Positions 1-64,000 of a stretch of 64,000 nt of DNA are shown in pieces. The notes below the pieces were generated by a model, which saw nothing but the letters and a program-made list of their open reading frames with translations, did not search any database and was not told the origin of the DNA. How positions within the stretch are numbered: the stretch's first letter is position 1; every line of letters starts with the position of its first letter. Both the position numbers and the translations under genes were made by a program. Source of the DNA: Asterochloris sp. CNOR1 (lineage: Eukaryota > Chlorophyta > Trebouxiophyceae > Trebouxiales > Trebouxiaceae); NCBI GenBank assembly GCA_963969365.1, contig OZ017751.1, positions 3,224,001-3,288,000 on the forward strand. Reading direction: 5' to 3'.

Positions 1-372
1 CCTGCCAGCCATTCATGGAAAGCACCACTCAGCAAACTCACTTTGTAGCAGGCTAACACCCTTCTGGCCTTCTCAACAGCCAGTTTCTGGAGACCGCTGC
101 ATGCTTGGATGAAGGTGGCATCTAGAGGAGGGGAGCCTGGGTGAAGGGGCCAGTCCATGCTTCCAGCAGAGGTGCATGTGGGGCAGCCATTCACGCAAAG
201 CACCGCTCAGCGAACTCACCTAGTAGCTGGCCAACACCCTCTCGAACCTTCTCGACAGCCAATTTCACCTAGAAACCACTGCATGCTTGAATTACAATAG
301 CGTATACGGGTGGGGAAGCCAGAGTTGGGGCCAGTCTTTTCCTTCAGCCAGGGTACATGTGAGGTTGCAGCC
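1..372. repeat. Two-copy tandem repeat (unit about 186 bp) at the window edge
   Basis: Copy 1 (1 to about 180) and copy 2 (about 187-372) share the order: a block around AGCACC(A/G)CTCAGC, a block around TTCTC(A/G)ACAGCCA, then CTGCATGCTTG and GGGGCCAGTC. Read on the minus strand, each copy has an acceptor-like AG, an open stretch (KLAVEK then a variable tail) and a GTGAGT donor, so the repeat could be a duplicated exon of a minus-strand gene lying mostly to the left. No start or stop is visible, so I do not call a gene. The stretch up to 435 holds nothing else I recognise; the 5' end of the plus-strand gene beginning with the exon at 436 must lie here or further left. Confidence 0.55.
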
Positions 373-435
373 AGGGTTTCCACCTCCCTTTCATCATAGT
401 GCGCTGAGCTGAGCACCCATAGCCTGCTGCTGCAG

Positions 436-3400
436 AGCAGCTGGCGGGACACTCTGGTCAGGCGCCGCTTGCGCCTGCTCATCAAGCAGCGCCGGGCCAA
501 GCACAGGTCCCGCCTGGTGAGAGCGCATGCCATTAAGTGTGCGCCAAGCATGCCACTGAAATTGCCCCTTTGTCTGTGCATGCATCAAAGACGCACAGAT
601 CTGCATCCTTCCTGGACAACACAGTAAGCAGCCATTGAATATGGCGCACTCTGTTCAGTGCTGCAAGGAATTGACTGGCCCTGGCTCCACGACAGCAGGC
701 AGGCCCACATTTTTGTGCATGATGCAACCGCTTAAAGTGAGGAGGGCAGCAAGACTACCCATACACAGCCACCCTGACTGCAATTCGCCCTGCCTGCAGC
801 TCACATGGTCGCTAGCATCGGTGCCGCTGACGCTGCTGCTCGTGAGTCCCCTGCCTGTGGAGGCCAACAGCTGTCCTGCCACCTTTGATCAAAATGTGCA
901 CTGCAATGAATGCTTGAACAAAGTTCTGAGAACTCTTGTAGCGTAGGAAGCGCAGTAACTGTAAGTGTGCGTAGCTGCCCCTCTCCTTGCATGCCTGCAA
1001 TCAACCCTGTGCAATCACCTCAGCAGTTGTTGCTATGTTTGAAACTGCACCCAAGTTGCAGGCAGGGTAGGTGCCACCGCCCTCCGTAACCAAGTGTCTT
1101 AATTGAGCCATGAGGTTCCCAAGAGTTGGCAAGGCCCCCCACCCAGGGTGGAGCCTGAATGTACATGTCAACAATTTGGGTGGAGCCAGGCCTGACTGAG
1201 TGGTGCCTGCCTCCATGCTGGCAGCTGACCCTGCAGCTGACTGCAGCTGCCTGCCAACAACATTTGGGCCATGTAACGCATTACTGCTGCCACCGCTTGG
1301 CCATTGCAGGCAACTCGGCTGCGCTCTCCTTTGCGCATGGAGACAGGATGACTCTGTGGCAGGCCCCGCCACAGTGCCCCTTCCCCCTCCATCACTCTGC
1401 CATGCCTGTGCCACGTGCCTGCAAAGATGACTGCACTGCCCAGCACCTCTGCATGCTACACCTCCGCAGTTGACTGACTGCCACTTTCTCCTTGGCTGCA
1501 CGTCACTCAGCCTGTGCTCTCTGCCCCTGCAGAGGCCAGCGCTGAGCACTGTGTACTGTGCTTCTGCAGATGACTGGCTAACCCACCTTCCCCTGGCTGC
1601 CACTGCAGGTGACTCCACTGCCCGCCATCCCTGTGTACTACGCTTACTACCGCACCTTCTCGCACTACAAGGCGCTGGCCGGGTGCGATGCCATACGGCG
1701 GGCACTGGCGCACCAGGACGCAGAGCAGCTGCAGGTGCCCAGCCCTCCTAGAAGCACTTGCCTACCAATGGGCTCTGCTGCTGCAGTCCAGCTTGCTTTG
1801 CTTGGGGCAGCCTGAAGGCATTTGGTGGCCTGCACAAGGGCATGTTGGCAGGGCCAGCCTTTTGCTGAGGTGCACCAAGACACCGAGCAGCTGCAGGTTG
1901 ACAGAAGACTCGCCATGCACTGGGAACATTGAGGCCTTTGAGGAGCACTCACTGCTGAGTGACATAAGTAGACACATCAGCTGCACAATGGGCTTGGCAG
2001 TGCAGCCTGTGCTGAGGTGCACCAGGACGCTGAGCAGCTGCAAAATCTTGTTCACAGCAGAGTCACCGGGCACTGGCGTCAGGGTGGCCTGTGAAGGGCA
2101 CTTGCTGCTGAGATGCACCAGGTGGCAGATCAGCTGTACATGGGGGCGCATCGTGCTCATGTTGCAGGGGGCAGCCTGCTAGATATAGATAACAAATCAA
2201 TCACCCACCAACTGCAGGTGGGGGCTCCTATGGTCTGATCATTGCATTGACTGCTGCTTGCAGCTGCCCCAGGCCAGGCTATGCCCTGCAAACAGCTGAG
2301 CTTGGTCCAAGAGGTATCCATGAGCAGTGATAAAGGTACTGCCGGGTCGCCAGAACACTGAGCTGCTCCAGGCTGGGCAATGCATTGCAACAGCTGAGCC
2401 TTGTGCAAGAGGTGCCCATAAGCAGCAGCAAGGTGATGCAGGGTGCCGGAATTTTGAACATCTGCAGGTGAGGTGGCTGAGCACATGCCAGTGTGGTGCT
2501 TGTGTTGTAGGCAATCTGCATGCCAGGGGCCTACTTTGGGAGGCTGTAGACCTGTGGCTGCTGGGTGGCGTGATGCGGGTGCCATGTGGACGTGCGTGTG
2601 AGGTGACTGTCTGGGGTGTAGGTGGAGAACAGAGAAAGGAGAACAGGCCACACTTGCTGCGGGGGAACAGTTTAGCACCGGGACACCAAAATCTGAACCC
2701 CAACCGAGCAGCCTGTAGGCAGGACAAGTATTTTGGGGCCAGGGCTGTGCAGCTTAGAGTGAGGGGTCTCTGATCCTGGCAGGGCGGCCAAGGCGCTGCA
2801 GAGATGGCAACTGCACCTGCTGCTGCACGTGAGGCAGTCCCACAGCTGTCGGGTCTGCTGCACGCAACTGTCAGCACACTTGCTGCAGGGCAGGGCAGCC
2901 CTGTTGTGGCCGGAGCTTGCAACAAGGTTTGTTGTCAAGTGGCAGTGACCTGGGCAGGCAGCAGTGCTCTCTGTTGCCTGGCCTCTCCGCTGCAAAGCAA
3001 GCAGCCCTGCTGAGACCAGGCAGGCCATCTGCGCAGGACTTGCGGCAGAACAATGCTGCAGGTTCATCTGGAGTGAGACAGAGCATGCCCTTTGTGCAGG
3101 ACCTGCGGCAGAAGATGCTGCAGATGCAGATAAACGAAACAGACATGCATCCCCTGGGCTGGCCTGCCAAGCTGATCAAGACGCCGCCAAAGTGAGCACC
3201 GCCTCTGGTGCATAGGCCAAGATGGTCAAGATGCGGCCAAAGCGAGCACAGCCAGTTCTGCATGGGCACTGCTGGAGGATGAGGGGGCCAGCACCCTCAT
3301 CCCTCTTTCCGGGGAGTTCCAGGGCCAGCCCTCATCCTGCAGCAGCATTGGCAGGCCCTGACGGCAACTGCCCATGCATTGTGTGGGCAGCAGCAACTTG

Positions 3401-4355
3401 GCGTGCTGCGACGGAGACCGCCCACGCAAAGTGTGAGCAGCGGCAACTCGGCTGGCTCTGACAGAGGTTGCCCATGCAGAGTGTGAGCAGCTGGCCGCTT
3501 CCTGTACATGTACAACCTGTGTCTCACCGCAAAGCAGACATTGGCCGTGCAGGCAGCAGCCACTCTGCATGGGGGCTATGCTGTCGGAAGACATTGCCTG
3601 CCACCAGCAGGCTCCATGATGTTCTTGTCGTTTGTTGCTGAACAAGCATAAGACGGCGCCCTGCAGCGGCAAGACCTGCCTGTGGCTCTGTCATAAGCTG
3701 CCTTGGCAAGCAGCGTGTGTCTACGCCTATTGCAATCTGTGGGGGTTGACACACAGGTCATCCACAATGCTGCAGGCAGCGGCACCTGCAAGGCACCATG
3801 CGCTGTGTCTGTCTCTCTTTCATCTTGTTTCCTGTACTGCAGATATCTGGACATACTGGACACAGTGGCCTCTGATGTTCATGTGGAGGCCCGCAGCCAG
3901 ATGGCTTATGCAGGCACCAGCGAGGAGCAGCTGGTTCGCCCAGAGCTGCAGCCGTCAGAGGAGCTGGACGCCATTGTGAAGCCTGCAGAGAGGTGATGTT
4001 CTCATTGGGTGCACATGGCAGCTGTACCTCTCAGATGGCACTCTGCAGTTGAGTCTGGCCTTCACTCAGCTGGCCTTCCTCCACTGGTATTCCATTGAGG
4101 GTACCTGCCAGCAAACTGCATCACAATCCAGCTGCTGCAAAGGCATAAGTGTAGCAAACCAGACTTGCTGTTTGTCATGCTGTCTCCATCTTTGGCTCAT
4201 GTTCCTGCAGGCTGCACTCCCCTCTGGAGGACGAGCAGATCATTGAGATTGACAAAGCCTTTAGTGTTGGGGGCCTGATGGCGCATGCTGCTGCGGCACG
4301 CAAGAGGGTGCTTGGCGCCGCGTTCCCTAAGCGCAGGCCATCTGAGAGCACATGA
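436..4355 (+). CDS. Mitochondrial K+/H+ exchange-related protein (Mit_KHE1 family), 5' end unresolved
   Basis: Exons read: 436-516, 800-841, 1609-1734, 2394-2432, 3100-3191, 3843-3992, 4211-4355; all joins keep phase and the last ends in TGA. The second and third exons join to LASVPLTLLLVTPLPAIPVY followed by YAYYRTFSHYKALAG, the hallmark of the Mit_KHE1 family (yeast YDL183C kin), which is tied to mitochondrial K+/H+ exchange and volume control. The tail has the family's acidic PLEDEQIIEIDKAF segment before a basic end. The first visible exon is very basic (SSWRDTLVRRRLRLL, then more Arg/Lys). The start codon and any mitochondrial presequence are upstream and not identified. The 39-nt exon at 2394 is the least certain, and one more small exon may lie between 2432 and 3100. 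Its introns are full of splice-junction duplications. It converges with the UV endonuclease gene. Confidence 0.75.
1418..1608 (+). repeat. Decayed copies of an exon start upstream of the 1609 exon
   Basis: The real exon begins GTGACTCCACTGCCCGCC after CACTGCAG. Imperfect copies lie upstream at about 1429 (ATGACTGCACTGCCCAG), 1466 (TTGACTGACTGCCACTT) and 1571 (ATGACTGGCTAACCCACC, with a stop). All are in direct orientation and preceded by a pyrimidine-rich tract. Confidence 0.6.
1855..2140 (+). repeat. Three decayed copies of the end of the 1609-1734 exon
   Basis: The exon ends in CACCAGGACGCAGAGCAGCT GCAG before the donor. Copies follow in the intron at about 1872 (CACCAAGACACCGAGCAGCT), 2020 (CACCAGGACGCTGAGCAGCT) and 2118 (CACCAGGTGGCAGATCAGCT), each preceded by GCTGAG(G/A)TG. 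They are direct, about 100-150 bp apart, and progressively less like the exon. Confidence 0.7.
2265..2450 (+). repeat. Duplicated mini-exon in the Mit_KHE1-family gene
   Basis: Two copies 98 bp apart each look like a complete small exon: an acceptor (AACAG), CTGAGC then a coding stretch reading LSLVQEV, and a GT donor. The copy starting at 2296 ends in phase 1 (before GTACTG). The copy starting at 2394 is 39 nt and keeps phase 0, so I used the second in the gene model. Either could be spliced. Confidence 0.55.
3030..3240 (+). repeat. Exon-start and exon-end copies around the 3100-3191 exon
   Basis: Upstream, CAGGACTTGCGGCAGAACAA (about 3037) copies the real start CAGGACCTGCGGCAGAAGAT. Downstream, CAAGATGGTCAAGATGCGGC (about 3220) copies the real end CAAGCTGATCAAGACGCCGC, and its donor has changed from GTGAGC to GCGAGC. 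One exon is thus flanked on both sides by its own edge copies. Confidence 0.6.
3335..3505. repeat. Minisatellite, about three units of 54-57 bp, intronic
   Basis: Units share the order: a GCAGC(A/G)GCAAC-type block, GGC(T/A)G(T/C) then a GACGGA-type block, CGCCCA(C/T)GCA and GTGTG(A/G)GCAGC. They sit in the intron between the 3191 and 3843 splice sites of the Mit_KHE1-family gene. No coding sense is seen. Confidence 0.5.
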
Positions 4356-5485
4356 TGCACAAAGCTGACTGATGCATCAGTAGGTTGCATGCTTGCCTGA
4401 TTCCAGATATAGGGAGGTGGCCCTCTTGGTATCTCAAGTTCAGGTCCACGCCTGCGTTGAAGGGCAAGTGTGTGCAGCCTACTTGATGAGACCAACAGCT
4501 TTCAGCAAGATGTGCACAATGGCTTCCAACACCAGTGTCCATTGAAGCAGCTCGCCCTGCCACTCGAGCAATGAGATATGCCTGAAGCTACAAGCCTGCG
4601 CTGCTGGTTAAAGCCAACCACAAGACATTCCATTTCATATGAACGGAGGAGTTGGTATGCAGTGCCAATTCATGTTCATTGGTGACATCTGAAGGGCATT
4701 GTGATAACACAGTGGACCAATTACAGCACCAGCATTTACATCGCAGAGTCCAGAACAAAATTGGTTGCAGAGACATCTAAACTGCAACCTTGATCTCTGG
4801 CACAAACACCTGCAACAAAGATGAACTGCGTCATTGTATCACCCGCAAGGTGCAGGACGCATGCATGAAGCAAAGTTCATCCTGCTTGATGAGGGGCAAG
4901 ACGCTTCAGAGCCCAAAGCAGCCGCCAGGTCCCACACCCCTTCCATATGAGACCAGCAAACCCTGCAGATGCGGCCCCCAGCTCGCCTCCTGTAGCTGCA
5001 CGCGGAGATATGGACCCCAGTCATTCCTCCACAGATTGTTGTGCAGACCCATGCACATGCATGCTTGAGGAACACCATTAGAATGTGATCCTCCGAGATC
5101 CTGCCAGAACGGGAACAGGCCCTGCAACCCGTCTCACCTGGGACAGCTTCTTGTCACGTGAATGTCCTGGTCCGCCCAATTCCTATAGGCAACCCTGACA
5201 TGTCGCAAGAATGCCCCTGAGCCCACCTGCGGCAACTCCATCTGCTGCCTGCTTGCTTGCTGGCTTCCATCACGAGTGCTGCTGACATCGATTCGCCCAT
5301 CGTGGACCTTGTTTATACTTGTTTGTCCAATTGGCCCAGCAGATCTCCCACCCAGTGGCTGATTGTTGCAGGTCAGTCAGCCCTCCCTCAGGGACGCAAT
5401 GCTTCTAAGCAGACCATGAGCAGCTCCACGCGCAGCCCTGCAAGCCTAAGGCATGTCATGGGGTTGTGCTGCGCACGACAACTGT
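4356..5485. other. Convergent 3' region without a supported gene
   Basis: This 1.1 kb lies between the stop of the Mit_KHE1-family gene and the last readable codon of the UV endonuclease gene. It should hold both 3' untranslated regions. Copies of the endonuclease exon end occur at about 5224 and 5514 (CCCACCTG(T/C)GGCA(G/A)CTCCA on the plus strand). If the exon at 5782 is really spliced at 5597, a final small exon of that gene would also be here; I could not identify it. Confidence 0.5.
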
Positions 5486-8400
5486 CTAGTAACACTGGGA
5501 CAGGGACGGAGCCCACCTGTGGCAGCTCCACCTGCAGCCATGCCGGTCGCCTGACAGGTGTCCCTCATGCCCTGCCAGCGCATGACCAGGCCCCACCTGT
5601 GGCAGCTCCACGTTCAGGCCGACGAGCTTGCGGAACTCCATGAGGGTGTGCTCCTTGGCCTTGGCCTCCACCATGACGTCCACGTTGGCCTCCTCCCCGT
5701 GCAGGTTCATGGGCCCGCGGATGAACATGGAGTGGGCGCTGCGCACCTTCATCGGGTCCTCCGGACTCTCAGACCAGTGCACCTGCAGGGGCCAGGCCGG
5801 GGCAGCATGAATGCACCTGCTACAAGATGTCTGCAAGGGGCACCTCAGGCTGTCCTGGCAACTTGGACTGGGAGGCAAATGACACTGTAATCCTGATGTG
5901 CTGCAACGAGTAGATGACGAATGGGAGGCCAGGCAAACTCCTGGACAACTGCACGTGTAGGTGGCAGGCAGGGGCAAGGTTCAATCAGAAGCTACATTGT
6001 GTTGTCAAAAGTCAAGAAGTCAGGGACAATGCTTGTGCTGGGCTTGACTGCGCGCCAGGCCAGGGTGAACAGGTCAAATCCTGCACTTGGGGTGCAACAA
6101 TGCTGATAAAGCTTGAGTTAAAGGAGCAGGAGCAGTGAAGCTGCCAAGCTTTCCAATTGGCAGGCGTGTGCAGAGACTGGCAAGGTAGTGAGTGCTCAGC
6201 TGTGATCCAGCAGGGTGCAGATCTCAGGTGGGATCCCCAGGATCTCTGCTGGAAGTCTTTGCTTGGGAACGGGAGCAGGTGCACAGCATTGCAGCTGCCC
6301 AGCGGCTCACCATGGGCCGCACATCCTTAGGCCAGGTGGCAATGGCCCTCTTGAAGGCCTCCTCCTCAGACCAGTCACCTGTGCAAAACTTCTGCAGGGG
6401 ACGGACAGCAGCAACCTGTCAGCAACTCATCAAAACAGTATGGGCAATAGCGTCTACCTTAGTCCAGGCCCCTATGCAAAACTACTGCAGGGATTACACA
6501 GCAACAGCTTGGGACCAGTCAGCAGCTCAACAAAGGCCAGCAAAAGTCAGAAGCGGCAATGTAATAAGGTTGCCTTTCCCAAGGTGTAAGCAAAGCTTGT
6601 GTACTGGTCATGAGTGTCTGTCCCTCTTAAAGGCAGAGGCCAAAGGAGGGCACTTTCGACGCCCTCGAGTGCTGTGCCGGGCCTGCATGAGCCTGGCACA
6701 TGTTGGCAACTTGCCCCCGGCTGACTGGATGTGTATGGGGCATGCATGTAGTACCCTGGCAGGCAGCTCACATGGTGGTGGAAGTCGAACGTGATGGGCA
6801 CTCCAATCCTCGCATTGAGGGTGAGCAGGTCCTTCACGCTGTACATGTTGGCCTTGTCATCGTTCTCAATGGCCAGGCGCCTGCGGCAGTTCTCGCTGAG
6901 CCGCGGGAAGTTCCTGCACAGGGCAGATTACAGCAGCGGCTGACGAAAAATGATCACTGTGAGACATGCATGTGGCGAGTTCCGATCATGCCACTTGACA
7001 TTCCTGAACGGCAATGTTTCTGCTTAAGCTGGGAAGCTGCGGTCGGAGCCAGGCCTTTTTGCAGTCCTTGTTGACGCAAGGAGTGCTCCTGCAGGGCAGT
7101 GTGCCTTTGGCTCTTATCAGGCAGGGGCCAGTTGATGGTTTGCTGTGCAGAGGGGGTCTCTGCATGTCTCCCTGAGCAACCTGCCGACAAGTGCGCGGCA
7201 AGAGGTGTTGTGGCCAATGTGGGCAGAGGAAGGAGGACTGTGCAGGGATGAAGGGAGAGTCTTCCAGGCTTTGGGCACTTCAGGTCATGTTCTTGCATGG
7301 GGTCCGGAGAGGGCTGTGGTCCGGGCACCGCCAGCGCTGAGAAGCCTGAGTGGCTCTCAATGTGTAGGCACAACCTGCGGTGCTCATTAAGGCAGAGATG
7401 TACTGCTGCAGCCAGTCGTTGCTAATCAAGCTGCCATGTATAGCCAAGCCATAGCTGATGCCAGCAGGCTAGTATGCGCTTGTCGAGCTGTTGCAGGGTG
7501 CAGCAAGCTTTGGCCAGCAAGCTGAGTTCTGAGTGTGGTCAGCCAGGTCATGGACTACATGAGTCCAGGGGCCTGCACCCAGACTGCTACAGATGCTGTG
7601 TGTTTTGACAAGCGCAGAGTATCAGGTATGCTGCAGGCACTCACTGTGCAAATCTGTTGAGTGTCTCCTCCCGGCCCTCATAGGTCCCTCCAATGTGGAT
7701 GTTGATTTTGTTCCACATACTTGGTTCATATCCCAAGAGGTCAAAGGTCTGCAGAGAAGCAGCACAACTTCGATCACACCTTGCAGACAGCCAGATGATG
7801 AGCAGCATGAGGGAGTGTGCAGCAAAGAGACGCCGTCCTGGAGAAGTGGCTGCCGCAGCATGCACTGCGTGTGATGAGTTGTGACGCCATCTGGTAGAAC
7901 AGCAGCTCAACAGTCTTCAGGGGGCTGGTGCTGGCAGCATAAGCTGCACACGGGCGCACTGGAGTTTTCTGACAAGAAGCATTAGTTGCCATGCCCAGTC
8001 ATGCAAAGTGTGGCTGCACAGGCTCACCATGGAATGTAGCTCCAGATCTCTGATGCTGCTCTCCACAATCTCAGGCCTGCAGGCAGCCAGAGGCTCATGA
8101 CAGCAGCCAAGGCAGCCTCTCTGCCTGCCCGACAAAGCTCCCTACAGGTGGCCCCAACTGCTGCAGTAGTTTTGTTGTGCAGAGGGACAAGCAGTAACTT
8201 TGCACTTCAAGCAGCACATGTGCGTGCACATGCTCTGCGCTGCTTAACCCGCTCTGCACAGCCAGCAGTAATAAGAAGCCCCATCGGGATGAGCGCATCT
8301 GCTGCCTGCGGCTCAGAGAGCAGATCCTTCATCCTATTCAGTATCCACCACACCAGGCTGGAACACAAAGTAGCATTCACATGACTGCTTTTGAAAACGC

Positions 8401-11400
8401 CTGAGGGAAAAGCTCTCACCTTGGTGCTGCCATCTTGACAAATTCAGAGGGGTGGGAGGTGAGGCGCATGTCGTACAAGCGTGCCAGCGTACCGGCCTCT
8501 GCCAGGGCGACTTTGATGTTGTCGAACTGGGGTAGGTCCTGGACCTTGTACTTGCCAGAATCTCCCCAAGGGAAGATGTCGCTGCTTAGCCTGCAAGTAA
8601 GGATGCAGCAGAAGCCCTTTCAGGGTCAATAGTGCTACTAGAGGTCCCCCAAAGATAGTTGTCGCTGCTCAGGTGCAGAATGATGAGAGGCACTGTCAGA
8701 CATGTCTCGTCCCACAGCATGGTTTCGCTGCTCAGCATGCATGGCAACATGGACACGATTGCAGCTGCAGGGTGCTGGAGGCATTGTCAGAAAGAGCTCA
8801 AGAGGTTCGGCACCCTCTCCTCGCCACCAGTCCCACCTAGGAATTTGGCCGTGACATCGGCCGCACAGCTCCCTGGCATGACCCCTCACAGCAACTGCAG
8901 GACAAAGCAGCTGCGGCAGGTTGCGCTTGCCCAGCCAGGGATGCCTGGGCCCTCCCAGGGTTGCCTGCTTACCCAGCCAGGGTGGGACGGCCAGTTCATG
9001 CGCAGGAGGAAGCATGTGCTCTGATCCAGGATGGTCCTATGCAGGGGGACATGCAGGAGATACATTACATGGCAGTGAAGGCCTGAAACCGCTGATCTGC
9101 TGTGCAAGCAAACAGGGCAAGCTGCCTGCTGCAAAGTCAACAGCAGACTACTCAGCCTTGCAAGGCGACACACTGAGCTCAGGCTCCTAGCAGTTGCAGC
9201 CCCTGAATGCCTGCAGCTCGCCTGAAGAGTCGCACCCCATTCTCGTAGTTCCACTGGATGATGGGCAGCAGGTCCCGGACGTTCTGCAGAGCCATCTCCC
9301 CTGCGTACTCCGGCCCCTTGGTCTCCAGAGTCTTGAGGATCAGGCCCCGGTTGGTTGTGACCTGCACATCACAGCTGCCACGAGTCCTTGGCACCGCATA
9401 CACAATTTTGCATGCCCTTCTGTGGGGGGCTACCTGCCCTGAGCAGCCCTGGCAGATAGATCTCTGCTTCCAGCAGGAGCCTGGCCTGCATAGACCCACA
9501 ACCTGACGGGAGCCACGGCATGTACTGCATGAAACCTATGGTGGCTGCAGCTCAGATGCTGTTCGCTTTGCTTTGCTGAGCCCGTGATTGCTGAGGCCGT
9601 TGAAGCAAAGTGCACCAGCTCCCACCCTGAAAGTAACCCCACTATAAAAGGCACCCTGGCTTAGGCGCTGCCCAGACACCCCTGCGTGGCTGGCAAGCAG
9701 AAGTGCAGGCACCTGCTTGGCCTGTCCAGATGATGCAAGCATCTGCAAACGGCCGCTTGCGGCCTCACCATGGGCTTCTGCTGCTGCAGGGTGTTGTTGA
9801 GACAGGCGTACCCCAGGTTGGGGACCGGGCGCGGGGGCACATGGACTGCAGGGCAGGCAGCATGAAGAGAGCTTGATTGGAAGTAACGGGGCTGTCCCCA
9901 TTGCTGGCACAGACAGTGGCAGCAGCAGGTCTCCCGCATACAGACTGCAGGGCAGGCAGCAGAAGTGAAGGTTGAGTGGAAGCAGCAGGGCTATCTGCTG
10001 GCAGAGGCGATCGGCGGGCAGTGGGTACCCCAACACAGACTGCAGCCCCTGCCCGACGCAATCGTGACAAGGCAAGCAGCAAGTGCTAAACATGTGCTGA
10101 ACAACCTATAGCCCATTCACGAACTCATTCACGCAAGTCGCAGGGTCCAGCTGCAGGGAACAGCTCGAAAAAGGCGCCCAGCACGAATTCGCTGCCTAGC
10201 CTGATGCAGGACCCTGTCGGTTAAGACCCCAGTGTTGAAAGAGCGAAGCTCGCCAGCACCAAGTGGCCTGTAAATCATGTGCATCCGTTTGCTACGCACA
10301 AGCAAGGACAGCTGCATCCATGGAATGTCATGCTCCAAGATGCTGGCGACAAAGTGCAGCACCTCTGATGAGACACTTCAAGGTCTCGCACCTGACTCTG
10401 GGTGGCCCAGGGCGTGCCGCGCAGCCGCCAGCAGCCTGATGGTGAGCCGGTTGTTGGCCTTGGGCAGGCGCAGCTTGGGCGCCTTCACCTTGGTCTCCAC
10501 CTCAATGTCGCCCTCAGCGGTGGTGACCGCAGTGGTGCCCTCCTCTGCATCTGCATCTGCCACCACGTCAGACTCCTCCTTGACCTGCGGGGCAATGAAG
10601 CCGCCTTCGCACAGGTGCCATCAGCGTTAGTGCAGCAGTGTTGCTCTCCTCTGCATTAGCATAACTTGCCTCCACCTGCAGGACAGGCTTGAATTGCCCA
10701 GCACATCACCTTCATCAGCAGGAGCAATATGATACCCTCCATAGCGCCTTGATCTGCCATCCTGGATAACTCATGTATTCCTTTTCGCTTCTGAGAGGAT
10801 GACCCTGAAGAAGAGGACAGCGGCAGTCAGGCACCCATCTGCCCCATGCTGTGCCAGAACATGGTTCAGCCAAAGCTTCTCACCGCTGGTCGTCCCAGGG
10901 GCATGCAGTTTTAGCACTGGTACTACTGCAGGGCAACCCCCATCAGGCTCTCAGACAATCAACAGACTCAGCCTGGGGGACTCTTGTAAGCGGCAACAGG
11001 CCTGTCCATATGCCTTCTGCAGTGCCACAGCAGGCCTTGCGTTGCCGTGACCAGAGTGCTCTGCCTTTCTGTTGTGCTGCTGTGGCCTGCTGCAGCTGCA
11101 CCTTGATCCTGGCCTCCTCCTCCTTGGCCAGCTTCTTCTTCTTAGCCTGGGAGACGACAGGAGGCTTCGCGCGAAACGCCATCAGCGCAATCTCCTGCTC
11201 ACTCATGCTGGCAAAGGTGGCCTCGAAGTCCACCTGCTCCTGCAGCTTGGCAGCTTTGGCCGCTGCCCTCTCAGCGGCCTTGGTGCCTGCAGCCACAGAG
11301 CAAAGAACTTGAACATAAGCACACCTGCTGGTTGCCCCAACAGCAGCCCTGCTTTCCTCGATGCCTCCAGCATGGGCCATAGCCTCCAGGGACAACCATT

Positions 11401-13266
11401 TGAAGAGACTTGTCAGTGCCGCTCTGGCCGCTGCTGTATCCACCAATTGGGGCTTGAAGCAACGAGATACAGGATTGAAGACAAGCAAAAGAACAGGGAG
11501 CCAGCTGCCTTGGACTCTCAACTCTAAACCACCTGCGAGGGGTGTTCTGACGTGATAGCCGCAACTTGCTCAGTAAGGCACAGCAGCCCAGTTCCCAGTG
11601 CTGTGTGGTACCCAGTACAGCAGTGCAGCCAGCCCTATCACACGGAAACCACTGCATTACAGAGTGTGTGCAACCAAGGCTCGCCTGGCTTGGGTGCCCT
11701 CTTAGTCTTGGCAGGCTTCTGCTCCACTGACTCGTCAGCAGAGACGGTCTGCAGAGATGACTCTGACAGTGCACCTGCACAGAGCAGCGGAGCACAGCTG
11801 TCAGCCCAAGACTTGCAACATTGTGTTCAAGGATTATCAAGCCGCGGACGCCTGTCTTGCTGACTGCGGTTGGCTGGGAGGGCAGTCTCAGCTGCTAGTG
11901 GAGCACCAAGCAGCTGCATGAACGAGTTGTAAGCCTCACTGCTCCACGAGGACAGCAACAACAACGCGCAAGCAGGCACTGTTAGTCCTGTTTCTAGCTG
12001 GATAAAACAGTCTTGTGCCTGTCCTGATGTGATTGGGGTACAGACCAAGAACTGAACCAATCGTTCCAAGGGAAGTTGGGCCAAGCAGGGCATACCCACA
12101 CCTCACCAGCAGTGGTGACGCTGTTGTCTCCCTCAACACTCTCGGCCAGCATGGCCTTCTGGCTGCGTGCCCGCTTGCGGCGCTTGGCTGCCGGCGCCTC
12201 CCCTGCTCCATTGCTAGCTTCCAGATGGGGCTGTGGCCCAAGAGCCCCACTCTCTGAAAGCTCTGCTGGCTGTGCCGTGGCAGCAGCAGCAGCTGCCTGT
12301 GCAGGGGGACGCTGCCGTCCCTTGCCTTTGCCCTTGCCCCGCCCCTTGGCTGCAGGCTCAGCCGGCCCTCCGGCACCTGAATCGAACCCGTCAACTGCAG
12401 CCTCAGCGGCGGCAGCTGCCGCCGCCTTGGCTGCTGTGTACCCGCTGCCTCTGCGCTGAAGCAGCCGTCCCATAGGGAAGTCAGGCTCCGCCTGGGCCAC
12501 CTGCTCAGCTGCAGGCTCGTCAATGCCTGCCTCAACAGGAGATGCTGCCGCTGCTTTCGCAGCTGTCTGCTTGGCAGTCAAGCGCTTGGCAGCTGGTTTG
12601 ACGCCATTTGCCTCAGCAGGACCTGCTGCAAGCGTCTTGGATGCTGACCGCTTGCCTGCCCTACGCTTCCCAGGGGCCTCCTCAGGTGCTGCCTCAACAG
12701 GAGCTGCTGCCTCAGCCTTGGCAGCGGCACGACTGCTAGCTGTCCGTTTGGCTGGCGGCCCCTCAGGTGCTGCCTCAACAGGAGCCGTTGCCTCAGAGGG
12801 AGCTGCTGCTGCTGCAGCCTTGGTGGCAATGTGCCCACCCGCCGCCTGCTTGGCAGGGACCTCCTCAGGTGCTGCCTCAACAGGAGCTGTTGCCGTTGCT
12901 GCTTTAGACTGCCTGCTCGCTGTCCGCTTGGGGGCACGCCTGGGTGGCGGGGGCTCTGCCCTCAGAGCAGCTGAGTCAAGCTTCATGGGCTCGCCTGCTT
13001 CTGGAGGTCCTGTACAGCACCGTTGGAACCTTTGGGACACTTAAACAGCCAGCCAGCACCCTTACTGCTTCCCACAAAGCATTGGCAGCGCGGTACCCAG
13101 CACAAGTACAAAGCGTTGGCAGCATAGCTTGCAGCATGCAGCTCAAAGATGAAAATGGCGACCTGCCGTGCATACCTTGCGCTGGCTGTCGCTCAGGCTG
13201 GTGGCGGGATCGCCGCCCGCTGCCAATGACAGGTGCAGAAGGTGCTGCTCCGCCACTGGCTGACAT
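5486..13266 (-). CDS. UVDE: UV damage endonuclease (UVDE/UvsE) with an Ala/Lys-rich N-terminal extension
   Basis: Thirteen exons in transcript order: 13266-13176, 13009-12107, 11774-11685, 11286-11102, 10584-10392, 9845-9769, 9361-9222, 8590-8420, 8076-8028, 7748-7645, 6913-6772, 6391-6311, 5782 to 5486 (stop) or spliced at 5597. All phases agree, giving about 840 residues. The UVDE TIM-barrel fills the last 400 or so: NLGYACLNNTL, DLLPIIQWNYENGVRLFR, RLSSDIFPWGD, LTSHPSEFV, NKINIHIGG, LAIENDDKANMYSVKDLL, FDFHHHKFCTGDW, VHWSESPEDP and DVMVEAKAKEH carry the conserved metal-site His/Glu/Asp residues. The enzyme nicks DNA 5' of pyrimidine dimers and 6-4 products and starts light-independent repair. 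The first 320 or so residues are a low-complexity extension with VEAAPE repeats and basic runs (KGRGKGKGKGRQ, AAKRRKRARSQK) that suggest nuclear import. Two introns use GC donors. No start other than the ATG at 13266 keeps phase. Only the extreme C-terminus is uncertain. Confidence 0.9.
6311..6540 (-). repeat. UVDE exon 12 and its decayed upstream copy
   Basis: The real exon 12 (6391-6311) starts AAGTTTTGCACAGGTGACTGG after CTGCAG. A copy about 100 bp upstream in the transcript (about 6488 downwards) reads TAGTTTTGCATAGGGGCCTGG after CTGCAG, and the flanking intron (GCTG(A/T)C, GCTGTTGCTG(T/C)) is duplicated with it. The copy has lost its frame and begins with a stop. Confidence 0.7.
9221..9222 (-). 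other. GC donor splice site, UVDE intron 7
   Basis: The exon encoding ENGVRLF ends CTCTTCAG and the intron begins GCGAGC. The next exon must start at 8590 to give the conserved UVDE string RLSSDIFPW, and no GT donor in the right phase is nearby. The call is therefore forced by protein homology. Confidence 0.75.
11684..11685 (-). other. GC donor splice site, UVDE intron 3
   Basis: The exon reading ALSESSLQTVSADESVEQKP ends in phase 1 at CCCAAGCCAG and the intron begins GCGAGC, as in intron 7 of the same gene. The next exon (11286) needs a phase 1 partner. The region is low complexity, so support comes from phase only. Confidence 0.5.
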
Positions 13267-14947
13267 GGCGCTTCTCTCTGCCGATGCTGTTCCCAGGCTC
13301 CAGCTTCTGTGCTGAGTGCGCAGATCTGAGCGCGGCAGCACAGGAGATGCCGAAATCCAAGAAGTAGGCTGCATGGCGGCAGGGCACTGGATCAGGTGGC
13401 GCAGCAGGGATGCCACCTGTTGGCTTTGCCTGATGGGAAGGTCTTACCTTGCAGGGCAGGCACCCCTTGTGTGCCAAGGTGGGCCGGCCGGCCACACTTC
13501 GCCACTGCGTGGCCCCTGTGGGCAGGACAAGATGCTGTATCCTTACAAGATGGTCTCTGATGGCTCTAAAGCAAGCCAGATCGCTCGCTGCGAGCTGGCA
13601 TGCGAAATGCTGTTTTGAAGACTGTGAAATGGTTCGAGAATAGCAAATTTCTGTGCTGTCAGCTGTCCGCCAATGTATGTCTGCCAATGTAGGTATGTAT
13701 GACCAAGACCTGCTCGTCCAGAAAAATGTCGGTGTAAGACTCACACATGCAGCACTCTGGCAATGCTAGGAGAAGGCAGCAGAATGGCTCCCTGATCATC
13801 AGAGCAACCAAGAGTAACCTGAAGGCATTTGCTTGCTGAAGCAGTGCATGCTGTGCCTGCACACGCCAAGCTTGGCCTCAGCACAGGCCCAGATGGTGCC
13901 CAGGCGGTGCTGTGCTTATGGGGAAAGGGCTGAGCATACGCCGTCCTTAAGGCTAGCCAGAGGGGTAGCATTCAACACCAGCTGCAGCGGTCACCTCTGG
14001 TATGGGTGCATGGGAGCTCATGGGCTGTCACCCAAGTTCTGGGGTGCAGCATGAGCCTGACCTGCTGTCCAGCCATGTCTGTGAAAGGGCAAGACCCTGC
14101 CTGCATAAGCTGCCACAGCATCCAACAGAACCTGTGAAGCTCTGGGCGTGCCCTGTGAGTCTCACTTCAGAGCATGCCTGCATGGACCAGAAGGAGGGGC
14201 CAGGCATGTCAAACAGATGGCTGTCAGCAGGGACGCCTTGTCCCTAGAGCGGTCAGTAACAGCAGTAAGCTTGGCTGCTTGCATTCGTTCGATGGAAGAT
14301 GGAAGAGCCCCAGCCAGTCAAGCTGATGGCATATGGGCGCCAAGCACCTGTAAAAGCAGTGAAACATATCGAGCCTGACTGCAGGTGCAAAGAATCTAGA
14401 AAGCTGGTTCTCAGTAAGTGTTGACGAGACCATCAAGCCTCAGACACACTGCAGGTAGAAGGCTTGGGGCACATCTCAGATACAAGAGCAGATATAGCAG
14501 CGAGAAGCCATAGGAGGCTAGGATGGCGTTTGAAATGCTCTGCAGAGTTCAAAATTATGGCCCCACAGGCTTTGTTGCGTGGTGCTGCTGGCCCGGGAGC
14601 AGTCTTGCCACCAGCAGAAGGTATAGATTGATTGCGAGTCGCACCTCTACAGTGCAGCAGGGCTTGTGGCAGACGAAAGTGTAGTATTTGGCTCAACTCA
14701 TCAACGGCACATTCTTCTGCAATCCTTGTCAGCACTGGTGGCCACAGCCTTCTGGAGGATCACTCTTGCAGGTGCAGTCAGAAATGCAGGCTGCTGTGAG
14801 CTGCCCACCGTGTTTGCGCATTGGCATTACGAGAGGCAGAAGACATGTCATTGCACACCTCTAGGGGCTGCATCTCACCCTGGCACAGATGACATTGTAG
14901 CTGAGCTTGACTTGAAGTAAACCAAGATGGAATATGTAATAATGATG
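13267..14947. other. Intergenic region with no supported gene
   Basis: This is the 5' flank of the UVDE gene and the 3' flank of the DUF4379 gene. Reading frames on both strands are short, Cys/Ser-rich and lack consistent splice signals. I see no conserved domain. It should contain the UVDE promoter, but I recognise no specific element. Confidence 0.5.
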
Positions 14948-16085
14948 CTACATGGTGTTGCTTGCTGGATGTTTTCTGACAACAATGACAACTTCAAAAA
15001 CTTTCTGATGCCACTGCCTACCATCTGACGCTTTCCAGCATACCTTCTGGTTGGATTGCCAGGTCACGTGATGAGGGGTCAAGCCTCCATTCAACAAAGA
15101 ATCCCACAGGTCTGCTGCCTCTGGGCACTGCACAGCCAGAGAGTTGCAAGCACACACAGCGAGGCCGCAGTGGAAGGGGGATCCAGAGTTACGGTGCACA
15201 CGTTTGTTTGGCGTAGCCTGCCATCTGTGCACCAGGCCCAACTTGCATTCATCCAGTCTCTTCCAGTGCACCTTCCTGTTTGAGCCCAGAGTTATCTGGT
15301 CTGGGTGCCAGCCACATCTCTCATTGGCTTCCCAGTCCCAGTCAGCCAATAGATGTGGGGCTCCACTGCTGATGCTGGGATGCCTTGTCTTCTGGCGGCC
15401 AGCCTCACGCGAACACTGGGGGCATCTAGTCCCCTTCAAGCTCCTATGCATTATCTGAGTGCTCCATCTGTGCCCACAGACGCCACACCTCCACGCTGCT
15501 CTGAAATTGCTATTTGCTGTCACGGTCTCTGGTGTCCTTTCCCCATTGGCCTCCGAGTCCCACTCCGCCGCCACTTCTGGGTGGTTGTGGGCCAGATCAT
15601 TGCAGGGGCAAACTGCATTGCCACTGTCGTAAGGGCAGCTCTTGCCACTTGACCGATTGGTGACTGATGCCAGCCACCTGTGCGGCTGCCCAGTCTTGCA
15701 CATGCCGCTCCTCCACCAGGCCTTCCTCCCACTACGAGGAGTGATGATGATGCTGCCCAGGTGGGCGTTGGCCTGATGGTCCCACTCCTGTTGCAGGTGT
15801 GGAGCCAGTCTGATGATATTGGGACCGATCTGGTCCTCAGACTTGCCTGCAAACATAGCAATTGTTGTGCTGCTGTGGCTTACACCAGGAAAGATCCGGT
15901 ATGACAGGTTGCTGCACCAGGTAGGCATGCTCACCTTGAGGTCTTTGAGTGGCCTTGCCCAGTGTGGCTGTCAGGTGGAGCCTCCTGTGCAGCCTTGTCA
16001 GCTTTGGTGTCAGGTGCCACATGCATGATCGTGGCACTACAGCTGTAGTCTGGTAGCTCCAGGATGGACGACTGTGTTTAAGCAT
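14948..16085 (-). CDS. DUF4379 / zinc-ribbon (treble-clef) repeat protein with a basic N-terminal presequence
   Basis: Two exons, 16085-15935 and 15846-14948, joined in phase 1 across GTGAGC...TTTGCAG, give 349 residues. From residue 50 or so come four repeats of the probable zinc-ribbon domain PF14311: an LAP/LAH/GAP/LAV start, then EWD/DWD/LWD, a conserved Asn, a PxxVT/IT turn, S-N-x-K/R, a W, and W(R/H/L) before Cys-x2-Cys pairs. Repeat 2 is the cleanest (RCGVCGHRW and CPQC). Repeats 1 and 3 have lost some Cys, and repeat 4 has no second Cys pair. The domain's role is not established; it is common in large DNA viruses and some protists and may bind nucleic acid. The first 50 residues have many Arg, Lys, Ser and Thr and no Asp or Glu, as in mitochondrial or plastid targeting peptides. 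If that exon were wrong, the protein could start at 15928. Confidence 0.8.
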
Positions 16086-16565
16086 GCTTCAGTCTTATGA
16101 TTTCTGAGGAGGGCAGCATGGAACCACAGCTGTGGGCAACTGTGGGACCCATGCACAGCCCATTTAGGCGCCTCTGGCCCCTTTCCACTCTGTGCTGATC
16201 ACCCAAATCAGGAAGTACACAGTGGCTACAGCAGGAACTCCGGTTGTGCCCAGAGAGGCCACAACTCCAGGCTGCCTTGATGTAGCTGCCTGGCGTCACA
16301 GTCTCTCTGTTTTCAGTGCCATCCCAGTCCCACTCTCTGCTGCCACTTGTGAGTGGTTGTGGGCAGGTCATCACAGCGGCACACTGATCTGCCAAGCGGT
16401 CAAGGGGTGACGGTTGCCGTATGTCCGTGTGCAGATTGGTGCTTGCCAGCTGTGCGGCTGCCGTTCCTTGCAGATGCCACGGGCCAGCAGCCCTCTAAGC
16501 CTCAGTCACATGATGCTGGCTGGGACCATCATCAGCTCCTTGCCACACTGCTTGAGGAGGGAGAC
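16086..16565 (-). pseudogene. Decayed tandem copy of the DUF4379 repeats 1-2
   Basis: Minus-strand sequence here matches the intact gene block by block. GGCAGCCGCACAG(G/C)TGGC (16455 region) pairs with the end of repeat 1. CCCACAACCAC followed by an AAGTGGC-type block and GAGTGGGACT (16365-16320) pairs with repeat 2. AGCCTGGAGTTGTGGCCTCT (16280 region) pairs with its RCGVCG coding part. Stops and indels interrupt every frame, so no full repeat can be translated. The order and strand match the gene next door, so a tandem duplication followed by decay is the simplest reading. It may date from before much of the intact gene's own divergence, as the copies differ at about a third of positions. 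Confidence 0.7.
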
Positions 16566-16872
16566 TTGAAGCACACATGTGCCTTGGAGAGATGCCTGCC
16601 TTACCGATGGTCATCTGTATGACTAGACATGTCCTTCCGTCTATGCCAGCAACTTCGAAGACAGGTTTGGTCTACAGAGGGAGCACTGGGGTGGGAGACT
16701 GCGCAGCAGTGGGATGGCAGTAACATAGAGTATCATTGAGCTTGAGCTTCAGGTATCTGCCAGGCAGTGTTTCCTGTTTGCTCTAGCGACATCCAGATTT
16801 GAGCACGCAATCTGGCACACTGGACACTTCCTGAGCAGCACTGTCGTTTGCATACTGTTGCTGACTTGCAAG
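16566..16872. other. Short spacer with no feature seen
   Basis: About 300 bp between the decayed DUF4379 copy and the stop codon of the next minus-strand gene. It would hold that gene's 3' untranslated region. No repeat or open frame of note. Confidence 0.4.
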
Positions 16873-19800
16873 TCAGCTGAAGGCCTCCACGGGCCCTGGA
16901 TCTGCCTGTGTAGCTGCATGCTGGGCGCTGGCAAAGCAGTGGTTGGCCTTAAGGGCAAGGGCGTGCAGATCTTCAAAATCTGGGGGACGACAGGTCTTCT
17001 GCTCTGTCGCCCTCCATGACCCAATGTGGTAATCTCTCACTGCATTGTATTGACACTGGCAGCCTGCAGCAGCATATGAATGCATGTCTGAGCAACTGGT
17101 GCTAAATGAGGAGAGGGAAGTATCACAGCTCAAGCATTGCTGAGAGCTCAGGCACGTGTGACCGGACTGCAGCTTGCATGCATGTACAGCCTGTGCCTGC
17201 GCAGGTGCACCTGGAGAGAGGCTTTGACTTGGGCAGCAAAAGGGTTGCTGGACCCCTGAACATGCTTGCGGGGGCTCCGTGACCCGCCCCCGCGCAGCGG
17301 GCGACTTTGGCTGTCGGGGCGCTCATAGAGGCCGGTGTGGGGCTCAAACTGCGGCGGCATCATGGCAGGAGCTGGTGCTGGCTGCGCCATGACTGGCGGG
17401 CCGAAACTGTGATGCTGCTGCTGCTGCGGGGCGAGGGGCTGCTGCAGGTAGGGCGGCGGGTGGAAGCTGGCTGGAAGCATCTGGGGTGGGTACCAGAAGT
17501 TGGGCCCTGCAGGGGCAGTGCATGGCTTTTTTGGATATCTTGGTGCTGGACATGCCATCTGGGCTGAGCCTCAGCCAATTGAGACAGCGTCGCAGTCGCT
17601 GCTTGTCAGCTGAGATGCCGTCAGAGTGGTGCAGCAGAATCCGTGCTTGGGCGTTGCATCTCAGGAGAGGTGCATGTTCATGTGCTTGCTAGCAGAGACG
17701 GCAAGACAACAGCTGCTTTGCTGTCAAGCATTGAGGAGGCTCAAGCAGGAGCTCGCATGCCAAAGAACATGTCTGGACAGATTCTGAGGAGTGCACTGCA
17801 ATCTGCTGTGCTATTCACGGCCATGCCTGATGGTGCAGGCAAGCTGCAAACGGCCTGGCCTGGCCCGCCCAAGCTGCTGTGGTGTCTGCACGCAGGGCTA
17901 CAAAGCTAGAGAACCCACTTGACAGCAGCACACCCTGCAGCAGCCAGCAGCCTCTGATGACAGCAACTGCACGGAGCAGAGCACAACAGCCAGCCAGCTC
18001 TGACCTGAGGAGGCGGGGTCGCCGTGCATGCCGTCACCAGCAGGGTGAGGGTCCCCATACCCTGGGCCGTACCAGGCCTGGTCCCACTCCCCGGGGTCGG
18101 GGTAGTACCCTCCCCACCACTCATGCCCGGACTGGTCGTACCACTGCTGCTGGGACTGGGCGCCCACAGGGTGCCCCTGCCCCTGCCTGGGGTGCTGCAC
18201 CTGAGCGTGCCTGTGCTGGAAGCGGCCAGGGTGCTGCCGTGGCCCACGCCCAGCAGGAGAGCCAGGCACAGAGTGCTGGGCTGCCGGCTGACGAGGGGCG
18301 CCTGCAGCCATGACAAGGTGTTATGCTGGCCACAACAATGTGTCTGTGGTACGCTTGCATGGTAAGCACCAGGTGGGTGGCTGCCTTGTGTTCTGAAAGG
18401 GACGTCTTTACAAGATGAGAACACCAAGGTCACCTGGCATGCAGTGAGTTTGGTAAGGCTGCGGGTGCTGACGCACAGTCATGTTTGCGAGCCGCAGGAT
18501 GGCGCCAGCCACTCCAGTTCCAGGCAGCACAAGCCGCAAGCTACTTTGTTTCAGGCAAGCACAATTCCAGTCGATGTGTGTCCACCCCAGCATTGTCCGG
18601 CATGGCATCGCTGTGCTGATGTGGGTTGCAAACAAGGGTCTCATCCATGCACGAGCTGTGTCCTTCAAGCAAAAAGCTTGTCAGAAGTTCAGGGAAGAGC
18701 ACTGCCTTTGAGTGTGCAGGATGCAATGCCCTACATGAGCCCCGCCATTGCATACCGCCGCATCTCAGCAAGGCTCAAAGCAGTGATCTTTCCAGACATC
18801 AAGGGGACAGGGCCATCCTCAGGTAGCACACTCCCTGTCTAGCTTGTTAGCCGCTATTTGAGCCTCCTGTCCTGCTCGGAGGCTCCAGGCAGTGGTCATA
18901 TTGACCTAGAGGATGAGATGCATTCACCTTGCACGTCGTCGGGCTCTCTCACTGCTGCTTGAGGCTCCTGCCTGGGGCGGCGCCGCGGCTCAGGCGCAGA
19001 GCCTAGGGCGGGCCACTCCTCCTCAGGTAGGCTCTCTCCACCTGTGCCTGCCTCCTGCGGGGCGCTGCTGCTGCTGGCAGGCTCAGATGGCACAGCTGGA
19101 GGGGCCAGCAGGGGTTGCCCCGGCACTGCACCCTGCTGCTGCTGCTGAGCCTGCACGTTCGCTGCCAGCTTGGCAATCATGTGGCTGGGCATATGCTGGG
19201 CCGCTTGCGAGTGGTCACTGCCTGCAGCTACGCAGAGGGGACAGGGAGTGAAGGCTCTGTCTGGCGCCGACACACTTCAGCTTAGCGTGCGGGATTCCAA
19301 AGATGGCACAAAGCGTCAGCCCATCACACTACCCATCAGAGCCCTGCCCATGTTGCAGTGTGGTGCAGCAGTGAGGTATACAATCACTGGGTCGCTTTGT
19401 CAGCGCGCCAGCTGGGCTGTGTGAAGCAGAGGCTTGGACATTCCCCTTGCTGGGTCAGCAATGTGTCGGTCACAGTCAGTTGCAGCCTCAAGCGAGGCTT
19501 GGGGTTTCTCTTTGCTGGTAGGGCAATGTAAGCCTGGCTGCAGTCACTGCAGGAGCCGTCAGCGCACCTCTGACAGGGTGGGCTCGTGATGGGCTGCTGC
19601 CCCGTGCCTCCTCCTGCACTAGCTGCTGGACCAGGCCGTGCATGTTCTGTGTGGGGTCGCCATGATGGGGTCCCTGCATGGGCCCGTACCCATAGAAGTG
19701 CTGGCCATACCTGGGAGGCATGGCCATCATCTGCTGGTGATGGGAGTGCCACCACATCTGCTGCTGCGACATGCCATCAGGGGGAGGGAAGCCAGGCATG

Positions 19801-22800
19801 GACCCATAGGCCCCCTGCACAGGTGGGTACCTTTCCTCACATCAGCTGTGTGTACAGGTTTGCTGTGCAGCTTGCTGGGCACTACTGACTGTGCTCATGC
19901 TGGTTGCTGCTGTCATGCTAGCAGGAAGCAGCCGTTTGGTTGAGCTACGTGTGCTTTGCAATTGTGCTCCTCAGCTTGCTAGACTGTGCTGCTGCGACAT
20001 GCCAGCTCCTGCTTGAGAGCTACCTGCTGCAAGCGCCTGTAAGATCTTCAATCAGACTTTCAGCCAAGATGTTTGGCAAACACACACGAAGCATCCCACA
20101 TACATGCACAGGCAGTGTCTTGAGCTTACCTGCATGTACATGGCCTGCGACCAACTTGGGTCCTGGCAGAACCCTGCCTCGTCAGGCCCCTGCGGCCTGA
20201 GCAAATATGGGGCCATGTAGCCGCCAGAGTGGACACCGCCATGAGCATGCACAGGCTGCCCCTGCGCTGGCTCCTGACTGCGATGACTTTCCTGGTGTGG
20301 CTGCTCCACAAGGGGCTGAGCATTTTCTGCCGATGCTGGCCCCCTCCCCTGCCCCCCATGCGACACAGGTGGGTAAGCCGCATCTTGCCGCTGCCCGAGC
20401 TCCCCGTCACTCTCTGCTGCAGCTGGCCCAAGGTGAGGTGTAGGTGGCACCAGCATTGTGCCCAGGGGGCCTCCGGCTGTTGCAGCAGCAACAGGGACAG
20501 TGAAGTGCACCGCTGCTGCTGCTGAACCGTGCCCCTGAGCAAAGAGAGCCGGGCCAGCTGGTGGAGCGCCCATCTGCTGCATCTGCGGAGCTGGTGGCGC
20601 TGTGGTTCCTGCCTGCTGCTCTGGTCCCGCCGCAGAGAGGGGCGGCTGGACGAAAGGAGCGTCAGCAGGACATGTGAAGCTGCCAAAGCGCAGCGCTGAG
20701 GGCGCCACCACAGCCCCTGGTGTGGCTCCTCCACTGGCAGCCTGGGCTGGAGCCGGGCCTGCCAGACCTGCATGGGGCTGACTGACCTGCCGTGGCAGAT
20801 GCGCAGGGGTGCTGGCTGGCCCTTGGTGGGATGAGGCCAGGCCCGCAGACATGCCTGACGCCACTGCGACTCCAGAGGGCCCCTGCGCCTGCCCCGCCTG
20901 CTCAAAGCCTGGCGGCGGCCCCGCCTTGGCAGAGCCAGGCCGCTGGCGGGCAGCTGCCTCGCTGGGCACTAGCTGCGTGGCGTCGGCCAGGGCGCTGCTG
21001 CCAGAGAGCACAGCACCTGGCCAGTGCTGCTGCTCAGCCTGGGTCTGAGCGTTGCTGCCGGACTGTGTAGCCCTTGGCAGACTGTGCGGCTGTGGCAGAG
21101 GCTGGTGCGCAGGAGGGAGCAGCGGCCCACCAGAGCTACAGTCTGAAGCTGCAGGTCTAGCTTGGGACGGGGCGCCATGCTCTACAGGGCTCCACTGGTG
21201 AATGTCAACAAGCGCAGAAGTCTCAGCCTGAGCTGGTACATCATGCTCTGCATAGGGAGTGGGCCCAGCAGCAGGGGCAATGATGTGTCCCTGCTGCTGG
21301 CCCCCCTGACGCGACTGTCTCAGAGACTCAGCAGCACCTGCAGCAGGGCCATGCTGCAGGCTTGTGGGGGCCGCATGGACAGCTGTGGGCTCAGTTGTGG
21401 GGGGCAGCTGGCGGCGATACGGTGCCTGCAAGGCTGGAATGGAGCGGTGCTGCGCCCCTTGACGAGGGCCGTCAGCGCCAGGGGTTTGAGGAACCTCATG
21501 TGGGGCTGAAGCTGGGGCTGGCCTCTGAGTCGGCAGCAGCTGAACGGGAATGTATGTCCTCTGCGGCCGGCTCCTGCGTGGGGGACGCTGGGGCAGCTGC
21601 TGCTGAGGGCCTCCTGCAGGCAAGAGGAGGCCAATCCTCAGTCTGCGTCTTTGTCAGACCTCTCAGCAATGTTGAGGCTTGGACTGGCGCAACACAAACT
21701 TGCCACTATATGCCTGGCACATCAGGGGGGGAGCAGCACAATTCTGTGCAATGTTCAAGGCCGTCATGTAGCGCAGCATGCTCCCTGAGGGGATGTCCAG
21801 TCTCAGTCTGCATGTGTCAGAGGCACACCCTTGGACATGATGGGTAGCAGCAGTGGGTCAAACTACCTGACACGCCGCTGGCATCTGATGCGGCGCTGGG
21901 AGAGCCTGAGCGTGGGAGCCCTTCCTGATCCTGCACCTGCTGGACAGGTGGCCGGCGTGCTGCTGCAGGGCCACCTCCCCCGCCCCGCCTCTGCTGCTGG
22001 CCAGCTGGCGCGCTGCCGCTGGGGCCAGCAGCCTCATTCACAGGCTGAGTCAAGCTGGCGGATGCCTCCAGGGCGGGAGATGCGTCCCTCAGCCTGGACG
22101 GCCTGGGTGCTGGCTGCTGCTGTGCAGCCGCAGCTGCACCCTCGGCCCCTCTGTCCACAGATGGGGACTGGCCTCGGCCGCGTGACTGCCCAGCCGAGGC
22201 GGGCCTGGGCGACCTGCTGCGACCTGGAACCTCGATGACCCTGCCCGGCCACAGCTGGCGGGCAGCTGGCGCAGATGAGGTGATTGCCTCGTTGACATCA
22301 GACTGGGGTTGCGGCTGCCCAGCCGGCTGCCGCACGCCCTTGCCGTCCTCCTGAGGCTGCCCGGCTGGTTCGCCCCCAGCATCTTGCAGCTCGAGAGAGG
22401 CCTGCTGCCCCGGACCATGCGCTCCTCCCCTCCTCTGGGCTGAGGCAGGTCGCAGACCCTGCTGTTTGTGCTGCAGCACCATGTCAGGAGGGCCTGCCTC
22501 AGCAGCGTTCATGGCTGCTGGGGCACCGCCTGCGCCCCGCCAAGGGTAGCCCCGCTGGCGGCGCTGCTGCCCTGCAGCCACTCCTGTGCCAGCCTGTGCT
22601 CTCTCAGCAAGCCCACCGACATCCTGGCTGGCCTGGGCTGGGCCAGACTGGTTCAGCTGCAGCCCAAGTGCTGGCTTTGTGCCCGACTGTGCAGCTGAAG
22701 GCACGGTGCCAGCCTCTGCCCCCCCCTCAAGCCGGCTGGCATCCAGGCTGACCGGAGGCGGGCCCCGCCGCTGGCGCTGCTGACGCCGGGGTGGCAGGAC

Positions 22801-24823
22801 CTCAGGCTCAGCTGGGTCCTCTGCAGCTGGATCCGCCTGGCTTGACTCCGCGGCCAGCGGCGCAGCAGGAGCCTCTGCATGGCAGCAGCTCCATGATCAG
22901 ACAGGTTTAATTGATGGTATCTCGGTGGCATGTGACTGTAAAAGCAGCACTGACTGCCCTCCACAACGTGCTCACAACATACCTTACTGATGTCGTGGAA
23001 TGCCTTCACCTAAGAACCGCACCACAGACCTGACAAGCCAGCAGGCGGCAAGCCCACAGCGTGATGCCCACCTGCTTCTTCTGCTTGCTTATGCATCTGC
23101 CTCTCGCGCTTCTCAGCTCTGCGCTTCTTAGCTTGCTGTCGACGGGTTAGGGGCTTTGGCTCCTGCTGAGCAAGACTGTCGCCACCATCTGCTTGACTTG
23201 GGGCGGCAGTGGTCTGCTCTGGCCTTGCTGCTACTGGCGCAGCCTGCTTGGCAGCAGCAGTGCCGGGCAGGTCTTCAGCAGCACTGCATGCCAAAATAGC
23301 AGCAGCAGGTTCAGGCTGCCTGACAACAGTGGCACTGCCTGCCAGATCTTCATCAGCAGGAGCAGCAGCAGCAGCATCCTCAGCCTGATGCTTGGGTGCT
23401 GCTGTTGCAGCCGCAGCAGCTGCACGCTGTGTCTTGCTGCGCGGCTTTGTCCTGGGCCTGGCAGCTGACAGGCCAGACTCTGCGGGTGCAGGCACCTGCC
23501 CCTGCTCTCCTGCAGTCGCAGCAAGCCCTTGACCGGCGCGGCTGTCATCTGCTGACTCAGCAGCCCCAGCTTGCTCAAGCGCCACCCCCTCAAAAGCGCT
23601 GCTGGGAGCTGCCTGAGGGCTGCGCAGCGTAACAACGGCAGTCTGCAGCTCTGCGGGTGCGCCAGGCTCTGAGGCACTGCTGAAGCCGCGCTGCTTGGCA
23701 TCGTCCTGCTCAGGAAGCTCAAAGCTGGCTGCTCGCTGCTCAGGTGGTGCAGCATCACTAATGTCACCTGCACTGACAAGCAAGCAGCATCAGCATGGCT
23801 AGTGGCATGACATTGATTGGGTGGCCATGTGCAAGGGACTTCATGCCCAGCAGGTGCCTCACAGGATCACCACACACAGCGCAAAATGCATGCTGTTGGC
23901 AGGGCAGACTGAGCAATGCACACCTGCAGTTGCCTCAGCCAGTGCAGGGTCCTCAGCGGCAGTGGCCAGCCCAGTAGGTGCCGCACCAGCATCAGATATC
24001 TGCTCCCCAGCAGCAGCTGGGGCCTTAGCTGCGTCTGGCTGCTCAGCAGCCAATTCTGGCAGTGCCGCACCATCTCCAGCAGGCACCTCAGCCTCTGCAC
24101 ATCGCTTTGGTGCCTGCTTGCGCTGCCGAGAGCGTCCCTGCAGCGCAAGCAGGTGATCGTCACAAGGAGATGGCGTAGGCACTGTGGCCCAAGCAAGACA
24201 GGCCTTCACTGCACTCCAAGCTCCGCAGTGCCAACAGATATCTGCACCCACAGGCTCATGGTGAAGATGCTGGCAGAGCACTATGAGCATCTTGACAGGC
24301 TCAAGTATGTCACTGTGAAGGGGACCCAGCCAAATGCAGCATGTTCACCTTTTTGCTGGCTCTTGCCTGCTTCTGGATCTGCTGGCCCTCATCGCCCACC
24401 TGCACGGGGACACAGAGGGCGCCTAAGGTTAACACGCTGGATGCTAGTGAGTTTGCCTTGAGAGAGCGTGACAGCAGTGATGAGTGCAGGCTTCATGACA
24501 CAAAGGATCCTGTCTGTGCAAGTCTGTGCATCAAAGGCAGGGAACTGCCAGCAGCATTTTCGCGCATGTAGGCATCCCCGGACGGAAAGTAAGCAGGCAG
24601 AAAGCATTGCCAGGACCCAGACACGCCCCTGCAAGCCGCTCGCCTCCAGCTCAGCCAGCGCCAGGCGACGCAGTTCCTCAGCCCTGGCCTCCTCCCTGAC
24701 GCGGTGCTCCTCTCGTGCTACCAGAATGTTCTTCTCCAGAGTGAAGGCCAGCAGCGCAGGCAGGTTGTCCTCCCGCTTCCAGGCATCCTCCTCAAAGTCT
24801 GGAGTCTGGGGTACTCCCAGCAT
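16873..24823 (-). CDS. Very long Gln/Pro/Ala-rich protein of unknown function; 5' end unresolved
   Basis: Phase-consistent exons in transcript order: 24399-24349, 24137-23924, 23767-23072, 22874-21867, 21613-20130, 19814-19568, 19221-18928, 18301-18005, 17506-17211, 17166-16873 (stop TGA). These alone code 1626 residues. A further 5' exon (about 24823-24636) encodes a charged, coiled-coil-like segment (KREDNLPALLAFTLEKN then Glu/Arg-rich helix), but its donor is unclear, so the start is provisional. After it come an NLS-like block (LTRRQQAKKRRAEKRE), RS/RG patches, long Gln/Pro/Ala stretches, aromatic Gly/Tyr/Met-rich parts (QHFYGYGPMQG, GGYYPDPGEWDQAWYGPGYG), an EEEWPALG motif like the FPxLG/WPxLG motifs of several RNA-binding regulators, and a Cys-containing tail (CLSSQQCLSCD, CQCQ). 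The make-up suggests an RNA-granule or RNP protein, but no folded domain is recognised and I assign no function. Confidence 0.7.
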
Positions 24824-25772
24824 GCCTTCAGTGCAGATCTCCAAGCACCTGCAGCCCACCAGCAAGGCTCATGCAGCATGTATCTTGAAGCACACCAGCT
24901 GCTGGTGAGATTGAGCCAGCAGACCCCCCGCACATGTCTCCAAGCACCTGCAGCCCACCAGCAAGGCTGGTTCAGCATGTCCCTTGCAGCACACCAGCTG
25001 CCGATGAGGATAAACCTGCAGGCCCTGATTGCAGTGTAAGGGCACCTGCAGCGCACCCGCTGCCTGTCAGAGGCTTGGCCAGCAGCCCCCTTTGGGGCAG
25101 GATGGCAGGCGCCTGCAGGACCCAGGCCCCTGCAGGCGCCGAGCGTGCCCTCAATGCAGATTCCGGCACTTGCAGCATGCCAGTTGCCTGTCCGCTCTGG
25201 CCAGCATCCCCCTTTGAAGCAGACTGACATGCGCCTGCAGGACTTGGATTCCGGTGAGTGCCCTTAGTGCAGTGATCAGGCACCTGCAGCTCAGCAGCTG
25301 GCTGGTATGCTGGCCATTTGCTTCAGCACAGCGGTGGTGGAAAAGCTATTGGACAAACAATGCATGTCTTGCATGCTGTCAAGCACCTACCTGCTTGTGC
25401 ACCTGATGCAGCGCTGCATACAGCTGCAAACACAAGCAGGAAACCACTGCTTGTGCTTTTTATGCGGGGCTGCATGCATCTGCAAACACAAGAAAGCTGT
25501 GTGCAAGGCTTGTTGGAAGCCTCTGTTCAGTTACTCTGCAGGCCTTTGCCTCAGCACGGACTCCAGGGCAACAGCAGCAGACGCCTTTCCACCGAAAAAG
25601 GACGGCTTCCCATGGCAGGATGACTAGTAAAACAAAAAATGAAGTTGTCCACTTGCTCAACAAGAGCAGCTGTTAGTCCTGAGGTAGGCAGTGCAGCACT
25701 TGATCTGCTGTGCCTCAATTTGCTTGATACAGAAAGGAGCTGTGTGAGGTGGTGAGCACACTGCAGAAGGCC
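24824..25772. other. 5' region of the Gln-rich gene, with tandem repeats
   Basis: No closed coding exon is supported here. On the minus strand, 25627-25540 holds an open stretch reading KPSFFGGKASAAVALESVLR after a TTTTACTAG acceptor-like site, which may be an upstream exon of the Gln-rich gene. I could not join it in phase to either neighbour. Confidence 0.35.
24838..25290. repeat. Two tandem duplications upstream of the Gln-rich gene's first exon
   Basis: Unit A (about 107 bp): CTCCAAGCACCTGCAGCCCA followed by CCAGCAAGGCT occurs at about 24838 and 24940, with matching flanks (TTGAAGCACACCAGCTG and TTGCAGCACACCAGCTG). Unit B (about 130 bp): GCCAGCA(G/T)CCCCCTTTG followed by CAGGCGCCTGCAG or ATGCGCCTGCAGG occurs at about 25078 and 25200. 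Both are direct and carry CTGCAG sites. Confidence 0.65.
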
Positions 25773-28700
25773 TCACATGTTCAACTGCTGGCCTGTGAAG
25801 GCACTTGTAACGCGCTTGTCATCCAGCAGCTCGCCAGCACCCTGGGGGACGTTGGTCACAGCCACCATCAGCGTTTGAAGCGCGTCTCTGATGCTGCGCT
25901 GGTGGCTGAAAAACGTCTCCTGCTGCAGATACTTGAGGCACTTCTGCAGGGGCGGACAGTAGCAGAGCTGTCCTGTGCTGCAGCAACAGTAACTAACACT
26001 GCTGCTTGCGCTTATATGCAGGCATCTGCTGATTGTTTCAAGCTCTGGCAGCGCCGCACTCTGCTCAGACAGCTCACTTTCATCAACACTGCAATCCCAA
26101 AGCCAGCCCTGGCAGTGCCAAGCTTTAAGACATCCACAACAGGGCATCAAAATGCTCAGCTGCACTTTTAGCGTGCCTGTGATATGAGACCAGACAACAC
26201 ACCTCTCTCAGCACCCGATGGCGTCCTGTTGACATGTCCAGTACGCGACAGAGGTCCCCTTCACCTAAACCCTCTATGAAAATCCCTAGGTCCTCCTGAG
26301 ATGGGCCTGCTTGTAGATGGCTACAGTTAGAGGCAGACTTAACCACAGGTGGTGGAGCTTGCAACATGCCGGTAGGAAACTTGTTGCCAGCGGTACAGCC
26401 CTGGTGAAGAGGTGGCTGCGGCAGGAGTCACGCTGTGACACACCAGTGATCACACAGCATCACTTTGTGGAGGCTCGTGCTACACTGGGCCTTGAGATCG
26501 TGTGCTGAATGTGGCCAAGCGCAATAGAAGACAGCAGAGACATCAAGGCAGATGGCACATGAGACTGCATATTATTGAGCACAGGGGCCACTGCACCTTC
26601 AGCAGCAGCCTGCCTGCAGAGCAGGCACTGGCGACAGCCTGCCAGACTGGGCCCCTGCTTATGAACTGTGCCAAACAAGCTGGCTCCAATGACAATGACA
26701 CTCACCCACTGTCCGTCTGTTGGGACCCCACTTGCGTGGCTTGAAGGCATCTCTCCTGGCGCAGCGCAAGGCGTTGATGGGGCACGCAAACTCCTGGGGG
26801 CAACCCGTGCACTTTATTGGGTGGCGCTTGGGCCCAACCGCAGATGCTATGTGGGCTCTGGTGCGGGCAGCACCGGTGGGCCTGCAGCATCACAACGCAC
26901 AATTGCTGCCATTCTGCTTGAGGCAGATGAAGACGGCAAGCTTTATAACTGGGTGTTGACGGCTGCACAGGGCAGATTGTGAGCACGGTCAAGAAGCAGA
27001 CCGCTCTTTAAGCAGCTTCTCTCACAGACTTGGACTTGCACTGGCTGCTGGGCTTGCAAGACAACCACCCGCTGGCAGGGCAGGCGCAGGTCACGCCAGC
27101 ATATGGTCAACTCAAGCCCACGGGTTGCTGAGCCCATCTGACCTGTGCAGGCCGCCCAAGCTCCGATGTCGAGGGTCTTGTGGGCTACTCTCAGAGTTGT
27201 AGCTGTACACAACGTCGTCCACCTCCATGTTGCTGTTGTCCTGATGGTCATCATGCCTGCATGTCAACAGAGAGGTGTCAGTGGCAACCAAGCCTGCAGT
27301 CTGCAGGAGAGCCTGGGCATGAGCCTGTGGGAAGGCTGCTGCAGGTCCTGATGGCTGCATACTACAGCAGCACAATGCTCAGTGTCTGGCCTGGCAGAAA
27401 AAAGTGCCTGCTGGGGAGCATTATTGTGAATCATCACATCAACATGTCTCAACAGTTGCACTGCAACCTCCCTTGTCAGTACTGCATGGTATCCTTCTGC
27501 TGGTTTTGACAGGCAGTTACCCAACACTGGCAATACCATGTAACCGGTTGAAAGACTGATGATGGCAGTCTTCACCAAGCCTCTGCCCCAAGGGTCAAGC
27601 AAGGAGGTGAAGCCTGGACTGCCCATTGCAGCCAAATTGTCCAACTACCATGCATTCATCACTAGAAATGCCATGCAGAAAGGACCTGGTGATCAGGCAG
27701 GTCCAGAGGACGCAGGAAGCTTGCAGGAAACAGCAATACCAAGACCAGTGGCATGCCCTAAAGCAGCCACCCAATTGCAGCAGGGGCTGATGCTCGCTGC
27801 GGCAGGTCCAGTTGCCGGCACTGTGCCGAGTGAACCCTAAACCGGCCAAAAGTCCTTTGCATGAGTCTGCGGCCCTGACCTCACCTGTAGCCGTGGCCCA
27901 GCAGCGGCAGGTGCTCATCATCAGGCAGGCCGCGCGGCTGCCGATTCAGCTGCACTCTGCGCATGAAGGAGTCCTGGGCCCGACTGCTGCCCCCCTGGGA
28001 CTGCATCGCCTCCTCCAGCAGGTGGAGGTCACGGTCATCAATGCAGTTGAACTTGTCCACCTGCAGGCCGGGCAGACATGTTGCTGGCACAGGCAACCCA
28101 AGGGATCCACTTCTATGGAGGCTGACAAAGGGCAGCCCAGCTGGACTGACTGCTGGGCCACTTGCTTGAGCTCAGGGCTAACAGGCCGCTCAAGTGCAGC
28201 CCAACAGGACAGGTTGCTGGCACAGCCAGTCTCATGAGCTCAGTCCTAGTAAGGCCCCCACAAGCAGCCTGTCTGAACTGCTTGCTGGCCAAGCACACAT
28301 TCCGTGCTGCTGAGGCCAGCTCCAGCAGGAGATCTGGTTGGCCCAGTCAGGGGCACAGCTTGATGCTGCTGAGGCCATCCACATACCAAGCACATGCGCC
28401 TGATGGTTTGACGAGCACAGGAACTGGACGACACCCAGACTTGCAGATTTCTCACTGTGAATGTGCTGTTGACGCAGACGAGCACAAAGATGCCCTACCA
28501 AGACTGGACTGTTGCTTGGAACCACCTCTGCTGGGGTTATGTGTGCCCACCTGTGGAACTTGTGACAGCCTGTCGCTCCTGCCGTGCAGGAAGCCGGTCT
28601 GCTGCCCATCACGGCGGCCCACCTCACCATGCGGCAGCCTGCTTCCCCGCAGAGCAGCCGCTGCCGCGTCAGCTGCTGCCACAGTGCCAGCGCTGCTGCG

Positions 28701-31700
28701 GCTGAGCTGCGGCCGGGCCCGCTGCTGCAGCCGCCGCTGCTCTGCAAACATGTCCAGGCTGTCCCTGCCCTCCGACTTGGGCTCAGGGGAGCCAGGAGAG
28801 GAGCCCTCACGGCGGCTGCCAGCAGCAGCCTGAGCACTGGTCCGGGGCATGGCCCCCTGGCGCCTTTCCAGAGGGTCCTCCTGCCTCAATATTGAGAGGT
28901 CAAGCGGGCTGTCTGCGCCCTGCCCAGCGCTCAGGTCACCCTGCCTGCCCACTGACCTCCAGGCCTTTGCTGGCAAGGGCTTGCTCTGGTTGTGCAGCTC
29001 CTGCACCTCAGTGCTGTCGTCTGAGTCACTGGGGGACCCAGAGCGCCTGGCAGGCTCTTTGTGCCAGCCTTGGCTGTGCCGCCAGCCCGCCAACCTGTCC
29101 TCAGCAGCGCACACCTGTGCCAGCACTGAAGCAGGCTGCCCCTGCCGCGGCTGCGTGCGCAATGACTCTGGCTGGTGCTGCAGCGGGGGCAGCCGCATGC
29201 CCACCCGCTCGGCCAAAGACACCTCCCAAGGATGCTCCACCAGCTGCTCAGTGCTGGTGCCCGTGGTTGACGTTTGCCCGGCCATGCCCTGCAGGGCAGA
29301 ATCAACCCTTGCAATATGTCCCCAGCACGTCTTTGCTGTTCAGACATGAGGTCCCCTTGGCTGGCTGATGAATTCTGCACGGGCTCTGCATTGAGGGTAG
29401 CCCCAAAAGTCCACAACTACTAGGCAGAGAAAAAGTAGAGACCAATTCTTGGGGATCATATTGGGTCCAGCTGTAGAAGTGCCTGCTGGGCTGCGTGCTG
29501 GTGCACCACAAGCGGCCGGCTGGCTACCGTCTGGTGAGCATGGCTAGCAGAGGCTAAGAGCTTCAGCACTCAAACAGCAATGAGCCTCACCACTGTGCTC
29601 ATGCCTATACTGCGCCCTGGCGGCCGGCGGGCCTGAGTCATCGTGCCGGGCCATGCAGAGCCTGTCTGGCTGTCACTGTCCCGCTTGACAACTGGCTCAG
29701 CGCAGTTCTCCTGCAGCATGAGAGGACCCACTTGGGCAGTCTGTATATACAGACTGGCAGTGCAAGAGCCTTGAATGGTGTTTGGAGCCAAACAGCAAAG
29801 CAGAACGAGGAAGGAGCCTGCAGTTCCAGCAGCCAAGCAGCAAACAAAACAAGTACAGCACAGCATAGGCCTTTGGGACAGATCTGCAACACATGGAAGC
29901 CAATTCCAGGCAAACCCTTGCAGATGCAGTCGGCTCTGAGGTGCTGTTTCCGCGGTCCTGACCTGAGAGGTGTCCAGGACTGCCGTACCGGGCACGCTGG
30001 CCTTGCTGGCAGTCTTGGCTGGGGAGGCAGCCCTGCTGCTGCCCGCAGAGGGGGTGCCATGGTTGGCTTCCCTCAACGCCCCGCCCCACTGCGCCTCCCC
30101 CTGCTCCCCTGACGGGGCCGCCAGGGCTGCAGTGGGCCCTGGGGAGCCGACAGCAGCGGAGGCAGAGCTGAGGCGCTCCTGCCGCACGTGCTGGGCAGGG
30201 CCTGAGCCGCGAGCAGCCTGGCGCAGGTGCCGCTTGGTGCCGGCAGACATTGGGCGCGCCTGCCTGCGGCTGTCTGACAGGTCACCCGACCCCACCATGA
30301 ATTCCCGGCTCGTGCTAATGCCCCCAGCCGCCAAGCACGAGTTACTGCAAAGGCCAGAATCCTGCGCCGAGCTTACCGTGGCAGACAAGGCGCTGCTCAG
30401 AATAGCCTGTGTGGTTGCGGGTTGCAAGCTGTCTGGGCTGGCTGCAGATCCTAGATCTGTGCTGGCTGGGGCTGGGCCAGAAGCTTTGGGTGGGCTGGCT
30501 TCCTGCCGAGCCCTTTTGTTGACTGGCTGTGGCTGTCCAACATCTGCAGTAACTGAGGAGCACTGAGATATTGACCTGCCATAAACACTTGCCATGGTTG
30601 CCTTAGCCTGCTGCACGTGTTAAAGGAAATCCAAGTCTGGCAGTGCTGTGCCGCTGCTGGAGTTGACTGCCTGCCTCACATCTTGGCACAGTGAGCTCCA
30701 CAGCTATGACGAGGGGTTTAGCAAAGGGTGCAGCCAATCACAGAGCCCAGCAGCCCTGCATGGACTTTCTGCCATACCTGAGTTGGTCACTGAGGCTGCG
30801 TCCAGCGCTCTCGCCCCCGGCTCCCCGGCCTTTGTGTCTGAGGGTGTAGGTGCAGTGCTAGCCTGGCTGGCTGACTCGCCGTCACGCTTGTGGCTGGGCT
30901 TCTGCAGCGCCGCCAGTGGCACCGGCTTGGGGGATGCAGGGGACGGCAGCAGCAAGGGGCTGCTGCTGTTCCTCTGGGCGCTACCGGGCCTGTAGCTGTA
31001 GATGCGCTCGGACTCCTGGGCCGCCGGCTGTTCCTCCTGGGCTGTGCCAGAGTCAGCTGCATCTGTCGAGGCCTGAGAGGCGGCCTCTGAGGCAGCCAGC
31101 TCCAGCCCGGCAGTTTCCCCCTGAGCATCTGCCTCTGTGACTTCACAGGCTGCCCTGGCGGCAGGGGCAGGCACCACAGTGACTGTGCATGTCATCTTGG
31201 GGTACACACGGCTGCTGATGACATAGGTGCCTGGGTCTGAGAGTTCCCTGCAAGACAAAGCACCAGCACTTCGCCTCCTTGTCTGACTACACAGCGTGTG
31301 CTTGTAGAGTGGAGTACATCAACAGCCAGATGCAAGCGCGAGGTGTTTAGGGCTGCCTGATGCAACAGATCATTTGCAGCTGTGTACAGGATCCTGCCGC
31401 CGCAAAGACCTGGTCTGTTGTTTTCCTGCGTCAAAAAGCCAGTGCTGGGAGCTTTGGCAGCAATGAGGCTGTGGGTTGGCTTGCTGTCTGAGGCATCGAC
31501 AAGTTTTTGCTGCTGTGCTCACTTGGGGCTGGCGGCTCCTCTAGTCAAGCTGTCCTCCGTATGCACCTCCTCTGCATACTCATCGCACACAACAAAGCCC
31601 ATGTTGACCTGGTTGGCAGCACCAATCTCAATGGTGACATGCCCGCCAGCATACAGCGTGACTGTCTGCGGCTGGAAGCCGTCGTCCTGCAGCAGCAGCA

Positions 31701-32403
31701 GCAGCAGCGCAGCGTTTCAGAAGCGGTACAGAACACTCAACATCGGTTCAATGAGCATCAACAAATTGCACTGCCCTCACATGGCACAGAAGGCTGAAGC
31801 TGGAGCCTGACCAGCTGATGCTGAAGTGTGATGGGAGTGGGCTTCGGCGGGGGCAGGCAGCTGTTAGGTGACTCACGCTAAGCTCGACAGGCGCAGAGTA
31901 ACGTGGGCTCCTCATTTCGCCTCCCTGCTCTCCTGAGACAGCATGTGAGGGTGCTGCTGGAGTTGCCGTGCGAGCAAGCTCCAAGCCACGCCGAGCTGCT
32001 TCCCGAATGTCGGCCTGAGAGCCAGCCTGCAGCGCATGGTGTGTGGCTGTCTTCACTGCGTGCAGCACACCTTTACAGGACCTCTTCACGCTTTGTGAAA
32101 GCTGAGTGAGCTGCTCAGCAACACAGCTAACCTGAGGCGCATGCCCCTTGGAGTGTACCTTATCGATCAGAGCAAGAGCTGCTGTGATGTTGCTGTCTGG
32201 GATGCCGCCTTCTGGCCCTACAACAGTACAGGTATGGCACGCTAATGGCTCACGCGCAGATCAGGCGCAGCATAGCAAGGTTCGTACATGAGCATAGAGC
32301 AGAGCAAGATATCTTGTCCAGTGCTGGGATCAGGACATCATAGGCAGCTGGTCTCACCTTCTGCAAAGAGGTCTGCCAGCTGCCTAGTTAAGTCATGCTG
32401 CAT
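25773..32403 (-). CDS. 1066-residue protein with a cupredoxin-like domain and a Cys-cluster C-terminal region
   Basis: Twelve exons: 32403-32358, 32217-31877, 31686-31523, 31247-30778, 30543-29963, 29710-29591, 29288-28551, 28060-27885, 27256-27143, 26881-26706, 26306-26203, 25943-25773; 3201 nt, in frame throughout. Residues 1-115 are mainly helical. About 130-210 form a cupredoxin-like beta domain: GFQPQTVTLYAGGHVTIEIG at its start and DPGTYVISSR with MTCTVTVVP at its end. The usual copper ligands (His, then Cys-x-x-His) are missing and only the late Met remains, so it probably does not hold type 1 copper. There is no signal peptide. Then come about 650 disordered Ser/Ala/Gln-rich residues with NKRAR and RRDG-type basic spots, the segment DKFNCIDDRDLHLLEEAM, an acidic stretch, a compact conserved-looking block KCTGCPQEFACPINALRC with a basic follow-on, IFIEGLGEGDLCRVLD, and a helical end (LLDDKRVTSAFTGQQLNM). 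A nuclear scaffold or transcription-linked role is possible; function unknown. Confidence 0.75.
28150..28260 (-). repeat. Copy of the acceptor region of exon 8 in the cupredoxin-like gene
   Basis: Before exon 8 the transcript strand reads GCCTGTGCCAGCAACATGTC then a CCTGCAG acceptor. Upstream, at about 28225 downwards, it reads GGCTGTGCCAGCAACCTGTC then GGGCTGCAC, a direct imperfect copy whose acceptor AG has become AC. Confidence 0.5.
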
Positions 32404-32700
32404 TTAGAGACTGGCCTGCCAAGCATTGGCACAGGTCTTGCCAAATCGCTGGCTGCAGGGCCCTTTGGAGCTAGGCTTGGTGTCTCTGATGATGGCCTAT
32501 TTGGCGCCTTCCAAGCGATCCTGGCTAATGCAGAAATCCTCACTTGACCCTCAGTCTGTCCTTGCCAGTCTCGTTCGGCAGGCTGGGCTGCGGATCTGCA
32601 TCTCTATGAGAGACGGCCTGGAAGACAAAGTAGCAAAGCAAAAATTCGAAAACCCGCTGAAAGACTCTGCATGCCCGCTGGAAGGGTGCAGGCAGTCACC
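32404..32700. promoter_or_regulatory. Shared 5' region between two divergent genes
   Basis: Only 297 bp separate the ATG of the cupredoxin-like gene (minus) from the ATG of the Ser-rich gene (plus). Both starts are fixed by exon phase, so the interval must hold both 5' leaders and probably a bidirectional promoter. I see no TATA box at a convincing place; the right half is A/G-rich (AAGCAAAAATTCGAAAACC). The Ser-rich start has a good context (GTCACCATGG). Confidence 0.5.
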
Positions 32701-35700
32701 ATGGCCGCACCTTTCAAGGTCTACCTGAAGAGCAACGTCAACACCTACCTGATGCTGCTTGTTTGGCCAGATCAGACCGTGCGGGACATGGCAGGTGAGG
32801 GGATGGCCGTGTGATGCATGCAGGCAGCCAGAGGGGGGCTGCCAAAAAGGAGCTGCCTAATTGTGAAATGCCCCAAAAAATGCACACCTTTTTGGAGAAG
32901 CCATTTGGCAACAGTCGTGACCAGCAGATGCCGGTGCACCTTGTGGGCAGGGACTGCCGCCCGTTCATTGATGGGGCCGGTCAAGCTCATTAGCCACATT
33001 CTTGCAGCCCCATTGTTGCCTGTCTGCGCTGCACATGCATTGACTTTTCCAACTTCTTGTGTGCTGCAGACATGTTTGTTGCAGAGCACGAAAAACACCT
33101 GCCACAATACGGTCTCTTTACTGCGGGTAACATCTCCCTGGTGATGGACGATGGAGGCTGCGTCATCCCTGAGAGCTACAGACTAGGAGGTGCGCTCAAG
33201 GATGTGATGTTGCTGCCTCTGATTGAACTTGCAGCTTCAACAAGAAGCGCGCGGCAGCTTTAAGATGCTTGATAGGGTCATTGATGAGCATCTTCCCCAG
33301 GCAGCACATCTGCTCAGGGACTCCCCAAGCTCCTCCATTACATGATGTCAGCGCTGCACTGCTGCAGCCTGTGAGCTTCCCATGCCTTGAGCTGCAGATG
33401 CCCCTGCTCTGATGTACTGCACCGCAACAGTCAATGGTCCTGCTGCGCTGCAGACGTGCTGGAGGATGTCACAGCTAACATGGAGGTTGAGCTTATCAAG
33501 GATGACACTAGGGCGCCGGCGGACTCTGATGTGCCAGGAGTCGAGGCTGCAGCAGAGACCATGCCAAACGGCGCCAGCAACCTGGTGGGTGTTGTGCCCC
33601 CAGCTGGGGGCGAGACAGCTGTGTGTCTCAGGCCAACTTAGCTCCGCCTGGGCTGGCTGACCGCTCCTGTCATCACTGCCTTCATGCGCCACATGCTGAC
33701 CAAGCCCACTGTGCCATGCAGGAGGTGGAGAGGCCCAATGTTCGGAGGGGCAAGCAAGTGCAGGTCAGCAAGACCCCTGGAGCCATGACGCAGAAGCAGG
33801 TAGGTTTGGATCACTCTGGCCGCAAGTGATCATACACCAGGTCTGTGTCTTTATGTATCCTGATGGCCCTCATGTTCTACTTGGCCGTAAACTCACCGAC
33901 TCAGCAAAGCTAAAAGTGCTGGTGTGAGAGGGGTGTAATGCATGCCTGGCCGTCACTACTGTTGCTTGTCAGCGTGTGCAAAGCCCAGCCAGGCACACAG
34001 CTTCACACCCCAGTGCCTTGTTTGCAAAGGGCCAGCAGGTGCCCAGACACCAGCACTTTCTTCACACAAAGCCTTTGAACTGTTACTGGAAAATTGGAAA
34101 GTCAGCTCTTTCCGCTTTGCAGCACCTCTGCCAATGCTGTAGGTGCTGTTGGAAAGGGTCCTCCAAGAGGTCCAGCTAGTGGGAAGCAGGTGTTGGACCT
34201 TAGGCGCAATTACAGACCCTAGATCTGAACCCTGCATTACAGCTGCCCTGTGTAATGGGGTCCAGGGAAGCCCAAGAACTTCAATTCTGCACACCCGCAG
34301 AGCAGGTGGCCTCAACGCTGCTGTGATGCCTGCAGGAGGCAGGTGTGCCAGAGGCAGCAGATAGTGGGCTGGATGGTGATCGGAAGGAGAACCACAGCAT
34401 GCTGCCATCCTCTGGTGGCAAGCGCAAGAAGGCTGTGGCAGGTGGGCATGTGGTTTTGGTGCCATGGAAGGGTTGCATAGTCGATGACAACATGCCCCAA
34501 CAAGTCGTAGCATGTATACTTTTGACTGAGGCAAATTCCTAAGATCCTACTGAAGTGGCGCCAGTACCTTCCCCACGAGTCAAATGGCTCTGCTTTGGGT
34601 GCAGCTCAGTACTTCGCTATGGTCAGGCCCTCTGGTGCTCGACCAGAACTCTCATGTCATCTTTCCACATGCGGCCATGTGTCTCAAAGTTTACAAAGCC
34701 GAACTTGCAGTAGTTCTCAAATTATGATGTAAACGGCTGGGAGCTGACCCAGCATCCCCGACCTGCTTGGATTGCCAGCAGGCGCTTGGGCTGGTGCTCT
34801 ACAGGGCAGCGCGGTGTCACACATCACATTTTCACAGGCCACCATCATGCTTGAGCTTATCTCAGACTGGGCCGGGCTGCAGGCTGTGGGCATCGGTGTC
34901 CTGGCCCAGAGGTGTGGCAAAAGCGCTGCCCTGACAGCTTGGACACAAGGCTGTTGTGCTAAGCTGCAGGGCTGCACGCCGATGGGAATGAGGAGCTGCC
35001 CCTCCAAAAGAGCAGAGCTTCACATTGCTGCGACTCGTGACACCAAAAAGCCTGACCACATCCTGATAGTGTATTGTTCTGCAGGATTGCACACCATTGG
35101 CAAGGCAGGTTTACCCATGGCGCTTCACATGCTGTTTCACACGCTCAAAGTAGCATGGTCTCTTGTGTTGCGGTTCTGCACACCAGCGACTTGCCCACCA
35201 GGCCATGCTTCCTCCCTGCTGCAACAGGCTGTCGTCACCAACACAGATGTGGGCTGTGCTGCAGTGCTGCACACGGATGGCAAGGGGGAGCCGCTCCAGT
35301 CGGAGCCGAAGAGGAAGAAGCGGTTGTCCACCAAGGAAGACATCAAGGCCAGGATGGCAGCTGAGGCGATGGACATGCTGGCCAGCGGGGAACTCATGTC
35401 AGACTCGGTGAGGCACTCAGGGGCAGCATCTCCAACGTCAGCAAACTCTTCGTTCCAGCAGCTAGGGAGCATGAGGGTTCAGGGTTCGGAGTGTGATTCC
35501 TGGAACCTTGCGGATGCCCAGAGCAGGCGCCAGGTGCCATGTGGGCTCCGTTTTAGACAGAGGCGTGGGGTAAGGCTCGCCCAATTGCCCACTCCAGTGC
35601 CTGTGGCCATGCAGAATCAGTCAGCAGGTATAATTTCACTTTCAGGCAGTCTGAGCTGCCCAGCACTGTATAGTATAGAGCTAGCCTTTTGGTCTTCAGT

Positions 35701-38700
35701 GTGCCTCATTGCACCTGTCAGGCAGAAGGTCACTGATCACTTGCCACAGGTGGCTGTGTGCTGAGCAAGATGCAGCTGGTGGCTCCTTGCCGTTGTGCAA
35801 ATGCTGTGCAAGGTGCAGCTGGCGGCCTCCCTGGCACTGTGCAAAGCTGCAAAGGTCAGGCTACGTCAGCTGTGTGCGGTATGTAGCTGGGCGGGAGACT
35901 GTCTGCTATCCCATCCGTCAGCACATTGTGGCAGTACAATCAAAAGACCGTGTGCCGTCCAGGGGGCAGCTGAGCAGGTGGTTTCTGGAAGGAAGAGGCG
36001 TACCCGAACCAAGGCTGCTGACAAGGCAGACCAGGAAGATGCGGACCAGGAACAGGCAAGTGACCTTGCACACCAGTGGCGCCTGTTTTGTTAGTATTTG
36101 TCAGGTCCAGCTGCAGGCTGTGCTCTGCATGTTGCTGGCTGCATATATGTGCAGAGCTTGTCCATGACTGCCACGGACAGGAGCAGCAGGGTCGTAAGCT
36201 TCTGACCAAGCAGGCAGAGTAGCGTCATTGTTGACCTGGTGAGCAAAGGTTGACGCCACCAGGCTGCCCCTCATCAGCAGAACTGTGCGGTGGTTGCTGC
36301 TGGTGACTAACCCCAGGCATGGCTGCCTGCCCGAGAAGCTTGAGCAATGATTGGCTGTTGCTTTCCAGGGTAAGTGTGAGACAGGTTCTCACTTGACAGC
36401 AGGCCTGGCTGGACATGTGCATTGCATGGTGTTTGTGCCTGGCGGGCGTCTGTGTTGCTGGGTGTTGGGGGGTGGGGGGGGGGAGGACCATGCCAGGGAG
36501 GGCACAGCACCTGTAGGGCTTTCCATAGACGCACGGGGAAGCTGACCTGTCAGAACATCAAGTCTTCCTCTCTGCCGCCATCCCCAGCGCACTCCTATGG
36601 GCTGCAGGACAGCGAGGATGAGGCTGATGCTGATGAGGCTCCCAAGAAGAAGAGGAGAGCACGCAATGCCAAGGAGCCCAAAAGCCCCCAGTCGGAGAAG
36701 GTGCCCAAGCTGGCCAGGGTACAGAAGAAGTTCACTGCAGCAGAGGTGAAGGCCAGGGCTGAGAAGCGGAAGCTGACTGCCATTGAGGTGGGTGGTGGGT
36801 GCAAGCGCTCAAGCACAGCGACTCCTGTCGGGAGTCCTCCCTGGCATTGAGACGGCCAGCGCACCAGATTAGCAAGCCCTGTGGAACAGGAGACACCCTA
36901 CTCTCCAGGTGGGTACCACTGCATCTGGCTTGATCCTGCCGTGCTTGACCTGAAGGCCAGGTCTGAGAATGGGAGATGACATCTGGTCTGAGGTGGGCGT
37001 TGGCTGAAGAGCTTGAGCAAGGTGATCTCAGGCAGGACTCTGCATTTGCATGGCAATTGCATTGCAGGCACAGCCAGCACTCGAGAACTGGCAAACGCAA
37101 TGGGGCAGGGAAGTGCCCCATCTTTCCGCTTGATTCCAGTATTCCTGGGCTTGGCGTGACTCCACTCTGGCTCAAGTGAAGGTCCTTGATGGAGACGTGG
37201 GGGCTGACAGATGTTTTGAGGTGGCAGTTGGCTTCAAGTGTTTGAGCAAGCGCTCCCATGCATCAGGGCGTCAGGATTAGCATGCCCCTGATGCATGATG
37301 TCGCCCACTCCCCTGGTGAGGCACAATTGCCAGGTAATCGGCTCTGCCTGCGTGACGTCTGAGACAAAGGTCATTGATGGGTTCGGCTCGCAACCTGTCT
37401 GGTGTGCTGCGGCAGAAACCTGACGATGCAAGACAGCTCAGTTTGCTGCTGATCTTCTCAGTGAAATTACTCACAGCCTTGTGCTCTTGCTACTGCACAA
37501 GCACAGATGCTGCATGTGGGTGTTGTGGATGGGCCCCCTGATGTGGCTTGCCAACTTGATGCAACAAGTGCCACCATCCCTGTGTGCTGCTGCAACAGAG
37601 CACAACAGCAGGTGGCACTCTGGGCAGCCCCTGCTGATGGGGACTCAAACTCACGGCAACAAGCCCAACAAGGCGTGCCTGTGCGCTGCTGCAGAAGCGT
37701 GTGGCACAGGCGGGCATCGAGGATGGCTCCCTGATCCCACCTGCAAAAAAGCTTGGACGCCCATCCAAGGTACCTGCTTGGCACGTCAAAAGCACCACCC
37801 CTCTCACCCGCGACCGCCCTGCCATCACACAAGTGTGGTGTGTTGCTCGTGGTGCTGCTATGGCGCACCTGCAGTCAGTGCTTGCCCCGTCCTGCACAAT
37901 TTGGTGTTTTGATCCTCCTGCTGGCTTCATCCTGCTGCTGCAATGTGCTGCCTGCTCTGCACTGTTTGCATGGTTTGCCCGGCGCCATCACCACCTGGCT
38001 GCACTGGCGCTCTGCAGCTGCCGCTCAGCTTAATGTCTCATGCTGTGGTTTCATGCCAGTTGAGAATTGGGTGATAGACGATCGACGCCTGTGCTTGGAG
38101 GATGTGAAGCGATGCTCAGGCGTGAGCTGAGCAGCCTGATACTGTGCCTCAGCAGCAACCCGACCTTGCCTCTGCACTGACCTGACTCTGCTTGTGCTGT
38201 AGCTCCAGAGAAGGATCATGGGCTCTGGAACGCCTTTGCAGGCCCTGGGCTCGCTTCTGCGCGCACCTGACACCGTGCCTGCCTCTGCACCCAGGCGGAC
38301 CAGGAACTCCGGAGAACCTATGAGTCCAAGCTCGCGCTGAGGGTGGCCGCAGAGGTGGCCAGGCGGGGTGCGGCCCGGCCGGAGGCGGAGACGGTAGAGG
38401 AGGAGGACAGCCAGCTGGCAGAAGGGGCTGGGTCCCAGTCGGGTGGAGAGGTGGTGCCCCCCGCAGCAGAGGAGGAGAGAGGCCCCGCCCCGACCCCCAC
38501 GCAGGTGCAGCGCCCTGGATCGCAGGTGGCAGAGCACCCTGGGTCGCAGGTGGGCACCTCGGCCTGAGCGCTGCTGGCCGCCAGGGGGCCCTGCACCAAG
38601 GAGCACTGCCTGGGGTAGAGGCGCTGTGGCCACAGCTGCCCTTGACCAAGCTTGGCAGCCAGGCAGAGGCTGGCAGGCATGGCCGGCACAGGCGAGCAGG

Positions 38701-41700
38701 CTGTGTCCCTCTGCTGATGCCCCTATAGCTGCTGGCTTGCCGGGCCTCCTGCTGCCCTGGCTGCAAGAACCTGCAACACCATTCACCTGCTTGCTCTTAC
38801 CTGGTACAGCTGATTCCCTTTATTGCGCTGCTTTGCCTGCTGCCCCCTGACTCATACGAATGACACGTCTGCTTGTTCCTGTTGCTGTACATAAGGTCAA
38901 GTGCCCGCCCCCATGAAGACGTATGACTGTAACAGAAGTCTGCTGCTAGAACTCAATCAGTGATGGCGGATGTCCCCGAGGACAAGCAGCACACTCTTGT
39001 TATGTTCTGCTGCTTCGGCCTGTGCCAGAACGCATGTCAGAACTGCACTCAGGCCAAATGCACACACCGTTCAGGCACAGCATTCCCCTGCTGCCTGAAG
39101 TCCTGCAGCGCAAGTCTGCATGCCAGCTCTATATGCATTGCTGGGCTGGTACCACCTCCTCTGCGGCCTGGTGCCAGCTTCTCTACTGCATTGCTGCATT
39201 GCTGGCCTGATGCCTTTTTTCCACCGCATTGCTGGCCAGCCTGCCTGTTGATTGGAAGCCCGGGTTGCACGCCTGGATGCAATACCAAAGCCAGCAATGA
39301 GCTGGCTGAATCACAGCTCAAGATGCAAGCTTGCATGGAACATATGAGGTGCCTGCTTGCTGCTCAGTGAGAGCTGCCGCTTCATCTGAGATTGTCCTTC
39401 CACACCTGCCTCTTTCCCACAGGCTGCAGGCAGCGATGACAGCAGCAGCGAGGAGGAAAGCAGCAGCAGCAAGGAGGAAAGCAGCAGCAGTGAGGAGGAG
39501 GGCAGCAGCAGTGACGAGGGCACTCCCAGCACTGGCAATGGACATGGCAGTCGCAGGGAGGCCTCCAGCAGCCCCCCGATGCTGACTCCTGCAAAGGCTG
39601 CTGGGCAGGCGGCCATCGCAAGAGCTGCATGCCTGGGCCAAAGTCCTGTACGCAGCGCCAGCGCGGCCCCTGGTGAGTGCTGTGCCTCTCAAGCCCCCAT
39701 AGCTGTGCCCTGATTTGCAGCACTGTGCAAGGCAGCTAAGCTTGGCACATATTCAAGATTAAGAAGGCACTGTGCCTCTGCGGGGACACCTGCTTCCAGG
39801 ATGCCCCCAACCACAACCTCAATCGATAAGCACACAGCTGTCCCAGCAAAGACCTGTGGTGCAGTCGGGCCAGACAGTCCTCGGCTAGCAGCGTGCTGAT
39901 CTGGTGCCTCTGCAGGGATGGTGGCTTCCAAGATGCCCCCAATCCCAGCCCCAGAGGGTGTGCACACAGCTGCCCCTGCAAAGGCCAGTGCTGCTGCCAA
40001 AGCAGGCCGTCCTGGGCAGGCCCTATCAGGCGCCACAGGCTCCCGGCAGGCCGCTACCCCGCAAGCGGGCGGCAATGCGGGCAGCAGCAGCGGAGATGAC
40101 AGCAGTGACGATTCAAGTGGCGGTGAAGTGTCTGAGGAAGGCAGCAGCAGTGATGATGAGGATGCAGCTGCCCCCAGCAGCGCTGCCAAGGCTGCAGCTG
40201 AGCAAGCTGCACCAGGTGGGCGAGCAAGTGGAGTAGACAGCGTGCATAGCTGGGTGTGGCACCTGCAAGGATTGGACGCAGCGTGCTTGCAGCTGCTCAT
40301 CGGCTGTGTTTGGCTTGTCTGTCATGGAATAAATGACAGCCATGTACGCAACTGCCTGGAGTATTCAAGTCATTTTGCTTTGTCAGACGGGGCTTGAAGT
40401 TGCGGGGCTTGGGAGGGTCTTCTCAAGGTGAGTCATGTTTTCTGGAGGCTACTCCTGTTACTGACCCCAAGCAGTGCTGGCAAAGCCACAGAAGATAGCC
40501 CTGCCCAAGATGCTCTGGCTGACATGTTGGCATACTCTCCTGCTGGGCTGTGGCAACTGCAGAGGCGGTCTGCACAGTGTTGCTGACCTGACAGATGCGC
40601 ACGCAGCCCCCTCATACCCACAGCCTGGGGGGTGTCTTGGAGCCACCAGTAGAGGAAGGCAGCACAGGGATCCATGCTCAACCTGCACGTCCTGGCAGGT
40701 GTGCCAAGTCAGAATGTGCTGACATCATGCGAAAATAATCTTCTGGCCACTCGGGCAAAGTGGAGCCTGCTGCCAACTATGAATGCCAAACTACCCTCTC
40801 ATGTGCTCCACAACTTGCTGGCAGAGCTCAGGGAGGGCTGCAGCAAACCTGGTACGGCCCCTGCACCTGCCCAAGCACTAATTCCCAACCCTAATCAAGC
40901 TGCAAATGCTGCAGAGAGTTCTGGAGTAGACAGCAGCAGCAGTGATGAGGGCATCAGTGGCACCAGTGACAGCAGTGGGTCTGAAGAGGGTAGCAGCAGC
41001 GAAGATGAAGCGGCACCTAGCAACGCTGGCACAAAGGCAGCAGGTCCGCCTGCACAAGGTAGAGCTCCTGCTGTTGTCGTGTCTGGGGGTGGTGGCATTG
41101 GCTGATGTGCATCAAGAACTTGCTAGATGCACGGCTCTTGCTGTCAGACCGGGAGGAACACAGCCCTCAAGCAGCAGCATGTGTAGCCATGTTGATAGGG
41201 ACAGCAACTGCTTGCGCTCTATGAGGTGTCATGTTTAAAGAGATCTCAGTGCCATTTGAACCGTCGATGTTGTCCCCATCGCTGCAGCAGGTCAAAGCTG
41301 AACTGAGTCCTCTTACACCCTTTTTGGCAGGCGGAGCTCAGCAGGGAGGTCAGCGGCCTGTGGCAACCTCTGCACAAACTCAAGAAGCAGCCAGGCATCA
41401 GAATGCTTTGGAGAGTGCAAGCGCAGCCAGCAGCAGCGATGAGGATAGTGGCAGTGCGGGCTCTGAAGAAGGCAGCAGCAGTAGTGAGGAAGAGGCTGGC
41501 TCCAGCAGCGATGAGGAAGACGCTGCCCCCGACGGTGCTGGCAAGGCTGCAGCCCAGCAACCTGTACAAGGTGGGCCTGCATGTGTTCTGCAGAGTACAT
41601 AGCAGGGTGCGGCACCTGCAAGCATTGTATGGAGGTTGCTTGCGGCTGCTCGACGGCTGTGTATGGCTTGTCCCTCATTGACAAAAGTGAGAATTATGCG

Positions 41701-44700
41701 AAATTGTCACTTGAATTTGTCAATCATTGCACATTGTCAGATGAGTCTTGCAGTTGCGAAGCTTTGCAATGGGACATTCCCATCATTTCTAAGTCTGCTC
41801 CTCTTCTCAACCCAGAGGCTACTCCTGTGAACTCCAGAGCATAACGGTATGCTGACATTCAAGCTGCTCTGGCGGCCTCGATGAGCTCTTGTTGTGCTGA
41901 ACTACTCTACTGCCCTTGTTGGCAATATGAAGCCACACATGACAACCGACATGCATGTAAGCTTGTTTGTCCCTTATGCAGGCACAGTCCAGCAAGGTGG
42001 GCGCCAGCGTGCGGACACTCATGAGCCTGCACAGGCAGCAGGAGAAGGGCAGCATGCCACCTTCAAGAGGGGTGGAGCCGAGAGCAGCAGCAGTAGAGGG
42101 CAGACATCTGGGGACAGCAGCGCCAGCAACAGCAGCACTGAGTCCAGCTCTCCAGCACAGTCCACCTCAGGTGCCGGGTCTGATGCCTCAGATGACGACA
42201 CAAGTGGCGGCGGCAGCGATGATAATGATGAAGGCGGCCCTGGCGGCGCACAGCCTGCTCACGCGGGCAGCCCAGAGCAGGTGCCTCCCGCCACGGGTGC
42301 AGACAACCAGCCTGCCCCTGCACCAGCCACGCAGCAGGCCACGCATGTCGGAGCTGCAGGGGCTGCACCCAAGCAGGAAGCAGTGCCCCAGCAGCAGGCC
42401 GGGCCTGGCGCAGGGGCTGCCTCTGCTGGCGCAGAAGCTGCAGGCCAGGATGCCAGCTCCGGGGAGTCTGGCAGCGAGGGCAGCTCCACGGAGGGGGAAG
42501 AAAGCGAGGAGGAGGAATCTGGCAGCGATGAGGGGCAGGGGCATGTTGCACAGCCTGCTGGAGCTGCAGCGTTGCCTGTGGGCAGTCCGGAGTCTGCTGG
42601 AGCCCGCCAGGCTGCCAGCAGCGGTGTTGCTGCTGGTGAGGGGCAGGCTGCAGCCAGCCAGTCTGCGGCCCCTGCGGAGGCTGCTGACTCAGGGAATGTC
42701 AGCAGCAGCTCAGACGAGGGCAGCGGGCAGACGGCTGCTGTAGGCATGCACCCTGCGGGGCACCATGAGGTGCGCGAAAGTCTGCTGTTGGCACCTGCAA
42801 TGTGAAATCGGCAGCGCATACACAAGCTGCACATGCATCACATAAGCAAGCAGCACATAATCTTTGCAAAGTTGTGTCTCTGTCAGCCAGGCAAAAGGTC
42901 TCACATCAATGGATAAAGCCCTGATACTGCCTGTGCAGCTCTCAGCTCTGAGCTCTAAGCCGTGAGCTGACACCTGTCCCGTGCAGTCCACATCGTTGCA
43001 CATCTTCACAACACATCTCACGCTGCAGCCAGCTCGCGCTGACTCTGCTCTGTGACGGCTGCAGGTCACCAGCGGGAGGTTTTCCAGCAAGCTGAGCCCT
43101 GAGCAGGAGGAGCAGCTGCAGCGCTTTGCCCAACAGCCGGGCGGCCTTCGCAGCCTCCTGCAGGCACTCGAGCAGGTGAGGGGACTGCATTCACAAGAGT
43201 AAGGGCCTCTTTACCACTTAGGCTTTGCCCTGGGTGGGCCGCACCCCTTCTGGGAACCTCAGGGCTCAAGCTGGCTGTGATAAGTGGTTACAACCACCCT
43301 GGGTCTGCTTTGGCTGCAGCTGCAGGCGCTGTTGGAGAGCAGGAGGTCAACCTCTGAGTGAGGTGCACTCTGGGCATGTGCAGGGCAGAGCCAGCAGCCT
43401 TTGCTGCCTGCAAGAGCTGCTGGCTGCCCTGTGGTCACTGATAGCGGCCAGCTGTGTTGGCGCCTGAGCTTCTGGGACTGCCCTGTGGTCACTGCAAGTG
43501 CCCAGCATTGCTGGCGCCTGAGCAGCTGGGCTGTCTGCTCACTGCAAGCTGGCAGCGTCGTCACAGGCTGGCTTGCTCTGAACAGATGTAGACGCTCAAG
43601 GGCAGGTGTGAATATAAACACCTGGCAGGCAGTGGAAACATGAGTGTGAACACCTGGCAAGCGGGTCAGGAACACAGAGGGCAACACAGGTGAAACACCT
43701 GGCAGGCGTGTGGGAGCATGGGTGGGAACACCTGGCAAGCGGGTGGGCCCTAGGTGGGGACACCTGGCAGGCGGCCCGGACAGCTTGCCAGCACCCCGTG
43801 AGTTCAATACATACAAAATCCAGAGTACCGATGAGGGGCTGGGTGTAGGATTCCTTTGCCCACTGCTGTCTTACTCTTCACAGGCTCTTATGTCCTGGCT
43901 TGCAGTTGTCCTGCTGCAGCCACTGTGCTAGTTGCAGTCCCTGCCGTGATTGTGAGCTCACGCATTGTCTCTGCAGGGTGGTGAAGGCAGCTTGGAAGGT
44001 GCCCAGCCCGCAGACGAAACGCTTGCTGCGCCAGGCCTGCGCACTGACGCAGGTGTGACTCCTGGAGGGGGGCCAGAGGTTGCAGGCACCGCAGAGGAGG
44101 CCCAGGAGCAGCCTGGGCAGCACGACAGCTCCCGGGCCGCCGCGAAGGGCAAGGCAGCCAAGCTGCCTGGCCGAAAGGCGACGGCGGCTGCTGCCGGGAC
44201 AACAGGGAAGGCTGCAAAGGCGAGTGAGCAATGGTGCAGCAGGATTGTGCACTGTGCTGTGGGCACGCATGCCCTGGGCTGCTCTGGGCCAGAGGTAACG
44301 TTGCGGAGTCAGCAGTTCGTGGGTAGTACCACAGCCGCCATGTCATGCACAGGTCACGTCATGGCTTGACATCGACAGACAATGTGCATCAGTTGGCTTG
44401 AATGCTTACTTACTCTAAGGGAATGGGTTGCCCCATGTCAGCAGAGAGGTGTGCCCAGCTGCAGCAGTGATGAACTTGCTTGCTGCTGCCTGCTGCTGCG
44501 AGTGTGAGCCTGCCTGAATACATCAGGTGCCCTGCTGATGCAACAGGCGCTCTCAGATCCCTGTGCCATGCCACTGTGACTTCCATTCTTGTCAAGGAGT
44601 GCCCTGCTGACGCACCAATCACTGTCACAGCCTCAGTTTGTGCCTCTGTGACTTCCCTTCTCTTGCCGCCACTTGCTGTGAGCTGGCCTCTATTGATGGG

Positions 44701-46387
44701 GTGCCCTGCTGACGGAGCAAGTGGTGTCAGAACCCTAAGCAAGGCCATTGTGACCAGTTCACATCCCACCTCCCTGCTGTGAGCTACCCTCGATTCCTGG
44801 GGCGCCCTGCTGTTGCAGCAGGCAATGTCAGAATCCTTGACCATGCCTTACCCCTGAGCCTAGCCCCTTGTCCACGCAAACAGGGCAAGTGTAGCCTAAG
44901 AGACTTGTCCACGTTGCTTTGCATGTGCTGTGCTGGCCAAGCACGCACTTGCAGTGCAGCGCTGACAGGCCTCATCTGGCCACACCTTGTGTGGTGTGCG
45001 CACTCCCGACCTGAAGAGCTGCTGCCTGTGCACCATAGGGGCCAGCACCCATAGCTGTCTGCTGCCTGAGCCCAGTGGAGGGCTGCCCATGCAGAAGGGG
45101 CCAGTCCAGGCGCAGCCCCTGCCTGTGCCATCTATTGTAAGACATCCCACCCACTTGAAACTGACCTGTCTCCAAACGGCTCCCTCCCCTGCAGGAGGGG
45201 GCCAGCCCAGGCCCACCAGTCGCTTGCACCTCTCTTGCCGAGTACTCCTTGTGGTGATGTAGTTCTGACCCATGTCCACGTGGCCCCTTCCCCTGCAGAA
45301 GGGAGCAGCCCAGGTGGAGCCACCCTCCTCAGGCGGCATCCTGGACCAGATTGCTGCCCAGCCCATCGCCTCCTGGGGCACCCTGAAGGACCTGAGCAAG
45401 GTCGTCAGGCGCGCTGTCCAGGAGTGGGTGGTGGAGCAGAGGGCAGCGCGTGGGCTCAAGGCAGACCGCGTGAGACAGGGTGTGACTGTGTTATTTAGGG
45501 TACAGCAAGCTACAACTTCAGCTTGCCTGGGGATGATGGGGGATTTTGCTGCAGCCAGGTGATTCAAGGCTAATCTTCAGCAAGCAAAAACGCCAGCTTG
45601 GCCAGGAAGGAGGGGGAAAGGTTGGGGTGATGTCGCTGTAGCTAGGAGGCTACAGGCAGCTTGTGCAGGTTGTCCTGTCTTCTACTGAGTGCACCTGCAC
45701 CTGCTGCATGAGCTGGATGCTGGGGATGGCTCTGCCACATTTGCTTGGTGGGCCTTTCATGGAGACAGCTGTTGGCACAATGTGGGGATGCTTTGTTGCA
45801 AATTGCCACAGCAAGTAGTCAGCTGTGTTGGGTGGAAGGCTGGATGTGTGAGCAGATCGCAGGGGAGGCAGCTGACACAAGTGCTTGGGGGGCGTGCTGC
45901 GAGCTGTGCTCAGCGCAATCTGTCACTGGCAAGCACTGCATGCATTGCACTGCATGCATTGCACTGCATGCATTGCGTTGCGCCCCTCATGTTGGGAGCA
46001 AGACCTTGTTGTAAGCTAAAGTTCGTCGCTCGCAGCACTGTGCAGTGCTTTGTCCATCAAGCAGCACATCCCTTACATGGTGGCCTATGCATGCTGTGCA
46101 GCGCTGACTTTAGGAGCAAGACATCATTGGTTTTGAAGCCTAATTCCCTTGTGCTGTACCGGGCTTGGTCTCTACCAAGGCAACGCACGTTGCTTCTTTT
46201 ACACAAAGCTTCACATCCTCGACGCTGTGCACACCAAGGCAGCACACTCGTTTGGCTGAAGCCTGACGTTTGCAATGCTGTGCAGGGCTCAGTCTACCAA
46301 GGCAACACACCTCCTGCGTGGTGGCCTCTGCCAGTCTGGGACAACAAGCAGCTGCACACCAAGGCCGCCTGCGTCAAGGCAAGCTGA
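32701..46387 (+). CDS. 1245-residue Ser/acidic-rich, Lys-rich nuclear-type protein with a small N-terminal domain
   Basis: Nineteen exons: 32701-32794, 33070-33189, 33454-33584, 33722-33799, 34336-34441, 35265-35407, 35963-36059, 36588-36787, 37695-37769, 38295-38549, 39423-39672, 39916-40215, 40825-41058, 41331-41570, 41982-42769, 43065-43175, 43977-44219, 45299-45469, 46286-46387; 3738 nt, one frame. Residues 1-90 look like a folded, perhaps ubiquitin-like, domain (FKVYLKSNVNTYLMLLVWPD to YRLGDVLEDVTANMEVEL), recalling the N-terminus of coilin but not proven. Lys-rich blocks follow (GGKRKKAV, EPKRKKRLSTKEDIKARM, RKRRTRTKAADK, an AT-hook-like KKLGRPSK), then five Ser/Glu/Asp cassettes like those of Nopp140/treacle, a helix (SPEEQEEQLQRFAQQPGGL in effect), and a C-terminal block WGTLKDLSKVVRRAVQEWVV plus PPAWWPLPVWDNKQLHTK. 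The last exon may end at a stop or splice on by a GC donor (AAGGCAAGC). Nuclear or nucleolar location is inferred from composition only. Confidence 0.75.
36466..36486. repeat. G-rich run in an intron
   Basis: A near-pure run of G (six, T, ten, then A) lies in the intron before exon 8 of the Ser-rich gene. It is G-quadruplex-capable on the coding strand, but nothing else marks it as functional. Confidence 0.5.
38502..38556 (+). repeat. 24-bp duplication creating two in-frame donors at exon 10
   Basis: CCTGGATCGCAGGTGGC and CCTGGGTCGCAGGTGGG lie 24 bp apart at the end of exon 10 of the Ser-rich gene. Both give a CAG|GTGG donor in phase 0 (after 38525 or 38549), so splicing at either keeps the frame and adds or drops eight residues (VAEHPGSQ). 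Confidence 0.65.
39755..39990 (+). repeat. Dead copy of the start of exon 12 in the Ser-rich gene
   Basis: The real exon begins after CCTCTGCAG with a stretch containing CCAAGATGCCCCCAATCCCA and later TGCACACAGCTGCCCCTGCA. The upstream copy (about 39772-39860) reads CCTCTGCGG, CCAGGATGCCCCCAACCACA and AGCACACAGCTGTCCCAGCA. The copy has lost the acceptor AG (now GG) and carries a TAA. Spacing is about 136 bp. Confidence 0.75.
40090..41840 (+). repeat. Duplicated Ser/Asp/Glu cassette exons with their downstream introns
   Basis: Exons 12, 13 and 14 of the Ser-rich gene are all phase 1-1 and a multiple of three long (300, 234, 240 nt), and end alike (GSSSDDEDAAAP, GSSSEDEAAPSN, GSSSDEEDAAPD). 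The introns after exons 12 and 14 are also homologous: GGCACCTGCAAG, GCTGCTC(A/G)(T/A)CGGCTGTGT, GGCTTGTC, TTTGTCAGA/TTGTCAGA and GGCTACTCCTGT occur in the same order from 40260 and from 41620. So a block of exon plus intron was duplicated, not only the coding repeat. Confidence 0.75.
43405..43800. repeat. Two minisatellites in intron 16 of the Ser-rich gene
   Basis: First, about three units of 55-60 bp around CTGCCCTGTGGTCACTG and GCTGGCGCCTGAGC (43420-43555). Second, about five units of 30-40 bp around AACACCTGGCA(G/A)GCG(G/T)GTG (43616-43785). Neither has a coding sense. Confidence 0.6.
44219..44221 (+). other. GC donor splice site, intron 17 of the Ser-rich gene
   Basis: Exon 17 (TGKAAK end) reads GCTGCAAAG followed by GCGAGT. 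This leaves phase 0, matching exon 18 at 45299. The nearest GT (GTGAGC, four bases on) would leave phase 1 and break the frame. Confidence 0.55.
44505..44850. repeat. Three-unit tandem repeat (about 110-120 bp) in intron 17 of the Ser-rich gene
   Basis: Units are anchored by G(T/C)GCCCTGCTG(A/T) at 44528, 44599, 44700 and 44803, with CACTGTGACTTCC-, CTCTGTGACTTCC- and CATTGTGACCAGT-type blocks and CTGTGAGCT between them. They are imperfect and direct. Confidence 0.55.
45080..45335 (+). repeat. Two upstream copies of the start of exon 18
   Basis: Exon 18 begins CCCTGCAG|AAGGGAGCAGCCCAGG. Copies at about 45089 (CATGCAG|AAGGGGCCAGTCCAGG) and 45188 (CCTGCAG|GAGGGGGCCAGCCCAGG) keep acceptor and coding look but lead into stops or lost frame. 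Spacing is about 100-110 bp. Confidence 0.7.
45935..45976. repeat. Perfect 14-bp tandem repeat, three copies
   Basis: ACTGCATGCATTGC three times without a mismatch, inside intron 18 of the Ser-rich gene. Being perfect, it is younger than the decayed repeats around it. Confidence 0.85.
46030..46330 (+). repeat. Upstream copies of the start of exon 19
   Basis: The exon begins GCTGTGCAG|GGCTCAGTCTACCA then AGGCAACACACC. Related stretches precede it: CACTGTGCAGTGCTTTGTCC then ATCAAGCAGCACATCCC (46036), GTGCTGTACCGGGCTTGGTC then TCTACCAAGGCAACGCACG (46152), and CACCAAGGCAGCACAC (46229). The nearest are the most alike. Confidence 0.55.
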
Positions 46388-47800
46388 TCTCTTTGTCATG
46401 CACGTCTTCAGTCTTCAGCTCCTGTGCCAGGCTGACATGACTGCAATTGCACACAGTTGTCCACGACTGACATTGTCCAGATGTGCCACACAGAGTCATG
46501 TCAGACCTCCTGGGCAGCACAGCAATACGCCATGTGCCTCCAGCACATTGCCAGAGGCAGAGGTGCTGCCCATCTGAAGCTGGTCAGCTGAGTGCAGGTG
46601 TATAATGCCCTGAAGCAGCATATGAGGGCTCATGGTCAGCACCAGACTGCAACATAAAATGCTGCTGTTCCACCAAGCCTATCCGGGATGCCGCCGTCTC
46701 AGAGATGTTCATTGACCATCATCAGCAAAGTCTGATGATGAGGTCTGGCGTGCTGCCTTGCCCACAGAGCCATTGCTAGCACCCCGAACACAGAGATCTT
46801 TGTCGACCAACACTAGCAAGGTCATGTTGCACATGACACTCCTTACACAGACCTCCCAACCCATCAGGAACCTTGAAGTAGTGATGCAGATTTCTCATGT
46901 TTAGCACGCTGCTGAGACTAGCAGCAGAAATTGTAAGGCAGACCTACGCCTGGATCTGTGCAAGTTGTCTAGGTGGTGAAATGTCATTCATCAGAGCAAG
47001 ACTGCTAGCCAACACTCTGATGATGCTTAGCATCCTCCTGAGCGAGCTGCTCATCATGATGAGGCTTAGTGTCAAAGTCTAGCAAGTCAAGCCCCAGCTG
47101 CTGCTGCTGGCATTCAGTGAGTCAAGGGCGAGCACTGTGCTTGGAAGACAAGCTCTCCAGAACTTAGATGCGCTCACAAACAGCAGTAATTGGGTGTGGG
47201 CAAGGGCCTGTTGTACCTTTGGAAAAGGTTTGCCCAGGATACCACTGACATTTGTAAAATTTGGGTGGTACTGGGCCGATTTGCCACCCCTGCAGCCTCC
47301 CTGCAGCAGGGCATGGTAGTACATGCAACCTTGCTGGTGCAGTGCAAAATCTGCTTCTGTGATATCTGTGGGCAGCCGAAGCAGCGCAGCTATCTGGAGC
47401 ATCCAATGAGGAGAAGCCTGCAAGGTGCAGGCCCGTCACTGCAGGTGGTGAGGATGCACAGGAGGTGTCAGCAACAGCAGCAAAAGCCAGCTGGCTGCAG
47501 TGCACTACTCGGCTGGCCTTGCAGCAACATGCGCAGCGTGTTGTGGTAGGCAGGCTTGCGCTGCTCATAGCCTGGAGTTATCAAGCACCAAACAATCGCC
47601 TTCACCGTTGACTGTGTGCCGCCACTTGTGCCGGCGACTGCAGACTCAAGCCTGCGCCTGACATTCCTGGTGTGCATGCTTGCTGGCAGCAGAATAGGTC
47701 TGGTGACCAGCTCTGTGTTCCACCTTGTCTCTGAGTCACAGGGCTTTACTAGCCACAAATTTACTCCATTAAACCAGTACTAGCTCCACAATGACAGCAC
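46388..47800. other. Intergenic region with no supported gene
   Basis: Frames on both strands are short. A minus-strand stretch at 47758-47470 (SETRWNTELVTRP and a Ser/Thr/Gly-rich tail) stays open for 96 codons downstream of the coiled-coil fragment and might be another exon of it, but it has no clean splice sites. No domain is recognised. Confidence 0.4.
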
Positions 47801-48250
47801 TCATGTGTCTGCCTTGCGCAGCAGCAGGGAATTCTTCTCCCCCAGCTGCTTCTCCTTCTCACGCAGGTATGCAAGCTCATCTACCCAGCCCTCTGGCCTG
47901 GTCTTGCGCAGCTCCCTCATTTCTGCCACCCCCATGCTGATCTCGGCAACCACATCCTCAATCTGCCCCCTCACCAGAGACACTTCTGAGGCAGCAGTTG
48001 GTGTGCTGGATGCTGTCTGCAACAGAACACAGACGCCATCAGCAGCACCCTGAAATTAGTGATGAAGTGAGGAGTCTCAGAACAGGAAGCAGCCTCACAT
48101 GCTACTTTCACTAGCTTTTCACCTTGGTGCCTGAGGTGATCTTCTTCACTCCATCCTTCAGCTGCTGCCGTGGTGCGCCGATTGCTCAGCAGCTGGATTA
48201 CATTTTCAACTTTTTTTGGAAAGCTGGCTGATCTCCTCGGGGGGGGAACC
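47801..48250 (-). CDS. Coiled-coil protein, C-terminal part only
   Basis: The last exon, 48016-47801, follows CTGTTGCAG and ends in TGA. It encodes about 71 residues: a Ser/Thr-rich lead, SLVRGQIEDVVAEISMGVAE, then ELRKTRPEGWVDELAYLREK and KEKQLGEKNSLLLRKADT, a strong heptad helix. The exon before it ends at 48123 with GVKKITSGTK and a GTGAAA donor in the right phase (0), but its own 5' limit is not clear, and a T-rich run of A's on this strand near 48215 makes the frame uncertain. LREKEKQL-type helices occur in many algal and fungal hypothetical proteins. No function assigned. Confidence 0.45.
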
Positions 48251-50084
48251 TGCAAATGCATTGTGGTGCAAGCTTCAGTGGCGACGAGGCCGGCAAACAT
48301 GGATTTAGACTTCCTGCAGACTCAAGCCTCCTCCAAGCTCTGGAGCCAGGGGGCACACAGCTTCCAGCGTTTCAGACTGTATGGGCTGGAGGTCGATCCC
48401 CACTACACAAGCTGACTATCTGTGGAGTAGAGCAGGGCTCCACAGCCTCCCAAGCTGCAGATGCTGTAAAGCAGACATAAATATTGGCGACCAGAGGTTG
48501 CTGCAGCTCTGTTGACCAGCATGGTAGCATGCAGATGGCTCTGGTGATCTGGTGGCTGCTCACCTTTGTGGCCTGCCATGTGCCTGCAGCTTGAAAGCTC
48601 TTGTTGCCTGCCTGCAGGTGCTGCAGCCCCAGCCCTGAACCATGTGCTCACAAGCTAGTGCATGCCGCTTGGTGTTTGCATGACAACCTGCTGCCAGTGG
48701 CAGGCTGTTGGTGGTGCCATCAGGGTGGCGGCAGCCCCTTGGGTCCCACTTCATGCAACCAGTGCAAGCCTACCTGCAAAAAATGGGTGGCCACCCATGG
48801 CCACCACAAACAGCGCCCCGCACACAATGCAAAACAGTGCCTGCAGCCTTGACGAACTGCTCTCCCTGCAGATGCTTCCTGGCCCAGCAGGCGGTGCAGC
48901 GCGCTGACCTCTGCTACTGACGACAGGCCATCAGGTGGACCACAGCACACACCAGCCCTCACCTGGGGCCCAAGGCTCCCATGAAGCCCAGGTGACAATC
49001 CCATGGGTATGCACGCTGATGACGATGTTCAGCCTGAGGCAAGTAATGGATCACAGAACAGCACAGACCCATGATGTTGAACCTCACCGCAGGCTTCGCC
49101 CATTGCAAGCCTGTGCATACCCAGACCAATCATGCAGAATTCAGATTTGTCCTTCGCATGAGTGGCCAAAAGCAGCATGTCCAGCGACACCTACCTGTGC
49201 CAGTGGTGAGCGCTCAAGGAGTAAACAGCCACCAGGAGGACAGTACAACTCCTGAGAGGGCATCAGCTGCCAGCTGATAGATCGGCCTCCTGTTCGCAGC
49301 AAGCTGCAAGCCCCCTGGCCAGCTTCATGAACAAGATACACCCACATGCACCTGACCTGCCGCAACCTGCAGTCCAGGCTGCATGGGTCAGAGCAATGCA
49401 CTGTTGCCGTGGCAGTTACCTGCCTGCTGCGTCCGCAAGGAATCGATAGTGCCCTTGAACAGTGCGCTTACTGGACTTCATGACCATGATGCCGCTGCTG
49501 TCCTCCAGGCGGCTTTTGATGCTTTCTGTGACCAGCTGCTGCCACAGCTCTGCCTCTGGGGTGCCAGGCATGATCCTTGCCAACACCCCATAAGTGTCCG
49601 ATTAAAAGACTTTGTAGTGCTGTGCCATGGCGGCCTGCACGGATGGATTGCAGTCAGCTTGGTTGTGCCAGAGGTCAGTGTCTATACAAAAGCAGGGGCA
49701 TCGGTGTCTGCCTCCTGCACTCCGCTTTCTAGTCATAACGGCTCGCCAGCTCATTTGTGTAGCTCTTTCGAATACTTCGGCTGCTGGATGACAGTCACCT
49801 AGGTTCGTCTCGGAGTTGGCGATCTAAGTACTAGGTCAAAAAACCCTGGCGCGCCAAGGTGCCCATCCACCTTCATGCAGCACTACCAAGTGCCATCTGC
49901 TGAGTACAGCAGCTACATCAACCATGTCATCAGCAAGGGGCTGCTGAGGACTACATTGCACAACTGCCCGCTAACAGTGTGATCAGTGAAAGGAATCCTT
50001 GGGCAAGGCAAAATGGGTAGTCTGCAGATTGTGGTGGAGCACCAATGCAGAGCGCCGACATGACGCGCTGCCCACCACCAAGGG
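48251..50084. other. Intergenic region with no supported gene
   Basis: About 1.8 kb with no reading frame of coding character and no consistent GTGAGN...TGCAG pairs. It separates the coiled-coil fragment from the monooxygenase 3' end. A short indirect repeat AAAAATGGGTGGCCACCCATGG lies near 48778 and could form a hairpin. Confidence 0.4.
48783..48800. repeat. Short inverted repeat around GGGTGGCCACCC
   Basis: ATGGGTGGCCACCCAT is a perfect 16-bp palindrome (48784-48799). It lies in an unannotated stretch; whether it has any role is unknown. Confidence 0.6.
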
Positions 50085-51505
50085 TCAGTTGGCAAGCAGC
50101 CCTTCGTGGGCCTCCCGCATCCACTGAGCCATCTGCGCTGAGCCGTCTCTTGAAATCATCATCTTCAGCATTGCTGCGGAGTCATGTGCAGCATCTGCAC
50201 CGCGCTGGAACATCCGCTCTTCGTACGCCGCAATGGCTGCCTTGGGCTCTGTAGCAAGCACGAATGGGGTTACTACCACTGAAGCAGGTGCATGGGCCAG
50301 AAATGCCCTCACAAAAATACTTGAGGGTCCCTTGCTTGCGTCATACAAGGACATGCTACATTTGATGTGCAAGGGAGCTTGCTTGAAGGCTATCAGCTGA
50401 TCTCAGACGCTAGTCTCACACTTGCACACACTCAAAAGCACCAAATACTGGAAGCCAAGCTTGGCGGCAATGCTGCAGGCTCACCAGCCTTGGCCAGTTC
50501 CAGTGCCAGCTCCGCTCCGTCTTGCATAGCAAGGTTAGCCCCCTCCCCGGACGGCGCCATCAGGTGTGCAGCGTCTCCGAGAAGCGTGACATGCGGATGA
50601 CTTGGCCACCTCAGCCCTGCTGGCAGCGCATAGAGCGGCCATGGCAGGCAGATGCCATCGCATGCTTCAATGAGACCAGTGATATGGGGTGCCCAGCCCG
50701 CAAACTGTTTCACAATGGCAGCGCGGCGGGCGTCAGTGCCGGCTCCAAGGTCTATGCCCAAGCTCACAAAGTCGTTGGCGGGAATTCTGAGCCCAATGTA
50801 GATGCGGATGCGGCCGTCGCCGTTGCGCTGCGCCATGATGCCCTTGTCGTCGCTCAGCGCAAACATGCTGCCCTGCCCAACCAGCGCACTGGCCTCAGGG
50901 TGCATTCTGTCTGCGTCAGGGATCCCAAGCTCAAGGTAGCTGACGCCGCAATAGCTTGGCTGGGCCTCCGTCACGAGCGGCCGCACCCGCGACCTCGCGC
51001 CGTCTGCGCCAATCACCACCTCTGCCGTGGCTGCTGAGCCGTCTGCAAAGCGGAGCGTGTAGCCGGCATCCTTGCTGACAGGCTGCTCGACTGCGGTCAG
51101 GGCACTGCCCCACTGTATTGTGTCCTCTGAGAGCGAGTCCATGAGCAAAGCGCGCAGCAGGGGCCGGTCAATCTCAGGCCGCTCCATGATGGGCGGCTGG
51201 TCGGGGCCGCTGACCTCCTCCCACAGGACCTGGCCATGCTTGTCAAAGATGCGCATGTCCTGGCCCTCAGGTCGCGCCAAAGCACGGAACTTTGCGTCCA
51301 GCCCCGCCTGGCTCAGCGCCCACAGCCCCGACTCGGGGTGCAGGTCGAGCGAGCCGCCCTGGCGTCGAGCCTCGCGCGCGGCATCACGCTCAAAGACTGT
51401 GACCTTGAGCCCATGGCCTTGCATGACACGCGCGGCTGTGAGGCCGCCCAAGCCGCCGCCGATGATGGCATACTTGCACGCTTGTTGCAAGCTGCTTGCA
51501 GACAT
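50085..51505 (-). CDS. FAD-dependent monooxygenase, TetX-like (class A flavoprotein)
   Basis: Two exons, 51505-50485 and 50248-50085, joined in phase 1 by a normal GTGAGC...CTACAG intron, give 394 residues, close to the 380-390 of bacterial TetX-type enzymes. Landmarks: the FAD Rossmann motif IIGGGLGGLTAARVMQGHG near residue 12 with the acidic end VTVFERD, the GG(S)LDLHPESG loop near 60, the DG motif VIGADGARSRVR near 165, and the GD motif LLGDAAHLMAPSGEGANLAM near 305, which binds FAD ribityl and phosphate. Such enzymes use NADPH and O2 to hydroxylate aromatic or polyketide-like substrates; this one's substrate is unknown. An in-frame ATG 36 codons upstream exists, but MSASSLQQ directly before the FAD motif is the better start, and no targeting peptide is seen. 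One intron against 10-18 in its neighbours, and a family centred on bacteria, suggest a gene gained by transfer and since intronised. Confidence 0.88.
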
Positions 51506-52362
51506 TGTCAAGCGCCTGGAGCGTGGCTGCTTCAGCCCCTGCACAGAGCAAAACATGCTGCAACCATCAGTCAAGAAGATACCACACCTAGAACGCATGC
51601 ACAACCTGAACAATGTTCCCGAAGACGCAACCTTGCAACTGTTGCAGCACTCAGCTGTGTTGCCGTGTCAGTGTTTACCAACCAGTCATCACAAGCAACA
51701 GCTGACAGAGCTGATTGCAAGAGGTGCCTTGATCTTCTGCCTACAGCTGGCAATGCGAGTGGAACCCCATCAACATCTAAATGTCTGCAGAGAGTGGACG
51801 CCAACTGTTGCCCTGCTGAAACAGCTCGGAGTGCTGACCTGCCTATCGAAGATGGCACACCCTGCGCACCCAAGGCGACCTGGAGCTCCCTTGCTTGTTG
51901 GCCATGGGACTCTTGACCTGCATAAGGCACACCAGGCAGTCAAAACATGCAATGTGGCTGCAGCACACAGCAGGTTCACATGCACAATGTGCTGACCTTA
52001 CCTGGGATGCCTTTGCTTAGCTTTTACTGTAGACCCGCATATGTCATGCCTGCCAGACATCGTGCTCTCTACGGCCAATTGCTAACTCATGGCATGCTCA
52101 TGTACTTGTTGCTGTACTTTCATTCTTGCTGATGGTAACGCCGTTTAAAGGGGTCCGGCCACCACCAGCCTGGAGAGACAAAGTCCGGAGGGCAGGCAGT
52201 GGTGCCAACCCAATGGTGCCTGGTGCAGGTTCATAGATCAGTACACGTCGGCAGGCTAGTCCTCGCCTTTGCTGCGTCGCAGGGCAGCTGCAGAACACAG
52301 TTATGCTGCCAGTGTGATATACGAATCAATTTCACTTTGCTTTCTTGTAGGCAATCCCTACC
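51506..52362. other. Divergent 5' region between the monooxygenase and ATG16
   Basis: About 860 bp between two start codons pointing apart. The left 110 bp stay open in the monooxygenase frame and may be its 5' leader. An acceptor-like TTTCTTGTAG ends 14 bases before the ATG16 start, so ATG16 may have a 5' leader intron. No other feature seen. Confidence 0.45.
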
Positions 52363-55300
52363 ATGGCTCTCGCCATTGATCAGGGCGTGTGTCAGGCACT
52401 GCACGGTCAGCTACTGGCCAGGAACAATGTGGAGGTGCATGCCTTCGAGGGTCTCGTCCAGGACTGGCAATCTTGCTGGAGACAGCTCAGAGAAGCACAG
52501 GTACTCCATCAGGCTGTACAGACGTCTTGTGCTTGGCAAAGCTTTTGGCTCAGCTGCTGGTGCATGCAGGTGCGCAATGTCCAGATGGCCCAGGAGGCGC
52601 AGGAGCTCAGAACTGAAAACGACACTCTGGCAGCTGCTGCGCAGCAGAGCAAGATGTCAGAGGCTGCCATGCAGCAGGTCAGCTGCACCGGCACGCTCTT
52701 GTATGATCATAGTCTGGCTTTTGGCTAATTTGCCAGGAACGCAAGAGTGTCAAGGCCTCCTGTCGTCTGCAAATCAGCTGACATGTGCTGCGCAGATGGC
52801 CACCCACGAAGGCAGGATCAAGGAGCTGCAGGAGGAGCTGACGACAGCCTACAAGGAAAAGGGCAAGTTGGCTGAGGACCTGCTGCAGGCAGGTGCAGCA
52901 AATACTGTCTGCTGTGACGATGCGAGACTGCACTCTCTTGTGGCAGCCCGCAAGCTGACACCTTGCAGCTGAAGTTCTTTGCAGCTTGTTGAGTGATGAA
53001 GGCAGCCAGCAAAGGCACACCTCATGGTCTCTGCACCCCTGCTGTTTGCATGCCACCAGGCAGCCGCTGGAGTGTAGCTGGCACCAAAGCTGACAGGCAT
53101 GTTTTGCTGCTTTCTTGCAGGCCACCAGCCAGCTGCAGGTGGTGCGCGAGACCAATGAGCAGCAGGGCAAGCAGCTGACGGATGCAGGGCAGACCGAGCG
53201 CGAGCTGCGGGCGCGTGTGAAGGAGCTGGCTGCACAGGTGGACCATGAGCGGGCGGCACATGCGCTGGCCAGCTCTGAGCTTGAGGTGGGTCAGGCTTGG
53301 GAAGTGCAGAGGACGTGGCATAGAGTGGCGTCGATTGAGTGCAGGTGGACCTCCATGAGAGGCATTGGTGGGTCTGAGATCGCAATTCAGTGCAGTTTGC
53401 TGAAGCAAGGGGACCCAGTGTACAGGTTGCCATCGAGCCAGCCGCCCCTGAGCTGGCCAGCCTCTACTTGCGGTGAGGTGGAGCTGCTGCTTGCTGAGCA
53501 TCCATGAGAGGGCTGGTCTTTCTTCAGGTGAAGCTCAGGACTGCGGGCCAGCTCAGAGTTGGAGGGGAGGCACCGCTGCTGCTTGCAGAACAGGGATGGA
53601 GTGCCAGTCTTCTTGTTGGTCATAGGTGGCTGGGCAGCTTCAGAAGGTGGCAGCTTGCAGAAAGTACTGCCAACCCGTCGAGGCAGACATCTGCCACCTA
53701 CAACATGAAGACGTCCTGGTCAGCTCCAAGCTGCAGTGCCTTTTGAAAGTGATGAAGCCGGCTGCATGAGCTGACGTCATGTGTGCAGCACACACGTGCA
53801 GCTAGAAATGGCCACAGATGCCCTGCTACAACGGCAGGGCAGTCTGCAGGTGGATCCTGCATGGCTTATGTGATGACCAGCTTGGTGCTACACATGGGGT
53901 GCAGCATGCTGTGAATCTGCAGGGGATACAGGTGCACGTCAGAGGAGCTTGAGGAGCACCTGCCATGCACTAAAGTATCCGAGGCCTGTGTATGGCTCCC
54001 AGCAGGAGTGCTGCTAAGTGAAAGAATATGGGATATTTCAGATAATCTTTGACCTGCAGTGCAAAGCTGGCCGCCCTGGGGCAGCCACATCCTGTGCTGC
54101 ACAATAAGAGGAGAAGATCAGAAAAGACTGGCCCCGCCAGCCGTGCAGGTCTGGCTGACTGATAGGGAGGCGGCTGGTACCAATGCTGCCAAGCTGGAGT
54201 CTGAGAGCCTACACAGTCCAGTCTGGCAACTCTACAGGCCTGGCTGGCTGACACGGAGCCGACGCTGTCCAGTTGAAAGCAGACAGCCTGCACACTTGGC
54301 CTGGCTGCCCTGCAGGCCCGGCTGGCTGACAAGGAGGCGGCCGAGGCTCGTGCTGCCGAGCTAGAGACAGAGAACGGGGCCCTGGTGCAGCGCCTGATTC
54401 AGCTGAAGGCCACAGAAGTGGAGCGCATGAACGAAGTCAACCGCGTGTGCGAGGAGATGGTGGGTTGCCGTGCCTACTTTGAACCTCAGTGCTGGCATGT
54501 GTAGCTTCGTGGTCCAAGCTTGAAGCATGTGTGGGCCTCTTTCTGGCTGTCAATGCTAGCTGCATGCTGCACAGCTGGCCTGCTGGGTGGTCGCCTGTTC
54601 TGCTGACTGCACAGCACTCCTCTTGGTGGGGCCTGCATTGGCTGGATGTCAATTCAGAGCCAAGTCCTTCATGGCTGGCTGGCTGCACTGCTGGCAGCAT
54701 ATGCGAGCGTGCTGCTCATGCAGGTGTCCTTAATGTTTTTTTGTCAAGCCGGCACCGCACTGCACCCTGCAAGATCTTTCTGCACCCTCATGTTACATCT
54801 CTCAGCACGTTGATGACTGTAGCATCGATTTTGTATATCTGGAGAGGGAGGGAAGGGGCGAAGGGGAAAAGGGAGAGGGGGTAAGGAGGGGGTGTAGTTT
54901 GAACCCTAAACCACGCCCTGCACCGCCGTCTACATGCCCCCGCCTGCTGACTTGCAGCTCGAGAACGCCCGCCACATGCAGCGCGCTGCAGCTGTGCAGA
55001 CCCAGCAGTCTGCTCGCAGCCTGAAGACCCGGTCACAGAGCATGGGCACGCCACCCCTGAGGGAGCAGCTGGGCAGCCTGAGCCTGGCTGGGGTTGCTGA
55101 GGGTGGGCCCAGCTATGCCGTCACGTTGCGCGCCGTCCCCAACCAGCTAGCAAAGGCGGTCCCTGCTCATGATGGGGGATGCCTGACCTGCGCATTTGAC
55201 AGGTTGGTTGCAGGCCGAGGCCCCCAGTGAGGGCCTTTGTGTGTGATTCAGCATGGGATGGAGCTGCGGTGTGGTGTTCTGCAGAGGCGCCTCACCCAGC

Positions 55301-58300
55301 GCAGTCCACGCTCTCACATGTGAGCTTTCTGGAGAGCGCTGAGAGAACATATGCAGCGTTGTTGCTGCAGCAGAGCATGTCTCTGCATGATGCCAGTTGC
55401 CACGGAGGACGATCCCAAGTTTGCCCTGCTGGTCACAGGTTGCAAGCTGGTGGTGACTTCTGCGCCAGCCCAGCATCCCTTCACAGACCCTGCAGCACAC
55501 TGCAGCAGCTGCCCCAATCAGGTGTGTCTTGCAGGCTGTGCAGGAGGTGCCACAGGACTGTGATCAACTAGTGGGTTGGACCCAGGATATGACATTCATG
55601 ATTTATCTGACTGTGCAGGAGTGGGACTCAGATGGCCAGTGGCGGCGCCAACAAAGTTGTTCGCATCTGGGACGTTGCCACAGCCACACCCACTTCCACC
55701 CTGCATGTGAGCAGACTCATGCCTGCATAACCCCTGAGTGTCATGGAGAGGCTTGCCTGTGGGCTCCTATTTCGTGGCAGCAGTAAATGCTTTGCTGGCA
55801 GCTTGACTCACCTCACTGGCAGCGCAGCGTGGCGGCGGTGCAGCATTGCAAATGGTCTTGCTTTGCACAGAAGCGCGGAGGAAAGCACGTGGAAAGCAGA
55901 GAACTGGACATAAAGCACAGAGCAACAGGCAAGGGTTTTGTTTGACCAGTGCCTAGTATGCACACAGGTAGTTGGCAACAAGCATGGGTTGTTGTTGAAA
56001 AGTTGGGGTTTTGAGACAGTTGAGTGCAGAAGCTTATACTGTCTTGCTTTGGATTTTAATGTAAACAGTTTCCTTGTGTTCATTTGAACGAGACAACCAT
56101 CATAAAGGGGGCAAAAGGAATGCAGTCTCACTGCAGTCTGCCCCTGTCCCTGAGCAGCAGCCAACCTGTAGTCCCACTGACGCCACTGAGCAGTCTGCAC
56201 CTGGACCCCAAAATGGCTTCGTCACAGCCAGCATGTTCTGCTGCTGTTCCTAGCGTGATGATCTAGCTGTATGCTTCTGCGCTGCAGGGCATGCAGGAGT
56301 CTGTCCTGGAGTGCTGCTTTACCGCAGACTCGACTCGTCTGTTGGCAGCTGGTGGGGATCAGAATTTGCGGCTCTGGGAGATTGAGAGCCGTAGGGAGCG
56401 CCACACGCTGACAGGGCACACGGCCAAGGTGGGCCGCCACCCCAGCTGCTGCAGGCCCTGGCCTCAGGGTTTTGGCTGATGCACCTGGCCACCATCATTT
56501 CGGCATCCTGGTGGCTGCACTGCAGGCTCATCCCCTTGCAGGTACTGTCTTATACCATTCCTGCTGCTGCAGGCTCCCCACACGCTTGACAGGCTCTGAG
56601 ACAGCAGCTCACAGTGTCCAAACAGGGGGCCTGTGCATGACGGTGAAACAGGAAATGCAGCTCTGCAGCAAAGTGTACTTGGCCCATGTCACAGCAACGC
56701 TGCCTGCAGGTCTCCACAGTGGACTGCTGCCCGATGGATGCCAGCAAGGCCGCCAGCGGCGGCACCGACCGCTGCATCAAGCTGTGGGACCTCAACCGCG
56801 GATTCAACCGGGGCACCTTCCTGTTCACCTCCACCTGCAACTCGCTGCGCTACCTGCTGGACGGGGCAGCCCTGGTCTCGGGGCACTGGGATGGGGCTCT
56901 GCGATTCTGGGACCTGCGGAGCGGGCGAGTCGCACATGAGGTCACAGGGCTGCATGTAGGGCAGATCTGCTCGGTCAGCATTGGGCGGCGCACAGGTGGG
57001 TGCTTGCAAGAGAGGAGAAGGCTCTGCGCTGGGGCTGTTCTGCACAGCCACGGTTGGCGAGTGAGGTCACGGGGCTGCACGTGGGGCAGATCTGCTCGGC
57101 AAGCATTGTGTGGCGCACAGGCCGGAGGTTCTGGAGCGTGTCCTGGGCTTTTGAGGCCAGCATGCAGCAAGCTGCGCTGGGCAGCGAGTGGGGCTTGATC
57201 TGCTTGGTCAGCATTGGGCAGTGCATTGCTGGTGCCAGAACTAGAGAGAATCACAGCACAACATGCTGGGGCTGCCTGGTGTGCATGCAAGTCCCAGCAG
57301 GCTCTGCAACATGCCACTTCAGCATTGCCATGGCACAGGTCTTCTGCTGTCTGCCTGCCAGGGTTGCTCAACATAGCTTGCTGCGAGAATGGGCCTCCTG
57401 CGCCTGTGCTTGCACAATCATGAGTTCCTGGATGTTATATCAGCTGTCATAGCCGGCACCTTCATTTGACCTGACCACCTCTCTACCGCACACCCCATGC
57501 CTGCACAGCTCCCTGTTTGCACCATTGTGTAGCTTGTCACTCCCATGTCTGGCTGCAATGGGTTTTCCTGAAGCTGTAGCATGTGCCAGCCATCAAGCCA
57601 AGTCCCTGCTTCCCGCAACAGGCCAGATCCTGACTGCTGGCAAGGACAACCTGCTGAAGCTGTAGCAGTTTGGCAGCCATCACATAATGTCCCTGCCCCT
57701 CGCCTGCAGGCCAGACTCTGAATGCTGGCAAGGACAGCCTGCTGAAGCTGTAGCAGTTGGCAGCCATCACATTATGTCCCTGCCCCTCGCCTGCAGGCCA
57801 GATTCTGACCGCTGGCAAGGACAACCTGCTGAAGCTGGTGGACGCTCGCACCTTTGAGGTTCGGCAGACATTTCGGGCCCCAGGGTTTGCCGTGGGCACA
57901 GTGTGGTGCACAGCGTGCATGTCCCCTGACGAGCGCCACGTGGCAGCAGGGTCTGCCAGCGGCACAGTCTATGTCTGGGAGGTGAGGGACTACCACCAGG
58001 TAGTCGGGCAATGCCCTTTGCCTGCTGTCAGGCAGGGTGGCACTGATCGAAGCAGTGTCCACGCCTGGCAGCTCTATCAGAGGCTACCAGTCTGGCTGAG
58101 GACCAACACTGACATGCCAGAATTGCACAGTGCAGTGCGAGCTGGCAGAGTCAAAGTCGGCCGGGCAGACCAGCTGTGACTGCCACCTGTCTCTGCAGCA
58201 CATGTGTCCTTGTAGGGGGAATACTCAGGCGCCCACACCGCCATTGCGCAACATTCTGTTGAATTCCCTGGCAGGGGCAAGGTGTGGCCTCAGGGCTGCC

Positions 58301-58834
58301 GCACGAAAGAGGCCTGTGGCCATCAGCGGCTGCATATGCACGCTGTCTGTGCCTTGGTAGTTTGCGGGCCTCGCCATCATGGTGCTGCTGCCTCAACTTG
58401 ATCGCTGGTTTGCATCCACAAATTACAACATGAGTAAGAGTGTGCACTTTTGGTCAATAATGTGGCGGGGAAGGTGTCATCGCAGACAGGCCCAACTTTG
58501 ACAGACCCACTGAAAGGTCTTGGCCGATCTTAGCATTGCTGCTCTGCAAGACACCCTCCTGCTTGAACACGAGCCATGAATCCTGGCCAGCTGGTGCATT
58601 GACCTGTGTGTCCTGGCCTTTGCCGGTCAGGTATATTCAATGTTGCAGAGTTTGAACAGCGTGGCTGCCAAGCCGCGTCCCTCTGCTCTGCAGGTAGACA
58701 AGGGGGCAGTGGTGAAAGAGCTGGGCAAGAGCTCTGGAGGGGGACAGCCAGTGCAAGCCACTGCCTGGAGCCCACATGGGCAGCCCCTGGTGTCGTGCGA
58801 CAAGACAGGCACTGTCAGCTTCTGGAGGGACTAA
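52363..58834 (+). CDS. ATG16: Autophagy protein ATG16 (coiled coil plus WD40 propeller)
   Basis: Eleven exons: 52363-52500, 52570-52677, 52796-52888, 53121-53285, 54316-54459, 54958-55202, 55619-55706, 56288-56428, 56710-56995, 57797-57981, 58694-58834; 1734 nt, 577 residues, all phases consistent. Residues 1-45 (LHGQLLARNNVEVHAFEGLV) are the ATG5-binding helix region. About 47-200 are the coiled coil, including IKELQEELTTAYKEKGKLAE and ENGALVQRLIQLKATEVERM. After a short linker, the rest is a WD40 propeller with GGANKVVRIWDV, GGDQNLRLWEI, GGTDRCIKLWDL, GHWDGALRFWDL, GSASGTVYVWE and DKTGTVSFWRD blade ends. ATG16 brings ATG5-ATG12 to the phagophore, where the complex lipidates ATG8. Size and order match plant and animal ATG16. 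Intron 3 uses a GC donor. Its introns carry the clearest splice-junction duplications of the window. Confidence 0.92.
52888..52890 (+). other. GC donor splice site, ATG16 intron 3
   Basis: GAGGACCTGCTGCAG|GCAGGT. Splicing here leaves phase 0 and joins LLQ to ATSQLQVV, continuing the coiled coil. The GT four bases on (GTGCAG) would leave phase 1, which does not fit the next exon. Confidence 0.65.
53262..53575 (+). repeat. Downstream copies of the end of ATG16 exon 4
   Basis: Exon 4 ends CTGGCCAGCTCTGAGCTTGAG before GTGGGT. Copies in intron 4: about 53455 (CTGGCCAGCCTCTACTTGCG before GTGAGG) and about 53548 (GGGCCAGCTCAGAGTTGGAG before GGGAGG). Donor-like sequence follows the first copy but not the second. 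Confidence 0.6.
54140..54375 (+). repeat. Two upstream copies of the start of ATG16 exon 5
   Basis: Exon 5 begins at 54316 with coding for ARLADKEAAEARAAELETEN. The copy starting at 54149 (after CCGTGCAG) still reads VWLTDREAAGTNAAKLESES, 20 residues in register. The copy at 54238 (after TCTACAG) reads AWLADTEPTLSS and then a stop. Spacings are 89 and 78 bp. Splicing to the first copy's acceptor and reading on would reach exon 5 out of frame. Confidence 0.8.
56938..57235 (+). repeat. Downstream copies of the end of ATG16 exon 9
   Basis: The last 58 nt of exon 9 (starting GAGGTCACAGGGCTGCATGT, ending GGCGCACAG) recur at 57063-57120 (GAGGTCACGGGGCTGCACGT to GGCGCACAG) with only a handful of changes. 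A weaker, shorter copy is at 57185-57233 (CTTGATCTGCTTGGTCAGCA). The first copy has kept its reading frame but its donor is GCCGGA, not GT. Confidence 0.8.
57560..57840 (+). repeat. Tandem pseudo-exons upstream of ATG16 exon 10
   Basis: Exon 10 begins at 57797 (GCCAGATTCTGACCGCTGGC). Copies begin at 57622 and 57710, spaced 88 and 87 bp, each with acceptor AG, the same CTGGCAAGGACA(A/G)CCTGCTG stretch, and then a shared in-frame TAG where exon 10 has GTG. The intron piece CAGCCATCACAT(A/T)ATGTCCC is copied too. Confidence 0.88.
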
Positions 58835-59656
58835 AATATAATTTCCACAGCAGTTGCTCACAGGCATGGTGGCGGTAGCTTTCAGTGTTGCTGCAACAAC
58901 ACTCAGCTTGATATAGGGTGGAGACAAGCAAGGGCTTTGCAGAGTGAACCCTGCCAAAACGTCAATTCAAAGGACCACCAGAGAAGCAACAGTGTGCAGT
59001 GCGTTTGCACACTGAAGAAAGACATCTTGCATGAAGCGTCAACCTCAGCCGTCAAGAATGAAGACCACCTGTTGCATTGCTCAGCATTTGATGGCCTTTG
59101 AGCTGTGGCTGCAGCTACATGACTCTGACTGAACTCATCAAAAACATCCCCTCTCAGATGGCCGCATCTGCAAAGGCCACACAGCTCTAGCAGGACTTCA
59201 TGCACAGCAGGACCAGAGATGCACCTAATGCATAAGAGGCAGTACTGTATATCAGCACCTTCCTGCGATCGCACTGGCATCTGGCTACAGGGATGCAGCT
59301 GGTCTTACCAGCTGCAATGAGCATCACTCACATTGGCCCTTCGTTTGTCTGAGTGAACCAAATTGAGTCAGCATGATCTGCACAACATTTCATCCTCCTT
59401 GTGGCCCCCAGACTCTACACGCAGCTCACCCAGTCATGTGTGCACATCACCGCCTTCAGGCAAGCTCGGAGTCTGCAAACTCCACCCAAATAATGCGTTG
59501 GAGCCTCAGCTATATTTAGCATGCTGGCTCAGCAATCACTCAACGCTGGAGAGAGGTGGCAGACGATGCTGCCAGCTGATCGAGCAACTTGGGCTTGCGA
59601 CGCAAGGGTGTAAGGGTGATGCAAGCAGTAGCAAGGTTGCAACAAAATTTGATAAC
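58835..59656. other. 3' flank of ATG16, no supported gene
   Basis: About 820 bp after the ATG16 stop. It should hold the ATG16 3' untranslated region. A plus-strand frame is open from about 59363, but it lacks an ATG until 59657 and looks non-coding before that. Confidence 0.4.
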
Positions 59657-60345
59657 ATGACAAGGAGTCTGACTGCCGTGTTGATGCCTACAGAACAGCG
59701 TTCAGCCAGGTATAATGGGGAGATTCAAGACTCTGCGGCTGCTTTTGGGCAGTTCACCAGCCCTGCAGGATCACCACATGCGGCCTATCGCCAGGCGGCC
59801 CTCAGCACTGCTCAGTCGCCCAGCAGACCTGAAACAGGTGCCAGCCTGCCTGGGCTCACCCCAGACCCCAGGCTCACCCTGAACAGCAGTGCGCACCAGA
59901 TGGAGCAGCCCACCACTCAGGTCAAAAAATTTTGGCAGCTTTGCCAGTCAAAGACATCTGCATGTATCTGCAGGGGCCAAACACCTTCTGCTGCAGCGAG
60001 ACAGATCAGGAGGTCAGCCATGAAAAACACCAACAGCCCCATTGGCACTGGTCACACGATTCTGTCCAATGCCTCCCAGCAGACAAACTGCTTGAGCGCC
60101 ACATGATTGCACATTGACCCCCGCAGACCAGAAAGTCAGACCCTGCATCTCCCAGCAGACGTTCCATCACCAACTGCTGCAGATGGCCAAGCAGGTGACC
60201 ACAGCACCCACATCAGAGAAAGTACGCTTTAGGGTGTCCACCCACCATGATGGCAGTGCTCTGCACAGCACACCTCACGAGGCCACCTTTTCAAAGCAGC
60301 CCTGCCAGAGCATGCTCACCGCTAGGCTCATGCTTGTTCCGGAAG
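59657..60345 (+). CDS. Possible Ser/Pro/Thr-rich protein of unknown function, fragmentary model
   Basis: An ATG at 59657 opens an 88-codon stretch to 59920, where CACTCAG|GTCAAA can splice in phase 0. It reads as disordered: SPAGSPHAAYRQAALSTAQS and a TGASLPGLTPDPRLTL part. A phase 0 exon could follow at 60126 (TRKSDPASPSRRSITN) to a GTGACC donor at 60195 or so. I could not find the end. The composition differs from the surrounding intron-like DNA, which is the only real support. It would converge with the small minus-strand gene ending at 60348. Confidence 0.3.
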
Positions 60346-60347
60346 TG

Positions 60348-60479
60348 CTAGAGCATGGCTACCTCTGTCTGCCAGGCCTCCCTGTACATAGGCTTCTTGT
60401 CCTCGTCTGCATTTGCCCAGGCCTCCAAGGCCTTCTCCACCCCGGACGTCAGCTTCTTCTCCTGCTGATCCAGGTCCAT
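60348..60479 (-). CDS. Small 43-residue helical protein of unknown function
   Basis: The exon follows a GCTTGTTGCAG acceptor and the ATG lies two bases inside it, reading MDLDQQEKKLTSGVEKALEA then WANADEDKKPMYREAWQTEV and a short end, stop TAG. It is acidic and helical. Upstream on the same strand, GTGAA|GTAAGT at about 60626 is a near-perfect donor, which fits a 5' leader intron; no coding phase of that upstream exon joins without a stop. The frame also stays open upstream to a start at 60602, giving 84 residues, but that part looks intronic. No family recognised. Confidence 0.45.
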   Translation of the reverse strand: MDLDQQEKKLTSGVEKALEAWANADEDKKPMYREAWQTEVAML

Positions 60480-60849
60480 GTCTGCAACAAGCACACGATC
60501 AATCCAGACTGCCGCGCAGCCTGCTCCTGGCATTGCGGGTGTGAGGGGGCGTGCGGCTGGGTTTGTACAGCGTTCTCCTGCCGTCTTGACCGGGATCGGC
60601 AAGAAATCAGATGTGTCTGACTTACTTCACTGGAATGGTCTCGCGGAGTCGTACGCCTCACCCTGAGCCTGCAGAAGAGAGGACCTTGATCGCTCGCGAC
60701 AAGGCGACCAGCAATGTTGCAGCCGCGAAATTACGGGCCGAAAATCGGGGCAAGGCCTCCGCAAGGGCAGGCACACTGGTGCAAGACACACCTTCAACAA
60801 GAGCCAGAGCTGTGCAGCGGGGAGCTCTATTCTTCTTATGGGCTGTCAC

Positions 60850-60970
60850 ATAGTCGAGAAGAGGTTACCCATCTAGTTTTGACCAAATCGTGCAGAAAGA
60901 CCTCGGCGAGCTGATCTGCCAATCAATCCAGCTCTCCTGCAGGTCAGCAGTACATTGAGGGTGCTTGTGC
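60850..60970. promoter_or_regulatory. Probable shared 5' region of two small divergent genes
   Basis: The putative leader exon of the minus-strand small gene and the ATG of the plus-strand small gene at 60971 face apart over roughly 120 to 300 bp. No defined promoter element is visible. The call rests on gene orientation. Confidence 0.3.
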
Positions 60971-61201
60971 ATGTCTGTGCCCGAACAGCCTGGCGGCAGC
61001 AAGTTGAAAGCTTTCACCATCTTTAGCACAGCTGTAGTGAGCCTGACGCTTGTGTGCTTCGATTGGAGCAAAACCTCACCAGGCCCCACTGTCTTTGACA
61101 ACGTTCGCCCCGCCCTGAGGAGTGTCATCAACCGCATCTACGGCGTTCAGTCATCGGGGAAGAGCCCCAACCTCGGCAACCGGGAGGACAGCTCCTCATA
61201 A
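60971..61201 (+). CDS. Small 76-residue membrane protein of unknown function
   Basis: A single exon from ATG to TAA. The protein starts MSVPEQPGGSKLKAFTIFST, continues through a hydrophobic span (about residues 11-31: FTIFSTAVVSLTLVCFDW), then SPGPTVFDNVRPALRSVINR and a polar Ser/Asn tail. One membrane helix with a basic lead suggests an N-in or organelle-membrane anchored microprotein. The aromatic and Arg residues after the helix look constrained. No family recognised, and the call would fail if no transcript exists. Confidence 0.5.
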   Translation: MSVPEQPGGSKLKAFTIFSTAVVSLTLVCFDWSKTSPGPTVFDNVRPALRSVINRIYGVQSSGKSPNLGNREDSSS

Positions 61202-61611
61202 GCTTCACAGGGCCCGTTTCTTGCTGAGCCTCCACAGGCAGCTCTGCACCTGTGCTCGTCCTGTGCCTGGTCAGATCAGAGGGTGAGGCTGCGCAGGTTC
61301 CCATTACGCTGTGCATGTGTTTTGCTGCATGTCTTGAATTTTGCAATGCAGCCGCCTGGCCTGCAGGCTGGTGCCACATGCTGTGCCGGCAGCAGCTTGA
61401 TATGGCTGGGCATCTTGCGATCGCTGGCCTGCTGATATGCCCCGCAGCGCATGGAGCCTCCCCTTCTGCCCTGTCCTGGCAGTTCAGCAGCTGCCATGCC
61501 ACTGTCGCTTCATTAGCCTGCCCTGCGCCATGCAGGTCCTGCTGCTGAGGCAGCCTCTTCTGCGCCTAGCTGCCAGGAGCCAGCCTCCCTGCCCAGGCAG
61601 CTGACCCCGTA
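61202..61611. other. 5' flank of the PAM2-CUE gene
   Basis: About 410 bp with no supported gene. CTCTTCTGCGCCTAG at about 61556 is an acceptor-like site from which the frame is open into the ATG at 61612 (LPGASLPAQAADPV before the Met), so the coding region could begin in an upstream exon. Confidence 0.4.
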
Positions 61612-64000
61612 ATGGTGTCCGAGAGCGGGCCAGCCAGCCATCCCATCTCCCTCTCTTGTGAGGACAGTTTGTTCTCAGTCGCAGACTCCGGTGCTCGTCC
61701 CAGCCAGGAGACCTCAGGCTTCAGCACCCCTGGGGTGGCCAGTCTGAAGACCGCCGCCGGCCGACAGAGCCCTCACGCAACTGACACCCAGGCAGAGGGG
61801 CACCTGCCGACACTCAATGGCCTGGCTGCCCACTTCCAGCCCGCAGTTCCTGCCCAGTCTGGTCACCCCCAGCACCAGCACAACAACCACGAGGCAGCTA
61901 CCCACGCCCACCAGCAGCCGCAGCAGCCCGCACAGCAGCAGGGCCAGGGAGTCTCCCACCAGAACGGCGCCTCCCAGGTCGCCCGGGGCCTCTCGGCGCT
62001 GAATGTGAATGCGCCAGCCTTTGTCCCTGGGGCACCTGCCAGTCACACCCCGCCCCAGGTCAACGGCTCGGCAGCATTCCACCCCTCCCCAGACCACATG
62101 GCCCCTGCCAACGGCAGCCACTTTGCTGCTGAGGGGGCCCAGTGGGGCAGCGGCGACATGGGTTTTGGCGGGGCCGCAGGATTTGGCCAGGGCGGGTGGG
62201 GCAAGGGCGCCTTTGAGGGCTATGGCTATGAGCAGTATGGCTACGGCTACTCCATGACCGCTGACGGCATGTTTGTGCCCCAGCAGGTGGGTGCCAGGGT
62301 TGCCTGCGGCTGTGTGCTGGTGTGCTGGAGCATTCAGGAGGGTCTCTCTGTGACTCAGCATATGCGCTGTTCAAAAGCCCATGTCTTGCTGTTGGGGGCC
62401 TGACTCAAGTAGTTGCACATGTGCACATGTACACATGAGGTATGTAGTCAGCATTGCGGTCTTGGTCAAGTGTGCTGGCTGCCTGTAATTGGTGGGTCTG
62501 GGCCAAGCTGGCATGCCGCATAGCTGCCTGCTGCCATGCCTCAGCCTCAACGTAAAGCACACCAGTCCTGCGCTCTGTGCTGCAGTCGCAACATCTGCAA
62601 CCATTGCAGAGACGGAGGGTCTGCCAGCGTGCAAAGCTCAAGTGCTGTCCCCACTCTGCTCCTGCAGATACAGATTGTTTGATGAACCCTGCCATGGCCA
62701 GAGTGTTTGGCCCCTGTCCAGCTTTGCGCTTCTGCTACAGGACATGGGGTCGATCTGGCGCATCACGCTGTCATCTTAGCACCTGTGTGCCCTCTGCTGC
62801 TGCAGATGGATGCATGGTCGATGGACCCTGCCATGGCCCAGGCGGTCTACCCGCGCAGGAGCCCCAACAGCGCTCGCAGCCTGGGCAAGCAGACGCAGGA
62901 GGTCTCTGCAGCTGTGGCTGTGCTGCTGGAGCAGTTTCCCCTGTACAACCGGGACAGCCTGATGGATGTGCTCAAGGTGGGCCGAGTTTGCTGTCTTTCA
63001 TATTGGGTTTGTGCACTGATGGACGTGCTCCAGCAGCCGTGACAGAGCAGACACCTGCAGTGCTGAGCCAAGTACATCCTGCCAGCCTCTGATGGCAAGA
63101 GCTGCTGCCTGAGCGCATTTGGCACAATGCTCACCCCAGCTTCCTTCTTTCTCTGGCGCAGGTCAACAATTTTGACCTGGCCAACTCCCTGGACCTCCTT
63201 GCGCAGCTGGAGACGGAGCAGACAGGGCACCGGAAGCACCTGCAACAGGTGACCCATACCTTGAGGGCGCCACAGTTGCTTGCAAGGAGCTGCAGGGGCA
63301 GACAGGAGGACCCGCTCTGGTAGCCATCAGCTGCATGGATGAGCGCTGAGAGCCACTGGTTGCTGTGCTACTGTGTATCTGCATGTAACCTGCAGTGGCC
63401 ATGGCAGGTGATGCTGCAGTTGTAGCTCAACGGGGAAAGGGTGCCAACAGCTTGAGTCAGCTGTGGCAGAGCATGTGATGCTACTGCTGGGGCTTGGGGC
63501 AGAGGGTGCCAATGCTGCCCAAACTCCACGAGCAATGGTATAGCTTGTGATGCTGCTGCTGGAGCTGGACTGCCTGAGGCAGCAGCAGCAGAGCAAGCAG
63601 TGCTGCTCTGCAAGCTTGGGGAAAAGGGTGCCACTCGTTTGCATGAGTCAACAGTGGCCACCCCTGAGGGCGCTGCTGTCATGCTCTACGGGCTCGCATG
63701 GCCAGCTGGCCGTCTGCTAGTGGTGTGCTAGTGGTCTGCAGAGCAAGCAACCTGCCGACCCCTGACAGCTTTGCACGCGCAGGCGCTGCACGCTGACCAC
63801 AACACCTTTCCCCCCATGGGAAACTTTCTGTCCTGGGTTGAGCTCACCCACCTGCACGCCATTGGCTGACTTGCACCTGACTCAACATGCAGGCGCCGCC
63901 CAAGCTGGACCATGACAACTTCCCCTCGCTGGCCATGAACCAGTCCCCCATGCCCAGCCCGCCAGGGGCACAGGCCAGCGAGCTCGCCCCTGCCCTGGAC
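61612..64000 (+). CDS. PABP-interacting protein, CID5/6/7 type (PAM2 plus CUE-like), 3' end beyond the window
   Basis: Exons 61612-62286, 62806-62976, 63162-63248 and from 63893 on, all in frame. Around residue 127 lies a PAM2 motif, LSALNVNAPAFVPGAP, close to the consensus LNPNAxxFVP that binds the MLLE domain of poly(A)-binding protein. After a His/Gln-rich and a Gly/Tyr-rich part (FEGYGYEQYGYGYSMTADG), exons 2-3 encode a CUE-like ubiquitin-binding helix bundle: SAAVAVLLEQFPLYNRDSLM and NNFDLANSLDLLAQLE. Exon 4 has DHDNFPSLA, as in plant CID5-7 after their CUE domain. Plant CID7 relatives end in an Smr nuclease-like domain, which would lie outside the window. The protein probably couples poly(A)-binding protein to mRNA turnover or ubiquitin signals. 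The start is the first in-frame ATG; an upstream exon is possible. Confidence 0.85.
62650..62850 (+). repeat. Upstream copy of the start of exon 2 in the PAM2-CUE gene
   Basis: Exon 2 starts CTGCTGCAG|ATGGATGCAT with GACCCTGCCATGGCCCAGGC just inside. A copy 139 bp upstream (about 62667) reads CTCCTGCAG|ATACAGATTG with AACCCTGCCATGGCCAGAGT, and carries a TGA. The pyrimidine tract is copied with it. Confidence 0.75.
63400..63665. repeat. Imperfect tandem repeat in intron 3 of the PAM2-CUE gene
   Basis: About three units of 80-100 bp anchored by GTGATGCT(A/G)CTGCTGG(G/A)GCT, AGGGTGCCA(A/C) and CTTGGGG(C/A). Direct orientation and no coding sense. Confidence 0.5.

What the first reader, a model, noticed from the sequence alone, without database searches (positions are those of the whole stretch)
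1418..62850. Introns that grow by tandem duplications across splice junctions
In the Mit_KHE1-family gene, UVDE, the Ser-rich gene, ATG16 and the PAM2-CUE gene (and probably the cupredoxin-like gene), exon starts with their TGCAG acceptors recur upstream of the true exon, and exon ends recur downstream. All copies are direct, mostly 80-150 bp apart, and graded from near-identical to barely visible. The polarity is what a tandem duplication spanning a junction leaves behind if splicing keeps using the outermost site that preserves the frame. It would explain why introns here are long and why coding-like scraps fill them. I know of general work on intron gain from tandem duplication of AGGT-type sites; repeated lengthening of existing introns with decaying exon shards at this density is, as far as I know, not a described feature of green algae.
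Basis: partly seen in the sequence, partly recalled or inferred. Interest (0 to 1): 0.8.

Follow-up and report, generated by a model that had tools for sequence, protein, structure and literature searches.

The report
Exon-edge copies left inside algal introns
This green alga's genome is peppered with short local DNA duplications, and those that happen to straddle an exon edge leave a decaying copy of that edge inside the neighbouring intron; the pattern is real but fits a general, already known kind of mutation.

Summary
The copies are real. Among 142 confidently modelled introns (window plus 23 random 10-kb stretches), the first 60 exon bases recur within 400 bp upstream in 25 of 142 (18 of 142 when only the intron itself is searched), against 3 of 142 reverse-complemented and 52 of 2876 random pairs. 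Exon ends recur downstream in 13 of 142 (7 within the intron), against 5 of 142 reversed. The wrong-side intron is at background. Copies behave as debris: mismatches even over codon positions, frame broken in 14 of 25, spacing divisible by three in 13 of 38. They do not show a junction-specific mechanism: 133 direct pairs within 500 bp (1 separate inverted pair) lie in exons and introns alike and cross junctions at the random rate (5 against 4.0 acceptors, 4 against 4.0 donors). Only the side is biased, as expected if splicing must keep the frame. Introns with copies are not longer (298 against 287.5 bp), so 'introns grew this way' is unproven. The genome is probably an Asterochloris lichen alga. 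Closest known: duplications across intron-exon boundaries and break-repair duplications. An acceptor-over-donor excess is unexplained.

The parts
56996..57796 (+). ATG16 WD-domain intron (801 bp) with copies of both flanking exon edges
   Evidence: own gene model; the predicted WD protein matches Autophagy-related protein 16-1 (9h2q_B) in one listed stretch, query 4-248 against chain 36-277 (that alignment was not printed); in the whole genome only the intron itself and the exon end match
57710..57750 (+). nearer upstream copy of ATG16 exon start 57797-57837, preceded by CTGCAG 57704-57709
   Evidence: sequence, placed by eye; 86-87 bp array
57622..57662 (+). farther upstream copy of the same exon start, 39 of 41 identical; the joint after it reads CTG TAG, an in-frame stop
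57568..57576 (+). CTGAAGCTG, also at 57829-57837 in the exon: 9-bp direct repeat bounding the unit (possible microhomology)
   Evidence: sequence, by eye
57062..57120 (+). copy of ATG16 exon end 56937-56995, 52 of 59 identical, 125 bp downstream; similarity fades at the splice site
57179..57225 (+). second relative of the ATG16 exon end (81%)
1869..1898 (+). copy of Mit_KHE1 exon end 1707-1736 (87%), within the intronic direct pair 1830-1992/1981-2144
2016..2042 (+). copy of Mit_KHE1 exon end 1707-1733 (25 of 27)
   Evidence: gene identity
2106..2136 (+). third downstream relative of the Mit_KHE1 exon end (84% to 2010-2040)
10635..10681 (-). copy of exon start 10529-10571 in intron 10585-11101, UVDE gene model upstream of the UvdE domain
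9844..10045 (-). 99-bp direct pair at the acceptor of UVDE exon 9769-9845, almost wholly intronic
6450..6483 (-). copy of UVDE exon start 6357-6390 in intron 6392-6771
   Evidence: the printed alignment to 3tc3 runs through this junction
39792..39843 (+). copy of the Ser-rich gene's exon start 39924-39975 (40 of 52), 132 bp upstream
62676..62699 (+). copy of PAM2-CUE exon start 62815-62838 (21 of 24); the pair 62654-62699/62792-62838 crosses the acceptor
54153..54206 (+). copy of predicted exon start 54320-54373 (40 of 54), ATG16 gene model; the preceding exon scores low (3.1)

Best explanation
The genome undergoes frequent small local duplications that leave a direct copy of roughly 20-200 bp some 60-330 bp away, partly head-to-tail, partly spaced. 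Shown: the excess of near direct pairs over separate inverted, distant and shuffled controls. Inferred: the cause is strand slippage or end-filling repair of staggered breaks, as described for rice. The copies fall largely without regard to splice sites. When one crosses an exon edge, only the arrangement in which the outer splice site still gives the full reading frame survives, so the spare edge ends up in the intron: upstream for exon starts, downstream for exon ends. The spare then decays as non-coding DNA while the real exon is held by selection, which keeps exon-derived copies recognisable longer than intron-intron pairs (inferred) and makes exon shards stand out.
For: Direct pairs within 500 bp: 133 at E<=1, against 1 separate inverted pair within 500 bp and 1 direct pair at 2000-2500 bp in 294 kb. 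In 10-kb pieces: 38 in 6 window pieces, 91 in 23 others (19 of 23 have at least one), 0 in 29 dinucleotide-shuffled pieces, 0 in 5 E. coli pieces. Exon start, score 30 or more: 25 of 142 upstream, revcomp 3 of 142, random pairs 52 of 2876; score 40 or more: 10 of 142 upstream, 1 of 140 downstream, p 0.01. Own intron only: starts 18 and ends 7 of 142, wrong-side intron 4 of 127 and 2 of 131. Junctions crossed at the random rate (5 against 4.0; 4 against 4.0) but 8 of 9 on the predicted side, p 0.04. Mismatch rates 0.18, 0.20, 0.23 by codon position, frame broken in 14 of 25; offsets divisible by three in 13 of 38. Domains span the junction in 5 of 10 peptides and in ATG16 and UVDE. No dispersed copies of an 801-bp intron or a 3-kb stretch.
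Against: Exon starts (25 of 142) exceed intron tiles (405 of 4757, p 0.0007), and starts exceed ends (17 against 5 of 142 at score 34, p 0.013), so junctions may not be neutral ground. Upstream against downstream for starts at score 30 is not significant (25 of 142 against 14 of 140, p 0.08), nor is the side bias of ends at score 40 (4 of 142 against 0 of 139, p 0.12); ends do not exceed intron tiles (p 0.76). At the ATG16 end copy (52 of 59) the intron part shows no similarity, where a simple tandem duplication would predict about three quarters (prediction mine). None of the 8 ungapped copies holds a stop. Exon-interior tiles also have near copies (53 and 52 of 443), so part of the exon signal is coding repetitiveness. 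My first inverted count left out self-palindromes; there are 39 in 294 kb, against 5 in 50 kb of E. coli. BLAST counts both arms of these, so they do not compare with separate pairs. Gene models are mine and lack RNA support. The repair or slippage step is inferred from literature.
Confidence: 0.7

Rival explanations
1. A junction-linked process: duplications start or end preferentially at acceptors, or are favoured there, so exon-start copies are a mechanism of intron lengthening in their own right.
For: Starts exceed intron tiles (25 of 142 against 405 of 4757, p 0.0007) and ends (17 against 5 of 142 at score 34, p 0.013; exon-score thresholds 4, 12 and 16 give p 0.06, 0.04, 0.09). At E<=10, acceptors with an upstream copy 7, expected 2.3, reached in 7 of 500 shifts.
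Against: Junctions crossed by any pair are at the random rate at E<=1e-3 and E<=1; slower decay of the exon copy alone could give close to a twofold excess (inference); introns with copies are not longer.
Confidence: 0.16
2. The copies are missed real exons or protein repeats inside wrongly predicted introns.
For: Gene models are ab initio; coding-coding pairs are 27 of 133; WD and Kelch proteins are among the cases; none of 8 ungapped copies holds a stop.
Against: Mismatches even over codon positions, 17 of 25 gapped, 14 frame-breaking; domains continue across the junction without the copy.
Confidence: 0.07
3. Chance similarity from the genome's TGC/GCA bias (CTGCAG and CAGCAG about 11 times the base-composition expectation).
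For: The bias is real, and TGCAG is very common.
Against: Controls of like composition (other introns, reverse complement, shuffles, distant pairs) lack the signal.
Confidence: 0.03
4. Introner-like or transposon insertions that carry splice sites.
For: Introners were reported in 5% of species searched (PMC9860276, start of abstract in a search listing).
Against: No dispersed relatives of an 801-bp intron or a 3-kb stretch in the 56-Mb genome (only these two were tested); the copies match the adjacent exon.
Confidence: 0.03

Closest known systems
Tandem duplication across an intron-exon boundary (potato RdRp gene, PMC4974935; passages seen)
   Same: The duplicated unit holds the 3' end of an intron plus the 5' end of the next exon, as in the ATG16 array.
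   Different: In potato a new intron arose; here the spare acceptor and exon start stay inside the old intron.
[quoted passage not shown] Hellsten 2011; as described in PMC4974935 passages, originals not read)
   Same: Local duplication provides extra splice sites and the protein is unchanged.
   Different: No new intron is seen here; existing introns hold the extra copy.
Ubiquitous internal gene duplication (Gao and Lynch 2009; cited in PMC4974935, not read)
   Same: Frequent duplication within genes.
   Different: Not compared in detail; whether that study counted decayed partial copies is unknown to me.
Patch-mediated break-repair duplications in rice (Vaughn and Bennetzen 2014, as summarised in PMC7407515 section 4.3, which I read; original not read)
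   Same: Insertions of 10-1000 bp that are tandem, partly tandem, or copied from within 200 bp of a break.
   Different: Here only copies within one genome are seen, with no known ancestral state.

Membership tests
Local duplication process | near direct copies in excess over separate inverted and distant ones | tested here: met
   133 against 1 and 1; 0 in shuffles; self-palindromes counted apart
Local duplication process | copies head to tail, unit length equal to spacing | tested here: inconclusive
   23 of 133 have length at least 0.7 of spacing; spacer matches an outer flank in 40 of 95 spaced pairs against 14 of 95 null
Local duplication process | ancestral single-copy state in a relative | not testable with these tools
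   the genome has no relatives here
Intron gain by tandem duplication | a new intron absent from relatives | not testable with these tools
   no relatives held
Junction-specific intron lengthening | junctions crossed above the random rate | tested here: not met
   5 against 4.0 and 4 against 4.0 at E<=1; at E<=10, 7 against 4.2 acceptors (63 of 500 shifts) and 4 against 4.2 donors
Junction-specific intron lengthening | introns with copies are longer | tested here: not met
   median 298 bp (31 introns) against 287.5 (112), p 0.61
Introners | dispersed similar introns in unrelated genes | tested here: not met
   two stretches searched, no dispersed match

The most novel reading that the evidence does not exclude
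In this probably transposon-poor alga, local duplications are a main source of intron length, and they persist about twice as readily at acceptors as at donors because splicing tolerates a spare upstream acceptor-exon unit better than a spare downstream donor; exon shards would then give a datable record of intron growth.
Probability: 0.17. Interest if true: 0.65.

Novelty: new member of a known kind. Interest (0 to 1): 0.42.

Why it matters
Where long introns come from in genomes with few transposons is, as far as I know, an open question. Exon edges act as fixed reference copies, so decaying duplicates beside them can be recognised longer than duplicates inside introns (inference). With the published Asterochloris genomes the rate and side bias of intron lengthening could be measured directly.

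Tried and rejected
A first gene finder without a filter on intron quality drifted to 2168 mostly short pseudo-introns and was dropped for one trained only on introns with two well-scored flanking exons. Even that model joins neighbouring genes (inference) and leaves only 17.6 kb as intergenic, so I make no intergenic claim. Of 663 predicted introns (643 in scored gene models) 143 were used, 142 in the main tests; thresholds 4, 12 and 16 keep starts above ends. The 400-bp targets can reach past a short intron into the previous exon; one search covered the intron alone. Intron-length test negative ('with copy' there means a copy within 400 bp). Acceptor-kept test not above null. The flank test for tandem against spaced copies was only partly decisive. 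L020 (organelle-like) and L001 (a piece of the window) were left out of the main counts. E. coli is a method control, no substitute for another alga. My inverted counts left out self-palindromic hits; one search counts them (39, of which 8 at E<=1e-3). The best explanation's confidence went from 0.72 to 0.70 for this and for the weaker side tests.

Papers: PMC6652019, PMC12542154 and PMC4974935 by passages; PMC7407515 by passages and section 4.3; all others only as search listings. The searches, in an open-licence library, listed no paper that by title or start of abstract describes intron lengthening by junction-crossing duplication in green algae; subscription papers are not held.
Full report
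What the window is. It lies at 3.224-3.288 Mb of contig 6 of a 56.38-Mb, 21-contig genome whose contigs C1-C18 run from 4.47 to 1.99 Mb. Size, 18 large contigs, GC of about 58% and a 110,056-bp contig, GC 43% in the 10 kb seen, fit the lichen alga Asterochloris: 56 Mb, GC 56-62% in 98% of the genome, 9 introns per gene, mean gene 4240 bp against mRNA 1400 bp, mitochondrion 110,932 bp (PMC6652019, passages); 57 Mb in 18 chromosomes, about 8% transposon-derived (PMC12542154, passages). The identification is an inference. Those figures give about 316 bp per intron (my division); my confident introns have median 288 and mean 324 bp. Pfam supports Mit_KHE1, UvdE and WD40 above its cut-offs; the ATG16 coiled coil, cupredoxin-like and PAM2 matches are below theirs. 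The ATG16 name is backed by the match of the WD part to Autophagy-related protein 16-1.

Are there local copies at all? Self-BLAST of the window gave 20 direct pairs less than 2 kb apart, none farther and no separate inverted pair. Over 294 kb (window plus 23 random 10-kb stretches) there are 133 direct pairs within 500 bp at E<=1, 1 separate inverted pair within 500 bp, and 1 direct pair at 2000-2500 bp; all direct pairs beyond 500 bp number 42 and far inverted pairs 26, over far more possible placements. Self-palindromic hits were left out there; there are 39 of them, against 5 in 50 kb of E. coli, a similar rate. Dinucleotide-shuffled sequence gives 0 near direct pairs in 29 pieces of 10 kb, E. 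coli 0 in 5; the window gives 38 in 6, the other loci 91 in 23, with 4 of 23 having none. So near, same-strand duplication is a property of this genome, and the window is somewhat richer than average.

Exon edges. I trained a splice-aware gene finder on these sequences. Its confident introns have donors mostly of the GTGAG type and acceptors mostly TGCAG|G. 143 introns have two well-scored flanking exons. In 18 of 142 the first 60 exon bases match their own intron better than any of 40 length-matched other introns (expected 3.5); for the last 60 bases of the preceding exon, 8 of 142 (expected 3.5). At a score of 30 or more: own intron 18 and 7 of 142, own intron reversed 2 and 2, wrong-side intron 4 of 127 and 2 of 131. 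With fixed 400-bp targets, which can reach past a short intron: starts 25 of 142 upstream and 14 of 140 downstream (p 0.08); ends 13 of 142 downstream and 10 of 139 upstream; reverse complement 3 and 5 of 142; random pairs 52 of 2876. At a score of 40 or more the side bias is sharp for starts (10 of 142 against 1 of 140, p 0.01) and only suggestive for ends (4 of 142 against 0 of 139, p 0.12).

Is it about junctions? Ordinary intron tiles also have near copies: 200 of 2386 upstream, 205 of 2371 downstream; exon-interior tiles 53 and 52 of 443. Sliding the detected pairs along each locus (500 random shifts) predicts 4.0 acceptors and 4.0 donors crossed at E<=1; observed 5 and 4. At E<=1e-3 it is 2 and 2 against 2.8 and 3.0; at E<=10, 7 and 4 against 4.2 and 4.2. 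What is not random is the side: 8 of 9 at E<=1 and 10 of 11 at E<=10 lie where the frame is preserved (p 0.04 and 0.01). So the duplications seem to ignore splice sites, and survivorship makes the polarity. Exon starts do exceed intron tiles (p 0.0007); exon ends do not (p 0.76). I think the first is because the real exon does not decay, so the pair stays recognisable longer; that is an inference and would predict the same for ends. Starts also exceed ends (17 against 5 of 142 at score 34, p 0.013), which I cannot explain.

What the copies are now. In 25 alignments confined to the intron, mismatch rates by codon position are 0.18, 0.20 and 0.23, 17 have gaps and 14 break the frame; none of the 8 ungapped ones holds a stop. 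Offsets divisible by three: 9 of 25 starts and 4 of 13 ends. These do not look like exons under selection. That the outer sites are the real ones is supported by homology. The ATG16 WD protein matches Autophagy-related protein 16-1 in one listed stretch of 245 residues against 242 (the alignment shown was to another WD protein). The printed UVDE alignment runs through the junction at 6391. Of 15 peptides around junctions with copies outside the window I tested 10: in 5 a Pfam domain (MCM lid, TBC, Kelch, CPSF A, starch-binding) spans the junction, one has a weak match elsewhere, four have none.

The clearest case. The 801-bp ATG16 intron 56996-57796 holds two upstream copies of intron tail plus exon start, 87-88 bp apart. 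The nearer copy's intron part differs from the true one by one substitution and one gap, while the exon parts differ at 4 of 41 places. Both copies end in CTG TAG, so using an inner acceptor would meet a stop at once. A 9-base direct repeat, CTGAAGCTG, stands before the first unit and at the exon end of each unit, as expected if the duplication used it as microhomology; it could also be a relic of an older copy (sequence; these counts by eye). The same intron has two downstream relatives of the previous exon's end; there the similarity fades at the splice site even in the 88% copy, which a simple tandem duplication does not predict.

Tandem or spaced? Of 133 pairs, 23 have a matched length of at least 0.7 of the spacing. 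Among 95 spaced pairs the spacer resembles an outer flank in 40, against 14 for mismatched pairs, so some spaced copies are decayed tandems, not demonstrably all. The rice pattern of tandem, partly tandem and non-tandem copies from within 200 bp of a break, attributed to repair of staggered nicks (PMC7407515 section 4.3), is the best described match I found. The scarcity of separate inverted copies speaks against hairpin-type templated insertion (inference).

Does it explain long introns? Not shown. The 31 introns with a copy within 400 bp have median 298 bp, the 112 without 287.5 (p 0.61). Detectable pairs cover 4.9% of predicted intron bases and 4.4% of predicted coding bases. Older duplications would be invisible, so the claim is open, not refuted.

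Verdict. Its broader claim of a junction-related intron-lengthening feature is not supported; the simpler account is a high background of local duplication filtered by selection on the reading frame.

Noticed in passing
whole sample (294 kb): CTGCAG and CAGCAG are about 11 times commoner than base composition predicts; a strong TGC/GCA bias.
   Followed up: no
window 40155-40410 and 41510-41764: Ser-rich region: an exon-end-plus-intron stretch repeated 1355 bp apart at 74% identity, probably an older duplication of an exon with its intron.
   Followed up: no
window 15469-15706 and 16245-16478: Direct repeat 776 bp apart beside a gene model with DUF4379 treble-clef zinc finger domains; probably coding domain repeats.
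   Followed up: no
L025: Longest open frame found in the sample (2928 nt), with 4 distant direct and 4 inverted repeats; perhaps a mobile element.
   Followed up: no
L018 9129-9426: A 298-bp imperfect palindrome (72% to its own reverse complement, E 8e-34), perhaps a foldback element.
   Followed up: no
L020 (contig C20, 110,056 bp; GC 43% in the 10 kb seen): Organelle-like contig with many direct and inverted repeats, unlike the nuclear loci; size close to the Asterochloris mitochondrion.
   Followed up: partly
G000 chaperonin (PF00118) genes: 67 exon-wise matches; within single genes the exons lie several hundred bases apart, so conserved genes have long introns too.
   Followed up: partly
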